Origin: Streptomyces sp. NBC_01463
GTDB lineage: Bacteria > Actinomycetota > Actinomycetes > Streptomycetales > Streptomycetaceae
Assembly: GCA_036227345.1 (NCBI GenBank)
Contig: CP109468.1
Span: forward strand, 8,742,001-8,806,000
Direction: 5' to 3'
Length of the DNA: 64,000 bases
Shown here: in pieces, positions 1 to 64,000 of the stretch
Layout of the letters: the number at the start of each line of letters is the position of its first letter
Position numbering within the stretch: the stretch's first letter is position 1
Translations under genes and position numbers: made by a program
The notes under the pieces: generated by a model
Seen by the model: the letters and a program-made list of their open reading frames with translations, nothing else
What the model was told of the DNA's origin: nothing
The model's database searches: none

Positions 1-315
1 CCGCCCTGCCGTCCGCGCTGCTTCATTTGCCCTGCCCGGTGCCCGGCGGGAGTGTGCCTGATCGTGGGCGCGCAGATCGGAGCCGCATTCGCGGGCGCGC
101 GGATCGGAGTCCGTAGCCGCGGGATGCCGCATCAGCCCGCTCGGCACACGTATGACCACCCGGCGGGCGCCACTTGCTCCGTGCGGTGACTCCCTGCCGT
201 AGGTGTGCGCCGGTCCGAAGGCGCTCCGGAATCTTTTCTCCCCACCCCCTTGCTCTGCGGCTTTCCAATATCGATACTGCCGGTTACGTAATCAAGTCGA
301 TTGTGGGAGGAACCC
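1..315. other. Upstream region of the dioxygenase operon; no gene seen
   Basis: No convincing coding region is visible; the open frames here on both strands lack family signatures and ribosome sites. An imperfect 21-bp direct repeat built on GGGCGCGC(A/G)GATCGGAG occurs at 62-82 and 89-109. A short palindrome TTACGTAA at 284-291 lies just before the Shine-Dalgarno of the first gene and could be part of an operator or promoter. The regulator of the operon, if local, is outside the window. Confidence 0.5.
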
Positions 316-1245
316 ATGGCCGCCAGCGCCACCACCGATGGTCCGAAGCCCGTACTCGACAAGCCGCTGATGCGCTACGGCCGCCGGACACTGGACCGGC
401 TCGCACCGGGTGCCGAGACGCCGCAGTACCGCGTCCTCGGCATCAGCCCGCTCACCCCGCACATCGGAGCGGAGGTCAGCGGTGTCGATCTGTCCCGGCC
501 GATCGACGAGGCGCTCGCCGAGGAACTGCGCCAGGCTTTGCTCGAATGGAAGGTGATCTTCTTCCGGGGGCAGACGGGGCTGGAGCCGCAGCACCACCTG
601 GACCTGGCCGCGGTCTGGGGGCCGCCGGAGGCCAACCCGTTCTTCCCGAAGGCCGAGACGGCCGGGGTGTCACGGCTCGCGAAGGACGCCATGGCCGTGG
701 GCAACGAGAACATCTGGCACAGCGACCATTCCTTCATGGCCGCGCCCGCCCTCGGCTCGGTCCTGCGCTCCGTCGAGGTGCCCGCCGCCGGGGGCGACAC
801 GATGTGGGCCGACATGGGTGCCGCGTACGACAACCTCTCCGACGGGATGAAGGCACGGATCGACAGCCTCACCGCCGTGCACGACTGGGTGCCCAGTTGG
901 GGTTCGACCATGACCGAGGAGCAGATCGCGCACTTCCGCGAGAGCCTCCCGCCGGTCGAGCACCCGATCGTGGTGCGCCACCCGCGCAGTGGTCGCAAGC
1001 TCCTCTACGTCAACGAGCCCTTCACCACGCGCATCGTGGGCCTGTCCGACGCCGAGAGCCGGGAGCTTCTCGATGAGCTGGTCCTCCAGGCACGCGTCCC
1101 GGAGTTCCAGGTCCGCTTCCACTGGGAGCAGGACTCCGTGGCGATCTGGGACAACATCGCCACCCAGCACTACGCGATCAGCGACTACTACCCGCAGCGC
1201 CGGGTGATGGAGCGCATCGCCGTCGCCGGAGTACCGCTGTCCTGA
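316..1245 (+). CDS. TauD/TfdA-family alpha-ketoglutarate-dependent dioxygenase
   Basis: 309-residue cytoplasmic non-heme Fe(II) oxygenase of the TauD/TfdA family. Members couple decarboxylation of alpha-ketoglutarate to hydroxylation of a substrate such as taurine, 2,4-D or an alkyl sulfate. The iron-binding triad is visible: His135 and Asp137 in WHSDHSF, and distal His285 in ATQHYAISDY, followed by the co-substrate arginine region PQRRVMERI near residue 296. Length fits the family (280-320). I chose ATG 316 because GGGAGGAACCC sits directly before it; an in-frame TTG 15 bases upstream has no ribosome site. It is first in a run with an MFS transporter, an aldehyde dehydrogenase and an acyl-CoA ligase, so the product is probably an aldehyde that is oxidised and activated to a CoA ester. 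The real substrate cannot be read from sequence. Confidence 0.9.
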   Translation: MAASATTDGPKPVLDKPLMRYGRRTLDRLAPGAETPQYRVLGISPLTPHIGAEVSGVDLSRPIDEALAEELRQALLEWKVIFFRGQTGLEPQHHLDLAAVWGPPEANPFFPKAETAGVSRLAKDAMAVGNENIWHSDHSFMAAPALGSVLRSVEVPAAGGDTMWADMGAAYDNLSDGMKARIDSLTAVHDWVPSWGSTMTEEQIAHFRESLPPVEHPIVVRHPRSGRKLLYVNEPFTTRIVGLSDAESRELLDELVLQARVPEFQVRFHWEQDSVAIWDNIATQHYAISDYYPQRRVMERIAVAGVPLS

Positions 1246-1394
1246 AGCGTTGAAGCGCCGCAGCCCTGAGCCGAGGTCCGCGCGCCCGGGCCCTCTTCGC
1301 GCGGACCGCCGGCCGGGCTGCCGTTCCCCGCGGCACAGCCGCATTTGGTCCCCACCACTCGTCCATACCCCGCCCGCCCCCGCACGGAGGACCC

Positions 1395-2714
1395 ATGAGC
1401 ACGGCACCGACTATGTCCCAGAAGTCCTCCTCCGGGGCCCCGGACCGCCCCCACGGCGGGGGCGGCAGAGCGTGGACCGTGACCGCGCTGCTGGTGGTCT
1501 TCATGATGGTCAACTTCGCCGACAAGTCCGTACTCGGTCTCGCGGCGGACGAGATCCGGGCTGACCTCCATCTGAGCGCCACTCAGTTCGGCCTCGCCAA
1601 CAGTGCGTTCTTCCTGCTCTTCTCGCTCTCGGCCGTCGTCGTCGGCCTCGTCGCCGACCGGGTGTCGCCCAGACTGCTGCTCCTGGTGATGGCCGTTCTG
1701 TGGTCGGTGGCCCAGGCGCCCGCGGCGTTCGGCGGCGGCCTCGCCGTACTGATCACCTCACGGGTGGTCCTCGGGGCCGCGGAGGGGCCGGCCTTTCCCG
1801 TGGCCCAGCAGGCGACGCTGGCCTGGTTTCCCAACCACCGGCGCAATCTGCCCGGCGCCCTGATCACCCTCGGTGTGACGCTCGGCGTCATCGTCTCCGC
1901 CCCCGGCCTGTCCTGGGTCATCCAGCACCACGGCTGGCGAGCGGCCTTGTGGGTTCTCGCGGGGGCCGGTCTCGTATGGGCCCTGGCCTGGAAGGCCTTC
2001 GGAGCGGACGGCCGTCATGGAGCGGGCGCCGGGCAGACGCGGGCGATTCCGGGGGACGGGGCTCCGACCGCCGTTCCGTCGGCTGTTCCGTACAGGCGGA
2101 TCTTTGCCACACGTACCTGGATCGGAGCCACGCTCGCCTACTTCACCAGCTACTGGTCGGTGGCGCTGATGCTGGTCTGGCTGCCGTCCTACCTGCGCAA
2201 CGCTCTCGGGCACCCGGCACACACGGCGGCCCTCCTCGTCGTCGCCCCCTGGGCGATCGGTGCCGTGGCCCTGCTCGCGCAGGCCGGCATCACCGGTCGG
2301 CTCATGCGACGTGGTGTCAGCAGCCGCCGGGCGCGCGGCTGGGTCGGCGGTTGGCTCCTCGCTGTGGGCGCCGCCTGCCTGCTGGCCCAGACGCTGGTGG
2401 ACGGCTCCGACGGGAAGACCGTGCTCGTGGCCCTGGGCTTCGGCCTCGGAGGGTCCTACGCGACGGTCGCCGCGACCACGGTGGCCGAGATCGCCCCCGC
2501 CGGCCGGAGCGGCGGGTCGCTCGGTGCCATGAACGCGGTCGTCACGGCCGCCGGTCTCGCCGCACCCGCCGTCGTCGGTGCGCTGGTCGACGCCCAGGGC
2601 AACAACGGCTACCACCTCGCCGTCACGTTCTCGGGAGTGCTGCTCGTGATCGGTGCCGCGGCCTCCTTCCTCCTGATCGACCCGGCCCGCGACATCGTCC
2701 GGCTGAGCCGTTGA
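1395..2714 (+). CDS. MFS transporter
   Basis: 439-residue integral membrane protein of the major facilitator superfamily with about 12 hydrophobic segments. The first helix region carries NFADKSVLGLAADEI, as in MFS members that take up organic anions (ACS-like), and GLVADRVSPR matches the loop 2-3 signature. A hydrophilic stretch around residues 205-235 would be the central cytoplasmic loop. ATG 1395 is preceded by CACGGAGGACCC. The gene lies 149 bp after the dioxygenase and 70 bp before the aldehyde dehydrogenase, on the same strand, so it probably imports the substrate of that pathway. Direction of transport and substrate are inferred only from context. Confidence 0.88.
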   Translation: MSTAPTMSQKSSSGAPDRPHGGGGRAWTVTALLVVFMMVNFADKSVLGLAADEIRADLHLSATQFGLANSAFFLLFSLSAVVVGLVADRVSPRLLLLVMAVLWSVAQAPAAFGGGLAVLITSRVVLGAAEGPAFPVAQQATLAWFPNHRRNLPGALITLGVTLGVIVSAPGLSWVIQHHGWRAALWVLAGAGLVWALAWKAFGADGRHGAGAGQTRAIPGDGAPTAVPSAVPYRRIFATRTWIGATLAYFTSYWSVALMLVWLPSYLRNALGHPAHTAALLVVAPWAIGAVALLAQAGITGRLMRRGVSSRRARGWVGGWLLAVGAACLLAQTLVDGSDGKTVLVALGFGLGGSYATVAATTVAEIAPAGRSGGSLGAMNAVVTAAGLAAPAVVGALVDAQGNNGYHLAVTFSGVLLVIGAAASFLLIDPARDIVRLSR

Positions 2715-2784
2715 CCCGCCTCTGCCGCACCCGGGCCGGCGACGTGCCGGCCCGGCCAACCACCCCCCGTCGAGGAGTAGTTCT

Positions 2785-4497
2785 GTGAGCGTCATACCGG
2801 TACCCGACACCGCACCGCTGGACCTGGCCGTGACCTCGCTGCGCGACGGCATGGACGCCTGGGCCGGAACCGGGACCGCCGAGCGCATCGCTCTGCTGGA
2901 ACGGCTGCTGCCCCGCATCGCCGACGGTGCCCCGGCCATGGTCGCCGACGCGGCACGGGCCAAGGGATACGAAGCGACCTCGGCCTCGGCCGCCGAGGAC
3001 TGGGTGGCCGCGCCCTGGGCCCTGGCCCAGACGGTGAGCGCCTACCTCCACGTGCTGCGCAGGCTGTCCGACGGGCTGGACCCCGTACCCGCCCGGGCCG
3101 TCCGGGAGCGGGACGGCCGTACCGTGGTCGACGTCTTCCCCGCCACCGGGGCGGACCGACTGCTGCTCAGCGGCTTCACCGCACAGGTGTGGACACTGCC
3201 GGGCACCACCCGCGAGGAGGTGCTCGCCAAGGCGGCGGGCGCGTACCGGGGCCGCCCCGGAACTCCCGGCGTCGCCCTGGTGCTGGGGGCCGGGAACGTA
3301 GCGGCCATCACCCCGCTCGACATCCTGCACAAGCTCTACCTGGACAACCAGGTCGTCATCGCGAAGATGAACCCGGTCAACTCCTACCTCCGGCCGCACT
3401 TCGAGGCGGTGTTCGCGGAGTTCGTGGACCGTGGCTGGGTCCGGTTCGTGGACGGTGGGGCCGCCGAGGGTGCGTACCTGACCTCGCACGACGGTGTCGA
3501 CACCATCCACGTCACGGGGAGCGAGCGCACGCACGACGCCATCGTCTGGGGCACGGACGAGCAGGCCGCGCGGCGCCGGCGCGACGACACACCCCTGAAC
3601 GGCAAGCCGTTCACCAGCGAACTCGGGGGAGTCAGCCCGTGCATCGTCACCCCTGGGCCGTGGAGCGACGCGGACCTGCGCTTCCAGGCGGAGCACATCG
3701 TCACCAGCAAGATGAACAACTCCGGTCACAACTGCGTCGCCAGTCAGATCCTCGTCGTGCCCAGGGACTGGGACGGCACCGAGCGACTCCTCGACGAGAT
3801 CCGCGGTGTACTGCGCCGGCTCCCGTCCCGCCCCGACTACTACCCGGGAGCGGCCGGCCGACTGAGGGCGGTCGTCGACGCCCACCCCGGGGCCGAGGTC
3901 CTCGCCGGCAAGGCGAACGGGGTGCTCGTGGCGGACATCACCGGGGCCGACGACCCGATGCTCACCGACGAGGTGTTCGCCAGTGCCCTCGGAGTCGTAC
4001 GGATGGAGGGGAAGGACCCGGCCGAGTTCCTGCGCAGGGCGACGGACTTCGCGAACGAGACCCTGCCGGGCACACTCGGCGCCACCCTGCTGGTCCACCC
4101 CCGGACCGAGCGCGCGCACCGCGGCGCCGTGAACGCCGCCATCGCCGAACTGCGGTACGGAACCCTCGGGGTGAACTGCTGGTCGGCCTTCGGTTTCCTC
4201 CTCGGCTACACCCCGTGGGGCGCGTTCCCGGGGCACACGCGGCGGGACATCGGCAGCGGCATCGGCTTCGTGCACAACGCCTTCATGCTGGAGGACGTGG
4301 AGAAGACGGTGCTCCGGGCCCCGTTCGCGCCGTCGCCGCGCGGCCTCTTCGCCGGGTCGCCCTCGCTCTCTCCGCGCCCGCCCTACTTCGTCACCAACCG
4401 CACCGGCCGCACGACCATGCGGCGGCTCACCGGTTTCACCGCCGAGCCGAAACTGTCGAAGCTGCCCGGCATCCTCCTCTCCGCGCTGCGCGGCTGA
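2785..4497 (+). CDS. Aldehyde dehydrogenase family protein
   Basis: 570-residue NAD(P)-dependent aldehyde dehydrogenase-superfamily enzyme, longer than the usual 480-500. The general base Glu279 lies in SELGGVSP and the nucleophile Cys317 in NNSGHNCVASQ. The nucleotide-binding fold is seen at VALVLGAGNVAAI and VTGSERTHDAI. The extra length is mainly a C-terminal extension after residue 490 and an extended N-terminal region. GTG 2785 follows GAGGAGTAGTTCT. It lies between the MFS transporter and the acyl-CoA ligase, so the inferred role is oxidation of the aldehyde made by the dioxygenase to an acid that the ligase then activates. An acyl-reductase-like role is possible but less likely. Confidence 0.87.
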   Translation: MSVIPVPDTAPLDLAVTSLRDGMDAWAGTGTAERIALLERLLPRIADGAPAMVADAARAKGYEATSASAAEDWVAAPWALAQTVSAYLHVLRRLSDGLDPVPARAVRERDGRTVVDVFPATGADRLLLSGFTAQVWTLPGTTREEVLAKAAGAYRGRPGTPGVALVLGAGNVAAITPLDILHKLYLDNQVVIAKMNPVNSYLRPHFEAVFAEFVDRGWVRFVDGGAAEGAYLTSHDGVDTIHVTGSERTHDAIVWGTDEQAARRRRDDTPLNGKPFTSELGGVSPCIVTPGPWSDADLRFQAEHIVTSKMNNSGHNCVASQILVVPRDWDGTERLLDEIRGVLRRLPSRPDYYPGAAGRLRAVVDAHPGAEVLAGKANGVLVADITGADDPMLTDEVFASALGVVRMEGKDPAEFLRRATDFANETLPGTLGATLLVHPRTERAHRGAVNAAIAELRYGTLGVNCWSAFGFLLGYTPWGAFPGHTRRDIGSGIGFVHNAFMLEDVEKTVLRAPFAPSPRGLFAGSPSLSPRPPYFVTNRTGRTTMRRLTGFTAEPKLSKLPGILLSALRG

Positions 4498-4614
4498 GCC
4501 TGCCCATGGTTCCCTCGGCGGCACCCCGGACCGCCTTGTCCCCACCCGCCCACGCCGTACGACCGGCGCATCGGAACCTCTCGCCCTACGCACCCACCAG
4601 AACAGGACCCCTCA

Positions 4615-6102
4615 GTGAACCTTGCCGACGCTCTCGCCCGGACCGCCGCGGAACACGGCCCCCGCACCGCGGTGGAACTCGGCGACGCCTCACTCACCTA
4701 CACCGAGCTCGACACCCTGGCCGGCCGGGCTGCCGCACTGCTCGGCGACCACGGCATCGCAGCCGGCGACCGGGTGGCGGTCATGCTGCCGAACCTGCTC
4801 GAATTTCCTGTGCTCTACTACGCGACGCTGCGGGCCGGAGCAGTCGTCGTCCCCATGAACCCGCTGCTCAAGCCCCGGGAGATCGCGCACCATCTGCGGG
4901 ACTCCGGCGCTTCGCTGGTCTTCGCCCACGCGTCGCTCTCCGCCACGGTGGCCGCGGGCGCGGAGGCCGCCGGATCGGACGCGGTGGTCGTACCTGTCGC
5001 CGAGGGCTCCCTCCCCGAGCTGCTCGCCGGCCACACCGAACCCCTCACCACGTCCAGGGGTGCGGACGGGGACACGGCCGTGATCCTCTACACCTCGGGA
5101 ACGACGGGCCTTCCCAAGGGTGCGGAACTGACGCACGACAACATCGGCCGCAACTCCGGGACGGCCGCCCGCACGTTGTTCCACCTCACGCCCGATGACG
5201 TACTGCTGGGCGGCCTGCCCCTCTTCCACGCGTTCGGCCAGGTCGTCGCGATGAACACCGCGGTCGCCGTCGGCGCCCGTCTGGTCCTGCTGCACCGTTT
5301 CGAACCCGTCGCGGCGCTGCGGGTCATCGCGGAGCGGGGCGTCACCGTCTTCGCCGGTGTGCCGACCATGTACGCCGCCATGCTCACCGCCGGCCGCCGC
5401 CAGCCCGGTGCTCATGACACCTCGTCCCTGCGGCTCTGTCTGTCCGGCGGCGCGTCCCTGCCCGTCGAGGTGTTGCACGACTTCGGCGAGATCTTCGGCT
5501 GCCCCGTGCTGGAGGGATACGGCATGTCGGAGACCTCGCCCATCGCCTCCTTCAACCACCTCGACCGGCCCCGTAGGCCCGGCTCCGTCGGAACCCCCAT
5601 CGAGGGCGTCGAGATGCGCCTCGACGACGCCGTCGGCGGCGTCGGCGAACTCTGCGTCCGCGGCCACAACGTGATGAAGGGCTACTGGGACCGGCCCGAC
5701 GCCACCGCTGAGGCCCTCAGGGACGGCTGGCTGTACACGGGTGACCTCGCCCGGGTCGACGAGGACGGTTTCTACTACATCGTCGACCGGAAGAAGGACC
5801 TCGTCATCCGGGGCGGGTTCAACGTCTACCCCCGGGAGATCGAGGAGGTCCTGTACGAGCACCCCGCCGTCGCCGAGGCCGCGGTGGTGGGCCTTCCGCA
5901 TGAGACGCTCGGCGAGGAGATCGGTGCGGCCGTCGCCCTCCGCCCCGGTGCCGAGGCGGCGACTCCCGAGGAGATCCTGGAGTTCGTCAAGGGCCAGGTC
6001 GCGGCGTACAAGTACCCCCGCGTCGTCTGGGTGGTCGCCGACCTGCCCAAGGGCGCCACCGGCAAGATCCTCAAGCGTGAGGTTGCGGCCACCCGCCCCT
6101 GA
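4615..6102 (+). CDS. Acyl-CoA ligase (AMP-binding, fatty acid-CoA ligase type)
   Basis: 495-residue member of the ANL adenylating family: acid + ATP + CoA gives acyl-CoA + AMP + PPi. The P-loop TSGTTGLPKG begins near residue 160. Motif EGYGMSETSP, the hinge DGWLYTGDL and DRKKDLVIRGGFNVYPREIEE follow, and the catalytic lysine lies in PKGATGKILKRE at the C terminus. Length and motif order are those of long/medium-chain fatty acid-CoA ligases. GTG 4615 is used; the ribosome site before it is weak. It is last in the operon and is followed by a hairpin at 6123-6154. It would feed the acid produced by the aldehyde dehydrogenase into beta-oxidation. Confidence 0.9.
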   Translation: MNLADALARTAAEHGPRTAVELGDASLTYTELDTLAGRAAALLGDHGIAAGDRVAVMLPNLLEFPVLYYATLRAGAVVVPMNPLLKPREIAHHLRDSGASLVFAHASLSATVAAGAEAAGSDAVVVPVAEGSLPELLAGHTEPLTTSRGADGDTAVILYTSGTTGLPKGAELTHDNIGRNSGTAARTLFHLTPDDVLLGGLPLFHAFGQVVAMNTAVAVGARLVLLHRFEPVAALRVIAERGVTVFAGVPTMYAAMLTAGRRQPGAHDTSSLRLCLSGGASLPVEVLHDFGEIFGCPVLEGYGMSETSPIASFNHLDRPRRPGSVGTPIEGVEMRLDDAVGGVGELCVRGHNVMKGYWDRPDATAEALRDGWLYTGDLARVDEDGFYYIVDRKKDLVIRGGFNVYPREIEEVLYEHPAVAEAAVVGLPHETLGEEIGAAVALRPGAEAATPEEILEFVKGQVAAYKYPRVVWVVADLPKGATGKILKREVAATRP

Positions 6103-6122
6103 CCGCGCACCGGCACACCGTT

Positions 6123-6154
6123 GCCCCGTCCGCCGCCGAACCGGTGGACGGGGC
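6123..6154 (+). terminator. Hairpin after acyl-CoA ligase
   Basis: Perfect 9-bp arms GCCCCGTCC and GGACGGGGC around a 14-base loop, 20 bases after the stop codon. There is no U-tract, as is usual in Streptomyces. Confidence 0.5.
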
Positions 6155-6327
6155 GAGGCCGCCGAGGCCCTTTCCCGCCGGCGTCCTTAAGGCATGCCGG
6201 CAACCCGCCACCCCGGGCCCCTGCCCGCGGTCCGGCTTCGTCCCATGGACCTTCCGGGACGCAACCGCCCCCCCAGCCCCCTCGTCCCGCACGCCCGTCG
6301 GCCGGATCAGGACCGCCTCGCCGGTGA

Positions 6328-6359
6328 TGGCGGTTTGACGACACGTCGTGAAGCCGCCA
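6328..6359. promoter_or_regulatory. 32-bp double-palindrome operator, copy 1
   Basis: Reads TGGCG-GTTTG-ACGACACGTCGT-GAAGC-CGCCA. Outer arms TGGCG/CGCCA and inner arms ACGAC/GTCGT are both perfect inverted repeats about the same centre. It ends 84 bp before the start of the subtilase at 6444. Five other copies in this window share its geometry. Confidence 0.75.
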
Positions 6360-6443
6360 GCGGCGGCCCTTCCGTCTTGCTCCGCCACGCGCCGATGATC
6401 GTGCGAACGTCCCCGGCGCAGCCCAGAGCGGAGCAAGGCAGAG

Positions 6444-9400
6444 ATGACGCACGTCCCGGAACGAAGAGGCCTGTCCCTGGTGATGGCGGCCGCCGTCCTT
6501 GCCGCCGTGGCGGGCGCGGCACCCGCGGCCGTCGCCGCACCGAACCCGAGCTCCACGCAGAGCGCCGGCAGCGTGCTCGCCTCCCTGGACGGCCAGGAGC
6601 GAGAGGCACTGCACCGGATGGCCACCCTGGACCTGGGCGGACTCCACGTCACGGACAAGGCGCTGAAGTCCGCCGACCCCGTCGACGTCATCGTGCAACT
6701 GCGGACGCCGCCCGCCAGGACCGCCCGTCTGCTCGCCGCCGCCGAGGGGCGCAGCCTCAGCGAGACGGACGCGAGCGCCGCGGTCACCGAGGCCCAGAGT
6801 GCGTTCCGTGACGTGCTGAAGGACATGTTCCCCGCGAAGCAGGCGACCGCGGGGAAGTCCGGCCGGCAGTCCCAGGCGCCCCGGCTGCACCGCAGCTACA
6901 CCCACAGCTTCGACGGGGTCAGCCTCAGGCTGCCGGGTGACCGGGTCGCCGAGCTCCTCGACCACGCGGAGGTCGCCTCGGTGTGGCCCGACACAGCCGT
7001 GAAGGCGCTCTCCGACCCGGAGACCACCTCGGCGGGCAGCCAGGAGACCGGCAGCGCCGAGGACGGCGTGGCCCGCCTGCACGCCGAGGGCATCACCGGC
7101 AAGGGCGTCAAGGTCGGCATCATCGACACCGGCATCGACTACCGGCACCCCGACCTCAAGGGCGTGTACAAGGGCGGCTACGACTTCGTCGACGACGACG
7201 CCGACCCGATGGAGACCACGTACGAGGACTGGAAGGCCTCCGGCCAGGCCGAGACCAACGCCGGTTCCACGTACTACACCGAGCACGGCACCCACGTCGC
7301 CGGCATCATCGCCGGGCAGGGCGCCGACGCGAAGGCGCGCGCCGCGCACGGCGTCGCCCCCGACGCCTCCGTGCACGCCTACCGCGTTCTCGGTCCCTAC
7401 GGCAGCGGCAGTACCAGCAACATCCTCGCCGCCATGGACAAGGCGGCCGACGACGGCATGGACGTCGTCAACATGTCGCTGGGCGCCGCCATCAACGACC
7501 CGCTCAGCCCGCAGTCCATAGCCGCCGACAACCTGGTCCTCGCGGGCGTCACCACAGTCATCGCAGCCGGCAACAGCGGCCCCAATGCGGGCACCGTCGC
7601 CACGCCGGCCGCCGCCGCCCTCCCGCTGACGGTCGGCGCCCACTCCGAACCGCTGACCCTGCCCTCGTACAAGCTGAGCGCCGGATCGGTGACGGCGGAG
7701 GGTCGGCTGCTCGCCCAGCCCTACGGCGACGCCCTGGACAAGCTGACGGACGGCTCCCTCGACGTCGTCGACGTCGGCACCGGCACGGCCGCCGGCTACA
7801 CCGGCAAGGACGTCACGGGCAAGGCCGCCCTCGTCCGGCGCGGCGGCATTCCGCTGGACGAGAAGGTGCGGCGCGCACAGGACAAGGGCGCCGCGGCCGT
7901 TCTCCTCGTCAACGACAACGCCGCCGAAGGGCACATCCCGTTCTACATCGGTGAGAACCCGAACTACGTCCCGGCGTTCTCACTGACCGCAGCGGACGGC
8001 GCCGCGCTGATGGCGGCCGGTGCCGACGTCTCGTTCACGTCGGCCGGAACCTTCCGCCTCGGCGACGGGTCGCTGGCCGACTTCAGTTCGCGCGGCCCGG
8101 TCTACGGCAGCGCCGCCATCAAGCCCGAGGTCACCGCGCCGGGCGTCAGCGTCCTGTCGTCCGTCCCGGCCGACATCGTCGACCCGGCCGGCGGCGACTA
8201 CACCTACGCGTACGCCCGCCTCAGCGGAACCTCGATGGCCGCGCCGTACGTCGCCGGCACCGCCGCACTGATGCTCCAGCACGACCACCGACTGAGCCCC
8301 GACGACATCAAGACGGCACTGATGAACACGGCGACGCCGCTGCCCGGCGACGTCAGCGTGTTCGAGGCCGGTGCCGGAGCGGTCGACCCGTACGCGGCCG
8401 TGCACGCCACCACCGCCGTACAGGTCCCGGAGACCACCCCGCACGTCACGGTCGACGGCACGCAGACCGAAGTCGACGCCGTCACCGGCGCGTTGGACCT
8501 CGGTGTGCTGCCGGTGGGGCGTGCCACGAGCCTCAAGCGCACCCTGCGCGTGGTCAACGACAGCGGCAGGCCCGTCACGTACGACGTGCGCACGGCCTTC
8601 AGCCGAGGCTCCGGCGCTTCCGCGGACGCAGACGCCGCGCACATCACCCTGACCACCAGTGACCGGATCAAGGTCGGAGCCCACGGCAAGAAGTCCGTCG
8701 CCGCCGCCCTGCGCGTGCCCGCCGGAGCCCCGGCCGGCTACTACGAGGGCACGGTCACGCTGACACCGCGGAGCGGCAACGGGCTGCCCGCCCTCCACGT
8801 CCCGTTCGGCATGCGTGTCGCCGCCTCCGGGTTCGCGGAGGTCGACATGACCAAGTCCGTCATGTCGACGGGACGGGGTTCCGATGAGGGAGCCGTAGGG
8901 TCCGGCGCGGCCACCTTCAACCTGCGGATGGCCGGACAGCTGCGCAGCATCGACATCTTCCTCACCGACGCCGACGGCAAGGACCTCGGCTACGTCGGCG
9001 GCATCAACACCGTCGGTCTCACCGAGGGTGTCCTCTACGGCCCCGCGACGGTCGGTCCCTGGTACTTCCCGTCGACCGGTGACAAGGCCACCCCGTTCGA
9101 CCCGCGCGGCCGCTTCATCGACGACGGCCACTACAAGCTGCGCATCGTCGGCACGGACGCCGCCGGTGGCACCGACAGCGAACTGCGTGACGTGTACGTG
9201 GACTCGGAACTTCCCTCGTACCAGGACGCCTACGGAGCCTGGGACCCGGCCCACCCCACCGTCGTCGAACAGCCCGCCGACGCCACGACGTTCCCCGTGA
9301 CCGGCACTCTGCTGGACGCCCAGGCCGACGACATCCGCGATGCGGGCCTCGACATCGGCCAGAGCGACAACCGCCTGTACTACTCGCTCTACAGCCCGAA

Positions 9401-10535
9401 CGCACCCGAGGGCAGCTTGCCGGTGGCGTCCGACGGGGCCGTGGACGGGCAGGTCAAGACCCCCGTCGGCCCGCCCGTCACGCATCTCAAGCTGTGGCCC
9501 ACGGACGCGGCGGGCAACATCAGCGGCATCCGCCAGATCAACATCATGAGGAAGGGCACGCCCTACGTGGTCGGCGACGCGAGCGCGTCCTCGGCGCGGG
9601 CCGGGGACCGTGTCACGTACACGCTGACCGCACACGAGCTGAAGAACTGGAAGACGTTCACCTCGCAGATCCGCTACGACGACCGGAACGTCAAGCTCGT
9701 CTCCATCGAACCGACCGCGGAACTGAAGGCCCACGGCCCCTCCACGATCCGCCGCACCGACGTATCGGCCGGATCGTCCTCGTACAGCACGCTCTCCTTC
9801 GATGTCGCCGACAGCGCGGGCCTCAGCGGCGATGCGATGCCGTTGGCGAAGGTGACGTACGAGGTGACCGGTGGGACGGTGACGGCGAACGCCGGCCTGA
9901 GCACGGGCAGCACCTCGGCCGTCGACACGGCGGGCACCAAGACGAACCTGAACATCCTGTTCTACGGTGCGGTGCGGATGCTCAACCCGACCTCTACCTT
10001 CGTCGCCCGCCCGGCCGTCCAGGCCCTGCTGACCCGGGAAGGCGCCTACGACAATGTCCGCGACCACACCGCCGACGGCATCGAGGCGACCCTCACCGCA
10101 CCCGACGGCACCAGCCGCGAGGCCGCCGTGGACAAGGCGGGCCGGATCTCCGTCAGCGGGCTGACCCCGTCCGACAAGCCGTACCGGTTCCGGGTCACGG
10201 CGCCAGGTCACTTCACCTGGACCGAGGACATCGACCTCGGCCTGGACGGAACCTGGGGCGTCGCGGGCAACACCGCCAGTTCGGCGGCCGCCCTCGTCGC
10301 CGGTGACGTCAACGGCGACGACGTCGTCGACGTCCGGGACGCGGCAGCCGTGTACGCGGCGCGGGGGACGGCCGAGCGCGCCGCCGACATCGACCACGAC
10401 GGCACCGTCGGCGCGAAGGACCTCGCCTGGGTGAAGGACAACTACCTGGCGCAGAACAGCAGGGCCGACCGGTACACCGACCCGGTCAAGCGCCTGCGCG
10501 GCAAGTCGCTGGAGGACTACCTGGACCTGATGTAG
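6444..10535 (+). CDS. Secreted S8 subtilisin-like protease with PA insert and dockerin-like C terminus
   Basis: 1363-residue exported serine protease. A signal peptide covers about residues 1-33 (ends AVAAPNP), followed by an I9-type propeptide near 75-185. The S8 triad is complete: Asp228 (IIDTGIDYRHPDL), His281 (EHGTHVAGI) and Ser597 (SGTSMAAPYVAG). The His-Ser gap is large because a PA domain sits near residues 420-540 (TGKAALVRRGG, GAAAVLLVND). Beta-sandwich Fn3-like regions fill the C-terminal half. Residues 1288-1330 carry two calcium-loop repeats, DVNGDDVVDVRD and DIDHDGTVGAKD, separated as in type I dockerins. ATG 6444 follows CGGAGCAAGGCAGAG. It differs in propeptide from the next three subtilases but shares their upstream dyad operator. 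It converges on the LuxR-type regulator with a 25-bp gap. Confidence 0.93.
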   Translation: MTHVPERRGLSLVMAAAVLAAVAGAAPAAVAAPNPSSTQSAGSVLASLDGQEREALHRMATLDLGGLHVTDKALKSADPVDVIVQLRTPPARTARLLAAAEGRSLSETDASAAVTEAQSAFRDVLKDMFPAKQATAGKSGRQSQAPRLHRSYTHSFDGVSLRLPGDRVAELLDHAEVASVWPDTAVKALSDPETTSAGSQETGSAEDGVARLHAEGITGKGVKVGIIDTGIDYRHPDLKGVYKGGYDFVDDDADPMETTYEDWKASGQAETNAGSTYYTEHGTHVAGIIAGQGADAKARAAHGVAPDASVHAYRVLGPYGSGSTSNILAAMDKAADDGMDVVNMSLGAAINDPLSPQSIAADNLVLAGVTTVIAAGNSGPNAGTVATPAAAALPLTVGAHSEPLTLPSYKLSAGSVTAEGRLLAQPYGDALDKLTDGSLDVVDVGTGTAAGYTGKDVTGKAALVRRGGIPLDEKVRRAQDKGAAAVLLVNDNAAEGHIPFYIGENPNYVPAFSLTAADGAALMAAGADVSFTSAGTFRLGDGSLADFSSRGPVYGSAAIKPEVTAPGVSVLSSVPADIVDPAGGDYTYAYARLSGTSMAAPYVAGTAALMLQHDHRLSPDDIKTALMNTATPLPGDVSVFEAGAGAVDPYAAVHATTAVQVPETTPHVTVDGTQTEVDAVTGALDLGVLPVGRATSLKRTLRVVNDSGRPVTYDVRTAFSRGSGASADADAAHITLTTSDRIKVGAHGKKSVAAALRVPAGAPAGYYEGTVTLTPRSGNGLPALHVPFGMRVAASGFAEVDMTKSVMSTGRGSDEGAVGSGAATFNLRMAGQLRSIDIFLTDADGKDLGYVGGINTVGLTEGVLYGPATVGPWYFPSTGDKATPFDPRGRFIDDGHYKLRIVGTDAAGGTDSELRDVYVDSELPSYQDAYGAWDPAHPTVVEQPADATTFPVTGTLLDAQADDIRDAGLDIGQSDNRLYYSLYSPNAPEGSLPVASDGAVDGQVKTPVGPPVTHLKLWPTDAAGNISGIRQINIMRKGTPYVVGDASASSARAGDRVTYTLTAHELKNWKTFTSQIRYDDRNVKLVSIEPTAELKAHGPSTIRRTDVSAGSSSYSTLSFDVADSAGLSGDAMPLAKVTYEVTGGTVTANAGLSTGSTSAVDTAGTKTNLNILFYGAVRMLNPTSTFVARPAVQALLTREGAYDNVRDHTADGIEATLTAPDGTSREAAVDKAGRISVSGLTPSDKPYRFRVTAPGHFTWTEDIDLGLDGTWGVAGNTASSAAALVAGDVNGDDVVDVRDAAAVYAARGTAERAADIDHDGTVGAKDLAWVKDNYLAQNSRADRYTDPVKRLRGKSLEDYLDLM

Positions 10536-10560
10536 CCGGGCGGCCGTCGTGACGGGGTTC

Positions 10561-11391
10561 TCAGACCCAGTTGTTGCGCATCGCGTACCAGCCCAGCTGG
10601 ACGCGTGACGCCACGGCGGCCAGATCCATCAGCGCCCGGACCCGGCGCTGCACCGTACGCGGCGACGTGCCCAGCTGATGGGCCGTCGCCGCGTCCGTGA
10701 GTCCGGACAGCATCAGCTGCAGAATGCGGCGGTCGGTGGGACTCAGGTCGCCGTCCTCGCGCAGATACGGGCGCGAGCGGCGCCACACCGACTCGAACAG
10801 CTCGATCGCCAGAACCACGAGTGGCGGCCGCAGTTCCAGCGACCGTCCCGGCTCCACCTGGACCATGGCCGTCTCACCGTCCGCGATGAGCAGCTTGATC
10901 AACGGCTGGTCGACGACCCGGACCAGGTGGCCCCGTTCCACCCGCAGGTCCAGCGCGCGCAGCGCGGCCGGCTCGGAGAGGAAGTCGCGGTCCACGACGA
11001 TGCGGTAGGAAGCGTCCGGATTGCCGTCCTTGCGCATCGGCGGTCCATTTCCGTCCGGCCGCTGATCGTCCGGTCCGTCCGGCCCGTCCGGCAGGGTCGT
11101 CGGTACGGGCGCCACCGTGTTCGCCCCCGACTGGAAGCCCCACAACGTGGTGCGGGCGGCGTACTCGATGTCGTAGATGCGCCGTGCCTGTTCCTCCCGG
11201 CTCTCCAGGACCCGGACGATATGGTCGTCGCTCCCGCCGGCGCCGGATCCCCACTGCCCGAGCAACCGGGCCAGCGCGGCGTCCGCGCCCCGCAGATGGT
11301 CCTGCAACTCGGTGAGCGACGCGCGCAGGGCAGGACCGGACGGCGCGGAGCCGGCGGGCCGCTGGGAGGGTGTTCCTGGGACGGGCGACAT
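10561..11391 (-). CDS. LuxR-type regulator with PLD-like sensor region (paralogue 1)
   Basis: 276-residue DNA-binding protein. The C terminus is a LuxR/NarL-type helix-turn-helix, with LSPTDRRILQLMLSGLTDAATA followed by LGTSPRTVQRRVRALM, ending GWYAMRNNWV. The middle part (VDRDFLSEPAALRAL, RVVDQPLIKLLIADGETA, ELFESVWRRSRPY) resembles the PLD-like domain of TrmB-type regulators, and the N terminus is predicted helical. ATG 11391 is chosen; the much longer upstream open frame is antisense to the neighbouring subtilase and shows no homology. It is transcribed away from the subtilase at 11587, and a dyad operator lies between the two genes. It is clearly paralogous to the product at 19128-19985. 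Its ligand is unknown. Control of the adjacent proteases is inferred. Confidence 0.88.
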   Translation of the reverse strand: MSPVPGTPSQRPAGSAPSGPALRASLTELQDHLRGADAALARLLGQWGSGAGGSDDHIVRVLESREEQARRIYDIEYAARTTLWGFQSGANTVAPVPTTLPDGPDGPDDQRPDGNGPPMRKDGNPDASYRIVVDRDFLSEPAALRALDLRVERGHLVRVVDQPLIKLLIADGETAMVQVEPGRSLELRPPLVVLAIELFESVWRRSRPYLREDGDLSPTDRRILQLMLSGLTDAATAHQLGTSPRTVQRRVRALMDLAAVASRVQLGWYAMRNNWV

Positions 11392-11478
11392 GCGCCCATT
11401 CTCGCCGCTCCCGTACACACCCGGCCAGGGACCCCTGTCGCGGCACGTCAGCGGCGTGCGGGTCCGCGGTGCCCGCCC

Positions 11479-11510
11479 TGTCGTGATTACGCCATGGCGG
11501 CCTCTCGCCA
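11479..11510. promoter_or_regulatory. 32-bp double-palindrome operator, copy 2
   Basis: Reads TGTCG-TGATT-ACGCCATGGCGG-CCTCT-CGCCA: 4/5 match in the left outer arm and 4/5 pairing in the inner arms. It lies 87 bp from the start of the divergent regulator and 76 bp before the subtilase at 11587, so it could serve both. Confidence 0.6.
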
Positions 11511-11586
11511 GCCCGAACGCCCCTATGAGGCACCGGAATTGGTGACGCTTCTGGTTCAGCACCCTTTCGACCAGGAGTTGTTCCCT

Positions 11587-14500
11587 GTGAGACGCATCAG
11601 ACCATGGCGGACCACCGCCGCCGGGCTCGCGGCCGTTGCCCTGCTGGGCGTCGGCATACCCGCGGCTCAGGCCGGACCCGCCACCACCACACCTGTCACG
11701 GGCAGCGGGACCGACACCGCCCGCACCGTGACCGTCACCCTCGTCACCGGTGACGTCGTCGACGCCCGGGTCGACCACGACGGCCGGGTCCTCTCGGCAT
11801 CGCCCCGCCCCGTGGACGGCACCGACCACCCCGCCGCCGTATGGCAGGACGGCGAGCGCACCTACGTGTTCCCGCAGGGCGTCGAGAAGCTCGTCGACGC
11901 CGGACTCGTCGACGTGCGCCTCTTCGACATCGGCCGGCTCGTCGCCGACGGCTACGACGACGTCCACTCCGCCACCATGCCGGTGATCGTGGAATACGCC
12001 GGGGGCCGCATGCCGCGCACCGCCCGCCCCGGCGTCAGGACGACCGCCGCGCTCGACTCCATCGGCGGCGCCGGACTGGCCGTCACCAAGACGTCCGCCG
12101 CCGACGCCTGGAAGGACCTGGCCCCGGCGAAGGACTCGGCCCGTGCGGCCGGCGGCGTCACCAGGATCTGGCTCGACGCCAAGGTCCGGGGGAACGCCGT
12201 CGACGCACTCGGTACCCCGACCGTCCCCCTCACCGGAGCCGCCACCGCGCACAAGGCGGGGCTCGACGGGTCCGGCGTCAAGGTTGCCGTCCTGGACACC
12301 GGTGTGGACGCCGGCCACCCCGACCTCGCGGGCCGGATCAAGCAGACCAAGGTGTTCGTCCTCAACCAGGACGCCCAGGACCGCACCGGCCACGGCACCC
12401 ACACCGCGTCCACGATCGCCGGAACGGGCGCCGCCTCCGCCGGCCGGTACGCGGGCATGGCCCCGGGCGCAGACCTCCTCGTCGGCAAGGTGCTCGGCGA
12501 CGACGGCTCCGGCGCCCTCAGCGGCATCGTCGACGGCATGGAGTGGGCCGTCGCCGAAGGTGCCCAGATCGTCTCCATGTCCCTCGGTGCTGACGGCTCC
12601 ACCAGCTGCACCGGGCCGGATGTCGAAGCCGTCCAGCGGCTCAGCGGCAAGGCCCTGTTCGTCATCGCGGCGGGCAACGCCTCGCTGCGCGGCACCGTCT
12701 CCACGCCGGGCTGCGCACCCGGAGCCCTCACCGTCGGCGCCGTCGACCGCAAGAACGAGACGGCGTCCTTCTCCAGCCGCGGACCCTCCGCCGACGGGAT
12801 CAACGCCAAGCCCGACATCGCCTCCCAGGGCGTCGACGTCGTCGCGGCCCGCGCGGGCGGCCGTGACGCGCAGGCGTACCAGTCGATGTCCGGCACCTCC
12901 ATGGCAACCCCGCACGTCGCCGGCGGCGCCGCGCTCCTGCTCCAGCAGCACCCGGGCCTGGCCCCCGCCCGCCTCAAGGCGCTGCTCACCTCGTCGGCGA
13001 AGGGCACCGACGCCCCCGTCCTCGACCAGGGCGCCGGGCCGATGGACGTGGCCCGGGCGACCACCCAGCCGGTTGTCGGCGACCCCAATCCGCTGCTGGG
13101 CGACTTCGCGTACCCGCAGGCGGGACTCGACGCGGTCGACCGTGCGGTCACGCTGACCAACGTCACGGACAAGGACGTCACGCTCACCGTCGCCGTCGGC
13201 GACGTCCGCGGCGACGACGGCTCCCGCGTCCGCGGCTTCGCCTCGGCCGCCCGCACCCGGGTCACCGTCCCCGCGAACGGCACCGCCGACGTTCCGGTGC
13301 GCATCGACCCCGCGGCGAAGCTCGACGCCGGCGACTACGGCACCCTCACCGGCCGCCTCGTCGGCACGGGCGCGCACGGCGTGCGCGTCACCGTTCCGTT
13401 CGGCGTGCACCTGGAGGTGCCGTCGGCCGACCTGACGGTCAAGGGCTTCGACCGGCACGGCGACCCGGCGTCGTCGCTCTCGTCATTCCAGCTGTTCGAC
13501 GACCACCGCGACACCGCCGGCAGGTACGTCATCGGCTACCCCGAGGCCGGCAGCACCACGATCCGGGTGCCGCTCGGCAGCTACTCCCTCAGCGGGATGA
13601 TCATGACCAGGGACGAGCCGGGCGACATCGGCAGCGTGGCCTCGGTGTCCCAGCTCTACCGGCCGGAGCTCACCGTCTCCGGAGACACCACCGTCACCCT
13701 GGACGCCCGCGACGCCGAGCGGGTCGCGTGGGACACCGACCGGGCGAGCCGGCCCAACGGCTTCGCGATCGGCCTGACCTACGGACTGGACGACACCGGC
13801 CGGATGCTCGCCGGTTACGCGACCTCGGTTCCGTCGTACGTCAAGGAGATCTACGCCCAGCCGGTCCGGCACGCCGACAAGGTCACCTTCCTCGCCTCCG
13901 TACGGCAGACCGCGCCGCAGGCCCGGTTCACCACGGGCGGCGGACGGGTCCTGGACTCGCTGCCGGTGCAGAAGGCCACCGAGTTCGACGGCCGGGGATC
14001 CGCCGAGGTCGTCGCGATCGGCAAGGGAACGGACGCCAACTTCGCGGCCCAGGACCTGAAGGGCAAGGTCGCCCTGGTGGACGCCGGGACGGGCGGCGGC
14101 AACGCCTACCTGTGGGACACCGCTGCCAGGAAGGCCGGAGCCGCCGGTGTGCTGGCCGCGGTCCCCGACAGCAAGGGCCGCTTCCAGATCACCGGCCCCG
14201 AGGGGGGTCTTCCGCAGGCCACCATCACCTGGGACGACGCCCTCACGCTGAAGGCGGAGGCCGGGCAGACGGGTTCGGCGAAGCTGAGCTGGTCCGGCAC
14301 GGCGACCGCGAACAGTCCGTACGTCTACAACCTGGCGTACACCTCGAAGGACGCGATCCGCCCCGGCATCCAGCGGGTCCGTGACAGCAAGCTCGCCGTC
14401 ACCGACGCCCGTTACCACGTGCAGCAGGCCACGGGCGACACGACGTACTGGTCCGATGTGAAGGTGGGCCTGCCCGGCTTGGCCGCCGTGTGGGCCGGTG

Positions 14501-15339
14501 GCACGACGCTGCCGCTGCACGCCCCGCAGCAGCGCACCGAGTACTTCACGCCGTCCGGCAGTGAGGGGCTGACCTGGACCACGCTGATGCGCCGGGACCT
14601 CGGCACGACCAGCGGCACCGCGTACGACGGACCGCGCGCGGTGCGGCAGGGTGCGTCCACGGCGAACTGGTACAAGTCGCCGTACGGCCCCGTGCGCAAC
14701 ACCTACAGCCCCGCGCTGATGACCCGTAACAGCAACCGGCTCACCTTCACCATCGCCCCGTTCGGCGACGCCGGGGGTCACGACTCCACCATCGCCCGGC
14801 TCGACTCCGGCACCCGTCAACTGCTCGTGAACGGCGAGCCGCAGGCCCAGGTCTCGGGCATCTACGAGATGCCCCGGGAGCAGGCCGACGTGACGTTCCG
14901 CCAGTCGTGGCAGCGGCCCGCCACCGGCATCGACCGCACCGGGCTGGCCTACAGCACGGAGTGGAACTTCCGCTCCGGCGCCGCCGACCAGGGTGCCCAG
15001 CGCCTCCTCGTCCCGGTGCTCGACCTGCCGTCCGATCTGCGCAACTCCCGCCCGGCGGGCGAGGCGACGACGATCGGTGTCGGCGCGGTCGTGGACGGTG
15101 CGGACGGACCGGTCGCCCTGCAGGACGCCCGCGTCGAGTACGGCTACGGTGAGCAGGCCACCACGGCCGCGGTCACCGACTGGCACCCGGCACGGATGAA
15201 GCGGTCGCACGGGACCTGGCAGGCGGTCGTGCCCGGTGGCGTCCCCGCCGGCACCTTCGTCCATCTGCGCGTCACGCTCGCCGACGGACACGGGGCGCGG
15301 GTCGGCCAGACGATGATCCGCGCGTACGAGGTCCGCTGA
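11587..15339 (+). CDS. Secreted S8 subtilisin-like protease (LVTGDVV propeptide type)
   Basis: 1250-residue exported serine protease. The Sec signal is RRIRPWRTTAAGLAAVALLG followed by a cleavage region near AAQAGPA (residue 33). The propeptide contains TLVTGDVV and RLFDIGRLVADGYDD, shared with the proteases at 15609 and 20133. The catalytic triad is Asp237 (AVLDTGVDAGHPDL), His269 (GHGTHTAST) and Ser438 (SGTSMATPHVAG). A long beta-rich region follows, with a PA-like segment around residues 790-890 (LKGKVALVDAGTG, AAGVLAAVPD). GTG 11587 is used because CAGGAG lies 8-10 bases before it; the longer upstream frame crosses the regulator gene and is rejected. A dyad operator lies 76 bp upstream, and tandem hairpins follow the gene. 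Confidence 0.92.
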   Translation: MRRIRPWRTTAAGLAAVALLGVGIPAAQAGPATTTPVTGSGTDTARTVTVTLVTGDVVDARVDHDGRVLSASPRPVDGTDHPAAVWQDGERTYVFPQGVEKLVDAGLVDVRLFDIGRLVADGYDDVHSATMPVIVEYAGGRMPRTARPGVRTTAALDSIGGAGLAVTKTSAADAWKDLAPAKDSARAAGGVTRIWLDAKVRGNAVDALGTPTVPLTGAATAHKAGLDGSGVKVAVLDTGVDAGHPDLAGRIKQTKVFVLNQDAQDRTGHGTHTASTIAGTGAASAGRYAGMAPGADLLVGKVLGDDGSGALSGIVDGMEWAVAEGAQIVSMSLGADGSTSCTGPDVEAVQRLSGKALFVIAAGNASLRGTVSTPGCAPGALTVGAVDRKNETASFSSRGPSADGINAKPDIASQGVDVVAARAGGRDAQAYQSMSGTSMATPHVAGGAALLLQQHPGLAPARLKALLTSSAKGTDAPVLDQGAGPMDVARATTQPVVGDPNPLLGDFAYPQAGLDAVDRAVTLTNVTDKDVTLTVAVGDVRGDDGSRVRGFASAARTRVTVPANGTADVPVRIDPAAKLDAGDYGTLTGRLVGTGAHGVRVTVPFGVHLEVPSADLTVKGFDRHGDPASSLSSFQLFDDHRDTAGRYVIGYPEAGSTTIRVPLGSYSLSGMIMTRDEPGDIGSVASVSQLYRPELTVSGDTTVTLDARDAERVAWDTDRASRPNGFAIGLTYGLDDTGRMLAGYATSVPSYVKEIYAQPVRHADKVTFLASVRQTAPQARFTTGGGRVLDSLPVQKATEFDGRGSAEVVAIGKGTDANFAAQDLKGKVALVDAGTGGGNAYLWDTAARKAGAAGVLAAVPDSKGRFQITGPEGGLPQATITWDDALTLKAEAGQTGSAKLSWSGTATANSPYVYNLAYTSKDAIRPGIQRVRDSKLAVTDARYHVQQATGDTTYWSDVKVGLPGLAAVWAGGTTLPLHAPQQRTEYFTPSGSEGLTWTTLMRRDLGTTSGTAYDGPRAVRQGASTANWYKSPYGPVRNTYSPALMTRNSNRLTFTIAPFGDAGGHDSTIARLDSGTRQLLVNGEPQAQVSGIYEMPREQADVTFRQSWQRPATGIDRTGLAYSTEWNFRSGAADQGAQRLLVPVLDLPSDLRNSRPAGEATTIGVGAVVDGADGPVALQDARVEYGYGEQATTAAVTDWHPARMKRSHGTWQAVVPGGVPAGTFVHLRVTLADGHGARVGQTMIRAYEVR

Positions 15340-15343
15340 GACA

Positions 15344-15381
15344 CGCCGCGGGGCCACCCCTTCCGGGACGGCCCCGCGGCG
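15344..15381 (+). terminator. First hairpin after subtilase
   Basis: Perfect 12-bp arms CGCCGCGGGGCC and GGCCCCGCGGCG, 5 bases after the stop of the 11587 subtilase. Confidence 0.7.
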
Positions 15382-15449
15382 CACGGACATCGGCCAAGGA
15401 CGGCAGGACGTCCTCGGAATTCGAGGATCACGACATGTACGCCACCGAG

Positions 15450-15480
15450 CCGGGGCCGTCACACGACGGCCCGGCCCTTT
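15450..15480 (+). terminator. Second hairpin after subtilase, with T-run
   Basis: Arms CCGGGGCCGTC and GACGGCCCGG (one bulged G) with loop ACAC, followed by CCCTTT. A back-up terminator isolating the next operator-promoter unit. Confidence 0.65.
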
Positions 15481-15497
15481 CGTGTGCCCCGGCGCGG

Positions 15498-15529
15498 TGG
15501 CGGGTCTACGACGCGTCGTCAAGTCGCCA
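15498..15529. promoter_or_regulatory. 32-bp double-palindrome operator, copy 3 (best inner core)
   Basis: Reads TGGCG-GGTCT-ACGACGCGTCGT-CAAGT-CGCCA. The inner 12 bp are a perfect palindrome, and the outer arms are perfect and extend to GGTGGCG/CGCCACC. It ends 79 bp before the subtilase start at 15609. Confidence 0.8.
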
Positions 15530-15608
15530 CCACTCAAGCGTTGTTGAAGGTCCCTGCGCTGCGAGGATGCGACGAATCCATGCTCCATGAACCTTGGGGG
15601 TTCCCTTC

Positions 15609-18600
15609 ATGCAGGTCAGATCCATCGTCGCCGCCGCCGGTCTGGTGGCAGCGACGCTCATACCCGTCACCGTCGCGCACGCAGCCGGCCCGCCTGGCCC
15701 GGCCGGCACCACCGCCCGGCCCGAGGTGCCCGCCACCTTCACGGTGCCGCTGCCCACCGGCGACACCGTCACGGTCGAACGCTCCGGCGCCGCCATCCGC
15801 TCGGCCACCGTCAGCCCGGCACCCGGCCGCGAGGACGTCTCCTTCACCACCAGTTCCGTGGGATCGGACGACGTCAGCGTCATCCCCTCGGACGCCGATC
15901 CGCTGCTCGCCGCCGGCCGGCTCGACCCCCGCCTCTTCGACGTCAAGGCGCTGCTGGAGGCCGGTTACGGCACGAAGGGCACCACCGCCGACGGCGGCGT
16001 GGGCATGATCGTCCAGCACGCCAAGGGCGCCGGCGCCGCGCGGAAGGCCCGTACGGCGGCCGGCGTCTCGGCCCGCCCCGGCCACGCGATCCCCCGCCTG
16101 GGGCTGACCTCGCTCGACCCGCGCGGCCGCACGGACGCCGCCGCCACCTGGAAGCGCCTCACCGGCACCGGCCGCTCGCTGGCCGGCGGTGCGAACAAGC
16201 TCTGGCTGGACGGCCGGATGCACGTTGCCCTGGACAAGAGCGTCCCGCAGATCAACGCTCCGCAGGCATGGTCCGACGGGTACACCGGCAAGGGCGTCAC
16301 CGTCGCCGTCCTCGACAGCGGCTACGACTCCGACCACCCGGACCTGGCGGGCCGGGTGAGCGTCTCGTCCAACTTCCTCGGCGGCGACACCGCCGAGGAC
16401 GACAACGGCCACGGCACCCACGTGGCCTCCACCATCGCCGGCGTCGACAGCACCTACCGCGGCGTGGCCCCAGACGCGTCGCTGGCCGTGGGCAAGGTCT
16501 GCGACAACACCGGCTCCTGCCCGACCTCGGCGGTTCTGGCCGGCATCGACTGGGCGGTCAACACCGTCCACGCCAAGGTCGTCAACATGAGCCTGGGCGG
16601 GCCGGCCGACGAGACGGACCCCGCCATCGCGGCCATCAACGACCTGTCGGCGAGCAGCGGCACGCTCTTCGTCGTCGCCGCCGGCAATGACGGCGAGTAC
16701 GGCACCGGCACGGTCGGGGCGCCCGCCATCGCCAACGCCACCCTCGCCGTCGGCGCGGTCGACGCCGACGACGAACTCGCAGCGTTCTCCAGCCGAGGCC
16801 CGCGCACCGGTGACAACGCGGTCAAGCCCGACATCACGGCACCCGGCGTCAGCATCGTCGCCGCGAAGATGGGCGGCGGCCACACCTCCAAGAGCGGTAC
16901 GTCGATGGCGACGCCGCACGTGGCGGGCTCCGCCGCGCTCGTCGCCCAGGCGCACCCCGACTGGAACGGCGAACAGATCAAGACGGCGCTCATGAACAGC
17001 GCCGAGCCGAACACCAAGCGCGCGCCGTACCAGCAGGGCACCGGCCGCGTCGACGTGGGCACCGCCGTGCGGCAGACGGTCCTCGCCTCCCCGGCGAACC
17101 TGACGACGACGGCCGGCTGGTCCGACGGCGCCGGCAAGGACACCGAGCACACCATCACCTTCACCAACAACGGTGACAGCGCCACGACGCTCGACCTGGC
17201 CATCGAGAAGCCGCTCTCGCCCACCGCCCAGCCGGGCAACGCCGGGCAGTTCTCGGTCGACCGCGACCAGGTCACCGTCCCCGCGCACGGCACCGCGACC
17301 GCGACCGTCACCACCCGCGCCACCCTGCTGCCGCACGGCCCGTGGTCCGCGGTCCTTACCGCCTCGCAGGACGGCACGCCCGTCACCCGTACGATCCTCG
17401 CCGTGAACAGCCCCGTGCCCAGCCACCAGGTGACGGTCCACGCCGAGCAGCGCGACGGCACGCCGGCCACCGGCACGGCCCTGCTGGTCAACCGCTGGAC
17501 CGGCGACCGCTACCCGGTCCGCCTCACCGCGGGCACCGGAGCGCTGACCGTGCCCGAGGCCCAGTACTGGATCGGCATGACGATCACCAGCGGCACCGGC
17601 ACGGAGCGCACCACCACCATGGCCGCCACCTCCGTCACCCCGATCGAGGACACCACGGTCGACCTCGACGCCCGCACCGCCGTCCCGGTCGCCGTCGACG
17701 TCCACGACCCGGCCGCCCGTGCCACTGCCGTACAGGCCGCGCTCGCGCTGCCCGCCGGCACCGGCACGTACACGCTGAGCGTGGTCACCACCGGCGAGCG
17801 TGCCGGACACACCCTGTACGCGACGCCGTTCGCAGAGGGGGACGCCAAGTACCGTACGTTCGCCGTGTTCGCGTCCAAGGACGCCTCCACGCAGGCACCC
17901 AGCCCGTTCTTCTACCATGTGGCACGGACCTGGAACGACGGTGTGCCGGCCGGCCCCGCCTTCTCGGTCCACCGCCGTGACCTGACCGACGTACGCGTCC
18001 ACCTCAACGCCCAGGGCGCTCCTGCCGCCGGTACCACCGGGGCTACGCCGGACGACGACGCCCTGCTGCCGCTCTTCATCGACCAGCAGGTCCGTTTCCC
18101 CTCGATCGTGCGTGACTACCGCACAGCCGGTGAGTGGCTCGACCGGGCCACGATCGCCGGCCGTCAGTCGATCGCGACCTCGGCACAGACCTTCGGCCCG
18201 CACGCCCTGCGCCGACTGGACTTCGCGGCCGCGGTGGTCGGACCGGCGCTGCCCGCCGTGGCCGCCTACCGGGTCGACGACACCGTGGTCTGGGCCGGAA
18301 CGCCGTGGTTCGTCGACGGCGACGGCACCCGCGGCGGCTCCGACTGGGGCGCCACGGGAACGCTCAAGCTCGCCAAGGACGGGCAGCAGGTGAGCCAGTG
18401 GAGTGCCATCGGCAGCGCCAAGTCCGTCGCGGCCCCGGCCGGTCCGGGCCGGTACACCCTGGACGCGGACCTCACCCGTGACCAGGCCTATGCCGCCCTG
18501 TCCACCCGGGTGCAGGCGCAGTGGGCCTTCGACTCGGACACCGACGCAGGGGCCGGCACCGTCCTGCCGCTGATGGCCGTCCGCTTCACCCCGCACGGTC

Positions 18601-18905
18601 TCGACGAGTCCGGCGGAGCACGGTTCCTCGCCGTGACGCGAGTCGACCTGGCCGTCCAGCGTGCCCCGGGCGCCGCCGAAGCCGCCGTCGGTCCCACCCG
18701 GCTGGAAGTCAGCTGGGACGACGGGGTCACCTGGCACACCGTCAAGGTGACTGCTGGAAAGCATGGTTCGCCGGAGCACGCCTATCTGATCGCCCCCCTC
18801 CGTGCCTCGTACGCGACCCTGCGCGCCACGGTCGCGGCGAGTGACGGCAGCTCGGTGAAGCAGACCGTCACCCGGGCCTTCCGGGTCAACAAGTCCCTCG
18901 GCTAG
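15609..18905 (+). CDS. Secreted S8 subtilisin-like protease (LVTGDVV propeptide type)
   Basis: 1098-residue exported serine protease. The signal peptide runs from MQVRSIVAAAGLVAATLIP to about residue 24 (HAAGP). The propeptide has the shared PTGDTV and RLFDVKALLEAGY features, slightly diverged from its paralogues. The triad is Asp236 (AVLDSGYDSDHPDL), His268 (GHGTHVAST) and Ser432 (SGTSMATPHVAG). The C-terminal 600 residues are Ig/Fn3-like without an obvious PA domain. ATG 15609 is chosen because the hydrophobic signal begins there; the ribosome site (TTGGGGGTTCCCTTC) is poor and an upstream TTG at 15594 is the only alternative. A dyad operator lies 79 bp upstream and a strong hairpin follows, so it is probably monocistronic. 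Confidence 0.91.
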   Translation: MQVRSIVAAAGLVAATLIPVTVAHAAGPPGPAGTTARPEVPATFTVPLPTGDTVTVERSGAAIRSATVSPAPGREDVSFTTSSVGSDDVSVIPSDADPLLAAGRLDPRLFDVKALLEAGYGTKGTTADGGVGMIVQHAKGAGAARKARTAAGVSARPGHAIPRLGLTSLDPRGRTDAAATWKRLTGTGRSLAGGANKLWLDGRMHVALDKSVPQINAPQAWSDGYTGKGVTVAVLDSGYDSDHPDLAGRVSVSSNFLGGDTAEDDNGHGTHVASTIAGVDSTYRGVAPDASLAVGKVCDNTGSCPTSAVLAGIDWAVNTVHAKVVNMSLGGPADETDPAIAAINDLSASSGTLFVVAAGNDGEYGTGTVGAPAIANATLAVGAVDADDELAAFSSRGPRTGDNAVKPDITAPGVSIVAAKMGGGHTSKSGTSMATPHVAGSAALVAQAHPDWNGEQIKTALMNSAEPNTKRAPYQQGTGRVDVGTAVRQTVLASPANLTTTAGWSDGAGKDTEHTITFTNNGDSATTLDLAIEKPLSPTAQPGNAGQFSVDRDQVTVPAHGTATATVTTRATLLPHGPWSAVLTASQDGTPVTRTILAVNSPVPSHQVTVHAEQRDGTPATGTALLVNRWTGDRYPVRLTAGTGALTVPEAQYWIGMTITSGTGTERTTTMAATSVTPIEDTTVDLDARTAVPVAVDVHDPAARATAVQAALALPAGTGTYTLSVVTTGERAGHTLYATPFAEGDAKYRTFAVFASKDASTQAPSPFFYHVARTWNDGVPAGPAFSVHRRDLTDVRVHLNAQGAPAAGTTGATPDDDALLPLFIDQQVRFPSIVRDYRTAGEWLDRATIAGRQSIATSAQTFGPHALRRLDFAAAVVGPALPAVAAYRVDDTVVWAGTPWFVDGDGTRGGSDWGATGTLKLAKDGQQVSQWSAIGSAKSVAAPAGPGRYTLDADLTRDQAYAALSTRVQAQWAFDSDTDAGAGTVLPLMAVRFTPHGLDESGGARFLAVTRVDLAVQRAPGAAEAAVGPTRLEVSWDDGVTWHTVKVTAGKHGSPEHAYLIAPLRASYATLRATVAASDGSSVKQTVTRAFRVNKSLG

Positions 18906-18915
18906 ACGGGACCCG

Positions 18916-18952
18916 AGCGGGCCGGCTCCTGCTGGGGAGCCGGCCCGCTTTC
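18916..18952 (+). terminator. Strong hairpin after subtilase
   Basis: 14-bp arms AGCGGGCCGGCTCC and GGAGCCGGCCCGCT with a 6-base loop followed by TTTC, 10 bases after the stop codon. Confidence 0.8.
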
Positions 18953-18965
18953 ACGTGCGCGGGGG

Positions 18966-18997
18966 TGGCGAGGATACGACATGACGTACTTTCGCCA
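18966..18997. promoter_or_regulatory. 32-bp double-palindrome operator, copy 4
   Basis: Reads TGGCG-AGGAT-ACGACATGACGT-ACTTT-CGCCA. Outer arms are perfect and inner arms pair 4/5. It lies upstream of the second LuxR-type regulator (130 bp to ATG 19128, 103 bp to an alternative TTG), which suggests autoregulation or cross-regulation within the family. Confidence 0.72.
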
Positions 18998-19127
18998 TCG
19001 TCGCCTCCCGGACAGTGGCGCGCCGCTCAACGGCCGGTAATCCCAAGGTGAACGGGCCCTTCCGTGCTTCCGCCGGGCGGCTCCGGACCCGGGGAGGTGC
19101 TTGTGGCCGTCGGCGAGACTGAGGCCC

Positions 19128-19985
19128 ATGTCCACGTCCAAGCCCCCGCCCGATCCCGGAAATCCCGCGAGGCCCACCGAGGTGCCGGAGCGTGCGTCTC
19201 GTCCGCTCGCCCGCTACCCCGCGCACGACGAGGCGCCGGAGGAGACGGAGGAGAGACTGCGGGCCGTCTTCCGGCAGTTGGGGGAGGACCTGCGGCGCGC
19301 CGAGTCGGCCGTGGCCGGCCTCGTACGCGCCCGGCCCGCGGACGACGGTCTGGTGTACGTGGAGACCGTCGACGGCCCGGTGGACCAAGGGCGCAGGGTC
19401 CTGGAGCTGGAGACCGGCGCCCGGCACACGTTCCAGGCGTTCCTGACCGGACTGAACACCGTCACACCGGTCCCGAGGACCTTGACGTCGCCTGCGGACG
19501 CTGCGCCGCCCGGGTTCGACTCGGTCCCCGGGGTCACCTACCAGCTCCTGGTCGACCGCGACTTCCTCGCCGAACCGGCGGCGGTGGCCGCCCTGGAGGA
19601 GCGGGTGCGCCGAGGTGAGCAGGTCCGGGTGATCGACAGCCCTCTGCTGAAACTGGCCATCGCCGACGGTGAGGTCGGCATGGTCCAGCTCGGCCCGGAG
19701 CGCGCGGTGCTGCTGCGGCAGCCGCTCACCATGCTGGTCACCGAGCTGTTCGCGACCGCGTGGCGGCACTCCCGTCCCTATCTGCGCGAGGTCGCCGAAC
19801 TCGCCCCGGTCGACCGGCAGATCCTCCAGCTGATGCTTTCCGGCCTCACGGACGCGGCCACCGCCAAGCAACTGGGCACCTCGCCGCGCACCGTCCAGCG
19901 AAGACTGCGGGCGCTGATGGACCTGGCGTCGGTGACGTCCCGGCTCCAGCTCGGCTGGTACGCCATGCGCAACAACTGGATGTGA
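19128..19985 (+). CDS. LuxR-type regulator with PLD-like sensor region (paralogue 2)
   Basis: 285-residue regulator paralogous to the product at 10561-11391. It has the same central PLD-like features (LVDRDFLAEPAAVAAL, RVIDSPLLKLAIADGEVGM) and nearly the same C-terminal helix-turn-helix (LTDAATAKQLGTSPRTVQRR), ending GWYAMRNNWM. The N-terminal 60 residues are helical and variable. ATG 19128 matches where the paralogue's similarity begins. TTG 19101 sits 4 bases after GGGGAGG and would add nine residues, so the start is uncertain. The gene is followed at 147 bp by a subtilase on the same strand, with a dyad operator both before the regulator and between the two genes. Confidence 0.87.
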   Translation: MSTSKPPPDPGNPARPTEVPERASRPLARYPAHDEAPEETEERLRAVFRQLGEDLRRAESAVAGLVRARPADDGLVYVETVDGPVDQGRRVLELETGARHTFQAFLTGLNTVTPVPRTLTSPADAAPPGFDSVPGVTYQLLVDRDFLAEPAAVAALEERVRRGEQVRVIDSPLLKLAIADGEVGMVQLGPERAVLLRQPLTMLVTELFATAWRHSRPYLREVAELAPVDRQILQLMLSGLTDAATAKQLGTSPRTVQRRLRALMDLASVTSRLQLGWYAMRNNWM

Positions 19986-20005
19986 CGGCCGGCCGCACCA
20001 CCGGG

Positions 20006-20047
20006 TGGCGAAGCGGCGACAGCGCGCACGCTGTCGCACACTCGCCA
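20006..20047. promoter_or_regulatory. 42-bp variant of the double-palindrome operator, copy 5
   Basis: Reads TGGCG-AAGCG-GCGAC, a 12-bp centre, then GTCGC-ACACT-CGCCA. The half-sites TGGCG-N5-RCGAC are the same as elsewhere, but the centre is 10 bp longer (2 to 12 bp) and itself palindromic, making GCGACAGCG/CGCTGTCGC arms. Outer arms extend to ACCGGgTGGCGA/TCGCCACCGGT. It ends 85 bp before the GTG at 20133. Confidence 0.75.
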
Positions 20048-20132
20048 CCGGTACACCTTGTCGTGGCGCGCGGGCATCCGCGAGGCTCCGGGGATCTCCC
20101 TGCACTTCCCCCGTGTCGACAAGGAGCCCCGC

Positions 20133-23100
20133 GTGCCCGGATCCAGACGGTTCCCTCTACTGGCGGCGGCCGCCGCCCTCGCCCTGAGCGTGAGCGGCCT
20201 CGGCCAGACGCCAGGCGTGGCCGCCCCGTCCGTCCCCGAAAGCCCCGGCCCGGCAGCGCAGCCCACGGAGCATCAGGTCACGCTCGTCACCGGCGACGTG
20301 GTGCGTCTGACCCAGTGGCCGGACGGCCGCCGCTCGGCGATGCTCGTCCCCGCGGAGGGCGGCACCGTCCGCCACAACGCGTTCATCAGCGAATCGTCCG
20401 ACGGCCTGTTCGTCATCCCCGAACAGGCGCAGGAACTGGTCGACGCCGGCAAGGTCGACGCGCGGCTGTTCAACGTCAGCGCCCTGGTCGAGCAGGGGTA
20501 CGACGACGCGCGCTCCGCCGACCTGCCACTGATCGTTTCCTACGGCTCCGGCGCCCGCGCGGCCCGTGCCGCCGTGCCCGACGGCGCCGCGCGCACCCGC
20601 ACGCTGACAAGCCTCGGCGCCGCCGCGCTCCGTGCGCGCAAGAAGCGGGCCCGGACGTTCTGGGACGAGGCGGTGCGCCCCGGAAGCAAGGACGCGAGGA
20701 CCGCGCTCGACGGGGGGATGACCCGGATCTGGCTCGATGCCAAGGTCACGGCCTCCCTCGACCGGAGCGTCCCGCAGATCGGTGCCCCGGCCGCCTGGCA
20801 GGCCGGCTACGACGGCAAGGGCGTGAAGGTCGCCGTGCTCGACAGTGGCATCGACGCGACCCACCCAGACCTGAGCGGCAAGGTCGTCGAGTCCCGCAAC
20901 TTCACCACCGAGGGCGACACCGCGTCGGTGGTCGACAACAACGGCCACGGCACCCATGTCGCCGACACCGTCGTCGGCAGCGGCGCAGCCTCCGGCGGGA
21001 AGTACAAGGGCGTCGCCCCCGGCGCGCAGCTCGTCATCGGCAAGGTGCTCGACAAGAACGGCCAGGGGAGCACGTCCGCCGTCATCGGCGCCATGGAGTG
21101 GGCCGCGCACACCGGTGCCAAGGTGATCAGCATGAGCCTGGGCAGCGGCCCCGGCAACGGGGACGATCCGTCCAGTCTGGCCGTCGAACGCCTCACCGCG
21201 GAGACCGGCGCGCTGTTCGTCATCGCGGCCGGCAACGACGGGCCCGCGCCGAACACCGTCTCCAACCCCGCCGCCGCCCCCTCCGCCCTGGCCGTCGCGG
21301 CCGTCGACCACAACGACGCCACCGCGTCGTTCTCCAGCCGGGGCCCGCTCACCAACGGCTCGCTCAAGCCCGACATCGCCGCGCCCGGCGTCGGTATCGT
21401 CGCGGCCCGCGCCGCCGGTACCTCCAAGGGCCAGATCGTCGACGATCACTACACGGCGCTCAGCGGCACCTCCATGGCCACCCCGCACGTGTCGGGCGCG
21501 GCGGCGATCCTCGCCCAGGAGCACCCCGACTGGTCGCCGCAGCGGCTGAAGGACGCCCTGATGTCGACCTCCGAGTCCGTGGCGGGGGCCACGGGATACG
21601 AGCAGGGCGCGGGTCGGGTGGACATCGGCCGGACAACGGCCCGGACGCTCTTCGCGACCGGTTCCGTCGGTTTCGGCTTCTTCAAGTACGGCGCGGCGAA
21701 CGAGCCGGTCGCCCGCACCGTGACCTACCGCAACGACGGTGACATGGCGCAGATCCTCGACCTGTCCGTACGCGGTGACAACGGCCTCGGCACCCCGCTG
21801 CCCGCCGGCATGGTGACCCCTTCCGCCGACACCGTCACCGTGCCGGCGCACGGCACGGCCGAGGTCGGCCTCACCGCAGATCCCGCGGCCGGACCGAGCG
21901 GCCGGATCAGCGGGACGCTGGCCGCCGAGGCGCGAGACGGATCGGCCACCGTGCACACCGAGTTCGGTCTGGTGAAGGAGGACCGGGCGGTCGCCCTCAC
22001 CGTGCACGCCGTCAACCACACAGGGCAGCTCGCCTACCGCAACAGCGACGTGAGCCTCTACAACCTGGACACCGGCGCCCTCTCCACGCTTCCCCTCAAT
22101 GCCAAGGGCGACGTGGTCTTCCGCGTGAAGCCGGGCACGTACAGCCTGATGGGCTTCCTCGCAGGGTTCGACGAGGCGGGAAAGCAGGTCATCGACTTCA
22201 CGCTGGCCGGTGACCCGCAGATGGTCGTCGACAGCGACCGCACGGTCACCCTCGACGGCACCGCCGCGAAGGAGATCAAGGTCAGGACACCGACCCCGGC
22301 CGAGCACCGCGGTCTGATGGTGGGGTACGAACGCTCCAGCGGATCGCGCTCGGCGACGCAGATCGCGCAGCTCGACCAGTACGTGGACCACGTGTACGCG
22401 CTGCCGACCGAGAAGACCACCCGCGAGAGCTTCACCCTGTTCACCCAGTGGGTGATGTACACCCCCGAGATCCGCATCGACGCGGTCGGACACGGAGCCG
22501 TGCGCAGCCCGGAGTATGTGGTCGGCTCACCGAAGCTGGACGGTGTCTCGCTGCGCCGGGTCGTACCGGTCGGCACCGCCTCGCCGGCCGAGCTCACCGG
22601 CGTGAACCTGTCCGGCAGGATCGCGCTGGTCCGCGCCTCGGCGGACCTCTCGCTCACCGACCAGGTCACGGCGGCGGCCAAGGCCGGAGCCAGGGCGGTG
22701 ATCCTCTACACCACCGAGCCCGGCCGGTACCTCGCCTCGGCGGGTACGGCCACCCTGCCGGTGCCCGCTCTCACGCTCGACGCCGGTCCTGGGCGGACAC
22801 TGGCCCGGCAGGCCGCGTCCGGACACCAGGTCCTGCTGATCGCCGCGGAGGCCGACAGCCGGTACGCCTACGACCTGATGTTCCCGTGGGACGGGCAGAT
22901 CCCCGACGACACCACGCTCAAGGTCGACACGACCACCACCGCCCGGGTCGAGGCCGACTACCACTCCCAGACCGAGCACCCCGCCGCCCAGGACCTTCGC
23001 TGGGCCTACCGGCCGGGCCAGGTGATCGCCACCTCCTGGACCACGCCGCGACCCCTGCCCGCGCCGATCCACCGCACCGAATGGGTGTCGGCGAACGGAG

Positions 23101-23876
23101 TGACGTGGCGTCACCTCGTCTATCTGGACAAGGAATGGGGCAGCCACTACAGCGGCCCGATGACCGACTACAGCCCTGGCCAGGTCGTCAAGGAGGACTG
23201 GCTCAAGCAGGTGGCCCGCCCCGCCGTCCCCGAGAACGACCCGGAGTACATCCCGGTGCGCGGTCCCGCCACGATGAATCCGGCGATCACCCCCTGGACC
23301 GACTCGGAGGCCGGTCACGACGGCGTGTACTCGTACGCCACCGACACGTTCTCCACCCAGCTCTCCGCACACGGCGAGGTGCTGGCGAAGCACATCACGG
23401 CCGTCGGTTCGTTCCCCGCTCCGTACGCCGAGCCGACCGAGTACACGCTGACCATGGACAGTGCTCGAACCGCCGACTACTGGAAGATGTCCACGCGCAC
23501 CCACTCCGAATGGCGCTTCACCTCGGCCCGCCCGGAGTCGGGGACCGCTCCGCTGCCGCTGCTCCAGCTTTACTACGATCTTCCGCTCGACCTGCTCAAC
23601 CGGGCGCCCGCAGGCGAGAAGTTCAGCTTCGCCGTGCGTACCGAGGAGCCCGGCACCACAGGCCCCGTGCGGGCCAGGACGCTGACGGCGGACGTCTCGT
23701 ACGACGACGGAACGACCTGGCACAGGGCGGGGGTGACCGGCGGCGCCGACGGCCGGTTCACCGTCTCCGCCCACCACCCCAAGGGCTCCGGCTTCGTGTC
23801 GTTGCGCATCGGCGCCGAGGACGCCGACGGCAACTCGGTGCAGCAGACCATCACCCGGGCGTACGCCGTGAATTGA
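20133..23876 (+). CDS. Secreted S8 subtilisin-like protease (LVTGDVV propeptide type, PA domain)
   Basis: 1247-residue exported serine protease. The signal peptide starts PGSRRFPLLAAAAALALSVS and ends near residue 30. The propeptide has TLVTGDVVRL and RLFNVSALVEQGYDDARSADLP, closely like the protease at 11587. The triad is Asp237 (AVLDSGIDATHPDL), His272 (GHGTHVADT) and Ser447 (SGTSMATPHVSG). A PA-like domain lies after residue 820 (LSGRIALVRASAD, GARAVILYTTEPG). The C terminus is a long beta-rich region with a YDLPLDLLNR motif also recognisable in the 11587 protein (VLDLPSDLRN). GTG 20133 follows AAGGAGCCCCGC; upstream starts lack a ribosome site. The 42-bp operator lies 85 bp upstream and a strong hairpin follows. 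Confidence 0.92.
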   Translation: MPGSRRFPLLAAAAALALSVSGLGQTPGVAAPSVPESPGPAAQPTEHQVTLVTGDVVRLTQWPDGRRSAMLVPAEGGTVRHNAFISESSDGLFVIPEQAQELVDAGKVDARLFNVSALVEQGYDDARSADLPLIVSYGSGARAARAAVPDGAARTRTLTSLGAAALRARKKRARTFWDEAVRPGSKDARTALDGGMTRIWLDAKVTASLDRSVPQIGAPAAWQAGYDGKGVKVAVLDSGIDATHPDLSGKVVESRNFTTEGDTASVVDNNGHGTHVADTVVGSGAASGGKYKGVAPGAQLVIGKVLDKNGQGSTSAVIGAMEWAAHTGAKVISMSLGSGPGNGDDPSSLAVERLTAETGALFVIAAGNDGPAPNTVSNPAAAPSALAVAAVDHNDATASFSSRGPLTNGSLKPDIAAPGVGIVAARAAGTSKGQIVDDHYTALSGTSMATPHVSGAAAILAQEHPDWSPQRLKDALMSTSESVAGATGYEQGAGRVDIGRTTARTLFATGSVGFGFFKYGAANEPVARTVTYRNDGDMAQILDLSVRGDNGLGTPLPAGMVTPSADTVTVPAHGTAEVGLTADPAAGPSGRISGTLAAEARDGSATVHTEFGLVKEDRAVALTVHAVNHTGQLAYRNSDVSLYNLDTGALSTLPLNAKGDVVFRVKPGTYSLMGFLAGFDEAGKQVIDFTLAGDPQMVVDSDRTVTLDGTAAKEIKVRTPTPAEHRGLMVGYERSSGSRSATQIAQLDQYVDHVYALPTEKTTRESFTLFTQWVMYTPEIRIDAVGHGAVRSPEYVVGSPKLDGVSLRRVVPVGTASPAELTGVNLSGRIALVRASADLSLTDQVTAAAKAGARAVILYTTEPGRYLASAGTATLPVPALTLDAGPGRTLARQAASGHQVLLIAAEADSRYAYDLMFPWDGQIPDDTTLKVDTTTTARVEADYHSQTEHPAAQDLRWAYRPGQVIATSWTTPRPLPAPIHRTEWVSANGVTWRHLVYLDKEWGSHYSGPMTDYSPGQVVKEDWLKQVARPAVPENDPEYIPVRGPATMNPAITPWTDSEAGHDGVYSYATDTFSTQLSAHGEVLAKHITAVGSFPAPYAEPTEYTLTMDSARTADYWKMSTRTHSEWRFTSARPESGTAPLPLLQLYYDLPLDLLNRAPAGEKFSFAVRTEEPGTTGPVRARTLTADVSYDDGTTWHRAGVTGGADGRFTVSAHHPKGSGFVSLRIGAEDADGNSVQQTITRAYAVN

Positions 23877-23892
23877 CGGGAGCGGCCCGCCC

Positions 23893-23936
23893 CGCCGGGT
23901 GCCCCCGGACGCCATCGCGTCCGGGGGCACCCGGCG
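23893..23936 (+). terminator. Strong hairpin after subtilase
   Basis: Perfect 19-bp arms beginning CGCCGGGTGCCC, with a 6-base loop, 16 bases after the stop of the 20133 protease. Confidence 0.8.
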
Positions 23937-23973
23937 TCCCGGCGGCATTCCCATGCCCGTCCGGACGAACGGT

Positions 23974-24005
23974 TGGCGAGAGCGCGTCATGTCGCCAACT
24001 CGCCA
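23974..24005. promoter_or_regulatory. 32-bp double-palindrome operator, copy 6
   Basis: Reads TGGCG-AGAGC-GCGTCATGTCGC-CAACT-CGCCA. Outer arms are perfect and inner arms pair 4/5. A second pairing, GTTGGCGA/TCGCCAAC, overlaps it. It is 106 bp before the small frame at 24112 and 287 bp before the subtilase at 24293. Confidence 0.68.
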
Positions 24006-24111
24006 GCCCCGCACCCCCGGTGACCTGCTGTGTCCGACCCATACTGCTGTGTGGTCACCCCCTTGCGAACGTCCCACGACTCATGCGTGGACTTCCTGTG
24101 AAGGAGCGTGC

Positions 24112-24228
24112 GTGTTGCGGCAACTTCCCTCACGGCGACGCGTCATCGTCGCCTCCTCGCCCCTGGGTGTCATGGGCCTGCCAAGGCAGTCGGGCCCCGG
24201 GCTGACCCCCGCCCCTTCGCCGGCGTGA
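24112..24228 (+). CDS. Possible small ORF or protease-gene remnant (38 aa)
   Basis: GTG 24112 (or TTG 24115) lies 5-8 bases after AAGGAG and opens a 38-residue frame beginning LRQLPSRRRVIVASSPLG. The basic-then-hydrophobic start recalls a signal peptide, but the hydrophobic run is short and proline-rich and the frame then stops. It could be a leader peptide, a decayed N terminus of a lost subtilase, or chance. It was kept because its ribosome site and its distance from the dyad operator resemble those of the true protease starts. Confidence 0.25.
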   Translation: MLRQLPSRRRVIVASSPLGVMGLPRQSGPGLTPAPSPA

Positions 24229-24292
24229 CGGCCCCGGCCGGCCCACGCCCCGGCCCGCCCCTGCTCATATCCTCCGGAAAGAGAGTTCGCAC

Positions 24293-27200
24293 GTGACACA
24301 GCAACTCGCGCGACGGCACGGCCTGCTGGCCGCCGCGCTCACCGTGGCCATGGGGGTGCCGCTCCTCGCAGCGGTCCCCGCCACCGCCGACCCCGCACCG
24401 TCACCCGCGGCCGACCTGCGGGCCAAGGCCGACACCGAGGTGGTCCAGCAACTGGACAAGAAAGACACCACGACCTTCTGGGTGCAGCTCGGATCCAAGG
24501 CCGACACCACGGGCGCGAAGCGGGCGAAGACCCGGGTGGGCCGGGACAAGGCCGTCATCGCGGCCAAGAAGCAGCACGCCGTCACCACCCAGGCCGGCAT
24601 CGAGGCCCTGGTGAAGAAGGCGGGTGCGCACTCCACCTCGTACTGGATCAGCAACACCCTCAAGGTCACCGGCGACAAGGCCCTCGCCCAGAAGATCGCC
24701 GCCCGCCCGGAGGTCGCCTCCATCGCGGCCGACAAGCTCCTCCAGCTGCCCGACGAACTGCCCGCCGAGCAGGAGCCGACGGTCGACGGCGTCGAGTGGA
24801 ACCTCGACAGCATCAACGCGCCCAAGGTCTGGGACGAGTTGGGCATCAATGGAAGTGGCACGGTCGTCGCCAACATCGACACCGGCGTCGACTACCAGCA
24901 CTCGACACTGATGAACAAGTACCGCGGCCTGAAGGCCGACGGCGCATACCAGCACGAGTACAACTGGTTCGACGCCACCGCGAGTTGCCCGGGCGACGCC
25001 CCTTGCGACGACCATGGACACGGCACCCACACGATGGGCACCATGGTCGGGGACGACCGTGACGGCAACAAGATCGGTGTCGCGCCGGGCGCCCAGTGGA
25101 TCGCCGCCAAGGCGTGCACCCCGCTCGGCTGCGAGCAGGACGCGCTGATGGCGGCCGGCCAGTGGATCCTCGCGCCCACCGACCGCAACGGCGAGAACCC
25201 GCGCCCGGACCTGGCCCCCGACGTCGTCAACAACTCCTGGGGTGCCGACGTCATCGACACCTGGTACACGGACATGGTCCAGGCGTGGACCGACGCGGGC
25301 ATCTTCTCCGCGTTCTCCAACGGCAACGCCGGCCCCGACTGCGCCACCGCAGGTTCCCCGGGCGCCTACACCAACAGCTACGCCACCGGTGCCTTCGACA
25401 GCGCCGGCGACATCGCGTACTTCTCGTCCCGGGGCACCGGCGAGGACGGTGCCGTCAAGCCGGACATCGCCGCCCCCGGCGTCGACGTCCGTTCGGCCGC
25501 CCCCGGTGGCGGATTCGCCGTCATGTCCGGTACGTCGATGGCCTCACCGCACACCGCCGCCACCGTCGCCCTGATGTGGGCGGCGTCCCCGGCGATACGC
25601 GGCGACGTCGCGGCCACCGAACGTCTCCTCGACCGCACCGCCCACGACGTGGATGACACCACCTGCGGCGGCAGCGCCGAGAACAACAACGTCTTCGGCG
25701 AAGGCCGACTCGACGCCTACGAGGCCGTCGCATCCGTTCCCCGCGGCCCGCTCGGCGGCCTCACCGGCACCGTCACCTCGGCCGGCGCACCGCTGGCCGG
25801 CGCCACCGTGGAACTCGACGGGCCGATGAACGCCCTGGCCGACACCCGCGCCGACGGCACGTACAGCCTGCCGAAGCTCATGGTCGGCGACTACAAGGTG
25901 AAGGTCACCAAGTTCGGCTACACGACCGCCGAATCGACCGCCACCGTCACGGAGGGCGGCACCGCCACCCGCGACCTGGCCCTCGCCCTCGCGCCCATCG
26001 GCACGCTCACCGGCACCGTGACCACGCTGTCCGGCCCCGAGGCCGGCGCGAAGATCGTGGTGGCGGGTGCCCCCGCCGACACCGCCACCAAGACGGCGGC
26101 CGACGGTACGTACGCGCTCCGGCTCCCGGCCGGTGACTACCAGCTGACGATCACCCCGGTCTCCCGGTGCGCCACGATCGGTTCGTTCGGCGTCCAGGTC
26201 GTCGAGGGCGACGGTGCCAAGAACCTCACCCTGCCCAACCGCGGCGACCGGTTCGGCACCGTGTGCCGGACCACGCACGACACCACGTTCCCCTCCGGCG
26301 CCACCAAGCTCAGCACCAGCAGCGACTACGACGGCTCGGCCACGGTCAAGTTCCCCTTCCCGGTGGCGCTGTACGGCAAGACGTACCGGCAGGCCGGCGC
26401 GAACATTGAGGGCTACCTCAGCTTCGAGACGTCCAACAACCTCAGCGCCAACCGGACCGTCCCCTACCCGGGGCTCCCCAACGGCTCCCTCTACCCGTTC
26501 TGGGACAACCTCCAGCTGGCCAGTGACGGCGGCGACATCTACTGGTCGGCCCGCGGCACCGCCCCGCACCGCGAGATCGTCGTGGAGTGGCGGAACGCGG
26601 TGACGTCCGCCGCGCGCACGCAGAGGCTCGACTTCTCCGTGGTGATCGGCGAGGACGGCACGTACTCCTTCCACTACCGCAATCCCACCGGCGGCGACTA
26701 CGCGAAGGGCCTGGGCGCCACCATCGGGGCCGAGAACGCGGACGGCACCGACGCACTGGCGTACTCGTACAACGAGGCGTCCGTGAGCGACGGCCTGGCG
26801 GTCGAGTTCCGGCCCACCCGCAGCGCGGCCCTGACCGGCACCGTCATCGACGCCAACGACTCCAAGGCGCTCGCCGGAGCCACCGTCACCGTCGCGCGTG
26901 ACGGCGAGCCCGTCGCCACCGGCACCACGGGGTCCGACGGCACGTACCTGGTGCAGACGCCGGTGACCGGCGACAAGACCGACTACGACGTCACCGTCAC
27001 CGCCGCTCACTACGGCGCGGGAACTCGTACCGTCGCCCTCGCCACGGGCTCCACGGAACAGTTCTCCACCGCGCTGACCACCGGAAAGGTCACCGCCACC
27101 CCGGCCGCCGCGACGACCGTCGTCGTTCCCGCCGAGGAGAGCCGCCAGCGCACCCTCACCCTCGCCAACTCCGCCTCCGAATCCGGCTACACGGTCACCG

Positions 27201-27883
27201 AGGCCACTGGCGCCTCCTGGTTCAGCGCCGCGCCCGCACAGGGGCAGTTGGCCAAGGGCGGCGAGCAGAAGGTCGTCCTGACCTTCGACACGCACGGCGT
27301 GGCGCCGGGTACCGCTCTCAAGGGCACCGTCGTCATCGCCTCCGACAGTGGCCGCGCCCCGGAGATCAAGATTCCGGTCACCGTGTCCGTGCCCGCCTAC
27401 CGCACGGCGATCGACGCCGGCGGGGCCAAGGCGTACACCGACTCCGCGTCCGACGCCTGGACCCCGGACCGGAAGTACACCGCCGGCTCGTACGGCTTCG
27501 TCGGCCAGTCCACAAAGACGAGCACCACCAACGCCATCGAGGACACCACCGACGACAAGCTGCTGCGCACCGCCCGCGAGGGCGCTCTCGAGTACCGCTT
27601 CGACCAGGTGCCGAACGGCACCTACCAGGTCGAGCTGGACTTCGCGGAGCTCGGCAAGGTCACGGCCGGACAGCGTCTCACCGACGTCCTCGCCGAGGGC
27701 TCCGTCCGCCTGCCCGACCTGGACATCGTCGCCGAGACCGGCGGCAGCTACCGGGCGCTCGCCAAGTCCTTCACGGTCACCGTCACCGACGGCCAGCTGA
27801 ACGTCCGGCTGGTCGCCACCGGCGCCGAGAAGACCCTCGTCAACGCCGTCCGTGTCACCCAGCGTCCCGACCTGAGCAGCTGA
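24293..27883 (+). CDS. Secreted S8 protease with carboxypeptidase-regulatory and malectin-like domains (tandem copy 1)
   Basis: 1196-residue exported serine protease of the bacillopeptidase F-like group. The signal peptide ends near residue 33 (PATADPA). The I9-like propeptide covers about 45-160 (FWVQLGSKAD, YWISNTLKVTGDKAL). The triad is Asp196 (ANIDTGVDYQHSTL), His243 (GHGTHTMGT) and Ser415 (SGTSMASPHTAA). Then come two carboxypeptidase-regulatory-like repeats (485-645), a domain with LYPFWDNL and TIGAENADGTDAL (650-840), a third regulatory-like repeat, a BACON/Ig-like segment and a C-terminal malectin-like domain (about 1030-1190, VPNGTYQVELDFAE). GTG 24293 follows GGAAAGAGAGTTCGCAC. The next gene begins 19 bases after its stop and is a close paralogue, so the two are probably cotranscribed. 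Confidence 0.91.
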   Translation: MTQQLARRHGLLAAALTVAMGVPLLAAVPATADPAPSPAADLRAKADTEVVQQLDKKDTTTFWVQLGSKADTTGAKRAKTRVGRDKAVIAAKKQHAVTTQAGIEALVKKAGAHSTSYWISNTLKVTGDKALAQKIAARPEVASIAADKLLQLPDELPAEQEPTVDGVEWNLDSINAPKVWDELGINGSGTVVANIDTGVDYQHSTLMNKYRGLKADGAYQHEYNWFDATASCPGDAPCDDHGHGTHTMGTMVGDDRDGNKIGVAPGAQWIAAKACTPLGCEQDALMAAGQWILAPTDRNGENPRPDLAPDVVNNSWGADVIDTWYTDMVQAWTDAGIFSAFSNGNAGPDCATAGSPGAYTNSYATGAFDSAGDIAYFSSRGTGEDGAVKPDIAAPGVDVRSAAPGGGFAVMSGTSMASPHTAATVALMWAASPAIRGDVAATERLLDRTAHDVDDTTCGGSAENNNVFGEGRLDAYEAVASVPRGPLGGLTGTVTSAGAPLAGATVELDGPMNALADTRADGTYSLPKLMVGDYKVKVTKFGYTTAESTATVTEGGTATRDLALALAPIGTLTGTVTTLSGPEAGAKIVVAGAPADTATKTAADGTYALRLPAGDYQLTITPVSRCATIGSFGVQVVEGDGAKNLTLPNRGDRFGTVCRTTHDTTFPSGATKLSTSSDYDGSATVKFPFPVALYGKTYRQAGANIEGYLSFETSNNLSANRTVPYPGLPNGSLYPFWDNLQLASDGGDIYWSARGTAPHREIVVEWRNAVTSAARTQRLDFSVVIGEDGTYSFHYRNPTGGDYAKGLGATIGAENADGTDALAYSYNEASVSDGLAVEFRPTRSAALTGTVIDANDSKALAGATVTVARDGEPVATGTTGSDGTYLVQTPVTGDKTDYDVTVTAAHYGAGTRTVALATGSTEQFSTALTTGKVTATPAAATTVVVPAEESRQRTLTLANSASESGYTVTEATGASWFSAAPAQGQLAKGGEQKVVLTFDTHGVAPGTALKGTVVIASDSGRAPEIKIPVTVSVPAYRTAIDAGGAKAYTDSASDAWTPDRKYTAGSYGFVGQSTKTSTTNAIEDTTDDKLLRTAREGALEYRFDQVPNGTYQVELDFAELGKVTAGQRLTDVLAEGSVRLPDLDIVAETGGSYRALAKSFTVTVTDGQLNVRLVATGAEKTLVNAVRVTQRPDLSS

Positions 27884-27902
27884 CCCGATGAGGAATGCAG
27901 AC

Positions 27903-30900
27903 GTGAACCGACACAGAACACCCCGGTGGCGAGGACTGCTCACCACCGTGCTTGCCACGACCCTCGGCGCCCCCTTCCTGGGCGCCCTGCCGGCCGTCGC
28001 CGCCGACCCCGAACCGGTCCCGCCGAGCACCCTGCAGAGCAAGGCGGACAGCGCCCTGCTCAAGGACTTCACCCGGCACGACAAGGTCTCGTTCTGGGTA
28101 CAGCTCGACGCGCAGGCCGACACCTCGGCCGCGAAGAGAGCCACCACCAAGACAGGTCAGGGCCGCGCAGTCCTGAAGGCCAAGACCGCCTACGCCAGAA
28201 GTTCGCAGCAGGGACTCACCGCACTGCTGAAGCAGGCCGACGCGTCCTACACGTCGTACTGGATCAGCAACACGGTCAAGGTCACCGGCAGCAAGGCCCT
28301 GGCCGCGAAGATCGCCGCCCGATCCGACGTCGCGTCGATCGAGGCCGACGACACCGTCCCGCTCCCGCCCGCGGTCAACGGCACCAACGAGGCCAAGGTC
28401 GACGGCATCGAGTGGAACATCGACCGCATCAACGCCCCCAAGGTGTGGAACGAGTACGGGGTTCGCGGTGAGGGCACGGTCATCGGCAGCATCGACACCG
28501 GCGTCGACTACCAGCACCCCGCCCTCGCCGCCGCCTACCGCGGGCTGAAGACCGACGGCACGTACGACCACGCCTACAACTGGTTCGACGCGACCCACAC
28601 CTGCGGTGCGGCACAGCCCTGCGACGATCTGGGGCACGGCACCCACACGATGGGCACCATGGTCGGTGAGGACGGCGCCGGTAACTCCACAGGCGTCGCA
28701 CCCGGCGCCCGCTGGATGGCGGCCAAGGCCTGCACCCCGCAGGGCTGTCCGCGCGACGCGCTGCTCGCCGCAGGGCAGTGGATGGTCGCGCCGACCGACG
28801 CCGACGGGGAGAACCCGCGCCCCGATCGCGCCCCCGACGTCATCAACAACTCATGGGGCTCCGACAGCCTGGACACCTGGTACCAGGCGATGGTGCAGTC
28901 GTGGCGGGACGCCGGGATCTTCCCGGCCTTCTCCAACGGCAACGCGGGATCGTACTGTGACACGGCCGGCTCCCCGGGCGCCTACACGAACACGTACGCC
29001 TCGGGTGCCTTCGACAGCAACAACAAGATCGCCTCGTTCTCCTCGCGCGGACCCGGCGTCGACGGCACCGTCAAGCCGAACATCGCCGCCCCCGGCGTCA
29101 ACGTCCGCTCCGCCACCCCCGGTGGCGGCTACGCGGCCAAGTCGGGCACATCGATGGCCTCACCGCACACCGCGGCCACCGTCGCTCTGCTCTGGTCGGC
29201 GGCCCCGGCACTGCGTGGTGACATCACCGCCACCGAAGCGGTGCTGAACAAGGCCGCGATCGACGTCGACGACACCACCTGCGGCGGCACCGCGGCCTTC
29301 AACAACGTCTACGGCGAAGGCCGGCTCGACGCGTACGCCGCCGTCAACGCGGCCCCGCGCGACCACGTCGGCGCCCTCACCGGCACCGTCACCATCGGCG
29401 GCGAGCGGACCGCCGACGTCGAGGTCTCCGTGGCCGGTCCCACGCACGCCACCCTGACCACGAAGAAGGACGGCACCTACGCCTTCCCGCGGCTGGTCTC
29501 CGGTGCGTACACGGTGACCGTCAACAAGTTCGGCTATGTCACCGACACCGCCGAACTCACCGTCACCGACGGCGGTTCCGCCACCCACGACACGGCGCTC
29601 GCCACCGCACCCACGGGCACCCTGACGGGCACCGTGCGCAGCGAATCCGGCACCGAGGCCGACGTCGCTATCAAGGTGCAGGGCACCCCGGTCCGCGCCA
29701 CGACCGCAGCCGACGGCAGCTACAAGCTGACGCTGCCCGTGGGCGGCGATTACCGGATCAGCCTGACCCCACTGAACCACTGCGCGGCCACCATCGGCAT
29801 CGTGACCGACGTCGCCACGGGCACGGCCACCAAGGACGTCGCCCTCGCCACCCGCACCGACGCCTTCGGCACCACATGCCGTCAGGTCTCCGAGGAGTTC
29901 CCCGCGGGCGACACCAGGCTCGGCATCACGTCGTACACGGCCGTCACCCCGCCCTTCCCGGTCGCCCTGTACGGCCACACGTACGACAAGGGCTGGGTCA
30001 CCCGTGACGGCCAGTTGATCTTCGGCTACCTCTCCCTGCTTGACAACACCCCGCTGCCGGACAAGGCCCCGGCCAACGGCGCGCTCTCCCCGTTCTGGGA
30101 CCAGCTCGCCATGGATGCCTCCTCCGGCATCTACACGGCGGTACGCGGCAACGCCCCGCACCGTGAGTACGTCGTCGAGTGGCGCGACATGCTCATCGCC
30201 CGCGACACGACCCGGCGCATCGGCTTCGCCGCGGTGATCGGGGAGGACGGCACATACACCTTCCACTACAAGGGCATCGACCCGAGCGCCAAGGGCTTCG
30301 AGCAGGCCACCGGCGCCACCATCGGCGCCGAGAACCACGACGGCACCGACGCCCTGCAGTACTCGTACGACCAGCTCTCCGTCCGCGACGGCATGGCGAT
30401 CAGCTTCCGGCCCGAGGGTCACGCCGTCGTCTCCGGCACGGTGACCGACGCCAACGACGGCAAGCCGGTCGCCGGCGCCACCGTCACCGTCACCCGCGAC
30501 GGGACGAGCGTCGGCACGGCGACCACCCGTTCCGACGGCGCGTACCTGACGCAGGTCCCGGTGGACGCGGCAGCCGACCACAAGGTCACGATCACGGCGC
30601 CGCACTACGCCACCGCGACCCGCACGGCCGAACTGGGCAGCCTGTCCGCGCTGCGCACCGAATCCGCCCTGACCACGGGAGCGGTGCGGGCCGACAACGG
30701 GTCCGGGTGGCAGCTGGTCGTTCCGGCGGGCGAGCAGCGCCGGCGCACCCTGACCCTCACCAACGGCGGCTCGTCCGCCGCGTACACCGTCGCGGAGAAG
30801 TCCGGCGCCTCCTGGCTGAAGATCGCCCCGGCGTCCGGCACGTTGGGTGCCGGCGCGCGGCAGCAGGTGACGCTGACCTTCGACACGGCCGCGGCCAAGC

Positions 30901-31487
30901 CCGGCACGGTGTACTCGGGAACCCTCGTGCTGACATCGGAGAGCGCCCGCACACCGTCGCTCTCGCTGCCGCTGAAGCTGGTCGTCCCGGCGTACCAGAA
31001 GGGTGTGGACGTGGGTGCGGACACCGCGTCCCTGGACGCACTCGGAGACACCTGGACCCAGGACCGGCCGTACGTGGAGGGCTCGTTCGGGTACGTAGGT
31101 GACAGCACCGCCCTCACCTACACCCGTAAGGACATCGCGGGTGCCGGCAGCTCCCAGGAGCAGCAACTGCTGCGTTCGGGCCGGGAAGGCGTCAGCGAGT
31201 ACCGCTTCGGTGCCGTCCCGAACGGCGTCTACCAGGTGGAGCTGGGCTTCGCCGAGCCGGCGGGCGTGAAGCCGGGACAGCGTGTCTTCGACGTGACGGC
31301 CGAAGGTGTGGAGAAGGTCGCGGACGTGGACGTCCGCCTGGAGTCGGGCGGTGCCCGGACCGAACTGTCCAGGACGTTCACGGTCAAGGTCACCGACGGC
31401 CGGCTGGAGGTGGGCTTCAAGGCGGTCACCGGCACGACGCTGGTCAACTCGATCCGGGTGACCCAGCGCCCCGACCTGACGAGCTGA
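27903..31487 (+). CDS. Secreted S8 protease with carboxypeptidase-regulatory and malectin-like domains (tandem copy 2)
   Basis: 1194-residue paralogue of the preceding gene with the same domain order from signal peptide to malectin-like C terminus. The triad is Asp198 (SIDTGVDYQHPAL), His245 (LGHGTHTMGT) and Ser417 (SGTSMASPHTAA). Shared landmarks include YWISNTVKVTG, NNSWGSDSLDTWYQ, LSPFWDQLAMD, GATIGAENHDGTDAL and VPNGVYQVELGFAE. GTG 27903 is chosen because GAGGA lies 8 bases before it; ATG 27888 would add five residues but has no ribosome site. A strong hairpin follows. The pair looks like a tandem duplication that has diverged substantially, mainly in linker regions, and both copies keep intact catalytic residues. 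Confidence 0.91.
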   Translation: MNRHRTPRWRGLLTTVLATTLGAPFLGALPAVAADPEPVPPSTLQSKADSALLKDFTRHDKVSFWVQLDAQADTSAAKRATTKTGQGRAVLKAKTAYARSSQQGLTALLKQADASYTSYWISNTVKVTGSKALAAKIAARSDVASIEADDTVPLPPAVNGTNEAKVDGIEWNIDRINAPKVWNEYGVRGEGTVIGSIDTGVDYQHPALAAAYRGLKTDGTYDHAYNWFDATHTCGAAQPCDDLGHGTHTMGTMVGEDGAGNSTGVAPGARWMAAKACTPQGCPRDALLAAGQWMVAPTDADGENPRPDRAPDVINNSWGSDSLDTWYQAMVQSWRDAGIFPAFSNGNAGSYCDTAGSPGAYTNTYASGAFDSNNKIASFSSRGPGVDGTVKPNIAAPGVNVRSATPGGGYAAKSGTSMASPHTAATVALLWSAAPALRGDITATEAVLNKAAIDVDDTTCGGTAAFNNVYGEGRLDAYAAVNAAPRDHVGALTGTVTIGGERTADVEVSVAGPTHATLTTKKDGTYAFPRLVSGAYTVTVNKFGYVTDTAELTVTDGGSATHDTALATAPTGTLTGTVRSESGTEADVAIKVQGTPVRATTAADGSYKLTLPVGGDYRISLTPLNHCAATIGIVTDVATGTATKDVALATRTDAFGTTCRQVSEEFPAGDTRLGITSYTAVTPPFPVALYGHTYDKGWVTRDGQLIFGYLSLLDNTPLPDKAPANGALSPFWDQLAMDASSGIYTAVRGNAPHREYVVEWRDMLIARDTTRRIGFAAVIGEDGTYTFHYKGIDPSAKGFEQATGATIGAENHDGTDALQYSYDQLSVRDGMAISFRPEGHAVVSGTVTDANDGKPVAGATVTVTRDGTSVGTATTRSDGAYLTQVPVDAAADHKVTITAPHYATATRTAELGSLSALRTESALTTGAVRADNGSGWQLVVPAGEQRRRTLTLTNGGSSAAYTVAEKSGASWLKIAPASGTLGAGARQQVTLTFDTAAAKPGTVYSGTLVLTSESARTPSLSLPLKLVVPAYQKGVDVGADTASLDALGDTWTQDRPYVEGSFGYVGDSTALTYTRKDIAGAGSSQEQQLLRSGREGVSEYRFGAVPNGVYQVELGFAEPAGVKPGQRVFDVTAEGVEKVADVDVRLESGGARTELSRTFTVKVTDGRLEVGFKAVTGTTLVNSIRVTQRPDLTS

Positions 31488-31511
31488 TCCAGCCCGTCCA
31501 CAGGCGCGAAC

Positions 31512-31544
31512 GGGCCCGCCCCGGAAGCATTCCGGGGCGGGCCC
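31512..31544. terminator. Bidirectional hairpin between convergent genes
   Basis: Perfect 15-bp arms GGGCCCGCCCCGGAA and TTCCGGGGCGGGCCC with a 3-base loop, between the tandem proteases and the leftward M20 peptidase gene. Confidence 0.8.
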
Positions 31545-31582
31545 TCGCGATTCCACGCGTCGTTCAGCCCGCGGGGGCGGGC

Positions 31583-33043
31583 TCACTCAGGCCGGGGCCG
31601 GAGGGCGTAGTCGTTGAGGATCAGCGACAGGCTCGACGTGAGGCGTCGTGCGTACGGGACATGGAGGGACTCGTTCGGGCCGTGGGCGTTCGCGCCCGGG
31701 CCCAGCACACCGCAGGCCAGGAACTGCGCCTCGGGGAACTGCCGGGTCAGCTTCCCCATCAGGGGAATCGTGCCGCCCTGACCGATCCGGGCGACATCCG
31801 CCCCGTCGAAGCAGGACCGGCTCGCCGCCGACAGCGCCGCCCGGAGCCACGGTTGTTCGGCGGGTGCGTGCCAGCCGTCGGCGACGACCCGGTCGGGCGT
31901 GAACCGGACCGACGTGCCGTACGGCGGGTCCGCCTCGAGGATCCGGCCGACCTCCGCGAGGGCCGCCGCGCTGTCCACCGTGGGCGGCAGCCGCAGCGAG
32001 ACCTTCACACGCGTGTGCGGACGCAGCACGTTGCCCGCCGATGCCACCGGAGGAATCCCGTCCGCTCCGGTGACCTCCAGACTGGGGCGCCAGGCCCGGT
32101 TGAGGAGAAGCTCCTCGGGATCGCGCGTCACCGGGGACGCGTTCCCGTACCAGTCGAAGCGGCCCCAGACCTGCTCGCCCAGCAGCGCCGCCGCCTCACG
32201 TGTCTGGGCCCGGCGTTCGTCCGGCACCTCGCAGTGCAGAACGTCCGGGCGCAGCGCACCCGTCGCGCCGTCCTCCAGCCGGTCCAGCAACCGCCGCAGC
32301 ACCCGGAACGACGACGGCACCACACCGCCCGCGTCCCCGGAGTGCGCGCCGTCGCCGAGGACCCGGACGTCGAGCGTCCCGCCGCAGGCCCCGCGCAACG
32401 ACGTGACCAGCCACAACCGTTCGTAGTCGCCCGCACCGGAGTCCAGGCAGACCACCAGGCCCACCTCGCCGATGCGCGGCGCGAGCACGGCGAACCAGTG
32501 GTCGAGGTCGGGGCTGCCCGACTCCTCACCGGCCTCGAACACGCCGACGCAGCGCGGCCGGGCCGCGCCCTGCTCGGCCAGCGCCCGCACCGCGGTCACC
32601 GACGCGGGCAGCGCGTATCCGTCGTCGGCGCCGCCGCGGCCGTACAGCCGGGTGCCGTCGAAGACCGGTTCCCACGCGGTGCGGCCCCCGGTCCATCCGT
32701 CGCCCTCGGGCTGCTTGTCGAGATGGCCGTAGAACAGGACGGTCTCCTGGGCCTGTGTGCCCTCGCCCGGTATCTCGAAGAAGATCAGCGGCGTACGTCC
32801 GGGCGCGTGCAGGACCTCCACCCGCAGGCCGGGCAGCGGTACGTTCCGCAGCCACGCCGCCGCCGCGTCGACGGCCCGGTCGAGGTGGCCGTGGGCCTCC
32901 CAGTCCGGGTCGTACGCGGGGCTGACCGCCGGGACGCGGATGTGCTGCCGTACGAGGGGGAGCACCTCCGTCTCCCACTGGGCGTCACAGAACTCCCGTA
33001 CGGAGCCGTCCTCGGCGACACCGGCCGGGGCCTGCTCAGGCAT
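31583..33043 (-). CDS. M20-family metallopeptidase (dipeptidase-like)
   Basis: 486-residue cytoplasmic di-zinc peptidase of the M20 family; there is no signal peptide. Metal-site signatures are FYGHLDKQPE, LYGRGGADDGYALPAS and VFEAGEESGSPDL, and the C-terminal ligand region is GPGANAHGPNESLHV. The dimerisation lid lies in between, with SGDAGGVVPSSFRVL. This layout matches carnosinase/CNDP-like dipeptidases. ATG 33043 is chosen because it overlaps the stop of the upstream DUF917 gene by 8 bases, implying translational coupling. With the OPT transporter upstream, the likely role is cleavage of imported dipeptides or opened cyclic derivatives; the substrate is unproven. Confidence 0.88.
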   Translation of the reverse strand: MPEQAPAGVAEDGSVREFCDAQWETEVLPLVRQHIRVPAVSPAYDPDWEAHGHLDRAVDAAAAWLRNVPLPGLRVEVLHAPGRTPLIFFEIPGEGTQAQETVLFYGHLDKQPEGDGWTGGRTAWEPVFDGTRLYGRGGADDGYALPASVTAVRALAEQGAARPRCVGVFEAGEESGSPDLDHWFAVLAPRIGEVGLVVCLDSGAGDYERLWLVTSLRGACGGTLDVRVLGDGAHSGDAGGVVPSSFRVLRRLLDRLEDGATGALRPDVLHCEVPDERRAQTREAAALLGEQVWGRFDWYGNASPVTRDPEELLLNRAWRPSLEVTGADGIPPVASAGNVLRPHTRVKVSLRLPPTVDSAAALAEVGRILEADPPYGTSVRFTPDRVVADGWHAPAEQPWLRAALSAASRSCFDGADVARIGQGGTIPLMGKLTRQFPEAQFLACGVLGPGANAHGPNESLHVPYARRLTSSLSLILNDYALRPRPE

Positions 33044-34100
33044 CGGAGAGGACCCGTGCGGCCGGGGCGAACTCGATGCCGAGCAGCTCCTCCACCGGCG
33101 CGTACACATCGGGCATGTACATCGTCCGGGAGAGGAGGAGGTTCTCGGCCGGGGCGACCAGGACGCTGACCTGCTTGCCGACCTCGACGTGTGCCGACGC
33201 GAGCGGCTGCCCGTCCTCGTCGAACGTCGTGATCAGATCGGGGAACGTGGCCCGGCGGACACCGGCGACATCGAGCGCCATGTACTCGTTGACGATGTAC
33301 AGGGTGGTGCGCGCCGCGTCGTCCAGGACCGCGACGCCCACGTCCAGGCCCTCCCGCTGCTCGCAGCGGTACTCGCGCACCGTGCCGGTCACGGCGATCT
33401 CGCCGCCGAGATGCTGGGCGGCGCCGAGCACACCGCCCGCCAGGAAGCGGCGGCCCAGTTCGATGGCGGAACCGATCGCGCCCGGGGCGCCGTTGCGCAC
33501 CGCGTAGCCGACCTCGACGGGGTTGCGGGCGACGCCCACCCAGCCACCCGCCTCGACGGAGGCGCGCCGGACCACGTTCGACGTGGCGTCCAGACGGCCG
33601 GAGACCGAGCCCTCGACGTAGGCGTACGGCTTGCCGCCCGCGTAGCCCTGGGAGGAGAGGTAGCCCTCCTCCTGATGCAGGCCCATCGCGCCCATCACGC
33701 TGGAGGGGTGGGCGCGGCCGTTGCAGGCCAGGTCGATGACGGGGAGGCCGGTCATCGCGGAGTGGAACCAGCCGTTGATGGTGGTCTCGGCGCCGTTCTC
33801 GTTCGTGTGAATCGCGACGAGCGGGCGCGGCAGGTCACGGCGGAGCAGTTCCAGGGCGCGCAGCAGGTGCGTGGGCAACACCTGCGGGTCGGGCGCCGCG
33901 GGGGCGCCGACCAGGGCCACCGTCGCGGTCAGGTCGTCGGCCGCGAACTCGTCGGCCGACCACAGCTCCGGTATGCCGATCTGGAGGGCCAGTTCGGCGG
34001 TGCGCAGCCCCCGCTCGACGAATCCGCCGCCGCCTCCGCCGAGTACGGCACCGCCGTACACGGCCGCGCGGATGTCGTCATGGGTCAACTGTCGCTTCAC
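33036..34100 (-). CDS. DUF917 family protein (hydantoinase-like)
   Basis: 354-residue cytoplasmic protein of the DUF917 family. The family includes the C-terminal half of some hydantoinase/oxoprolinase-like proteins and S-methyl-thiohydantoin desulfurase. Signatures are the glycine-rich AVLGGGGGGFVERGL near residue 18, IHTNENGAETTINGW, IDLACNGRAHPSS and LISTFDEDG-like ITTFDEDGQPL. It overlaps the M20 peptidase start by 8 bases and follows the OPT transporter gene by 71 bp. The set OPT, DUF917 and M20 suggests hydrolysis of a cyclic amide such as a hydantoin or related peptide-like compound after uptake, but no activity can be assigned. Confidence 0.82.
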   Translation of the reverse strand: MKRQLTHDDIRAAVYGGAVLGGGGGGFVERGLRTAELALQIGIPELWSADEFAADDLTATVALVGAPAAPDPQVLPTHLLRALELLRRDLPRPLVAIHTNENGAETTINGWFHSAMTGLPVIDLACNGRAHPSSVMGAMGLHQEEGYLSSQGYAGGKPYAYVEGSVSGRLDATSNVVRRASVEAGGWVGVARNPVEVGYAVRNGAPGAIGSAIELGRRFLAGGVLGAAQHLGGEIAVTGTVREYRCEQREGLDVGVAVLDDAARTTLYIVNEYMALDVAGVRRATFPDLITTFDEDGQPLASAHVEVGKQVSVLVAPAENLLLSRTMYMPDVYAPVEELLGIEFAPAARVLSDA

Positions 34101-34171
34101 GGGGTTCTCCCAGGGTGGTTCTGTACAGGGGTGCGAGAGGACGTACGGGCCGTCCGGCTGGGCCCACTGGC

Positions 34172-35794
34172 CTACTTGGCGGCCTTGAACACGCCGTTGC
34201 CGAACGAGTAGAGGGCGTCACCGGCGATCGCGCCGCCGGCGAAGACCTCCAGGTCGTCCTTGGCCTTCGGGCCGAGGACGCGGGGAGCGAGGACGCGGAC
34301 GGCGATGCCGGCGGCGACCATCCAGCCGGCCATCGGTGTGGTGATCAGCAGCCCGGTCGCCAGCAGGATGCCGAGCTGGCGCTTCGAGCCGCCGATGAGC
34401 TGCACGATCGCGCCGGGGATCGCCCACAGGGCGAGGTCCCGGGCGGTCTCCGCGGACGGGCCCGCCTTGATCGCGGCGACGTACGCGGCATCGATCGGGG
34501 CGGTCTGCCCGTTGTCGAAGAACATCCGGTACGAGACGAGGACGACGACGATGGCGACGCCGAATCCGATCATGGCGGCGATCAGCTGCTGACGGCGGCC
34601 CTCCATTTCGAAGGCCGGGTCGGCGTTCTCGCCGCGCAGCAGATAGCCCGCCTTCAGGTCGTACCCCATGTCGGCGAAGGCCGGGCCGGTCGCGGCGGTG
34701 AAACCGGACAGCACGACGAGCGCCTCGGGCGGGAAGCCGATGAGGATGCCGAGCAGCAGCGTGATCAGGGCGATCGCGAAGGCCGGGAACCAGCCCGAGT
34801 GCATCGACGCGATGCCGACGAGCAGTTCGTGCAGGAACGCGGCGACGGAGGCGTACAGCAGGAAGCCGATCAGCATGCCGGGGCTCATGTGCGTGGCGGC
34901 ACCGGTGCCGAACGCCAGCAGGACCGAGATCACGAGGTAGGCGCCGAAGCCCAGCCGCATGGAGCGCCCCAGACGCCGGGCGCCTTCCGGCGCGCCGGCC
35001 GCGCGGGTGTCGTCCGCCGGGGTGCGCCGGACCTTCACGATGGTGCGGCCGACCTGGACCAGGGCGACCAGACCCGCCCCCATCATCATGCCGTGAGGCA
35101 GGTACATGGCGCCCAGGTCGAGGCCGAACAGCGGGTCGGCGTACTGGTTGAACAGCAGGCCGACACCGAAGGCGGCCATGGCACCGAAACCGCCGATCAG
35201 GGCCACGCCGAACGCCGACATCGGCAGCGTGAACGCGGCTCCGACCAGGCCGGTCACCAGCCCCAGGCCGAGCACCTTGGCGCGGCGCCCGCCCTCGTCG
35301 CCGGCCTTGATGGCCTGGGCGGCGGCCAGACCGGGCGGCCAGGGGTTCTTCGCGGGGAACGCCGGGGTGTCGTACATCCGGTAGAGCAGCCAGGCGTCGA
35401 CCAGCATGGCGGCGGAGACGCCGATCAGCATCGGGATGATCATGTCGTCCATCCCGAACAGGAACGGGATGCCGATCGGCAGGAACAGGCTGTTCGCGGC
35501 GCCGAACGTGGCCGAGGAGATGCTGGTCTGCGCGAGGTTCTGGGCGTGCACCGAGCGGAATCCGCGGAACCAGACGAGCGGTACGCGAGCCAGCGTCATC
35601 GCGGCCAGCGCGCCGATCAGCGAGGTGCTCGGGGTGACGCCGAGCGTGGCGAGCAGCTGTACGCCCACGATCGCGCCGAACACGCTGAGCACCACGGTGA
35701 GGATCAGGTTGCCGGGCGCGAGGGCGCGGGGATGGCGCAGGCCCTCACTCGCGGAGTGCGAGGTCTCTGCCTGGGGAGAGGCGTCAGTGCTCAT
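34172..35794 (-). CDS. OPT-family oligopeptide/siderophore-type transporter
   Basis: 540-residue polytopic membrane protein with about 12-14 hydrophobic segments. It resembles the OPT (oligopeptide transporter / YSL) family, including RALAPGNLILTVVLSVFGA at the first helix and NPWPPGLAAAQAIKAGDEGG in the first half, where OPT proteins carry the NPGPF-like motif. OPT members import small peptides or metal chelates with protons. ATG 35794 starts the leftward unit transporter-DUF917-M20. An IclR gene is divergent across 253 bp, and an inverted repeat at 35846-35862 overlaps the probable -10 of this promoter. The substrate is inferred to be peptide-like from the neighbours only. Confidence 0.85.
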   Translation of the reverse strand: MSTDASPQAETSHSASEGLRHPRALAPGNLILTVVLSVFGAIVGVQLLATLGVTPSTSLIGALAAMTLARVPLVWFRGFRSVHAQNLAQTSISSATFGAANSLFLPIGIPFLFGMDDMIIPMLIGVSAAMLVDAWLLYRMYDTPAFPAKNPWPPGLAAAQAIKAGDEGGRRAKVLGLGLVTGLVGAAFTLPMSAFGVALIGGFGAMAAFGVGLLFNQYADPLFGLDLGAMYLPHGMMMGAGLVALVQVGRTIVKVRRTPADDTRAAGAPEGARRLGRSMRLGFGAYLVISVLLAFGTGAATHMSPGMLIGFLLYASVAAFLHELLVGIASMHSGWFPAFAIALITLLLGILIGFPPEALVVLSGFTAATGPAFADMGYDLKAGYLLRGENADPAFEMEGRRQQLIAAMIGFGVAIVVVLVSYRMFFDNGQTAPIDAAYVAAIKAGPSAETARDLALWAIPGAIVQLIGGSKRQLGILLATGLLITTPMAGWMVAAGIAVRVLAPRVLGPKAKDDLEVFAGGAIAGDALYSFGNGVFKAAK

Positions 35795-35845
35795 GGGTCT
35801 TCGGTGCTCCCGTACGGGTGGGCGCCTTGTCAGTCGCCTGGGAAA

Positions 35846-35862
35846 GTTCTAAAATATGGAAC
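35846..35862. promoter_or_regulatory. Candidate IclR operator at the OPT promoter
   Basis: 17-bp site GTTCTA-AAATA-TGGAAC, arms pairing 5/6. On the minus strand it overlaps a TATTTT-like -10 about 55 bases before the transporter start. A site with the same geometry precedes the AroM gene (37536-37552). Nearby, TATGGA at 35855 and TCCATA at 35894 form a wider inverted pair, and GGATC is repeated in between. Confidence 0.55.
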
Positions 35863-36047
35863 AGCATCTGAATATCTGGATCTCTTTGGATCATCCATAT
35901 GGCGCATTCCGCCGTCAAGGGCTGAGCCGGGATTCTCGAAATGTGGGCGGTCCGGAGTCGCGGACGAGGGGCGGTCGAGGGGGCGCCCGGGCGCCCTTTA
36001 CGATCGGACGACACGACTCGGGTGAGCTCGGGGGAGGCGGGAGAACG

Positions 36048-36830
36048 GTGAGCACACTCGCCAACGCGCGCGATGTCCTGCAGTTGATGGCACGTCTGCA
36101 GCGCGACCTGACCGTGACGGATGTCGCGGGGGCGCTGGGCCTGCCCAAGAGCTCCGTGTCGCGGACGCTGAGCATGATGGCCGACTACGGCTTCCTCGAC
36201 CGCGACCCGACGAGCCGCGCCTACCGCCCCGGCGTACTCGTCATGGAGGCCTCATACCACTTCCGTGCCTCGCGCAGCACGGCCTCGCTCCTGGAGGAGG
36301 AGCTGGCCAGGCTGGTCGCCGACATCGGGTACACCGGATACGTGGACGTGCTCGACGGTCCCGAGTCGCTCGTGCTCCACATGCGGCTCGGGACGACCGG
36401 CGCCCTCCAGGCGTACACCCCGGCCGGCACCCGGGCCCCGGCCTACGCCAGCTCCATGGGCCGGGCGCTGCTCGCCCGCCTGGACGACGCGCAGGTGCTG
36501 CGCCTCGTCGACGCGCGCCTGGAGCAGAGCACGGGCTCCGCCCCGCGCACCCCCGGTGAGCTGACCTCCTGCCTGGCCCGCGTCCGTGCCGACGGCTGGG
36601 AGTCATCCCGCGGCGAGTACGTGCCGAACGTCGCGGGCGTCTCCGCCGCCGTCCTCGACAGCGACACCGGGCAGATCTTCGGCATAGGCGTCGCGCTGCC
36701 CGCGCCCGAGCTGCACGACGGGAACGCGGCCCGCTTCGGCCGGGCGGTACGGGACGCCGCGCTGCGCGTCGGCAAGCGCATCGGCGACCCGTACTGGCTG
36801 CGGTACGTCGAGACCGACGCCGACCGCTGA
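36048..36830 (+). CDS. IclR-family transcriptional regulator
   Basis: 260-residue regulator. The N-terminal winged helix-turn-helix is at residues 5-65 (VTDVAGALGLPKSSVSRTLSMM, then ADYGFLDRDP). A GAF-like IclR ligand-binding domain follows (GYTGYVDVLDG, YASSMGRALLARL, GVSAAVLD). GTG 36048 is preceded by GGGAGAAC; the longer upstream frame covers the divergent promoter region and lacks homology. It is divergent from the OPT transporter and convergent with the AroM gene (5-bp gap), placing it between the two units that share the candidate operator. It is therefore the likely local regulator, responding to an intermediate of that pathway. Confidence 0.88.
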   Translation: MSTLANARDVLQLMARLQRDLTVTDVAGALGLPKSSVSRTLSMMADYGFLDRDPTSRAYRPGVLVMEASYHFRASRSTASLLEEELARLVADIGYTGYVDVLDGPESLVLHMRLGTTGALQAYTPAGTRAPAYASSMGRALLARLDDAQVLRLVDARLEQSTGSAPRTPGELTSCLARVRADGWESSRGEYVPNVAGVSAAVLDSDTGQIFGIGVALPAPELHDGNAARFGRAVRDAALRVGKRIGDPYWLRYVETDADR

Positions 36831-36835
36831 GGCCC

Positions 36836-37516
36836 TCAGTCCAGCAGGGGGCCGAGGGCGGCGCCCACCACCGCACCCGGCGTCAGGACCGGCACGGTGA
36901 GCCCCGCCGCACGCAGTGACCGGCGGTGCCGCACCCCGTAGCCCATGCAGTCGAGCATCAGGACGTTCGCGCCCGCCTCGAGATGGGTGCAGGCCGCCGC
37001 GAGCAGGGCCGCGTCGTTGTCGGCGTACGGCGAGGCCGTGGTGAACGCGGGGTCCGGGACGACGGACCGCCACTTCTCGCGCGCCTCGGTCACCTGCTCG
37101 GGCAGTGGTACGACGAACCCGACGCGGCTGCCCCGCAGGACGGTCCCGACATATCCCGTGACCAGGGCATCCGGCTCGACGAGCCGTGCCCGCCGGGTCC
37201 GCAGTCCGGGGAACGCGCCGGTGCACAGGAGCACGACGACGTCGGCGCCCGCGTCCTCCACCTGATCGACACGGGTCTGCAGCCCGGCCCCGACGGCTTC
37301 GGCGTCCAGGGTCACGGAGCTGCCGTCGGCCAGTCGGCTCAGCAGGGTCGCGCGACCCGCCGTCGCCCCGAAGCGGAACTCGGCCTCCTGGCGGGTCAGA
37401 CCGTCGAGCACACCGGCGTGCCGGACGTGTGCGTTCGCCGGCAGGTGTGCCTCGATGGCTTCGGACAGGTCCGGACGCGGGGCCTGACCGATGGTCAGGA
37501 AGGTGAGCGTGTGCAC
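36836..37516 (-). CDS. AroM family protein
   Basis: 226-residue cytoplasmic protein of the AroM family, whose fold is related to the aspartate/glutamate racemase group. Signatures are the N-terminal TIGQAPRPDL, LLCTGAFPGL with a candidate active cysteine, and MLDCMGYGVRHR with a second. The two-cysteine arrangement matches racemase-like enzymes, although AroM proteins have no settled reaction. GTG 37516 follows GATGAGGCGCC. It is transcribed alone, with the IclR-type site and an ATGAGTTCC direct repeat just upstream. AroM genes occurring with DUF917 and OPT genes fits an amino-acid-derivative pathway, perhaps with stereochemical inversion; this is inference. Confidence 0.82.
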   Translation of the reverse strand: MHTLTFLTIGQAPRPDLSEAIEAHLPANAHVRHAGVLDGLTRQEAEFRFGATAGRATLLSRLADGSSVTLDAEAVGAGLQTRVDQVEDAGADVVVLLCTGAFPGLRTRRARLVEPDALVTGYVGTVLRGSRVGFVVPLPEQVTEAREKWRSVVPDPAFTTASPYADNDAALLAAACTHLEAGANVLMLDCMGYGVRHRRSLRAAGLTVPVLTPGAVVGAALGPLLD

Positions 37517-37531
37517 GGCGCCTCATCTTTC

Positions 37532-37560
37532 ATGAGTTCCAGATAATGGATATGAGTTCC
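37532..37560. promoter_or_regulatory. Candidate IclR operator and 20-bp-spaced direct repeat at the AroM promoter
   Basis: ATGAGTTCC occurs at 37532-37540 and again at 37552-37560, 20 bp apart (two helical turns). GTTCCA-GATAA-TGGATA at 37536-37552 has the same 6-5-6 layout as the site at the OPT promoter. A CATTAT-like -10 on the minus strand falls inside. Confidence 0.5.
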
Positions 37561-37630
37561 GAATTAAGGTAGTCGGAGGCTCCGCGTGTGGGTAGAGGTC
37601 CGTGACGCCCGGACACTCACACGGCCTCTG

Positions 37631-37675
37631 CACGCCGCGATCCCCCTGGGCGTGGCCCAGGGGGATCGCGGCGTG
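37631..37675 (-). terminator. Strong hairpin after FG-GAP protein gene
   Basis: Perfect 20-bp arms (CACGCCGCGATCCCCCTGGG and its complement) around a 5-base loop, downstream of the leftward gene ending at 37703. Confidence 0.82.
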
Positions 37676-37677
37676 GA

Positions 37678-37698
37678 CTCCCGGCGATCAGCCGGGAG
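37678..37698 (-). terminator. Proximal hairpin after FG-GAP protein gene
   Basis: 8-bp arms CTCCCGGC and GCCGGGAG with loop GATCA, 4 bases from the stop codon; it forms a tandem terminator with the next hairpin. Confidence 0.6.
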
Positions 37699-37702
37699 GG
37701 GG

Positions 37703-40627
37703 TCAGGACAGCTTGAACGTCGTCATCTGGTGGATGTTGTTGTCCGGGCTGAGGACGCGCCCGCCCAGCTCCTCCGCCATCCGGTCGTAGCCGGTGGTGT
37801 TGAAGTTGAGCGAGATCATCTCCTCCGCCCCGTCGCCGTCGAGGTCGACGGCGAGGTAGTTGCGGCCGCCCGATGCGTTACCGGAGCCGAGGGCGCCCGT
37901 GAAGGAGTCGCCACTGGTGAGGAGCGCGGGGTCCCACGCCCCCACGCCGCCCTCGACGCCGCCGGCCAGCAGCTTGCGCCCGCCGGGGCCGGTGATGAAC
38001 TGGGTGGTGCGCAGTGGCGCGGACACCGAGCCCTTGCCGTCCTTGCCGTCGGCGCCGAACACACGGATGGTGCCGAAGCTGGTGGCGAGCAGGCCGTCGT
38101 CCGCGTCACCGGTGAAGAAGTTGCCGTGCGACCACGGGCTGCCGGTCACCGTCTGGTGCAGCAGCTCGCCGGTGCGCCCGTCGCGGATCTCCGCGACGAC
38201 GTAGGCGGACGCGGCAGAGGTCGAGTCGAAGTCCGGCACGGCCTGCACGATCCACGTGTAGACGACGGCGTGGCCGTCGGCGTAGGGGATGTTCGGCGAG
38301 GCATAGACGCCGTGGTCCAGCAGCGCGCCGTGGATCTTTCCGTCCACGGCTTCGGCCGGGGCCTTGGGGGAGGCGGTCCAACGGACGTTGCCGTTCTTGC
38401 CGTTGAGTGCGACACCGTCCACCGCCGCGGTGTCGAGTCCTATCGCGCCGACGCTGGTGTACTGGGTGTAGACGCGTCCGTCGGCGGCGGTGGTGTCGGA
38501 GAAGACGACGTCTCCGGAGCCTGTGGGTGCCGCGTACTGCCAGAGCTTCTTGCCGTTGCCGTTGTAGGCGCGCAGGGCGTCGGTGGGGACGAGGATCTCG
38601 TCCTTGCCCTTCCCGTTGACGTCGGCGACGGTGACGGAGCGGACGAAGGTGCCCGCGCTGTTGCCGCCGTCGATGGTGGTGAGGGTCTTGCCGGTGCGTG
38701 CGTCGAGGACGACGGTGGCGGTGTCCGCGGCGACGATGATCTCGGGCTTGCTGTCACCGGTGACGTCACCGGTCTCGATGGCGTGGACCTGGCCGGTGAC
38801 GGTGGCCTGCCACAGCTTCTTCGGCTTGCCGCTGAGCAGCGAGCCGCCCTCGTAGGCCCACACACCGTGCGAGGTTCCGCCGGCGACGACGTCCTGCTTC
38901 TTGTCGCCGTCGACGTCGAGGGCCTTCGCGAACGACAGCTCGCCCTGGAGCGGGGTGAGGTTCTGCTCGGCACCCTTGGCGAGGTCGAAGGTGCGGACGT
39001 TCTGTTCCTGGTCGACGACCCGGACGTGCTGTCCGCTCTTGTCACTGAAGACCTGCTGGAACATCGGCGACGCGGTGTTGTCCCGGTGCTCCCAGCGCAC
39101 GGCGCCCTTGCCGTTGAACACCGTCAGGTCGGCCCTGCCGCCACCGCCGGCGTTCTCGGCGGTGTCCATGCCGGTGTCGTTCTGCGCGGAGGCGGCCAGG
39201 CTGCCGTTCACGATGTCCAGGCGCCAGGTGCTGGCACCGTCCTCGAGGTTGTCGGCGTTCCGCTTGGTGGTGTGTGACCACAGCGCGGTATCGGGGCTGG
39301 TGCCGTCCAGGACGCGGACGGTGGAGGCGTTGACGTAGAGGTCGGGATCGAAACTGGACTCCGCGACCGCGTACTCGGTCTTCTTGGTGCCCTTGAGGTC
39401 GCCGATGGTCATGGCCGTGGGAACGACGTTGGAGCGGCTGTCGAGGGTGGCGCGGGCGCCGGTGCCCACGGCGTAGGAGACGATCTCGTAGCGGACGCCG
39501 TCGGCGGGGTCGGCCTGTTCCAGGGCGACGAGCCGGTTGCGCGTGGTGTCCAGGTGCAGCTGGCGGCTGTAGAGGGCGCTGTCGGTGTGCCAGCTGACGG
39601 ACCCGTCGGTCACGTCGAGCACGAGCGTGCGGCTGCTGCTCGGCGTGGTGGCGGTCTTCTGCAGGTCCCAGGAGACCGAGGCCTTGCCGTCACCGGCGGA
39701 CTCCAGCGCGCCCCAGGTCGCGTCGGTGTGCTGGGTGTCGTAGGCCCAGGTGGTGGTGGGGGTCAGTGCGCCGTCGGCGTAGGAGAAGCGGGTGCCGTAG
39801 AGGGTGGCCGTCTCGTCCGCCGGGGCGTTCTGGTTGTACGCGGGCGTGTTGCCGACGAGCAGGGTGCCCTCGACGAGCTTGACCGAGGTCGCGTACGAGT
39901 ACAGCTTCGACCAGAGCATCTTGCCGGTTCTGCCGTCCAGGACGGTCACGAACGTGCCCGTGGGCAGGGTGGAGCCGGGCGAGGTGATCGGACGGTAGGG
40001 CGAGGAGCCGACGCTCGCGGAGAAGACGAGGTCGGGGGTGCCGTCGCCGGTCAGGTCTCCGGCATCGAAGCCCTGGTCGGAGGCGGGGGTGAACGGGCTG
40101 ACCGCGTTGTAGCCCATCATGACGTGCGCCGGGTAGGGCTCGACCTGCCACACGCGCTGCGGCTCGGCCTGCCAGTCCGTGTAGAGCGAGGCGTTGCTGC
40201 GGGCCCAGGCGGTGGTGCCGTCGGCCTTGTGGAGCTGGACGTTGCCGAGGCTGTGGACGGTGAAGTAGCTGCCGTCGGAGCCCGCCGGAATCGTCGCACC
40301 GAGACCGCGCACACCCTCCAGGGCGGAGGTGTTGGTGAAGGTGACAGGCGCGGAGGCATCGGTGCCGGCCGCGTCGAGTCCGGAGACCGGAGCGTCGTCG
40401 GCGGCACCGGCCGTGACGTCACCGGCGTTGATGGACTTGAGGTTGTCGCCGTAGACGTCGACGCCCATGTGGGTGGCGAGTTCGTCGGCCTGCCGGCTGG
40501 TGAGCTTCATCGCGGAGCCGTCGTCGCCGGTGGCGGCGAGGGCGTGCGGGGCCGCGGTGAGGGCGAGGCCGGCGGCCACCAGGGTGGAGGCCAGGCGCAG
40601 GGCGCGCCTTGAGGTGCGGGTTGTCAT
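37703..40627 (-). CDS. Secreted FG-GAP/VCBS beta-propeller protein coupled to subtilase
   Basis: 974-residue exported protein. The signal peptide is TTRTSRRALRLASTLVAAG, ending near residue 32 (HALAATG). FG-GAP/VCBS-type repeats with calcium-loop sequences recur along the chain: GDLTGDGTPDLVFS, DVDGDKKQDVVAGG, DVTGDSKPEIIVA, DVNGKGKDEILVP and DLDGDGAEEMISL. Such repeats form extracellular beta-propellers used for binding. No catalytic motif is recognised. The start ATG shares one base with the stop of the upstream subtilase (TAATG), so the two are translationally coupled. The longer open frame running back into the subtilase gene is rejected because the signal peptide and overlap fix the start. 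Role inferred: partner, substrate receptor or wall anchor for the protease. Confidence 0.87.
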   Translation of the reverse strand: MTTRTSRRALRLASTLVAAGLALTAAPHALAATGDDGSAMKLTSRQADELATHMGVDVYGDNLKSINAGDVTAGAADDAPVSGLDAAGTDASAPVTFTNTSALEGVRGLGATIPAGSDGSYFTVHSLGNVQLHKADGTTAWARSNASLYTDWQAEPQRVWQVEPYPAHVMMGYNAVSPFTPASDQGFDAGDLTGDGTPDLVFSASVGSSPYRPITSPGSTLPTGTFVTVLDGRTGKMLWSKLYSYATSVKLVEGTLLVGNTPAYNQNAPADETATLYGTRFSYADGALTPTTTWAYDTQHTDATWGALESAGDGKASVSWDLQKTATTPSSSRTLVLDVTDGSVSWHTDSALYSRQLHLDTTRNRLVALEQADPADGVRYEIVSYAVGTGARATLDSRSNVVPTAMTIGDLKGTKKTEYAVAESSFDPDLYVNASTVRVLDGTSPDTALWSHTTKRNADNLEDGASTWRLDIVNGSLAASAQNDTGMDTAENAGGGGRADLTVFNGKGAVRWEHRDNTASPMFQQVFSDKSGQHVRVVDQEQNVRTFDLAKGAEQNLTPLQGELSFAKALDVDGDKKQDVVAGGTSHGVWAYEGGSLLSGKPKKLWQATVTGQVHAIETGDVTGDSKPEIIVAADTATVVLDARTGKTLTTIDGGNSAGTFVRSVTVADVNGKGKDEILVPTDALRAYNGNGKKLWQYAAPTGSGDVVFSDTTAADGRVYTQYTSVGAIGLDTAAVDGVALNGKNGNVRWTASPKAPAEAVDGKIHGALLDHGVYASPNIPYADGHAVVYTWIVQAVPDFDSTSAASAYVVAEIRDGRTGELLHQTVTGSPWSHGNFFTGDADDGLLATSFGTIRVFGADGKDGKGSVSAPLRTTQFITGPGGRKLLAGGVEGGVGAWDPALLTSGDSFTGALGSGNASGGRNYLAVDLDGDGAEEMISLNFNTTGYDRMAEELGGRVLSPDNNIHQMTTFKLS

Positions 40628-43161
40628 TACTTGGCTCCCTGCGCGATGCGGATGGCGGAACCGTTGGTCAGTACCGTCTGGTTGAAGGAGTACTGGAGGG
40701 CGTCGGTGCCGGTCTGGTTCTCGATGCCGACGGTGGCCTTGCCGCCGTTGCCGGGGACGGTCTTGTACTGGAAGGTGATCGCGCCGGTCGCCTCTTCGAA
40801 GACGGCCTCGAAGGTGACGCGGTCGGTGCCACCGTCGGCGAAGAGCGCCTTGTTCCACACGATGGCGAAGGTGCGCTTGCCGGTCTTGCCGGTGGTCGCG
40901 GTCTGCACGGACGACTTGTTGTCGAGCACCAGGTCGTCCCAGAACGGGGCGACGATGCCGTCGGGCTTCGCTGCGGCGGGCAGGGCGGTGTTGACGTAGT
41001 CACCGACACGAGGGGCCAGGAAGTTGATCAGACCGTTCGTGGTGACCGCGGCACTGGTGTAGGAGGCGCCGTAGAACTTCACCGGGAAGGGCAGCGCGAT
41101 GTTCTTCGCGTCCTCGTCACCGGACACGGCGACCTTCGTCGAACCCGCGATCCAGGCGTACGTGCCCGGGGTGCAGCTGTTGCCGTAGGCGTCGGAACGG
41201 GCCGGGAGCCGCACGTTCACCGTCTTGTCGGCGTCGATGCTGAGCTCGGTGCTGTCCACACCGTTGCACCGCACCGGGACGGGCGGGGTGGTGGTGAGGG
41301 TGAACGCGCCCTCGGACACCCGGGGGAGTGTGAACCTGCCGGTGGCGTCCGTGGTGACGGCCGGGACAGGTGTGCCCTCGACCGCGACGGTGGCCTTGGC
41401 CAGCGGCTTGCCGGTGACGTCCAGGACGGTGCCCGACACGGCGTGCTGCGGCACGGCGTCCAGGGTGATGTCCCGGGTCAGCGACTGGCTCTCGGCGACG
41501 GTGACATCGTTGTCGCTACCGGTCGCGTAGCCGTAGCCGCTGTAGGAGAAGTCGTACGTTCCCGCGGCCAGGGTCAGCCGGTAGGTGCCGTCACCGCCGG
41601 TGGTCACGCTGCGCGTCGTGCCGTCGGTGGTGGCGCTGACGGTGACGCCGGCCAGGGCGGTGCCGGTGGCCGTGTCGGTGGCCCTGCCGGTGATGGTGGC
41701 CGCGATGTGCGGGGCCTTGTCGATGGAGGAGAGGATGTCGAGCTTGCCCTCGCCCCAGACGTTGTTCATTCCGGCGGTGCCGCCGCAGTGCGTGTCGTCG
41801 ACATCGGAAGCGCCCTGGTTCAGCAGCGCGCGGGTCTCGTCGATCTTCCCGATCAGGGAGGGCGCGGCCGACCACAGGAGCGCGACGGCGCCGGCGACGT
41901 GCGGGGTCGCCATCGACGTACCGGACTCGACCATGTACGAGGAGCCGGGCCAGGTGGAACGGACGTCGACGCCGGGAGCGGAGATGTTCGGCTTCATCGA
42001 GTTGTCGACCAGCGAGGGGCCGAAACCGGAGAAGCCGGCGATCTTGCCGTTCACGTCGTAGGCGCCGACACCGTAGGCGGGTGCCTGCGAGCCGGGGGCG
42101 TGGGCGGTGGAGCAGGTCGCCCCGTCACCGTCGTTGCCGGCGGCGAACGCCTCGAAGATCCCGGCGGAGTTCCACGCCTCGACTATGTCCTGGTAGAAGG
42201 TGGTGTCACCGCCGCCCCAGGAGTTGTTCACGATGTTCGGCGCGAGCTCGGGGCGCGGGTTCTGCCCGGTGTGGTCGGTCGGGGCGAGGATCCACTGACC
42301 GGCCTTCAGGAGGTACTCGTCCGAGCACTCGTCGCTCTCGCAGCCCTTGGCCGCGATCCACTTGGCGTTCGGTGCGACGCCGACACCGCCCTTGCCGACC
42401 ATGGTGCCCATGGTGTGGGTGCCGTGGCCGTTGTTGTCGCACGGGGTGCCGTCGGATGCACAGTTCCCGGTCGGGTCGTAGAAGTTGTAGTCGTGGCTGA
42501 AGGAGCCGTCGCCGTTGTTGCCCCGGTAGTTCGCCACCAGATCCGGGTGGTTGTACTGCACACCCGAGTCGACGTTCGCGATGACGATGCCCTCACCGCG
42601 GTCCTCGTACTGCGACCACACCTGATCGGCCTTGATGTCCTTCACACCCCACTCCGGGGCGTCGTCGGCAGCCGTGCCGCCCGTGGCGGCGGAGACCTTG
42701 CTCTCCGTCTCGTCGAGCCTGTAGGTCTGCTCCTTGACGATGCGGGCGACATCCGGCCGCTTCGCGAGCCGGTCGACCAGGGCCTGGTCGCCGGTGACCT
42801 GGACGGCGTTGGCGATCCAGTAGTCCTGGTGGCCGACCTTCTCCTTGTCGAGGAAGGTGTTCAGCGACTTCTGGCTGGTCTTCGCGTGGGAGCGCAGCTC
42901 GCTGAACGCGGACTTGGCCTTCGCGGCGTGGGACTGCTTCTTCTTGGCGGCGGACAGGTCCGCCTGGTCCTTGAGGACGACGAAGAAGGAGGCCTGGCCG
43001 CCGCCGTCAACGGCGTTTAGCAGCGCGGAGTCGACCTTGGGGGACGGCGCGGCGTCGGCTGCCGCGGCCGTGGAAAGCGGTGCGGTCAGCAGAGCGGAGA
43101 CGGTGAAGGCGGCCGCCGCCCAGACGGCGCGGCCACGCCACGGCGGTTGGTGCAGGTGCAT
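40627..43161 (-). CDS. Secreted S8 subtilisin-like protease (seventh subtilase, short form)
   Basis: 844-residue exported serine protease. The signal peptide ends near residue 37 (AAAADAAPS). The I9-like propeptide contains FFVVLKDQADLSAAKKK and YWIANAVQVTGDQAL. The triad is Asp198 (ANVDSGVQYNHPDL), His246 (GHGTHTMGT) and Ser416 (SGTSMATPHVAG). Two carboxypeptidase-regulatory-like repeats follow, then the PFWDDL / TVGIENQTGTDAL domain, also present in the tandem pair at 24293 and 27903. It stops there, lacking their BACON- and malectin-like parts. ATG 43161 follows GGAGGAGCTCACCCCG. It is the first gene of a two-gene unit with the FG-GAP protein. No copy of the dyad operator was seen upstream. 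Confidence 0.92.
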   Translation of the reverse strand: MHLHQPPWRGRAVWAAAAFTVSALLTAPLSTAAAADAAPSPKVDSALLNAVDGGGQASFFVVLKDQADLSAAKKKQSHAAKAKSAFSELRSHAKTSQKSLNTFLDKEKVGHQDYWIANAVQVTGDQALVDRLAKRPDVARIVKEQTYRLDETESKVSAATGGTAADDAPEWGVKDIKADQVWSQYEDRGEGIVIANVDSGVQYNHPDLVANYRGNNGDGSFSHDYNFYDPTGNCASDGTPCDNNGHGTHTMGTMVGKGGVGVAPNAKWIAAKGCESDECSDEYLLKAGQWILAPTDHTGQNPRPELAPNIVNNSWGGGDTTFYQDIVEAWNSAGIFEAFAAGNDGDGATCSTAHAPGSQAPAYGVGAYDVNGKIAGFSGFGPSLVDNSMKPNISAPGVDVRSTWPGSSYMVESGTSMATPHVAGAVALLWSAAPSLIGKIDETRALLNQGASDVDDTHCGGTAGMNNVWGEGKLDILSSIDKAPHIAATITGRATDTATGTALAGVTVSATTDGTTRSVTTGGDGTYRLTLAAGTYDFSYSGYGYATGSDNDVTVAESQSLTRDITLDAVPQHAVSGTVLDVTGKPLAKATVAVEGTPVPAVTTDATGRFTLPRVSEGAFTLTTTPPVPVRCNGVDSTELSIDADKTVNVRLPARSDAYGNSCTPGTYAWIAGSTKVAVSGDEDAKNIALPFPVKFYGASYTSAAVTTNGLINFLAPRVGDYVNTALPAAAKPDGIVAPFWDDLVLDNKSSVQTATTGKTGKRTFAIVWNKALFADGGTDRVTFEAVFEEATGAITFQYKTVPGNGGKATVGIENQTGTDALQYSFNQTVLTNGSAIRIAQGAK

Positions 43162-43234
43162 CGGGGTGAGCTCCTCCAGAAACGGTACGGGGGAGCTCGG
43201 ACACTAGACAGACGCCGTTACTCGGGCATTACAG

Positions 43235-43265
43235 GGCGGGCTCGCCATTGCCGGACAAGCCCGCC
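43235..43265 (-). terminator. Possible distal hairpin after DUF389 gene
   Basis: Arms GGCGGGCT and AGCCCGCC with a 15-base loop. The long loop makes it weaker than the other hairpins; it could instead be part of the promoter region of the leftward subtilase. Confidence 0.35.
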
Positions 43266-43298
43266 GAGACGGTCCGCCGTCCGCGGTTCTGCGGCGGG

Positions 43299-43333
43299 AC
43301 GCCGTGTCAGGGGCTGGTGCCCGGGCGCGGCGT
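43299..43333 (-). terminator. Nested hairpin after DUF389 gene
   Basis: Outer arms ACGCCG/CGGCGT and inner GGGC-TGGT-GCCC, ending 9 bases from the stop of the leftward DUF389 gene. Confidence 0.45.
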
Positions 43334-43341
43334 GAACGCGG

Positions 43342-44361
43342 TCAGCCGATGGCCGAGTCCCGCACGGTGCAGGTGTCGGTGTCCGCCGGGCACCAGTGGG
43401 TGCGGCCGCCCACCAGATGCAGTTCGAGATCCGCGTCCCGCATCCCGTTGCGGTCGAGGGCGGCACGCAGCGCGGTGGGTGCCGGCTGGGGCGGCAGCCC
43501 GAGTACGCCGATGACCACGACGCCGTTGCGGCCCTCGACGGAGGCGATCTGCCATTTCCCGGTGGCGGCCCATCTCTCGGCGACCGGGCGGGCGTCGGCA
43601 GCCAGGGAGCGGTCCCTGGCCACGGTGATCGTCCCGGTGGTCAGGGGCACGGCGATCAGGAGCATGAGCCCCACCACGGCCGCCAGCGAACCACCGTGGA
43701 ACCGGCCCACGGCGAAGCCCGACTCCTGCGCCACGCCCCTTACGCCGAAGACGAGGAAGACGATCGTGCCGGTCGCCACGATGGCCGCCACGTTCGTCGC
43801 GAACAGCAGCGTGGACTCTCCGGCGTCGTGATAGCGGCCCACCGTGAGAAGGAGCCCGGTCACGGCCAGCGGCGGCACCAGGGAGATAGCGATCGCCACA
43901 CCAGGCAGCGTGTCCGAGATGTCCGCGCGCACCAGCGCGAAGGCGCCCACGGTGCCGGTGGCCAGCGCGGCGAGCAGGTCGATCAGACGCGGGCTGATCC
44001 GGGACGTGACCTGGCTGTTGGAAGCGAACGCGTCCGGCGGAGCGGCGATCCACCCGAGAAGCATGCCGACCGCCACCACGGCCAGCGCACCGCCCAGCAC
44101 CAGCAGTACGCAGCGCACCACCTGCGACCGGTCGGCGAGGACCAGCGCCAGTGCGCTGCCCAGGATCGGAGTCATCAGCGGAGCCACGATCATCGCCCCG
44201 ATGACGGTCGCCGTCGAGTCGCCGACCACGCCCGCGCTCGCGATGACCGAGGCCAGGACGAGCAGCCCCCAGAACCGGGTCGAGCCGGGGCTGCGCAGCC
44301 CCTTCTCGATGAAGAGCGCGTCGCTCATCCGGCGGAGGGTGGCGGCGTCGACGGATGCCAT
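43342..44361 (-). CDS. DUF389 family membrane protein
   Basis: 339-residue integral membrane protein of the DUF389 family, with about six hydrophobic segments in residues 25-220 (SVIASAGVVGDSTATVIGAMIVAPLMTP is split here as SVIASAGVVGDS and AMIVAPLMTPILG). A hydrophilic C-terminal domain of about 100 residues follows. The family's function is not established. ATG 44361 follows AAGGAGAACGCCC. It lies 85 bp downstream of the alkylsulfatase gene but is separated from it by a perfect hairpin, so cotranscription is doubtful. The promoter is probably between 44362 and 44400. Confidence 0.82.
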   Translation of the reverse strand: MASVDAATLRRMSDALFIEKGLRSPGSTRFWGLLVLASVIASAGVVGDSTATVIGAMIVAPLMTPILGSALALVLADRSQVVRCVLLVLGGALAVVAVGMLLGWIAAPPDAFASNSQVTSRISPRLIDLLAALATGTVGAFALVRADISDTLPGVAIAISLVPPLAVTGLLLTVGRYHDAGESTLLFATNVAAIVATGTIVFLVFGVRGVAQESGFAVGRFHGGSLAAVVGLMLLIAVPLTTGTITVARDRSLAADARPVAERWAATGKWQIASVEGRNGVVVIGVLGLPPQPAPTALRAALDRNGMRDADLELHLVGGRTHWCPADTDTCTVRDSAIG

Positions 44362-44400
44362 GGGCGTTCTCCTTGCCGAAAACAGCTCGGGGACCAGGCA

Positions 44401-44428
44401 GGCGCGGACCGGCCCGTGCCGGTCCGCG
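44401..44428 (-). terminator. Hairpin after alkylsulfatase gene
   Basis: Perfect 11-bp arms GCGCGGACCGG and CCGGTCCGCGC with loop CCCGTG, 18 bases beyond the stop of the leftward alkylsulfatase gene. Confidence 0.7.
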
Positions 44429-44446
44429 CCGCCGTGGCCGGTCGGG

Positions 44447-46342
44447 TCAGGGAGTGACGATGGTGAAGTCCGGGTCCGGCGGGCTGAGGTGGCCGAGGAG
44501 TTCGGTGATCTTCGCCGCGTCACCGGTGATGGTGGCGCGTCCCGGAAGTTCCGACGGGGGGAGGCTGCCCAGCAGGACGGCACGCAGCGCGGCCTCGTCC
44601 AGAGCAACCTCGACGTCGGGGGAGGAGACGGCCGGTCCGGTCCCGGCGATGTGGGTGAGCACGCCGTTGCGCAGCCGCAGGGTGACGGGCTCCCCGCCCG
44701 TTACGTTCCAGCGCACGGTGATGTCCGCGTCCCAGCTGCGAGGACCGTCGACCCGGATGGACAGGGCGTCGAAGAGCTGGTCCAGCGAGAGGACGCGGAG
44801 GAAGTCCGCAGACGCTGTGGTGGTCGGCGACCCGACCGGGCCCCGGCGAAGTTCCAGGGCACCCGTCAGGTAGAAGTTGCGCCAGGTCCCGTTCTCGCTG
44901 CCGTACCCCAGCTGCTCCAGCGCGTCCGCCTGCAGAGCCAGGGCCTCCGCGTGGGTCGGGTCCGCGAAGACGACATGGTTCACGACCTGCGCGACCCAGC
45001 GGAAGTCGCCTTCGGCGAACGCGTCACGCGCCCGGCGCACCACCTCGTCGGCGCCCCCCATGAAGTCCACATACCGCTTCGACGCCTCGACGGGCGGGTG
45101 CTCCCACAGATGGGCCGGGTTCCCGTCGAACCAGCCCATGTACCGCTGGTAGACGGCCTTGGTGTTGTGACTGACGGAGCCGTAGTAGCCGTGGGTGTGC
45201 CAGGCCCGCTCCAGCGCCGGAGGCATCTCCATCGCCTCGGCGATCTCCAGGGGCGTCATGCCCTGGTTGATCATCCGCAGTGTCTGGTCGTGCAGGTAGG
45301 CGTACAGGTCGCGCTGTTCGGAGAGGAACGACTGCGCCTTCTCCCGGCCCCACACGGGCCAGTGGTGGGAGGCGAAGGCGACGTCGGTGGAGTCGCCGAA
45401 CAGGGTGACCGCCTCGGTCAGATACATGGCCCAGACCCGCGGGTCGCGGACCTCCGCACCCCGGAGGGTCAGCAGGTTGTGCAGGTTGTGGGTCGCGTTC
45501 TCGGCGAGGCACAGTGCCGCATGGTCGGGGAAGTGGATGTTCAGCTCGGAGGGGGCCTCGGTGCCGGGGGTGAGCTGGAAGACCATGCGGATGCCGTCGA
45601 CGGTCTCCGTCTGCCCGGTGCGGGTGATATCGAGCGTCGGCGGGATCAGGCCGACCGAACCCGTCGAGGTCGTCTGCCCCAGCCCTGCACCGATCTGTCC
45701 CTGCGGGCCCTTGGGCAGGGCGGCCCCGTACATGTAGGCGGCGCGGCGTGCCATCGCCGTTCCCGCGTACACGTTCTCGCTGACCGCGTGCTCCAGAAAG
45801 CCCTCCGGTGCGATCACCGGCACCCCGGCCGCGACCTCCTCTGCGGTGACCACGCCCTTCACTCCACCGAAATGGTCGACATGACTGTGCGTGTACAGCA
45901 CCGCGGTGACCGGGCGGTCGCCGCGGTGGCTGCGGTAGAGCGCCAGGGCCGCGGCGGCGGTCTCTGAGGAGATCAGCGGGTCGATCACCAGGACGCCGCG
46001 CTCTCCCTCGACCACCGTCATGTTCGACAGATCGAATCCGCGGATCTGGTAGATGCCCTCCACGACCTCGAACAGACCGTGATCGGCGACCAGGCGGCTC
46101 TGCCGCCACAGACTCGGATTGGCGGTGGGCGGGCACTCCTGCGCCAGGAACCCGTAGGCGTCGAGATTCCAGACGGACGTGCCGTCGGCCGTGCTGATCT
46201 CGCTGCTCTCCGCCGTTCCCATGAACCCGCGCCGGGCGTCGTCCATGTCCTGGGTGTCATCGAACGGGAACCGGCTCCGAACTTCCTCGTTGGCCCGGCT
46301 GATCGAGGACTGGGCAGGCTTGGACTGGGTGTTCCCGGACAT
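44447..46342 (-). CDS. Type III alkylsulfatase (SDS hydrolase-like, metallo-beta-lactamase fold)
   Basis: 631-residue enzyme resembling the SdsA1/BDS1 group of zinc alkylsulfatases, which hydrolyse primary alkyl sulfates such as dodecyl sulfate to alcohol and sulfate. The metal-site motif THSHVDHFGG lies near residue 150. The downstream ligands and family landmarks include GTEAPSELNIHFP, ENATHNLHNLLTLRGA and SHHWPVWG. An alpha-helical dimerisation region follows, and the C-terminal 130 residues are SCP2-like (lipid-binding), as expected. No clear signal peptide is present, so it is probably cytoplasmic. ATG 46342 follows GAGGGAGCGCACC. It is expressed from its own promoter, since a terminator separates it from the M4 gene upstream. 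Confidence 0.9.
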   Translation of the reverse strand: MSGNTQSKPAQSSISRANEEVRSRFPFDDTQDMDDARRGFMGTAESSEISTADGTSVWNLDAYGFLAQECPPTANPSLWRQSRLVADHGLFEVVEGIYQIRGFDLSNMTVVEGERGVLVIDPLISSETAAAALALYRSHRGDRPVTAVLYTHSHVDHFGGVKGVVTAEEVAAGVPVIAPEGFLEHAVSENVYAGTAMARRAAYMYGAALPKGPQGQIGAGLGQTTSTGSVGLIPPTLDITRTGQTETVDGIRMVFQLTPGTEAPSELNIHFPDHAALCLAENATHNLHNLLTLRGAEVRDPRVWAMYLTEAVTLFGDSTDVAFASHHWPVWGREKAQSFLSEQRDLYAYLHDQTLRMINQGMTPLEIAEAMEMPPALERAWHTHGYYGSVSHNTKAVYQRYMGWFDGNPAHLWEHPPVEASKRYVDFMGGADEVVRRARDAFAEGDFRWVAQVVNHVVFADPTHAEALALQADALEQLGYGSENGTWRNFYLTGALELRRGPVGSPTTTASADFLRVLSLDQLFDALSIRVDGPRSWDADITVRWNVTGGEPVTLRLRNGVLTHIAGTGPAVSSPDVEVALDEAALRAVLLGSLPPSELPGRATITGDAAKITELLGHLSPPDPDFTIVTP

Positions 46343-46499
46343 GGTGCGCTCCCTCGCGGCAGACTGGGGCAGCCCGTCGGCGACCCCGTCCGCCAGCCTT
46401 GCCGCGGCGTCACTCCGCTGCCAGCGGAGCTACTCCGAACGGATCAGGCGCGAACGCGGACGCCGGAGCACCAGCCGGGGGCGCACGCTCCCGGCCGAG

Positions 46500-46547
46500 C
46501 ACGGGAGAGGCGGCCGGGCTCCCCAAAGCCCGGCCGCCTCTCCCGTG
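46500..46547 (-). terminator. Strong hairpin after M4 protease gene
   Basis: Perfect 21-bp arms beginning CACGGGAGAGGCGGCC, with loop CCCCAA, 15 bases beyond the stop of the leftward M4 gene. Confidence 0.85.
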
Positions 46548-46562
46548 AGTGTCAGGTCCCGA

Positions 46563-49427
46563 TCAGCAACGACCCGCCGGGCGGTCGCGCTTCACGAGGT
46601 TCGTGTAGCCGGTGGTGCCGTCAAGCCACAGGACCCGCTGGCCCTCGTCGGCTGCGCCGAACGTCTGCTCGCCGCGGTTGCAGGAGACGCGCTGCGCGCC
46701 GCCCTTGCCGTCGGGGGCGATCTGGTACAGCTTCATCATCGTGTCGTTGGCCCACGAGGTGGCCGGGGGGACGGTCGAGATGCTGACCGCGTCGTCGGAG
46801 GCCGTCAGCGAGTAGGCGTACAGGGAGCCTTCGCCCGCCTCCGGGGTGACGGTGACCGGGTTCGAGCCGTCGAGGTCCGCGCGGCGCACCGCGGCCTTGC
46901 CGGTGTCGGTGGCGTCGTCGTCCTCGATCCAGAAGACACCGTCGTCGGTGATCGCGGTCTGGCCGATGCCCATGGTGTCGTCGGAGGCGGGCATCGTCGT
47001 CTTGGTGTGGGTCGCCGTGTCGAAGACCTCGACGCCGACCTTCATGTTGCCGTTCGCGTCGGGGGCCACCTTGGCGTAGGCGATCTTGCCGTCCTTGATG
47101 GAGGCCAGGCCCGAGATGTTGTAGGGACGGCCGCCGTCGACCAGGCCGTACTCGCCGGTCTTCATGTTGACGTACCGGACGTTCGTGACACCGTACTGCG
47201 GGTTGAGGGCGGTGTACGCGACCCAGTCGCCGTCCACGACGAGGCCGGTGACGTCGCTTCCGATGCCGTCGATCCTCTTGGCGAGGCCGCCGCCGACCGG
47301 GCGGGCCATGATGAAGATGCCCTGGCTGCTGTAGTCGGCCCACACCACCGTCTTGCCGTCGGTGTTGGCGTAGACGTTGTAGTCGCCGTTGTTGGCGCTC
47401 ACCAGCTGCGGCTGGCCCTTGCCGGAGGTGTTGCCCAGCCACACCGAGTACGGCTCGCTGCCGTCCTCGTTGGAGCGGGAGACGGCGTACTTGCCGCCGG
47501 CCGCGCCCACGCCGGTGCTGGCGACGTTGACCTTGGAGATGAGCGTGTCGGTGTCGACGCCGAGGGCCTTCTCCCAGCCGGGGACGATGCCGTGCGCGTC
47601 GAAGGACCGCTTGACGGTCGCCAGCTGGGCCTTGGTGGCGCCCAGCTCCTTCGCGGCGGCGATGACCGCGGCGCGGCCCTCGGTGAAGCCGTCGAGGGGG
47701 GTCATGTACGCGGACAGGGCACGGTAGACGTACTGGTCGGCGAGCTCGGCGCCGAGGTCCTGGCGCATGTCCCACAGCGCGCCGGAGAAGATCGTCGAGT
47801 TGAGGTGGACGCCGCCGTTGTCACCGCTGTAGGTGACGCCGATGAAGTTCTTCGACGTGGTGGCGCCGTCGTTCAGGTCGCGCAGGGCGCACTCGCGGGG
47901 GCCCGCGGTGGTGCACAGGTCCTCGCCGAGGAGACCGGCGTCCGGGTCGTCCATCGACTGGCCGTTGGCCTCCAGGTCGATGGCGTTGCCGAAGTAGTCG
48001 GCGATCGCCTCGTTCATGGCGCCGGACTGGCCCGCGTAGACCAGGTTCGCGGTGTGCTCGACGACGCCGTGGGTCATCTCGTGGCCGACGACGTCGGTAT
48101 CGGCGGAGAAGGTGCGGTAGTCGCCGCCACCCTGGCCATACACCATCTTCTGGCCGTCCCAGAAAGCGTTGTTGTACGGCTGGCCCCGCTGGACGACGCC
48201 GACCAGGGAGTAGATGTAGCCGTCCTGGCCGTCGAGGCCCTTCCGGCCGAAGTGGTTCTTGTAGTAGTCGTAGACCTTGCCGGCCGCCCAGTGGGCGTCC
48301 ACGGCGCCGGAGTTGGTGTACTCCTCACCGAGTTCCGGGGTGGCCGGCTGGAAGTACTTGATGCCGGTGGGCCAGACACCGGAGGCGCTGGACGCCTCAC
48401 GGCCTCGGGCGTCGTACGTGGCGAGCATGGGGCCCGCGTACGGGGAGTCGTCCGCGGCCCGCTTGCTGTAGTCGATCATCTGCAGGAGACCCTTGGTGTC
48501 CTTGTACAGATTGATGTCGACCTTCTGGCCGTTGTAGCGGACGCCGCTGCCCTTGACGACGAGCTGGTCGGCGGCCGCGGTGGAGGCGTCGGCGGGGGCC
48601 GCGACGCCTTCCGTCGCGCCGGTGGCCGTGCCCGTGGCGCCGAAGGTCTTGATGCCGCTGTACTGCATGACCGGGAAGCCGGACTGCGCGTCGATGTACA
48701 CCTCCTGCTGCACCGGCGAGCCGTCGGCCGGGTTGGTGCCCGTGACGGTGATGTGCCGGGTGAGCACGCCGGTGCCCTGCGGGAGGATCGTGACGTCGCC
48801 GGCCGTGCCGGTGAACTCCGCCGCGGCCTGCTTCTCGCCCTTGGCCGGGGCGCGCAGGAGGCCGCCGCCGAACCGGGTGGTGACGGCGCCGACGGCGCGC
48901 TCGATCGCGGTCTTCTCGGAGACCTTCGGGGTGACCGAGTCGAGCTTCAGCTGGGTGAAGTAGTTGCCCGAGGTGCCGGTGACGGCGCGCTTGCCGTCCT
49001 TCTTGGTCATCCGGACCAGGTACTGGCCGCCGAGAACCTCGACGCCCTTGTACTTCTGCTGGAGGCGGACCGTCTCCTTGCCGCCCTTCTCGGTGGTGGT
49101 CCCGACGGAGGTCAGGTCCGTGGCCGAGGTGTCGGCGATGTGGTACCGGCTCTTCTTCGCCTTCAGGTGGCCGCGCGCGGCGTCGGCGGCGCTGCCGGTG
49201 GCGGTCACCGACTCGTGCAGATCGGTGACGAGCGACGGAGTCTCGGTCTCGGCTCCCGGCGTCACCTCGGACGAGACGGACGCGGTCGCGGTGTCCGCGT
49301 GGGCGGCCGGTATCGCTGTCACCAACAGGCCTGCGGCGGCCAGCACTGCGGCTATGCCCTGACCGACGACCATGCTGCCGGCCCCCTGTCCTGCTCTGGC
49401 TGATCTCTTGCGTGCTGAACTCCGCAC
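46563..49427 (-). CDS. Secreted M4 thermolysin-like metalloprotease with C-terminal beta-propeller-like region
   Basis: 954-residue exported zinc protease. A long N-terminal region (MRSSARKRSARAGQGAG) precedes a hydrophobic signal core ending near residue 45 (AAHADTA). FTP/PepSY-like propeptide features lie at 60-230. The catalytic domain has HEMTH (His449, Glu450, His453) and the third ligand Glu473 in NEAIADYFG, spaced 24 residues from the first histidine as in thermolysin. GVHLNSTIFSGALWDM is also conserved. The last 300 residues form repeats of the TolB/WD40-like propeller type (NGDYNVYANTDGKTVVWAD, VVDGDWVAYTAL). GTG 49427 is chosen because GGAGGAGC lies just upstream. It is divergent from a TrmB/LuxR-type regulator across 148 bp holding a palindrome. 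Confidence 0.91.
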   Translation of the reverse strand: MRSSARKRSARAGQGAGSMVVGQGIAAVLAAAGLLVTAIPAAHADTATASVSSEVTPGAETETPSLVTDLHESVTATGSAADAARGHLKAKKSRYHIADTSATDLTSVGTTTEKGGKETVRLQQKYKGVEVLGGQYLVRMTKKDGKRAVTGTSGNYFTQLKLDSVTPKVSEKTAIERAVGAVTTRFGGGLLRAPAKGEKQAAAEFTGTAGDVTILPQGTGVLTRHITVTGTNPADGSPVQQEVYIDAQSGFPVMQYSGIKTFGATGTATGATEGVAAPADASTAAADQLVVKGSGVRYNGQKVDINLYKDTKGLLQMIDYSKRAADDSPYAGPMLATYDARGREASSASGVWPTGIKYFQPATPELGEEYTNSGAVDAHWAAGKVYDYYKNHFGRKGLDGQDGYIYSLVGVVQRGQPYNNAFWDGQKMVYGQGGGDYRTFSADTDVVGHEMTHGVVEHTANLVYAGQSGAMNEAIADYFGNAIDLEANGQSMDDPDAGLLGEDLCTTAGPRECALRDLNDGATTSKNFIGVTYSGDNGGVHLNSTIFSGALWDMRQDLGAELADQYVYRALSAYMTPLDGFTEGRAAVIAAAKELGATKAQLATVKRSFDAHGIVPGWEKALGVDTDTLISKVNVASTGVGAAGGKYAVSRSNEDGSEPYSVWLGNTSGKGQPQLVSANNGDYNVYANTDGKTVVWADYSSQGIFIMARPVGGGLAKRIDGIGSDVTGLVVDGDWVAYTALNPQYGVTNVRYVNMKTGEYGLVDGGRPYNISGLASIKDGKIAYAKVAPDANGNMKVGVEVFDTATHTKTTMPASDDTMGIGQTAITDDGVFWIEDDDATDTGKAAVRRADLDGSNPVTVTPEAGEGSLYAYSLTASDDAVSISTVPPATSWANDTMMKLYQIAPDGKGGAQRVSCNRGEQTFGAADEGQRVLWLDGTTGYTNLVKRDRPAGRC

Positions 49428-49520
49428 GGTGCTCCTCCGGTGCCATTTCTGCATGAACGGATATCGGATACGGACATGCAAGTACCGGAACAGGGGTGTG
49501 AACAATGCGTTCCGGGTGTG

Positions 49521-49544
49521 CACTTGTGGACGTCCACACTTGTG
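49521..49544. promoter_or_regulatory. Palindrome and direct repeats between M4 protease and its regulator
   Basis: A perfect 12-bp palindrome GTGGACGTCCAC (49526-49537) is flanked by two CACTTGTG direct repeats, at 49521-49528 and 49537-49544, 16 bp apart. It lies 94 bp from the M4 start and 32 bp before the regulator start, so binding here could control both promoters. Confidence 0.6.
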
Positions 49545-49575
49545 TGGCCTGCATTGACAGGCGAGAATCCGGCCA

Positions 49576-50592
49576 GTGGGGCTGACTGGGTGGGACACGC
49601 AATGGCAGGCGCTCGGGCTCGGGGCGGACGAACTCCGGGTGTACGAAGCGCTGCTCGACATACCCGAACCACACCCCTCCCGTACCGCCCTCGCTCAGTC
49701 GCTGGGGCTGACCGCACGCCGGGTCACGAACGCGCTCGATCAGCTGGCCGAACACGGCTTCACCCACCCGGCCAGAGGGGCGGCGGGGTTGCCCGCCGCC
49801 GTGGCTCCCGCAACCGCGCTGCGGAACCTGATTCACCTGAGGCAGGCTGAAGTCCTGCACAGGTCAGCCGAGTTGGAGGAGCTGACCGGCTCCGTCGACC
49901 GGATCGCCGCCCAGCTGCTGAGTTCCGTGAACACTCCCCGCGCCACCGGCATCGAGACGGTCCGCGGCGGCGCCGCGATCGCCGCCCGGGTTGCCTCGCT
50001 GCTGGTGTCGGCGAGCGAGGAGGTGGCACTCCTGGACCGGCCGCCCTACGCGGCCAGCCGGCCGGACGGGATGCCCGCTCCCCTCGACGTCGCCGAGCCG
50101 GTCCGGCGCGGGGTACGGGTGCGCGTCGCGGTGGACCGAGAGGGGCTCAGCTTCCAGGGACGCGCCCGGGGTCTGGGCGATCTGGCCGTGCAGGGCGTAC
50201 AGATACGGGTGGGCACGGATCTGCCGACGAAGTTGATCACCGTCGACCGCCGGGTGACCCTGCTGCCGCCGACGGACGCGGCGGACCCGACGGCCTCGGC
50301 CCTGGTCGTGAGCGACTCGCTGCTGAGCAACGCTCTGGTGCCGCTGTTCGAGTCCGTCTGGGAGCGGGCGCTCCCGATCGGGTCCGTCACTCACAACCAG
50401 ATCACGGACGAGGACCGGGAGCTGCTGACCATGCTCGCCTCCGGCTTCAAGGACGAGGCGATGGCCAGGCGCCTGGACATGCACGTTCATACGGTCCGCC
50501 GCCGTATCACCCGGCTGATGCACGACCTCAACGCGCAGACCCGCTTCCAGGCCGGGGTGCAGGCCGCGCTCCGGGGCTGGCTGACGGTGTGA
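49576..50592 (+). CDS. TrmB/LuxR-type transcriptional regulator
   Basis: 338-residue regulator. The N terminus is a TrmB-like winged helix (ALGLGADELRVYEALLDIP, LGLTARRVTNALDQLAEHGF). A PLD-like sensor domain follows (VRVAVDREGLSF, VQIRVGTDLPTKLITVDRRV, LVPLFESVWERALP). The C terminus is a LuxR-type helix-turn-helix (LLTMLASGFKDEAMARRLDMHVHTVRRRI). The middle and C-terminal layout is the same as in the two island regulators, which lack the TrmB domain. GTG 49576 has a weak ribosome site, but upstream starts would cross the palindrome. It is divergent from the M4 metalloprotease; control of that gene is inferred from position and from the operator between them. Confidence 0.86.
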   Translation: MGLTGWDTQWQALGLGADELRVYEALLDIPEPHPSRTALAQSLGLTARRVTNALDQLAEHGFTHPARGAAGLPAAVAPATALRNLIHLRQAEVLHRSAELEELTGSVDRIAAQLLSSVNTPRATGIETVRGGAAIAARVASLLVSASEEVALLDRPPYAASRPDGMPAPLDVAEPVRRGVRVRVAVDREGLSFQGRARGLGDLAVQGVQIRVGTDLPTKLITVDRRVTLLPPTDAADPTASALVVSDSLLSNALVPLFESVWERALPIGSVTHNQITDEDRELLTMLASGFKDEAMARRLDMHVHTVRRRITRLMHDLNAQTRFQAGVQAALRGWLTV

Positions 50593-50611
50593 GGCACCGG
50601 CCGCCGGTTCA

Positions 50612-50633
50612 GGGCCACACCGAAGGTGTGCCC
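50612..50633 (+). terminator. Hairpin after TrmB/LuxR-type regulator
   Basis: GGGC(C)ACACC-GAA-GGTGTGCCC, one bulged base, 19 bases after the stop codon. Confidence 0.45.
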
Positions 50634-50704
50634 GCCCGGCCGCCCGACGGTGAGCGGACACCTGGGCACCGCCTCGCCTGCCCCCCTCGGTACTGTGGCT
50701 TCGT

Positions 50705-51601
50705 ATGACCGACACCGAGATCGAGATCACCGCAGACCTGGTACGTGACTTGCTGCGGGAGCAGCATCCGGACCTCGCGGGCCTGGCCATCCGCGAGGTG
50801 GCGGGTGGCTGGGGCAACCAGATGTGGCGGCTGGGGGACGAGCTGGCCGTGCGCATGCAGCGCATGGACCCCACCCCGGAGCTCCAGTTCAACGAGCGGA
50901 AGTGGCTGCCCGTGCTGGCTCCTCGCCTGCCGCTCCCGGTGCCGACACCGGTGCGTTGGGGCGAGCCGTCCGAGCGCTTCCCCAAGCACTGGACCGTGAT
51001 GACGTGGGTCAGCGGCGAGCCGCTGGACCACGGCTCGATCAGCCGCGGCGCCCACGCCGCCGACACGCTGGCGGGCTTCCTTCGGGCGCTTCATGTGGAG
51101 GCGCCCGCCGATGCGCCGACCAATGCGGGCCGCGGTGCCCATCCGAGGGACTGCACGGACAGCTTCGAGCACTTCTACCGGGCCGTTGCCCCCGAGGAGC
51201 TCGCGGCCGACATCCAGGCCGTCTGGGACGACGCCGCCGTGGCCGACGCGTGGGACGGCCCGCCGGTGTGGGTGCACGGCGATCTCCATCCCGCGAACGT
51301 CGTCGTCTCGGACGGAACGCTCTCGGGCATCATCGACTTCGGCGACATGTTCGCCGGCGATCCGGCGTGGGACCTCGCCGCCGCATGGGTGCTGTTGCCC
51401 GCGGGCAGTGCCGCACGTTTCTTCGACACGTATGCGCGGGCGGACGAGGCGGCGATCCGGCGCGCCCGCGGGCTGGCCGCGCTGAAGAGCCTCTTCCTGA
51501 TGCTCATGGGGCAGAACGGAGACCGGGGCCTTCCCGGCGGCAAGCCGAACTGGGGGCCGGCGGGCCGGGAGGCACTCGATCGTGTTCTGAAGGGCGTCTG
51601 A
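50705..51601 (+). CDS. Aminoglycoside phosphotransferase (APH)-like kinase
   Basis: 298-residue cytoplasmic kinase-like protein of the APH/choline kinase family. The Brenner motif is VWVHGDLHPANVVV (catalytic Asp in GDLHPAN) and the metal-binding motif is IIDFGDMFAGDPAWDLA. The N-lobe features are weaker, as usual in this family. It could phosphorylate an aminoglycoside, macrolide, homoserine or another small molecule; resistance cannot be claimed from sequence. ATG 50705 has no Shine-Dalgarno, and a TACTGT -10-like hexamer ends only about ten bases before it, so the mRNA may be nearly leaderless. It converges on the aldo/keto reductase gene with a 51-bp gap. Confidence 0.85.
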   Translation: MTDTEIEITADLVRDLLREQHPDLAGLAIREVAGGWGNQMWRLGDELAVRMQRMDPTPELQFNERKWLPVLAPRLPLPVPTPVRWGEPSERFPKHWTVMTWVSGEPLDHGSISRGAHAADTLAGFLRALHVEAPADAPTNAGRGAHPRDCTDSFEHFYRAVAPEELAADIQAVWDDAAVADAWDGPPVWVHGDLHPANVVVSDGTLSGIIDFGDMFAGDPAWDLAAAWVLLPAGSAARFFDTYARADEAAIRRARGLAALKSLFLMLMGQNGDRGLPGGKPNWGPAGREALDRVLKGV

Positions 51602-51604
51602 GGC

Positions 51605-51620
51605 GGACCGAGTGCGGTCC
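51605..51620. terminator. Small hairpin between convergent genes
   Basis: GGACCG-AGTG-CGGTCC immediately after the APH-like kinase gene; the stem is only 6 bp. Confidence 0.35.
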
Positions 51621-51652
51621 CACGGCACTTCCTCGTCGCCGCCGGGCCGCCG

Positions 51653-52699
51653 TCAGCGGTGATGGGCGGGCCGGCGGCGCTGCTCGGGGTCGGTCAGGGC
51701 CGGCCGCCGGTAGTCGATGTCCGCGGGGTTGAGTGTGACGCCTGGGGCGACGATCTCGTCCAGGCGGTCCAGGACCTCGTCGTCGAGCCGGACCTCGGCG
51801 GCGGCGAGCTGGTCGGTGAGCTGCTCGACCGTGCGGGCGCCGAGGATCACCGAGGTGACGCCCGGATGGGTCGTCGCGAAGGCAAGCGCCAGGTGCGTCA
51901 GGGAGATTCCCGCCTCGTCCGCCAAGGCCGAGAGCTGCTCGACGGCGTCGAGCTTGCGCTGGTTGCCCGGCAGGTCGAGGCTGAACTTGTGGGCGACAGC
52001 CTGCCGGAACCAGTTCATCTCGATCGGCTTGTCGCGGCGGAACCGCCCGGTCAGCCAGCCGCTGTTGAGCGGACTCCAGGTCAGTACGCCGAGCCCGTAC
52101 TTCTGGGCGGTGGGCAGCACGTCCGCCTCGATCCCGCGTACGAAGACGGAGTACGGGGGCTGCTCGGTGTGGAAGGGGATGTGGCCCCTGCGGTCGGCGG
52201 TCCACCGGGCCTCGACGAGTTGTTCGGCGGGGAAGTCCGATGTCCCGATGGCCATGATCTTGCCCGCGCGCACCAGGTCGGACAGGACCGAGAGCGTCTC
52301 GTCGATGTCCGTACCCGGGTCCGGGCGGTGCACCTGGTAGAGGTCGATGCGGTCCGTACCCAAGCGGCGCAGGCTGTCATCGAGAGCTTTGGTGAGCCAA
52401 CGGCGGGAGTTTCCCTGCCGGTTGGGATCCGTGTCCTTGAAGCGGACCGAGAAGTGACCCTTCGTCGCGAGCACGACCTCGTCGCGACGGTCGCGGACGG
52501 CCTTGCCCACGATCTCCTCGGCCTCGCCGCCCGAGTACTGGTCGGCGGTGTCGATGAGGTTGATCCCGGCGTCCAGGGCCGTGTGGATCAACCGGGCCGC
52601 ATCGTCGTGGTCCGCGTTCCCCCACGCCCCCAGCCGCAGGGTGCCCAGCGCGAACTTGCTGACCGATATGCCGGTGCGGCCGAGCTTCCTGTGCTGCAT
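51653..52699 (-). CDS. Aldo/keto reductase
   Basis: 348-residue NADPH-dependent oxidoreductase with the (beta/alpha)8 AKR fold. The catalytic tetrad is readable: Asp and Tyr in LIDTADQYSGGEAEE, Lys in VVLATKGHFS and His in LYQVHRPDPG. The C-terminal cofactor segment is SVILGARTVEQL. The family reduces aldehydes and ketones; the substrate is unknown. ATG 52699 follows AAGGAGCAGTAAGTG, and GTG 52702, one codon earlier, is an equally possible start. The gene is divergent from a TetR regulator across about 135 bp, the usual arrangement for local repression. Confidence 0.9.
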   Translation of the reverse strand: MQHRKLGRTGISVSKFALGTLRLGAWGNADHDDAARLIHTALDAGINLIDTADQYSGGEAEEIVGKAVRDRRDEVVLATKGHFSVRFKDTDPNRQGNSRRWLTKALDDSLRRLGTDRIDLYQVHRPDPGTDIDETLSVLSDLVRAGKIMAIGTSDFPAEQLVEARWTADRRGHIPFHTEQPPYSVFVRGIEADVLPTAQKYGLGVLTWSPLNSGWLTGRFRRDKPIEMNWFRQAVAHKFSLDLPGNQRKLDAVEQLSALADEAGISLTHLALAFATTHPGVTSVILGARTVEQLTDQLAAAEVRLDDEVLDRLDEIVAPGVTLNPADIDYRRPALTDPEQRRRPAHHR

Positions 52700-52835
52700 C
52701 ACTTACTGCTCCTTGCTGTCGCATCTCCCGCAGGACGGGACGGAGTTGCTACCTCTCCGACGCCAAGAACCTAGAACATGCGTCACGAATGTTGCAAGTA
52801 ACCTCTCTGGAGGAGTTCCGATGTAGCATGTCGGT

Positions 52836-53462
52836 GTGACGGTGCGGAAGAAGCAGCAAACGGAACAGCAGGCGAAACGGCCCCTGCGGGCCGACACCGA
52901 ACGGACCGTGCGGACGATCCTGGAGGCGGCCGAGCGCGTCCTGGCCACCAACCCGGCGGCGACCATGGAACAGTTCGCCCGGGCCGCCGGTGTCGCCCGG
53001 ACCACGGTCCACCGCCGGTTCGCCACGCGTGAGGCACTCCTGGACGACCTCACCGGCTGGGCCGCCCGGCAGTTCGCGGCCGCCGTCGACAGTGCCCGGC
53101 CGGACGCCGCACCGCCGCTGGTCGCCCTCTACCAGGTCACGGCCAACGTCCTCCGCGTGAAGACCGACTGGTCGTTCGCCATGAACCGCGCGGCCGAGGA
53201 CACCCACCCCGAGGCGGCCCGCATCCACGCCGAGGTCCGAGCCACCTGCGTAGACCTCTTCCGTCGCGCCCAGGAAGCGGGCGTGCTGCGCCCCGACATC
53301 GAACTCGACTGGACCCGGCGCGTCTACTACGCCCTCATCCACGAGGCCGCCAAGGAGGGAGCGGGAGGCGGTGACACGGACGCGCTCGCTACCCGGGTCG
53401 TGGACACGCTGTTGCGGGGCGCCGGGACTCCCGCCGGACTCGCCGGGCAGACCGGAATCTGA
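52836..53462 (+). CDS. TetR-family transcriptional regulator
   Basis: 208-residue repressor-type protein. A TetR N-terminal helix-turn-helix lies at about residues 25-70 (TILEAAERVLATNP, MEQFARAAGVARTTVHRRFATREALL), followed by an all-helical ligand-binding domain. GTG 52836 lacks a strong ribosome site, but the domain begins shortly after and no better start exists. The intergenic region towards the aldo/keto reductase has an ACATGC/GCATGT inverted pair and a CTCC-N4-GGAG-like core that could be its operator. It probably represses the reductase gene and itself. Confidence 0.86.
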   Translation: MTVRKKQQTEQQAKRPLRADTERTVRTILEAAERVLATNPAATMEQFARAAGVARTTVHRRFATREALLDDLTGWAARQFAAAVDSARPDAAPPLVALYQVTANVLRVKTDWSFAMNRAAEDTHPEAARIHAEVRATCVDLFRRAQEAGVLRPDIELDWTRRVYYALIHEAAKEGAGGGDTDALATRVVDTLLRGAGTPAGLAGQTGI

Positions 53463-53515
53463 GAGCCGGGTACAGGCGTCCTCCCCGTGACCGACGGCGC
53501 GCAGAGGGGCGGGAT

Positions 53516-53560
53516 GTGGAAGCGCTCGCTCGGCCCATCCGGACGGAGAGGCTTCCACAG
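53516..53560. promoter_or_regulatory. Inverted repeat upstream of the Ser/Thr kinase gene
   Basis: Perfect 9-bp arms TGTGGAAGC (53516-53524) and GCTTCCACA (53552-53560), 27 bp apart. It could be an operator or a terminator of the TetR gene; the long spacer makes a hairpin less likely. Confidence 0.3.
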
Positions 53561-53699
53561 GTCGGAAGGCGAGGCGCCAGGATCAGGACCATGGTTCGCC
53601 AACTATGCTTCGGCATAACGCGTTTGGGCGTCGGCGGTAAGTCGCTCGCTTCCTCGCTCGACGGTGCGGTTCTCGGCATTCCGTACGGAGGGGGAGGGC

Positions 53700-55304
53700 A
53701 TGCGGGGCGCATTGCTCGCGGGGCGCTACCGGCTGGGCGATCCCATCGGTTCCGGAGGCATGGGGACCGTGTGGCGGGCCACGGACACCTACCGCCAGCG
53801 TGGCGTCGCGGTGAAGACGGTGACCGGCCTGGCCGAGGGCATGACCTCGGAGACCACCGGCAGGTTCCGCCGAGAGGTCCAGGTCGCCTCCCGGCTGCAC
53901 CACCCGCACATCGTGGAGATGCACGACGCCGGCGAGGCGGTCGTGGACGGGCGCCCGGTGCTGTACCTGGTCATGGAGGAGATCCCCGGTGAGCCGCTGA
54001 GCCGGGTGCTCGCCGTGCGAAGCCCCTCGCTGGCCGAGATCGCCCGATGGGGCGCTGAGATCTGCGACGCGCTCGCCGCCATGCACGGCGAGGGAGTCGT
54101 GCACCGGGACCTGAAGCCGGCGAACGTGATGATCGGCCCCGACGGGCATGTGACCGTGCTGGACTTCGGCATCGCGCGGCTCGACGCCACCGGCATCGAC
54201 CTGACGACACTCACCCGCACCGGCCATGTCCTGGGCACCGTCGCCTTCATGTCCCCTGAGCAGGCGGGCGGCGGGGGAGAGGTCGGCGCACCCAGCGACC
54301 TCTACTCCCTGGGCTGTCTCCTGTACGCCGCACTTGTGGGCAGGCCGCCGTTCTCCGAAGGGCCCTGGCAGCGCATTCTGTTGCGACATCTCGACGAGGT
54401 CCCCGCCGCCCCCGGCCTGCGGCGCAGTGGGCTTCCGCCGGAGTGGGACACCCTGCTGCTGGAGCTCCTCGCCAAGCAGCCGGAGGACCGTCCCCCGACT
54501 GCGCGGGCGGTACGGGAGCGGCTTGCGGCCCTGCCCCTCCCGCGGGCCGCGCCCGCCGAGGACCTGCCGCGCGACTCCGTCCCGCCCGAGGCCGCATCCG
54601 CGACGGCTCAGGGTTCCGGCGCGACCCTTGTCGATCCCGACGCGGTGGCGACCGCCGCGGTGACACGGGACGAGTCCGGTCCGCCGGAACCTGCGCCGGG
54701 CGCGGCGGCCAAGACGTCCGATCTGAGGGCCGCGCACACGGTGACGCACAAGGAGGTGCCGGTGCCCGCGGTCCACCCACCCACCGGAATCCGGTCCGGC
54801 GCCCCGGAGCGGACCCCCTCGGGCCCGGGGGATGTGATCTCCCGCAGCCTGACCTGGGGACAGCTCCTGGGGTTCGTCGCCGGCGTCCTGGTACTTCTGG
54901 TCGGGCTGGTGGCGGTCATCCTGATCATGACGGGACGCGGGGCGGGACAGTCCGCGGGCACTTCCGGCCTGATCGTCATGGGCGGCTTCGCCGCCTTCGT
55001 CCTGTTCGGCGTCCTGTACGCCGCGCACGGCATGTACGTCGAGGTCTGGCGACCGCGCCGGATCGACCGCCACCTCGGCAGGTGGTCGTGGACGAACGAG
55101 CGGGCCGAAGCGTTAACCGCCGTCCGCTGGGCCATGCGGAAGGGCCGCCGGATCGAGGTCGTCTTCGAACCGGAGGGCGGTGGGTGCGTGACGTACGTCA
55201 TCGTCCCGAGCCACTTCGTCGAGGCCGGTCTCGTGGGCCGCACGGAGTCGGGCGAGGAGGTCCTGTTCCCCGATGGTCGACTACTGACGGTCGTGGCCAT
55301 ATAG
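53700..55304 (+). CDS. Membrane Ser/Thr protein kinase (PASTA-less, two C-terminal TM segments)
   Basis: 534-residue Hanks-type protein kinase. The N-terminal catalytic domain covers residues 8-280: glycine loop GSGGMGTVW, Lys39 in VAVKTV, HRDLKPAN with Asp137, DFG with Asp155, and SPEQAGG in the activation segment. A proline/alanine-rich linker leads to two transmembrane segments (about 385-405, LLGFVAGVLVLLVGLVAVIL, and 422-440, IVMGGFAAFVLFGVLYAA). A 90-residue C-terminal domain follows (GRRIEVVFEPEGGGCVTYVIV). With two membrane passes both the kinase and this tail would be cytoplasmic, so the tail may sense an internal signal. ATG 53700 follows GGAGGGGGAGGGC. No substrate is suggested by the neighbours. 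Confidence 0.88.
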   Translation: MRGALLAGRYRLGDPIGSGGMGTVWRATDTYRQRGVAVKTVTGLAEGMTSETTGRFRREVQVASRLHHPHIVEMHDAGEAVVDGRPVLYLVMEEIPGEPLSRVLAVRSPSLAEIARWGAEICDALAAMHGEGVVHRDLKPANVMIGPDGHVTVLDFGIARLDATGIDLTTLTRTGHVLGTVAFMSPEQAGGGGEVGAPSDLYSLGCLLYAALVGRPPFSEGPWQRILLRHLDEVPAAPGLRRSGLPPEWDTLLLELLAKQPEDRPPTARAVRERLAALPLPRAAPAEDLPRDSVPPEAASATAQGSGATLVDPDAVATAAVTRDESGPPEPAPGAAAKTSDLRAAHTVTHKEVPVPAVHPPTGIRSGAPERTPSGPGDVISRSLTWGQLLGFVAGVLVLLVGLVAVILIMTGRGAGQSAGTSGLIVMGGFAAFVLFGVLYAAHGMYVEVWRPRRIDRHLGRWSWTNERAEALTAVRWAMRKGRRIEVVFEPEGGGCVTYVIVPSHFVEAGLVGRTESGEEVLFPDGRLLTVVAI

Positions 55305-55710
55305 GACGACGGGGGCTGAAGGGCGGGGTTCGACTGCGTTCCGGCGCTATCCGGGATGCGGACACCGCACACCACCGGTCTGCGGAACTCCTCTCTCCCG
55401 CTCTTCTCAAGCGTGCTGCAGAAGGCTGGTGTCGGGCAGGCGAGCCCGGGGTGCGGTGCCGTATGGACGCCTCGTGCTGTTTCAATGCCCCTGGATCACT
55501 GGCGAGGAGGGGTTTTGTCGGATCTGGCCAAGAGCGACCCCCGGATAGGGATCAACTGGAGCGGACAGTGCTTCGTTGGAGTGTTCCGGCCCCGGAACGC
55601 CACCCCCCTGACGGACACCTCCCTCAGCACGACGGACATCACGCCGCCCCACCCTCGCCCGCATGTGAGCCCCGGCCTCAGGTCCCCAGGGGTGCAGGAA
55701 GGACAAGTAC
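55305..55710. other. 406-bp region before the radical SAM gene; no clear gene
   Basis: No family-supported gene. A TTG-started frame near 55514 after GGAGGGGTTT (SDLAKSDPRIGINWSGQ) runs to 55718 and is possible but unsupported. A near-perfect 16-bp palindrome GTTCCGGC/CCCGGAAC lies at 55583-55598, about 110 bp before the radical SAM start, and may be an operator. Confidence 0.4.
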
Positions 55711-56886
55711 GTGGATGACACCACCCCGAGTGAGCCCGAGCAGCAGGCGCTGTTCGGGTGGGCGGACACGGACACGGACACGGACGCGGAGACGGGCACG
55801 TCGCCCAAGTTCCGGGACTCCCCGGAGGCGCGCCGGATGCTCGACGTACGCGAGGTCTACGCCGAGCCGGCGGCCCTGGACTCACCGCGAGGGCGGCAGA
55901 TCATGTCCCGGGTCCCGGGTGCGCGCGTGACGGAGGTCGCGAGTCACTGGCGTATCCCCTCCCTGCACGGCAACGACGGGAACATCTCCCGATGGGTCCG
56001 CATCAAGTCGGAAACGCTCGTCCTCGGGGTGAAGCAGTCGCTCGGGACGCGCCCCAACGGCAGGTCGGCCGACTGGATCGCCCCCGGCGCCTCCAACGGG
56101 TGCGCGATGGCATGCGCCTACTGTTACGTCCCCCGGCGCAAGGGCTATGCCAACCCCATCACGCTGTTCACCAACATCGAGGCGATCGTGGCCCACATCC
56201 GCCGCCACGTACGGGCCCAGGGGCCGAAGACGGAGCCCAACCAGTGCGACCCCGCGGCCTGGGTCTACGACATCGGAGAGAACGGCGACTGCTCCGTCGA
56301 CGCGTTGGTCAGTGACAACACGGCCGATCTCATCGCCGCGTTCCGTGGCCTGCCCACGGCTAAGGCTTCCTTCGCCACGAAGTTCGTCAATCCCGACCTG
56401 CTGGCACTCGATCCCCAGGGCCGCACCAGGGTGCGCTTCTCCCTCATGCCGCCCGAGGACGCCAGGCTGCTGGACATCCGTACCAGCCCGGTCGCCGAGC
56501 GGATCGATGCGGCTGCCGACTTCCTCGATGCCGGCTACGAGGTCCATTTCAACCTCTCGCCCGTCGTCCTGCGACCGGGATGGCAGCGGGACTGGGCCGC
56601 CCTGCTCACTCACCTGGACGACGTCGTGCCCGCACGCGTGAAGCGGCAGGCGGCTGCCGAGATCATCATGCTGACCCACAACGAGGCACTGCACGAGGTC
56701 AACCTGGGCTGGCACCCTCGCGCCGAGGAGGTGCTGTGGCAGCCCGCCGCCCAGGAGACCAAGCGCTCGCAGAACGGAGCACTCAATGTCCGGTACTCCC
56801 TGGAGATCAAGCGGCAGTCACTGACGCGGATTCAGCAGCTGCTGTCCACGCACACACCGTGGCTGCGCGTCAGGTACGCCTTCTGA
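55711..56886 (+). CDS. Radical SAM protein, spore photoproduct lyase-like
   Basis: 391-residue radical S-adenosylmethionine enzyme. The 4Fe-4S motif is CxxxCxxC with Cys131, Cys135 and Cys138 (GCAMACAYCYVPRRKGYANP). Overall similarity (GENGDCSVDAL, FATKFVN, RVRFSLMP, VHFNLSPVVLRPGW) points to the spore photoproduct lyase-like family found in non-endospore-forming actinobacteria, whose reaction is not settled; DNA repair is a guess from homology. The N terminus has an acidic hexanucleotide-repeat stretch (ADTDTDTDAETGT, 55762-55800), which is probably disordered. GTG 55711 follows GGAAGGACAAGTAC. A nested hairpin follows the gene. Confidence 0.84.
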   Translation: MDDTTPSEPEQQALFGWADTDTDTDAETGTSPKFRDSPEARRMLDVREVYAEPAALDSPRGRQIMSRVPGARVTEVASHWRIPSLHGNDGNISRWVRIKSETLVLGVKQSLGTRPNGRSADWIAPGASNGCAMACAYCYVPRRKGYANPITLFTNIEAIVAHIRRHVRAQGPKTEPNQCDPAAWVYDIGENGDCSVDALVSDNTADLIAAFRGLPTAKASFATKFVNPDLLALDPQGRTRVRFSLMPPEDARLLDIRTSPVAERIDAAADFLDAGYEVHFNLSPVVLRPGWQRDWAALLTHLDDVVPARVKRQAAAEIIMLTHNEALHEVNLGWHPRAEEVLWQPAAQETKRSQNGALNVRYSLEIKRQSLTRIQQLLSTHTPWLRVRYAF

Positions 56887-56928
56887 GGACGCCTCTCGCC
56901 CAGCAGGCCCCGCAGGGCTGGTGTCCTC
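56885..56928 (+). terminator. Nested hairpin after radical SAM gene
   Basis: Outer arms GAGGAC/GTCCTC and inner arms CCAGC/GCTGG, starting at the stop codon of the radical SAM gene. Confidence 0.4.
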
Positions 56929-57105
56929 GTTCGGACCGCGGGCGCGGGAGTGGCGGGTGGGACCTCGATGTGGCGAGGCACGCCCTCCTCGGCTCCGCCG
57001 AGTCGGACCGCCTCGCAAGGTGCGATCGATCCTCCCCTGGGCGGAGCCTTCCTGCCTCCCTGCCCGCCGCCTTCCTACCTCGTTGCGCAGCTCGCGGCTC
57101 CGCGC

Positions 57106-57687
57106 TCACTTGGGCGGCATGAGGACTGTGTCGATGATGTAGACAGTGGCGTTGGCGGTCTTGACGTTGCCACAGACAATCTTCGCCGTGTCATTGACCT
57201 CGTAGGACTTGGCCGAGCCGTCGGTCGTGAGCTTGCTGCCCTCCAAGGTCTTGAACGACCCGTTCGGCAGCTCGCTGGGCGCAATGGGCTGGCCCACCAC
57301 GTGGTACGTGAGGATCTTGGTGAGCATCGCCTTGTTGCTCAGGACCTTGGCCAGGTCTGCCTTCGGGATCTTCTTGAAGGCATCGTTGGTCGGCGCGAAG
57401 ACGGTGATGTCCTTCGCGTTGTTCAGCGTGTCGACCAGGCCGGCCTTCTTGACGGCGGTGACGAGCGTGGACAGTGCCGGATTGTGCGACGCGGCGGTGG
57501 CTACCGGGTCTTTGGCCATGCCCGCGGCGCTGCCGGCACCTTCCTTCGGCAGCGAGGCGCAGGCGGGCCCGAAGGGTCCGCTGTCGGTGGCGTGGGCCGC
57601 GGGGGCCAGCAGGCCGATCGACACGGGCAGTGCGACTGCAGCACCCGCGAGAGCGGCTGCTGTCCGAATGGTGCGATGCGTAGTCAT
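57106..57687 (-). CDS. Secreted fasciclin-domain protein
   Basis: 193-residue exported protein. The signal peptide (TTHRTIRTAAALAGAAVALP onward) ends near residue 32 (AHATDSG). A single FAS1 domain spans about 65-192, with H1 motif ITVFAPTNDAFKKIP and YHVVGQPI, ending VYIIDTVLMPPK. FAS1 domains mediate adhesion or protein-protein contact at the cell surface; the family resembles the mycobacterial MPT70-like proteins. ATG 57687 follows CGAGGAACCCACC. The longer upstream frame is rejected because the signal peptide fixes the start. It is monocistronic, and no regulator is adjacent. Confidence 0.9.
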   Translation of the reverse strand: MTTHRTIRTAAALAGAAVALPVSIGLLAPAAHATDSGPFGPACASLPKEGAGSAAGMAKDPVATAASHNPALSTLVTAVKKAGLVDTLNNAKDITVFAPTNDAFKKIPKADLAKVLSNKAMLTKILTYHVVGQPIAPSELPNGSFKTLEGSKLTTDGSAKSYEVNDTAKIVCGNVKTANATVYIIDTVLMPPK

Positions 57688-58074
57688 GGTGGGTTCCTCG
57701 GGTGAGAGAGGTGCGGCGAAACCGTTGGAACGATTCCGCGGAGGCCGGAGGGGCCGTCCCCGGGCGGGCCCCTGCCGACAGGGCAAACGAGCAGCCCTCA
57801 TCAAGTGATTCGACGCCGAATACGGTGCGGATTGGTATGGATTCGCAGAATTCGGCGAATTCCGTTGCGCTCGTTGGAGATCTCGATCGCGCTGCGCGCG
57901 TGACCTGTTACACCATGTGCGCGGAACGAAGAAATGGGTAGTCGGCGCATGCGGTTCTGTATCCTCGCGCGACGCCGATTTACCCACGTCGCGGCGCCGC
58001 AGAGCCTATAGCCCTTTCCGTATGCGGTGGCGACGTACCGTAAAGGAATGAAGGCCGAGGGAGCTGAGCCATCG
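57688..58074. other. 387-bp divergent intergenic region
   Basis: It carries the promoters of the leftward fasciclin gene and the rightward UBP zinc-finger gene. It is locally richer in A+T than its surroundings (around 57800-57870, with repeated GAATTC-GGCG and ATTCG elements). The ATTCG-N3-CGAAT-like pair near 57808-57823 is a possible binding site. No gene is seen. Confidence 0.4.
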
Positions 58075-58404
58075 ATGACGGAATATCGCGTCGCCTTCGA
58101 CGCGGGAAGGCCGGACGGTCGTACCTGCATCCACCTGGGAGAGCTGACTTCCCCAGGAGATCCGGCAGTACACGGCTGTTCGGAGTGCCTTGAATCGGGG
58201 AAGAGGTGGCTTCATCTTCGACAGTGTCTGAGCTGTGGTCACGTCGGCTGCTGCGACAGCTCGCGCGGAAAGCATGCTCAGGATCACGCCGAGAGCAGCG
58301 GCCATCCAGTGGCTCGGTCGATTGAGCGCGGCGAAGACTGGGCTTGGTGTTACGCGGACGAGCTGTTTCTCACGCCGAACGGTGGTCCGGGCATGGCGAC
58401 CTGA
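58075..58404 (+). CDS. UBP-type zinc-finger protein
   Basis: 109-residue protein made up almost wholly of a ZnF-UBP domain. Zinc ligands include CIHLG, CSECLESGKRW, LRQCLSCGHVGCCDSS, KHAQDH and HP, and the domain ends with the typical GEDWAWCYADELF. In eukaryotes this fold binds the C terminus of ubiquitin; bacterial stand-alone versions have no known role. ATG 58075 is chosen (GAGGGAG upstream); ATG 58048 and GTG 58027 are in-frame alternatives that add an unconserved stretch. It is followed by the convergent HxlR gene. Confidence 0.82.
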   Translation: MTEYRVAFDAGRPDGRTCIHLGELTSPGDPAVHGCSECLESGKRWLHLRQCLSCGHVGCCDSSRGKHAQDHAESSGHPVARSIERGEDWAWCYADELFLTPNGGPGMAT

Positions 58405-58493
58405 GGATTGTTCCCCAGAGGCAGAGGTAGAAGAGCACACGTACGTGTACCCGACGCGGCGAATCGGAATTTCGACGCCCGGCCTCCGCCGGA

Positions 58494-58946
58494 TCACCCG
58501 GTGGATAGCTTGTGGACGATCGTGTCGTCGGGGTCCAGCCGTCGCCCGTCCGCAGACAATACCTCGAGTGCGCGGAGGGGCTGCCCCTCTCGGCTGTCGA
58601 CCAATTCTGAGTGCGGTTCGTCGGGGGCGAAGGAGTTCTGTTCGCCCCACTGCCGCAGCGCCACGATGACGGGGAAGAGTGCCTTGCCCTTCGGGGTCAG
58701 TACGTACTCGCGGTAGGCGCTGCCGTCCGAGGCGGGGACGTTTTCGAGGACGCCGCCGGCGGCCAGGGTGCGCAGGCGCGCGGTGAGGATGTTCTTGGCC
58801 ACGCCGAGGCTGCGCTGGAACTCCCCGAAGCGCCGGCTGCCGTCGAAGGCGTCCCGCACGATCAGCAGGGACCACCAGTCGCCGATCGCGTCCACCGACC
58901 GTGCGACGGGGCACTCGCTGTCGTCGAAACGTGTCCTGGTCACCAT
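58494..58946 (-). CDS. HxlR-family transcriptional regulator
   Basis: 150-residue winged-helix regulator of the HxlR type. The typical start CPVARSVDAIGDWWSLLIVRDAF is seen in two parts: ECPVARSVDAIGDWW and LLIVRDAFDGSRRF. FGEFQRSLGVAKNILTARL and VLTPKGKALFPVI complete the domain, with a conserved cysteine near residue 13 that may be a redox or electrophile sensor. ATG 58946 follows AAGGAGAGGCGTC. It is divergent from an MFS efflux-type transporter across 100 bp holding a clear GCTACC repeat operator, so it is the likely repressor of that transporter. Confidence 0.88.
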   Translation of the reverse strand: MVTRTRFDDSECPVARSVDAIGDWWSLLIVRDAFDGSRRFGEFQRSLGVAKNILTARLRTLAAGGVLENVPASDGSAYREYVLTPKGKALFPVIVALRQWGEQNSFAPDEPHSELVDSREGQPLRALEVLSADGRRLDPDDTIVHKLSTG

Positions 58947-58977
58947 GACGCCTCTCCTTCCATGCCGGTTGCAACAT

Positions 58978-59010
58978 GCTACCAAAAAAGCTACCTTCAC
59001 CGTTGGTAGC
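58978..59010. promoter_or_regulatory. GCTACC-type HxlR operator
   Basis: GCTACC at 58978-58983 and 58990-58995 form a direct repeat. The second pairs with GGTAGC at 59005-59010 as an inverted repeat with a 9-base spacer. The cluster lies between the divergent HxlR and MFS genes and spans the expected core promoters of both. Confidence 0.6.
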
Positions 59011-59046
59011 AAGATGAAACCGGATCGGATGGGTCGAGGGGGGCTG

Positions 59047-60312
59047 ATGTCCAGCAAGGGCGAGACGGCTGCACGGCGGACCGAGGTGCGAAGTGCGGGC
59101 GGTGCTGCGCCCGTTCCGTCCCGCGGCGTGTTCATTCTGTTCGCCGTCGCCTGCGGGGCGGCGGTGGCCAACGTCTACTTCTCCCAGCCGCTCCTGGTGA
59201 CGATGGGGCGCGACCTCGGCATGAGCCCGGGACTCGTCGGCAGCGTCGTCACCCTCACGCATGTCGGATACGGGCTGGGGCTCTTCTTTCTCGTTCCGCT
59301 GGGTGACGCGGTCGACCGCAGGCGGCTCATCGCCGCCCAGTTGCTGCTTCTGGTGGTGGCGCTGGCCGTGGTGGCCTCCGCCCGTACGCCGGTGATCCTG
59401 CTGGCGGGGATGGCCGCGACGGGGCTTCTCGCGGTCGTCACGCAGACGCTGGTGGCCTTCGCGGCATCGCTGGCCCCTTCCGCCGGGCGCGGGCGGGTCG
59501 TCGGTCTGGTCACGAGCGGCGTGGTCATCGGCATCCTGCTCGCCCGCACCGCCTCCGGCCTCATGGCCGACTTCGCGGGCTGGCGCTCCGTCTACCTCGC
59601 CTCGGCGTCGCTCACCGCTCTGCTCGCCCTGGTCCTGTACCGAGTTCTGCCACGCGACATCGGCGCCCGTCCGACGACCCTGCGCTACGGGCAGCTCCTG
59701 CGCTCCACGATCACACTCTTCGCGCGTGAACGACTGCTGCGGCTCCGGGCTCTGTTCGGACTGCTGATCTTCGCGGCCTTCAGTACCCTGTGGAGCAGCA
59801 TCGCGCTACCGCTCAGTGAAGCCCCGTACTTCCTGTCCCACAGCGAGATCGGGGCACTCGGACTTGTCGGTGTCGTGGGCGCCCTGGCCGCGAACGCGGC
59901 CGGCCGGCTGAATGACCGCGGACTCTCCCGACGGACCACGGGTATCGCCCTGGCGCTGCTCGTTGCCTCATGGCTTCCCCTTGTCTTCACCCGTAGCTCG
60001 CTCGGGGCGCTGGTCGTCGGAGTGATCCTTCTCGATCTCGCCGTACAGGCGGTCCATGTCACCAACCAGACCCTCATCTACGCGCTGTATCCGGACGCCG
60101 GCAGTCGGCTGATCGGCGGATACATGGTCTTCTACTCGGTCGGCAGCGCCACCGGCGCCATCGCCGCAACCTCTCTCTACGCGGTGGCCGGCTGGGGCGC
60201 CGTATGCCTGCTGGGTGCCGGGTTCAGCTGCCTGGGCCTCGCGCTGTGGGTGTTCACCCGGCGCAGTTCGTCGGGTCCCGCCGTCGAGGCGGGTTCTCGC
60301 GGCGAAGGCTGA
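59047..60312 (+). CDS. MFS transporter, efflux type
   Basis: 421-residue major facilitator with about 12 hydrophobic segments. Signatures are VANVYFSQPLLVTMGRDLG in the first helix region, VPLGDAVDRRRLI in the loop after helix 2 and a symmetrical second half (RLNDRGLSRRTT). It resembles the YnfM-type/DHA subfamily of drug exporters. ATG 59047 is chosen because GAGGGGGG lies just before it; ATG 59014 is an alternative. It is divergent from the HxlR regulator with the GCTACC repeats between. Its substrate is unknown, but the pairing suggests inducible export of a toxic compound. Confidence 0.88.
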   Translation: MSSKGETAARRTEVRSAGGAAPVPSRGVFILFAVACGAAVANVYFSQPLLVTMGRDLGMSPGLVGSVVTLTHVGYGLGLFFLVPLGDAVDRRRLIAAQLLLLVVALAVVASARTPVILLAGMAATGLLAVVTQTLVAFAASLAPSAGRGRVVGLVTSGVVIGILLARTASGLMADFAGWRSVYLASASLTALLALVLYRVLPRDIGARPTTLRYGQLLRSTITLFARERLLRLRALFGLLIFAAFSTLWSSIALPLSEAPYFLSHSEIGALGLVGVVGALAANAAGRLNDRGLSRRTTGIALALLVASWLPLVFTRSSLGALVVGVILLDLAVQAVHVTNQTLIYALYPDAGSRLIGGYMVFYSVGSATGAIAATSLYAVAGWGAVCLLGAGFSCLGLALWVFTRRSSSGPAVEAGSRGEG

Positions 60313-60603
60313 CCGTCCTCGGTCCGCGAGTGATCCGAAGGGCGACCGGAGGGCAACCTTCCTCCGCTGCAACGGAGTTGAGCCGGGCAGTCGGACGTCG
60401 ACACTTTGTCCCCCCACAGATAAAAGTTCGAGCCTGGCGTGTCAAAGGGGTTTCTGACTGATGAAAAAGCCATTACCTTCCTGCTCTGTACCGGATAACA
60501 AGGACGCGTTCGCCCGACTCCCTCCCAGGGCGCCCGTGTCCCCGGCGCGACGGCGCGCGCCTGTGCGAGACCCCCCAGCCCCGTTGCCTTACGGAGGATG
60601 CGC

Positions 60604-63426
60604 GTGCACAGGAGACTCACCCGGCCACTCGCGGCGCTCGCCAGTACCCTGCTCGCTGCCGCGGGCGCCCTCACCGTCCAGCAGAACCAGGCCGAAGCGG
60701 CCGCCGCAGAACCCGAGTTCCAGCAGGTCACCCTCGCCAAGGGGGTGGCCGAGACCGGCGAGCCGATGACGCTCACCGTCCTGCCCGACCGGTCGGTCCT
60801 GCACACGTCGCGGGACGGGACCCTGCGCCTCACCGACGCGGCCGGCACCACCAAGGTCGCCGGGAAACTGGACGTCTACTCGCACGACGAGGAAGGCCTC
60901 CAAGGCGTCGGCGTCGACCCCGCCTTCACCACGAACCGCTTCGTCTACCTCTACTACGCCCCGAAGCTCACCACTCCCTCCGGGGACGCCCCCGCGGACG
61001 GCTCGGCCGCCGACTTCACTCCCTTCGACGGCGTCAACCGGCTCTCCCGGTTCGTCCTGAAGGCGGACGGCACCCTGGACACCGCCAGTGAGAAGAAGGT
61101 CCTGGACGTCCCCGCGAGCCGTGGGCTGTGCTGCCACGTCGGCGGCGACATCGACTTCGACGCCCAGGGCAACCTCTACCTCTCCACCGGCGACGACAGC
61201 AATCCCTTCGCCTCCGACGGCTACACCCCCATCGACGAGCGGCCCACCCGCAACCCGGCGTACGACGCACAGCGCTCGGCCGGCAACACCAACGACCTGC
61301 GCGGCAAGGTCCTCCGGATCAAGGTCAACGCCGACGGCGGCTACTCCGTCCCCGCGGGCAACCTCTTCGCCCCCGGCACCGCCAAGACCCGGCCCGAGAT
61401 CTACGCCATGGGCTTCCGCAACCCCTTCCGGATGACCGTCGACAAGCCCACCGGCACGGTCTACCTGGGCGACTACGGCCCCGACGCCGGCACCGCGAGC
61501 GCCACCCGCGGGCCCGCCGGGCAGGTCGAGTTCAACCGGATCACCAAGGCCGGCAACTTCGGCTGGCCCTACTGCACCGGCAAGAACGACGCCTACGTCG
61601 ACTACAACTTCGCCACCTCGACGTCCGGCTCCGCGTTCTCCTGCTCGGCGCCCAAGAACACCTCGCCGAACAACACCGGCCTGACCGACCTCCCCCCGGT
61701 CCAGCCCGCCTGGATCCCGTACGACGGAGGCTCGGTCCCGGAGTTCGGCAGCGGTTCCGAGTCACCCATGGGCGGCCCGGTCTACCACTACGACGCGGCC
61801 TCGACCTCCGAGGTGAAGTTCCCCGAGAGCTTCGACGGGGACTTCTTCGCGGGCGAGTTCGGCCGCAAGTGGATCAAGCGCATCGAACAGACCGGCGACG
61901 GCACCGTGCAGTCCATCAGCGCCTTCCCCTGGCAGGGCACCCAGGTCATGGACATGGCCTTCGGCCCGGACGGTGCGCTGTACGTGCTCGACTACGGCAC
62001 CGGCTACTTCAACGGGGACGAGAACAGCGCGGTCTACCGCATCGAGAACGTCAGCGGCGGGCGGTCCCCGCTTGCCCAGGCCTCGGCCGACCGCACCTCC
62101 GGCAAGGCCCCGCTCGCTGTGCAGTTCTCCTCGGCGGGAACCTCCGACCCCGATGGCGACCCGCTGTCCTACGCCTGGAAGTTCGGTGACGGCGGCACTT
62201 CCACGTCGGCCAACCCCGCGCACACCTACACCGCCAACGGTCAGTACACCGCTGAGCTGACCGTCTCCGACGGCACCGGCCGGACGGCGACCGCATCCGT
62301 CACCGTGACCGTGGGCAACACCGCGCCCACGGTGAAGCTGGAGCTGCCCGTCGACGGCAAGATCGTCGACCCGGGCGCCGCGGTGCCGTTCAAGGTGACC
62401 GTCACCGACCCCGAGGACGGCACCATCGACTGCTCGAAGGTCAAGGTGACCTTCATCATCGGCCACGACAGCCACGGTCACCCGCAGACCTCGGCGACCG
62501 GCTGCTCCGGCACCGTACAGACCATCGCCGACGGCGAGCACGACCCCAACGCCAACATCTTCGGCGTCTGGGACGCCGAGTACACCGACAAGGGCGCGAA
62601 CGGGCAGCCCGCCCTGACCAGCCACGACGAGCACATCAGCCAGCCCAGCCACCGCCAGGCCGAGCACTACGGAGGCTCCGCCGGGGTGACGGTCGTCAGC
62701 CACACCGCGGCCCACGGAGGCAAGACCGTGGGCAACATCGAGAACGGCGACTGGATCTCCTTCAAGCCCTACGCGCTCGACAACGCGACCAAGCTGACCG
62801 CCCGCGTCTCCTCCGCCGGGGCGGGCGGCACGCTCGAAGTGCGCGCGGGCTCGCCCACCGGCACCCTGCTCGGGTCCGTGGCCGTTCCCGTCACGGGAAG
62901 CTGGGAGACGTTCCAGGACGTCTCCACGAACCTGGCCAACCGCCCGGCCGGCACCACGACGCTGCACCTCGTCTTCAAGGGCGGCAGCGGAGCCCTCTTC
63001 GACGTGGACGAGTTCGCCGTCACCACCTCGGGCGTCACCGGTCCGCGGGAGGGCGCCATCACCGGCATCGGCGGCAAGTGCGTCGACGTGGCCGCCGGTG
63101 CGACGGCCGACGGGACGCAGATCCAGCTGTACACGTGCAATCAGACGGCCGCCCAGAAGTGGACCGTCGGCACCGACGACACCCTTCGCGCGCTCGGCAA
63201 GTGCATGGACATCAGCGGGGCCGGCACGGCCAACGGCACCAAGGTCCAGCTCTACGGGTGCAACGGCTCCGGGGCCCAGAAGTGGACCCCGCAGGCCGAC
63301 GGGACGCTGAAGAACCCGGCGTCCGGCAAGTGCCTGGACGCGGAGGGCGTGTCCTCCGCGGACCGCACCAGGCTCCACCTGTGGACCTGCGGCACCGGCG
63401 CCAACCAGAAGTGGATCCTGCCATGA
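60604..63426 (+). CDS. Secreted PQQ-type sugar dehydrogenase with PKD, CBM6-like and ricin-type lectin domains
   Basis: 940-residue exported multidomain protein. The signal peptide ends near residue 35 (AEAAAAEP). A glucose/sorbosone-dehydrogenase-like six-bladed propeller covers about 40-480 (EEGLQGVGVDPAF, NLYLSTGDDSNP, GNTNDLRGKVLRI, EIYAMGFRNPFR, GWPYC). A PKD domain follows at about 480-570 (DPDGDPLSYAWKFGDGG), then a region with EHYGGSAGV and a CBM6-like domain (660-800). The last 125 residues are a ricin B-type lectin with three repeats (GKCVDVAAG, GKCMDISGAG, GKCLDAEG). It probably oxidises or binds a polysaccharide-derived sugar outside the cell. GTG 60604 is chosen over ATG 60598 because the ribosome site TACGGAGG directly abuts the ATG. 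It overlaps the ThuA gene (ATGA). Confidence 0.88.
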   Translation: MHRRLTRPLAALASTLLAAAGALTVQQNQAEAAAAEPEFQQVTLAKGVAETGEPMTLTVLPDRSVLHTSRDGTLRLTDAAGTTKVAGKLDVYSHDEEGLQGVGVDPAFTTNRFVYLYYAPKLTTPSGDAPADGSAADFTPFDGVNRLSRFVLKADGTLDTASEKKVLDVPASRGLCCHVGGDIDFDAQGNLYLSTGDDSNPFASDGYTPIDERPTRNPAYDAQRSAGNTNDLRGKVLRIKVNADGGYSVPAGNLFAPGTAKTRPEIYAMGFRNPFRMTVDKPTGTVYLGDYGPDAGTASATRGPAGQVEFNRITKAGNFGWPYCTGKNDAYVDYNFATSTSGSAFSCSAPKNTSPNNTGLTDLPPVQPAWIPYDGGSVPEFGSGSESPMGGPVYHYDAASTSEVKFPESFDGDFFAGEFGRKWIKRIEQTGDGTVQSISAFPWQGTQVMDMAFGPDGALYVLDYGTGYFNGDENSAVYRIENVSGGRSPLAQASADRTSGKAPLAVQFSSAGTSDPDGDPLSYAWKFGDGGTSTSANPAHTYTANGQYTAELTVSDGTGRTATASVTVTVGNTAPTVKLELPVDGKIVDPGAAVPFKVTVTDPEDGTIDCSKVKVTFIIGHDSHGHPQTSATGCSGTVQTIADGEHDPNANIFGVWDAEYTDKGANGQPALTSHDEHISQPSHRQAEHYGGSAGVTVVSHTAAHGGKTVGNIENGDWISFKPYALDNATKLTARVSSAGAGGTLEVRAGSPTGTLLGSVAVPVTGSWETFQDVSTNLANRPAGTTTLHLVFKGGSGALFDVDEFAVTTSGVTGPREGAITGIGGKCVDVAAGATADGTQIQLYTCNQTAAQKWTVGTDDTLRALGKCMDISGAGTANGTKVQLYGCNGSGAQKWTPQADGTLKNPASGKCLDAEGVSSADRTRLHLWTCGTGANQKWILP

Positions 63427-64000
63427 GACGACGACCGGTCCGGCCTCTCGGCCGCCTCGCCTGCTGGGCCGCCTGCGGCCTGCTCGGCGCCGCGGCGCTG
63501 CCCACGGCTGTGGCGACCGCCACCCCCGAACCCGCCTCCACCGAGCTCCCGGCATCAGCCCCGGCGAAGGCCGCCGCCGCGGATCCCGCCTACGACGTGC
63601 TGGTCTTCTCCAAGACCGCCGGATTCCGCCACTCCTCCATCGACGAAGGCATCACCGCCCTGCGCGAGCTGGGCGCGGCCAACAACTTCACCGTCACCGC
63701 GACCGAGGACGCCGCGGCCTTCACTCCGGCCAACCTCGCCGGATACGAGGCCGTCGTCTTCCTCTCCACCACCGGCGACGTCCTCGACGCCACCCAGCAG
63801 ACGGCATTCGAGGGCTACATGGCGGCGGGCGGCGGCTACGTCGGCGTGCACGCGGCGGCCGACACGGAGTACGACTGGACCTGGTACGCGGGCCTGGCCG
63901 GCGCGCTGTTCCAGTCCCACCCGGCGATCCAGCCCGCCACGGTCAAGGTGGAGGACCGCGCCCACGACGCCACGGCCCACCTCGGCCCGACCTGGCAGCG
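63423..64000 (+). CDS. Secreted ThuA-domain protein, cut by window end
   Basis: The first 192 residues of an exported protein. The signal peptide (RRRPVRPLGRLACWAACGLL onward) ends near residue 35. It is followed from about residue 58 by a ThuA-like trehalose-utilisation domain (YDVLVFSKTAGFRHSSIDEG, VVFLSTTGDVL, GGGYVGVHAAADTEYDW). Such proteins have a class I glutamine amidotransferase-like fold and often carry further sugar dehydrogenase or carbohydrate-binding domains C-terminally, which would lie outside this window. Its ATG overlaps the stop of the preceding dehydrogenase gene (ATGA), so the two are translationally coupled and probably act on the same extracellular sugar. Confidence 0.88.
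   Translation, partial: MRRRPVRPLGRLACWAACGLLGAAALPTAVATATPEPASTELPASAPAKAAAADPAYDVLVFSKTAGFRHSSIDEGITALRELGAANNFTVTATEDAAAFTPANLAGYEAVVFLSTTGDVLDATQQTAFEGYMAAGGGYVGVHAAADTEYDWTWYAGLAGALFQSHPAIQPATVKVEDRAHDATAHLGPTWQ

What the first reader, a model, noticed from the sequence alone, without database searches (positions are those of the whole stretch)
6328..24005. A recurring 32-bp double palindrome in front of island subtilases and their regulators
Six sites (6328, 11479, 15498, 18966, 20006, 23974) read as TGGCG-N5-RCGAC half-sites in inverted pairs. Five are exactly 32 bp: TGGCG-N5-(12-bp palindrome, consensus ACGACRYGTCGT)-N5-CGCCA. TGGCG is exact in 11 of 12 half-sites and RCGAC in 8 of 12. 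Spacing to the downstream start is 76-86 bp for four protease genes. One copy sits between a LuxR-type regulator and a subtilase, and one precedes the paralogous regulator. Geometry kept while the N5 spacers vary freely is the mark of a protein-binding site rather than a duplicated promoter. I infer a protease regulon controlled by the local PLD-like/LuxR regulators. I know of no description of this operator but could not search.
Basis: partly seen in the sequence, partly recalled or inferred. Interest (0 to 1): 0.88.

Follow-up and report, generated by a model that had tools for sequence, protein, structure and literature searches.

The report
Shared switch for secreted protease genes
A short mirrored DNA sequence, made of two matching 16-letter units side by side, sits just ahead of many secreted-protease genes and their neighbouring regulator genes in Streptomyces, and it looks like the landing site through which a little-studied family of regulators switches those proteases on together.

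Summary
The six sites are real. A weight matrix trained only on sites from other genomes finds exactly these six in the window (32.6-39.5 bits; next 10.2; reversed control 2.1). I re-parse them: each 32-bp site is two abutting 16-bp inverted repeats, TGNCG-N6-CGNCA; the 42-bp site is the same two, one helical turn (10 bp) further apart. The strict 32-bp form occurs five times in the genome: four here and one 4.7 Mb away, 77 bp before another subtilase. Of 40 strict sites in 19 other same-genus genomes, 35 precede a subtilase or a regulator of this family. Ten of the genome's 22 subtilase genes have a site of 20 bits or more upstream. The neighbouring regulators join a degenerate phospholipase-D/TrmB-like domain to a LuxR DNA-binding domain. 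A commoner relative, RegC, has its own operator version beside its gene (67 of 71 hits). In five of eight promoter families the operator precedes a -10-like element by 34-37 nt, suggesting activation. Binding, direction and signal are inferred. The open-licence papers I could search showed no description.

The parts
6328..6359 (.). Operator 1: TGGCGGTTTGACGACA|CGTCGTGAAGCCGCCA, 84 bp before subtilase S1
   Evidence: PWM 39.1 bits; conserved in orthologous islands
6444..10535 (+). Subtilase S1 (1363 aa; I9 propeptide, S8, PA, dockerin-like)
   Evidence: Pfam
10561..11391 (-). RegA, 276 aa regulator (LuxR-type HTH; PLD/TrmB-like domain by its 58% identity to RegB), divergent from S2
   Evidence: fold predicted for RegB
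11479..11510 (.). Operator 2: TGTCGTGATTACGCCA|TGGCGGCCTCTCGCCA, between divergent RegA (87 bp) and S2 (76 bp); here TGTCG is outer and TGGCG inner
   Evidence: PWM 32.6 bits
11587..15339 (+). Subtilase S2 (1250 aa)
15498..15529 (.). Operator 3: TGGCGGGTCTACGACG|CGTCGTCAAGTCGCCA, 79 bp before S3
   Evidence: PWM 39.5 bits
15609..18905 (+). Subtilase S3 (1098 aa)
18966..18997 (.). Operator 4: TGGCGAGGATACGACA|TGACGTACTTTCGCCA, before RegB (130 bp to ATG 19128; 103 bp to TTG 19101)
   Evidence: PWM 37.0 bits
19128..19985 (+). RegB, 285 aa, paralogue of RegA (58% identity)
   Evidence: AlphaFold model mean pLDDT 82.9, pTM 0.63
20006..20047 (.). Operator 5, 42 bp: TGGCGAAGCGGCGACA-GCGCGCACGC-TGTCGCACACTCGCCA, the same two 16-mers 10 bp apart; 85 bp before S4
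   Evidence: PWM 35.3 bits with gap 10; 42-bp form kept in three other genomes, G070, G179, G313
20133..23876 (+). Subtilase S4 (1247 aa; S8 + PA)
23974..24005 (.). Operator 6: TGGCGAGAGCGCGTCA|TGTCGCCAACTCGCCA, now 287 bp before S5; 106 bp before the stump of a lost subtilase
   Evidence: PWM 39.0 bits
24112..24228 (+). 38-aa ORF (VLRQLPSRRRVIV...) read as the signal-peptide stump of a deleted subtilase (S5') that operator 6 served
   Evidence: intact paralogue at this place in G179 (L163) and G313 (L137), C-terminal piece in G070 (L162):
24293..27883 (+). Subtilase S5 (1196 aa; S8, carboxypeptidase-regulatory repeats, malectin)
27888..31487 (+). Subtilase S6 (1199 aa), starts 4 bp after S5 ends; no operator of its own, probably one operon with S5

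Best explanation
The element is the DNA operator of a family of PLD/TrmB-like LuxR-type regulators, in this island RegA and RegB, and it ties together a regulon of secreted subtilases. It consists of two 16-bp inverted repeats, TGNCG-N6-CGNCA, set head to tail. SHOWN BY SEQUENCE: the repeat structure; its place before subtilase and regulator genes here and in other genomes; a fixed distance to a -10-like element in five of eight promoter families; the 10-bp jump of the 42-bp form. INFERRED: each 16-mer binds one regulator dimer through the LuxR helix-turn-helix (the two pentamer centres are 11 bp apart, about one helical turn), so a site holds two dimers on the same DNA face, directly abutting or one turn apart. 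Bound just upstream of the -35 region (about -78 to -47 if the -10-like element is right), they contact RNA polymerase and activate. RegA and RegB have the operator at their own promoters and so probably regulate themselves. The degenerate PLD domain (no HKD histidine) is the likely sensor of a small ligand, perhaps peptides or another product of protein digestion. Other members (RegC, RegD) use the same plan with their own operator variants or targets.
Against: No binding, footprint or expression data exist here. Over 392 genomes the raw count of the strict pattern (45) is not far above its reversed control (33, my sum of the listed column, at most 2 per genome; contexts of control hits not examined): context and concentration carry the case, not the total. 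G312 has two sites before subtilases but no close RegA/RegB homologue; its best match is RegD-like (126.7 bits). RegD in this genome has no recognisable operator of its own within the 10 kb read. The Nocardioides locus L048 has a RegA homologue and a subtilase but no site by the pattern. The -10 strings were chosen by eye per promoter family; RegB, S2 and S4 promoters, looked at only by eye, do not show the fixed distance. Orthologous islands make many sites non-independent, and one of the 35 (G070) precedes a broken subtilase. RegB's GerE score (21.2) is under Pfam's cut-off (23.5).
Confidence: 0.78

Rival explanations
1. Same operator and same regulators, but they act as repressors that shut the proteases off until a ligand releases them.
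For: Operators beside their own regulator genes are common for repressors (general knowledge); the sensor-like domain would suit ligand release (fold). By eye, three promoters (RegB, S2, S4) do not keep the fixed distance to a -10-like element.
Against: In five promoter families the -10-like element starts 34-37 nt after the operator, which puts the operator upstream of the -35 region rather than over it, the usual place of an activator.
Confidence: 0.2
2. The sites are AdpA sites: AdpA controls many Streptomyces secreted proteases and binds TGGCSNGWWY.
For: 87 of 92 outer pentamers read TGGCG; 46 of 92 outer decamers match 9 of 10 AdpA positions, against about 12% expected given TGGCG (expectation worked out by hand). 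Consensus taken from passages of PMC4021200 and PMC12466573.
Against: Only 2 of 92 are full matches (1.4 expected). The excess comes largely from A/T at the centre of each 16-mer. S. venezuelae AdpA prefers TGGCCG, and only 3 of 92 match that consensus at 9 of 10, none fully. AdpA does not explain the equally conserved inner pentamers, the 0/10-bp spacing, or why two or more strict sites occur in only 8 of 392 genomes of a genus where AdpA is (recalled) general.
Confidence: 0.06
3. The operator is real, but RegA and RegB are not the main readers: RegD-like or RegC-like family members elsewhere in the genome bind it.
For: G312 has two sites without RegA/RegB. This genome has RegC at 1.9 Mb and RegD 8 kb from the unlinked site. 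HTH recognition helices are nearly the same across the family.
Against: Repeated sites track RegA/RegB in the 295-genome comparison; RegC's adjacent operator differs at an inner pentamer (mostly GGCCA) and at the outer right end.
Confidence: 0.15
4. A dispersed repeat or a promoter duplicated together with the protease genes, with no protein bound.
For: The subtilases of the island are paralogues and lie in tandem.
Against: Geometry and four pentamers are kept while positions 7, 9, 22, 23 and 26 vary. The site precedes unrelated gene types (regulators, distant subtilases). One site has a 10-bp insertion exactly between the 16-mers. Operator 6 outlived the loss of its own protease.
Confidence: 0.02

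Closest known systems
PAS-LuxR regulators of Streptomyces (PimM type; passages of the review PMC9774167 seen)
   Same: LuxR-type HTH; a 16-bp palindrome with A/T at its centre (CTVGGGAWWTCCCBAG); regulates a set of functionally linked promoters; site described as lying in the -35 region.
   Different: Pentamer TGNCG instead of CTVGGG; two palindromes in tandem; site apparently further upstream; sensor is PLD/TrmB-like, not PAS; targets are secreted subtilases, not antibiotic genes.
TrmB / TrmBL2 family (archaeal; PDB 3qph, 2f5t, 5bpi)
   Different: RegA and RegB lack the TrmB HTH (no PF01978 match at E<=1) and have a C-terminal LuxR HTH instead.
AdpA regulon of Streptomyces (passages of PMC12466573, PMC4021200 seen)
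   Same: Controls secreted-protease genes; TGGC-type core.
   Different: Different protein family (AraC type, recalled); consensus not met; no tandem 16-bp architecture.
NarL/GerE/TraR-type LuxR HTH proteins
   Different: Different sensor domain; their operators (recalled) differ in sequence.

Membership tests
LuxR/GerE helix-turn-helix family | C-terminal GerE-type HTH by sequence | tested here: met
   RegA GerE 24.5 bits (cut-off 23.5); RegB 21.2, below cut-off, but Sigma70_r4_2 28.2 over its own 25.7; 43 of 50 family members match GerE at E<=0.01
LuxR/GerE helix-turn-helix family | LuxR HTH fold | tested here: met
TrmB family | N-terminal TrmB winged HTH (PF01978) | tested here: not met
   RegA and RegB: none among matches at E<=1. 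In the wider family 21 of 50 have it
TrmB family | PLD-like effector domain | tested here: met
Active phospholipase D / HKD nucleases | HxKx4D catalytic motif | tested here: not met
   K175 in 49 of 50 and D180 in 50 of 50, but the histidine position is Leu 40, Pro 10 of 50
AdpA regulon | TGGCSNGWWY at the site | tested here: not met
   full match in 2 of 92 outer decamers, 1.4 expected; 46 of 92 match 9 of 10
PAS-LuxR (PimM) regulon | CTVGGGAWWTCCCBAG and a PAS domain | tested here: not met
   sites read TGNCG-N6-CGNCA; no PAS among Pfam matches of RegA/RegB at E<=1
Operator of RegA/RegB | protein binds the site in vitro or in vivo | not testable with these tools
   needs EMSA, footprinting or ChIP

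The most novel reading that the evidence does not exclude
Streptomyces and some relatives carry a paralogue-partitioned control system for exoproteases: a family of PLD/TrmB-sensor LuxR activators, each reading four YGNCG quarter-sites arranged as two 16-bp dimers (abutting or one turn apart), which together govern nearly half of a genome's subtilases in response to products of extracellular protein breakdown. It would be a protein-feeding counterpart of the sugar-sensing TrmB system.
Probability: 0.35. Interest if true: 0.8.

Novelty: new variant of a known kind. Interest (0 to 1): 0.62.

Why it matters
Streptomyces are major decomposers and industrial secretors, and their secreted proteases affect yields of secreted products (general knowledge). 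A S. lividans multi-omics study says the mechanism controlling the secretome proteases remains unknown and that their clustering pattern raises the possibility of shared transcriptional control (PMC5994538, passage). This work gives a concrete operator, candidate regulators and a list of target promoters, so the question becomes directly testable. It also links a TrmB-type sensor domain joined to a LuxR HTH with a defined tandem operator.

Tried and rejected
Half-site counting alone: not informative (26 against 37 expected). The broad consensus with up to 3 mismatches is no better than its reversed control in this genome (8 against 13). The first genus scan mixed real sites with a recurrent TGGCGGGCGCGCGACGAGTCGC-type match that looks coding and lacks the R-Y centre; its neighbourhood was not studied, and it falls away with the CGNCRYGNCG core. 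Negatives kept in the count of 40: G038 and G362 (near-identical site before a gene that looks by eye like a PIG-L deacetylase), G234 (low-complexity repeat), G028 (between an ORF that looks by eye like DUF3000 and a LuxR-type response regulator); none of these names comes from a family search. Undetermined: G313:C344 (contig end). The G237 near-match (L025) lies 121 bp before an ORF that looks by eye like a sedolisin-type protease; not verified, not counted. In other genera of the class 6 of 354 genomes have one strict hit each; 2 of 6 precede a subtilase and 4 do not. Matrix at gaps other than 0 and 10 in the window: three hits of 15.1-17.9 bits, each sharing a 16-mer or part of one with a known site. 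Operator near 27 regulator loci within 1.5 kb by the strict score: 2 at 14 of 16 or better at gap 0, because RegC's version departs at inner and right-end pentamers; that version was found by aligning 8 intergenic regions. A RegC protein search timed out. Literature searches (open-licence PMC only) showed no description of this operator; I saw the listings, plus passages of PMC12466573, PMC4021200, PMC8594442, PMC9195005, PMC9774167 and PMC5994538. The SCO3388 'TrmB-like' protein in PMC8594442 was not compared with this family by sequence.
Full report
OBSERVATION. The window is G000:C1:8742001-8806000 of a 9.07-Mb genome. One-mismatch half-sites alone are not enriched in the window (26 found, 37.1 +/- 5.5 expected). 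The paired element is. The outer frame TGGCG-N22-CGCCA occurs 17 times in the genome; only five of the 17 also carry the RCGAC/GTCGY-like centre, and four of those are in this window. With the full consensus and at most one mismatch the genome gives the same five, reversed control 0 (row G000). Allowing the middle gap to run from 0 to 22 gives six places, all of them sites discussed here with gap 0 or 10, reversed control 0.

A BETTER PARSE. Written out, every site is two 16-bp inverted repeats placed head to tail: TGNCG-N6-CGNCA | TGNCG-N6-CGNCA (in some sites the two bases at the junction read CG-type, so the inner pentamers are YGNCG). This reading explains three things. Second, the 42-bp site at 20006 is the same two repeats with exactly 10 extra bases between them, one turn of the helix. 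Third, A/T is favoured at the middle of each 16-mer (36 of 46 at position 8, 43 of 46 at position 25). Over 46 distinct sites the outer pentamers are TGGCG in 87 of 92 and the inner ones are mostly YGNCG (many of the 46 were found by a pattern that demanded parts of this, so the figures for demanded positions are partly circular).

INDEPENDENT MATRIX TEST. A 32-position matrix was built from 24 sites, none from this genome. In the 64-kb window, at gaps 0 and 10, it gives the six sites at 39.5, 39.1, 39.0, 37.0, 35.3 (gap 10) and 32.6 bits; the next best is 10.2 and the best on the reversed window is 2.1. Several training sites are orthologues of the window's sites, so recovery was expected; the clean gap between 10.2 and 32.6 was not. 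The genome has 22 subtilase-domain matches (PF00082). In their 85 kb of surrounding DNA the matrix finds hits of 20 bits or more at 10 of 22, each at the upstream end of the gene: S1, S2, S3, S4, S5, the unlinked L21a-type gene (39.4), the RegC-adjacent gene (24.7), and three weaker new ones at loci L238 (22.1), L243 (20.9) and L248 (22.4). The reversed control's best is 11.1.

OTHER GENOMES. The strict 32-bp core was run over 392 genus genomes: 20 genomes, 45 sites. Without this genome: 19 genomes, 40 sites. I looked at the context of all 40 (some only on 3-kb loci): 35 lie before a subtilase or a family regulator, recognised by tblastn with the window's and L021's proteins; 4 do not (G038 and G362, near-identical sites before a PIG-L-like gene; G234, a low-complexity repeat; G028); one sits at a contig end (G313:C344). 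Of the 35, G070:24697 precedes a broken subtilase (the S5' remnant) and G312's second site is 344 bp before its S5. Several were unlinked to any island, for example G179:613412, 72 bp before an L21a-type subtilase; G171:188892, 79 bp before an S3 orthologue; and six genomes (G015, G162, G185, G249, G270, G385) with a site 72-94 bp before an L21b-type subtilase. The total of 45 is not far above the reversed control (33, my sum), so the argument rests on context and on concentration (up to 7 per genome; control at most 2). A scan of the class found one strict hit in each of 6 of 354 genomes outside the genus; 2 of 6 precede a subtilase.

CO-OCCURRENCE. In the 295 genomes searched for the regulators, close RegA/RegB homologues (387 bits or more; the next match is 130) are in four: G000, G070, G171 and G179. 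In the site search, those same four are the only ones of the 295 with two or more strict sites; ten others have one. Three of the four share the whole island and G171 has part of it, so these are not four independent events. In the 97 further genomes, four have two or more sites; three of them (G313, G335, G346) have RegA/RegB and one (G312) does not, having a RegD-like protein instead. Two more of the 97 (G362, G385), with one site each, have no RegA/RegB; the other 91 were not tested for the regulators.

THE WIDER FAMILY. Relatives of RegA/RegB at E<=1e-25 are in 190 of 295 genomes. One common member, here called RegC, often lies divergently beside a subtilase (8 of 26 wider-family loci have an L21b-type match within 1.5 kb). 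Alignment of those 8 intergenic regions shows one conserved 32-bp block, roughly TGGCGGRAANNRGCCACGGCGYAAACCCGCC, with the same 16+16 plan. A scan of 150 genomes with TGGCGN6SGCCACGGCGN6CGCC gave 71 sites in 70 genomes; 47 lie 226-373 bp from a regulator match in the (truncated) list. Of the 24 left, 20 were fetched and 19 were beside RegC; one search places one more (G015) 289 bp from a regulator. So at least 67 of 71 are beside RegC; G006 and G028 are not, the other G015 site precedes an L21b-type subtilase, and G134 was not looked at.

PROMOTER GEOMETRY. Start codons lie 72-94 bp after many operators. More telling, a -10-like element starts 34-37 nt after the operator in 10 of 12 L21a-type, 6 of 6 S5'-type, 6 of 8 L21b-type, 9 of 9 S3 and 7 of 7 S1 promoters examined (strings chosen by eye for each promoter family; two of the nine S1 promoters, L042 and L165, were left out), and a TTG- or GTGAC-type -35 starts 15 nt after it in 7 of 9 S3 and 5 of 6 S5' promoters by that script. 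RegB, S2 and S4 promoters, judged by eye, do not show this. If the -10 reading is right the operator covers about -78 to -47, upstream of the -35 region. I therefore favour activation, at about 0.65 on its own.

AN EVOLUTIONARY DETAIL. Operator 6 looks out of place (287 bp before S5). In G179 and G313 an intact extra subtilase stands between it and S5; in G070 only its C-terminal end is recognisable; here only a 38-aa signal-peptide stump remains (24112-24228). The protease was lost and its operator stayed, now upstream of the S5-S6 pair.

ISLAND CONTEXT. Beyond the subtilases lie an M20 peptidase, an OPT oligopeptide transporter, a seventh subtilase and an M4 peptidase, none with an operator by the matrix. 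This fits an island for feeding on external protein, but is only circumstantial evidence about the signal.

STATUS. Shown: the element, its distribution, its promoter placement, the predicted domain plan of the regulators. Inferred: binding by RegA/RegB, two dimers per site, activation, sensing of breakdown products. In nine open-licence literature searches I saw no description; subscription papers were not searchable. A S. lividans study states that the mechanism controlling its secretome proteases remains unknown and that shared transcriptional control is possible (PMC5994538, passage).

Noticed in passing
window 24112-24228: 38-aa ORF that is the remaining signal-peptide stump of a lost subtilase; intact in G179 (L163) and G313 (L137), C-terminal piece only in G070 (L162).
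   Followed up: yes
window 31583-49661: Protein-degradation neighbourhood: M20 peptidase (31583-33109 -), OPT oligopeptide transporter (34172-35794 -), seventh subtilase without operator (40627-43161 -), alkyl sulfatase (44447-46342 -), M4 peptidase (46563-49661 -).
   Followed up: partly
G000:C1:4057456-4066484 (L021, L217): Second, unlinked regulon locus: operator, L21a subtilase, L21b subtilase (weak 20.9-bit site), convergent RegD regulator (about 315 aa) with no operator of its own found.
   Followed up: yes
G000:C1:1904000-1913000 (L210): RegC with its own 32-bp operator 61 bp upstream, divergent from a further subtilase.
   Followed up: yes
P0096 (metagenome protein): 427-aa protein reading as the N-terminal part of a subtilase joined to the C-terminal half of a RegA/RegB-like regulator; likely assembly chimera or deletion fusion.
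   Followed up: no
L025 (G237:C83:13869-13900): One-mismatch operator about 121 bp before an ORF that looks by eye like a sedolisin-type protease; suggests the regulon may reach beyond subtilases.
   Followed up: partly
L037 and L148 (G038, G362): Strict operator match 46 bp before a gene that looks by eye like a PIG-L deacetylase, with the divergent gene on the other side differing in the two genomes; chance or a different regulator of the family.
   Followed up: partly
L022-L024, L026, L027, L030-L033, L035, L038: Recurrent 32-bp near-match TGGCGGGCGCGCGACGAGTCGCTGGGCCGCCA (with variants) in eleven genomes, probably a conserved coding stretch unrelated to the operator.
   Followed up: no
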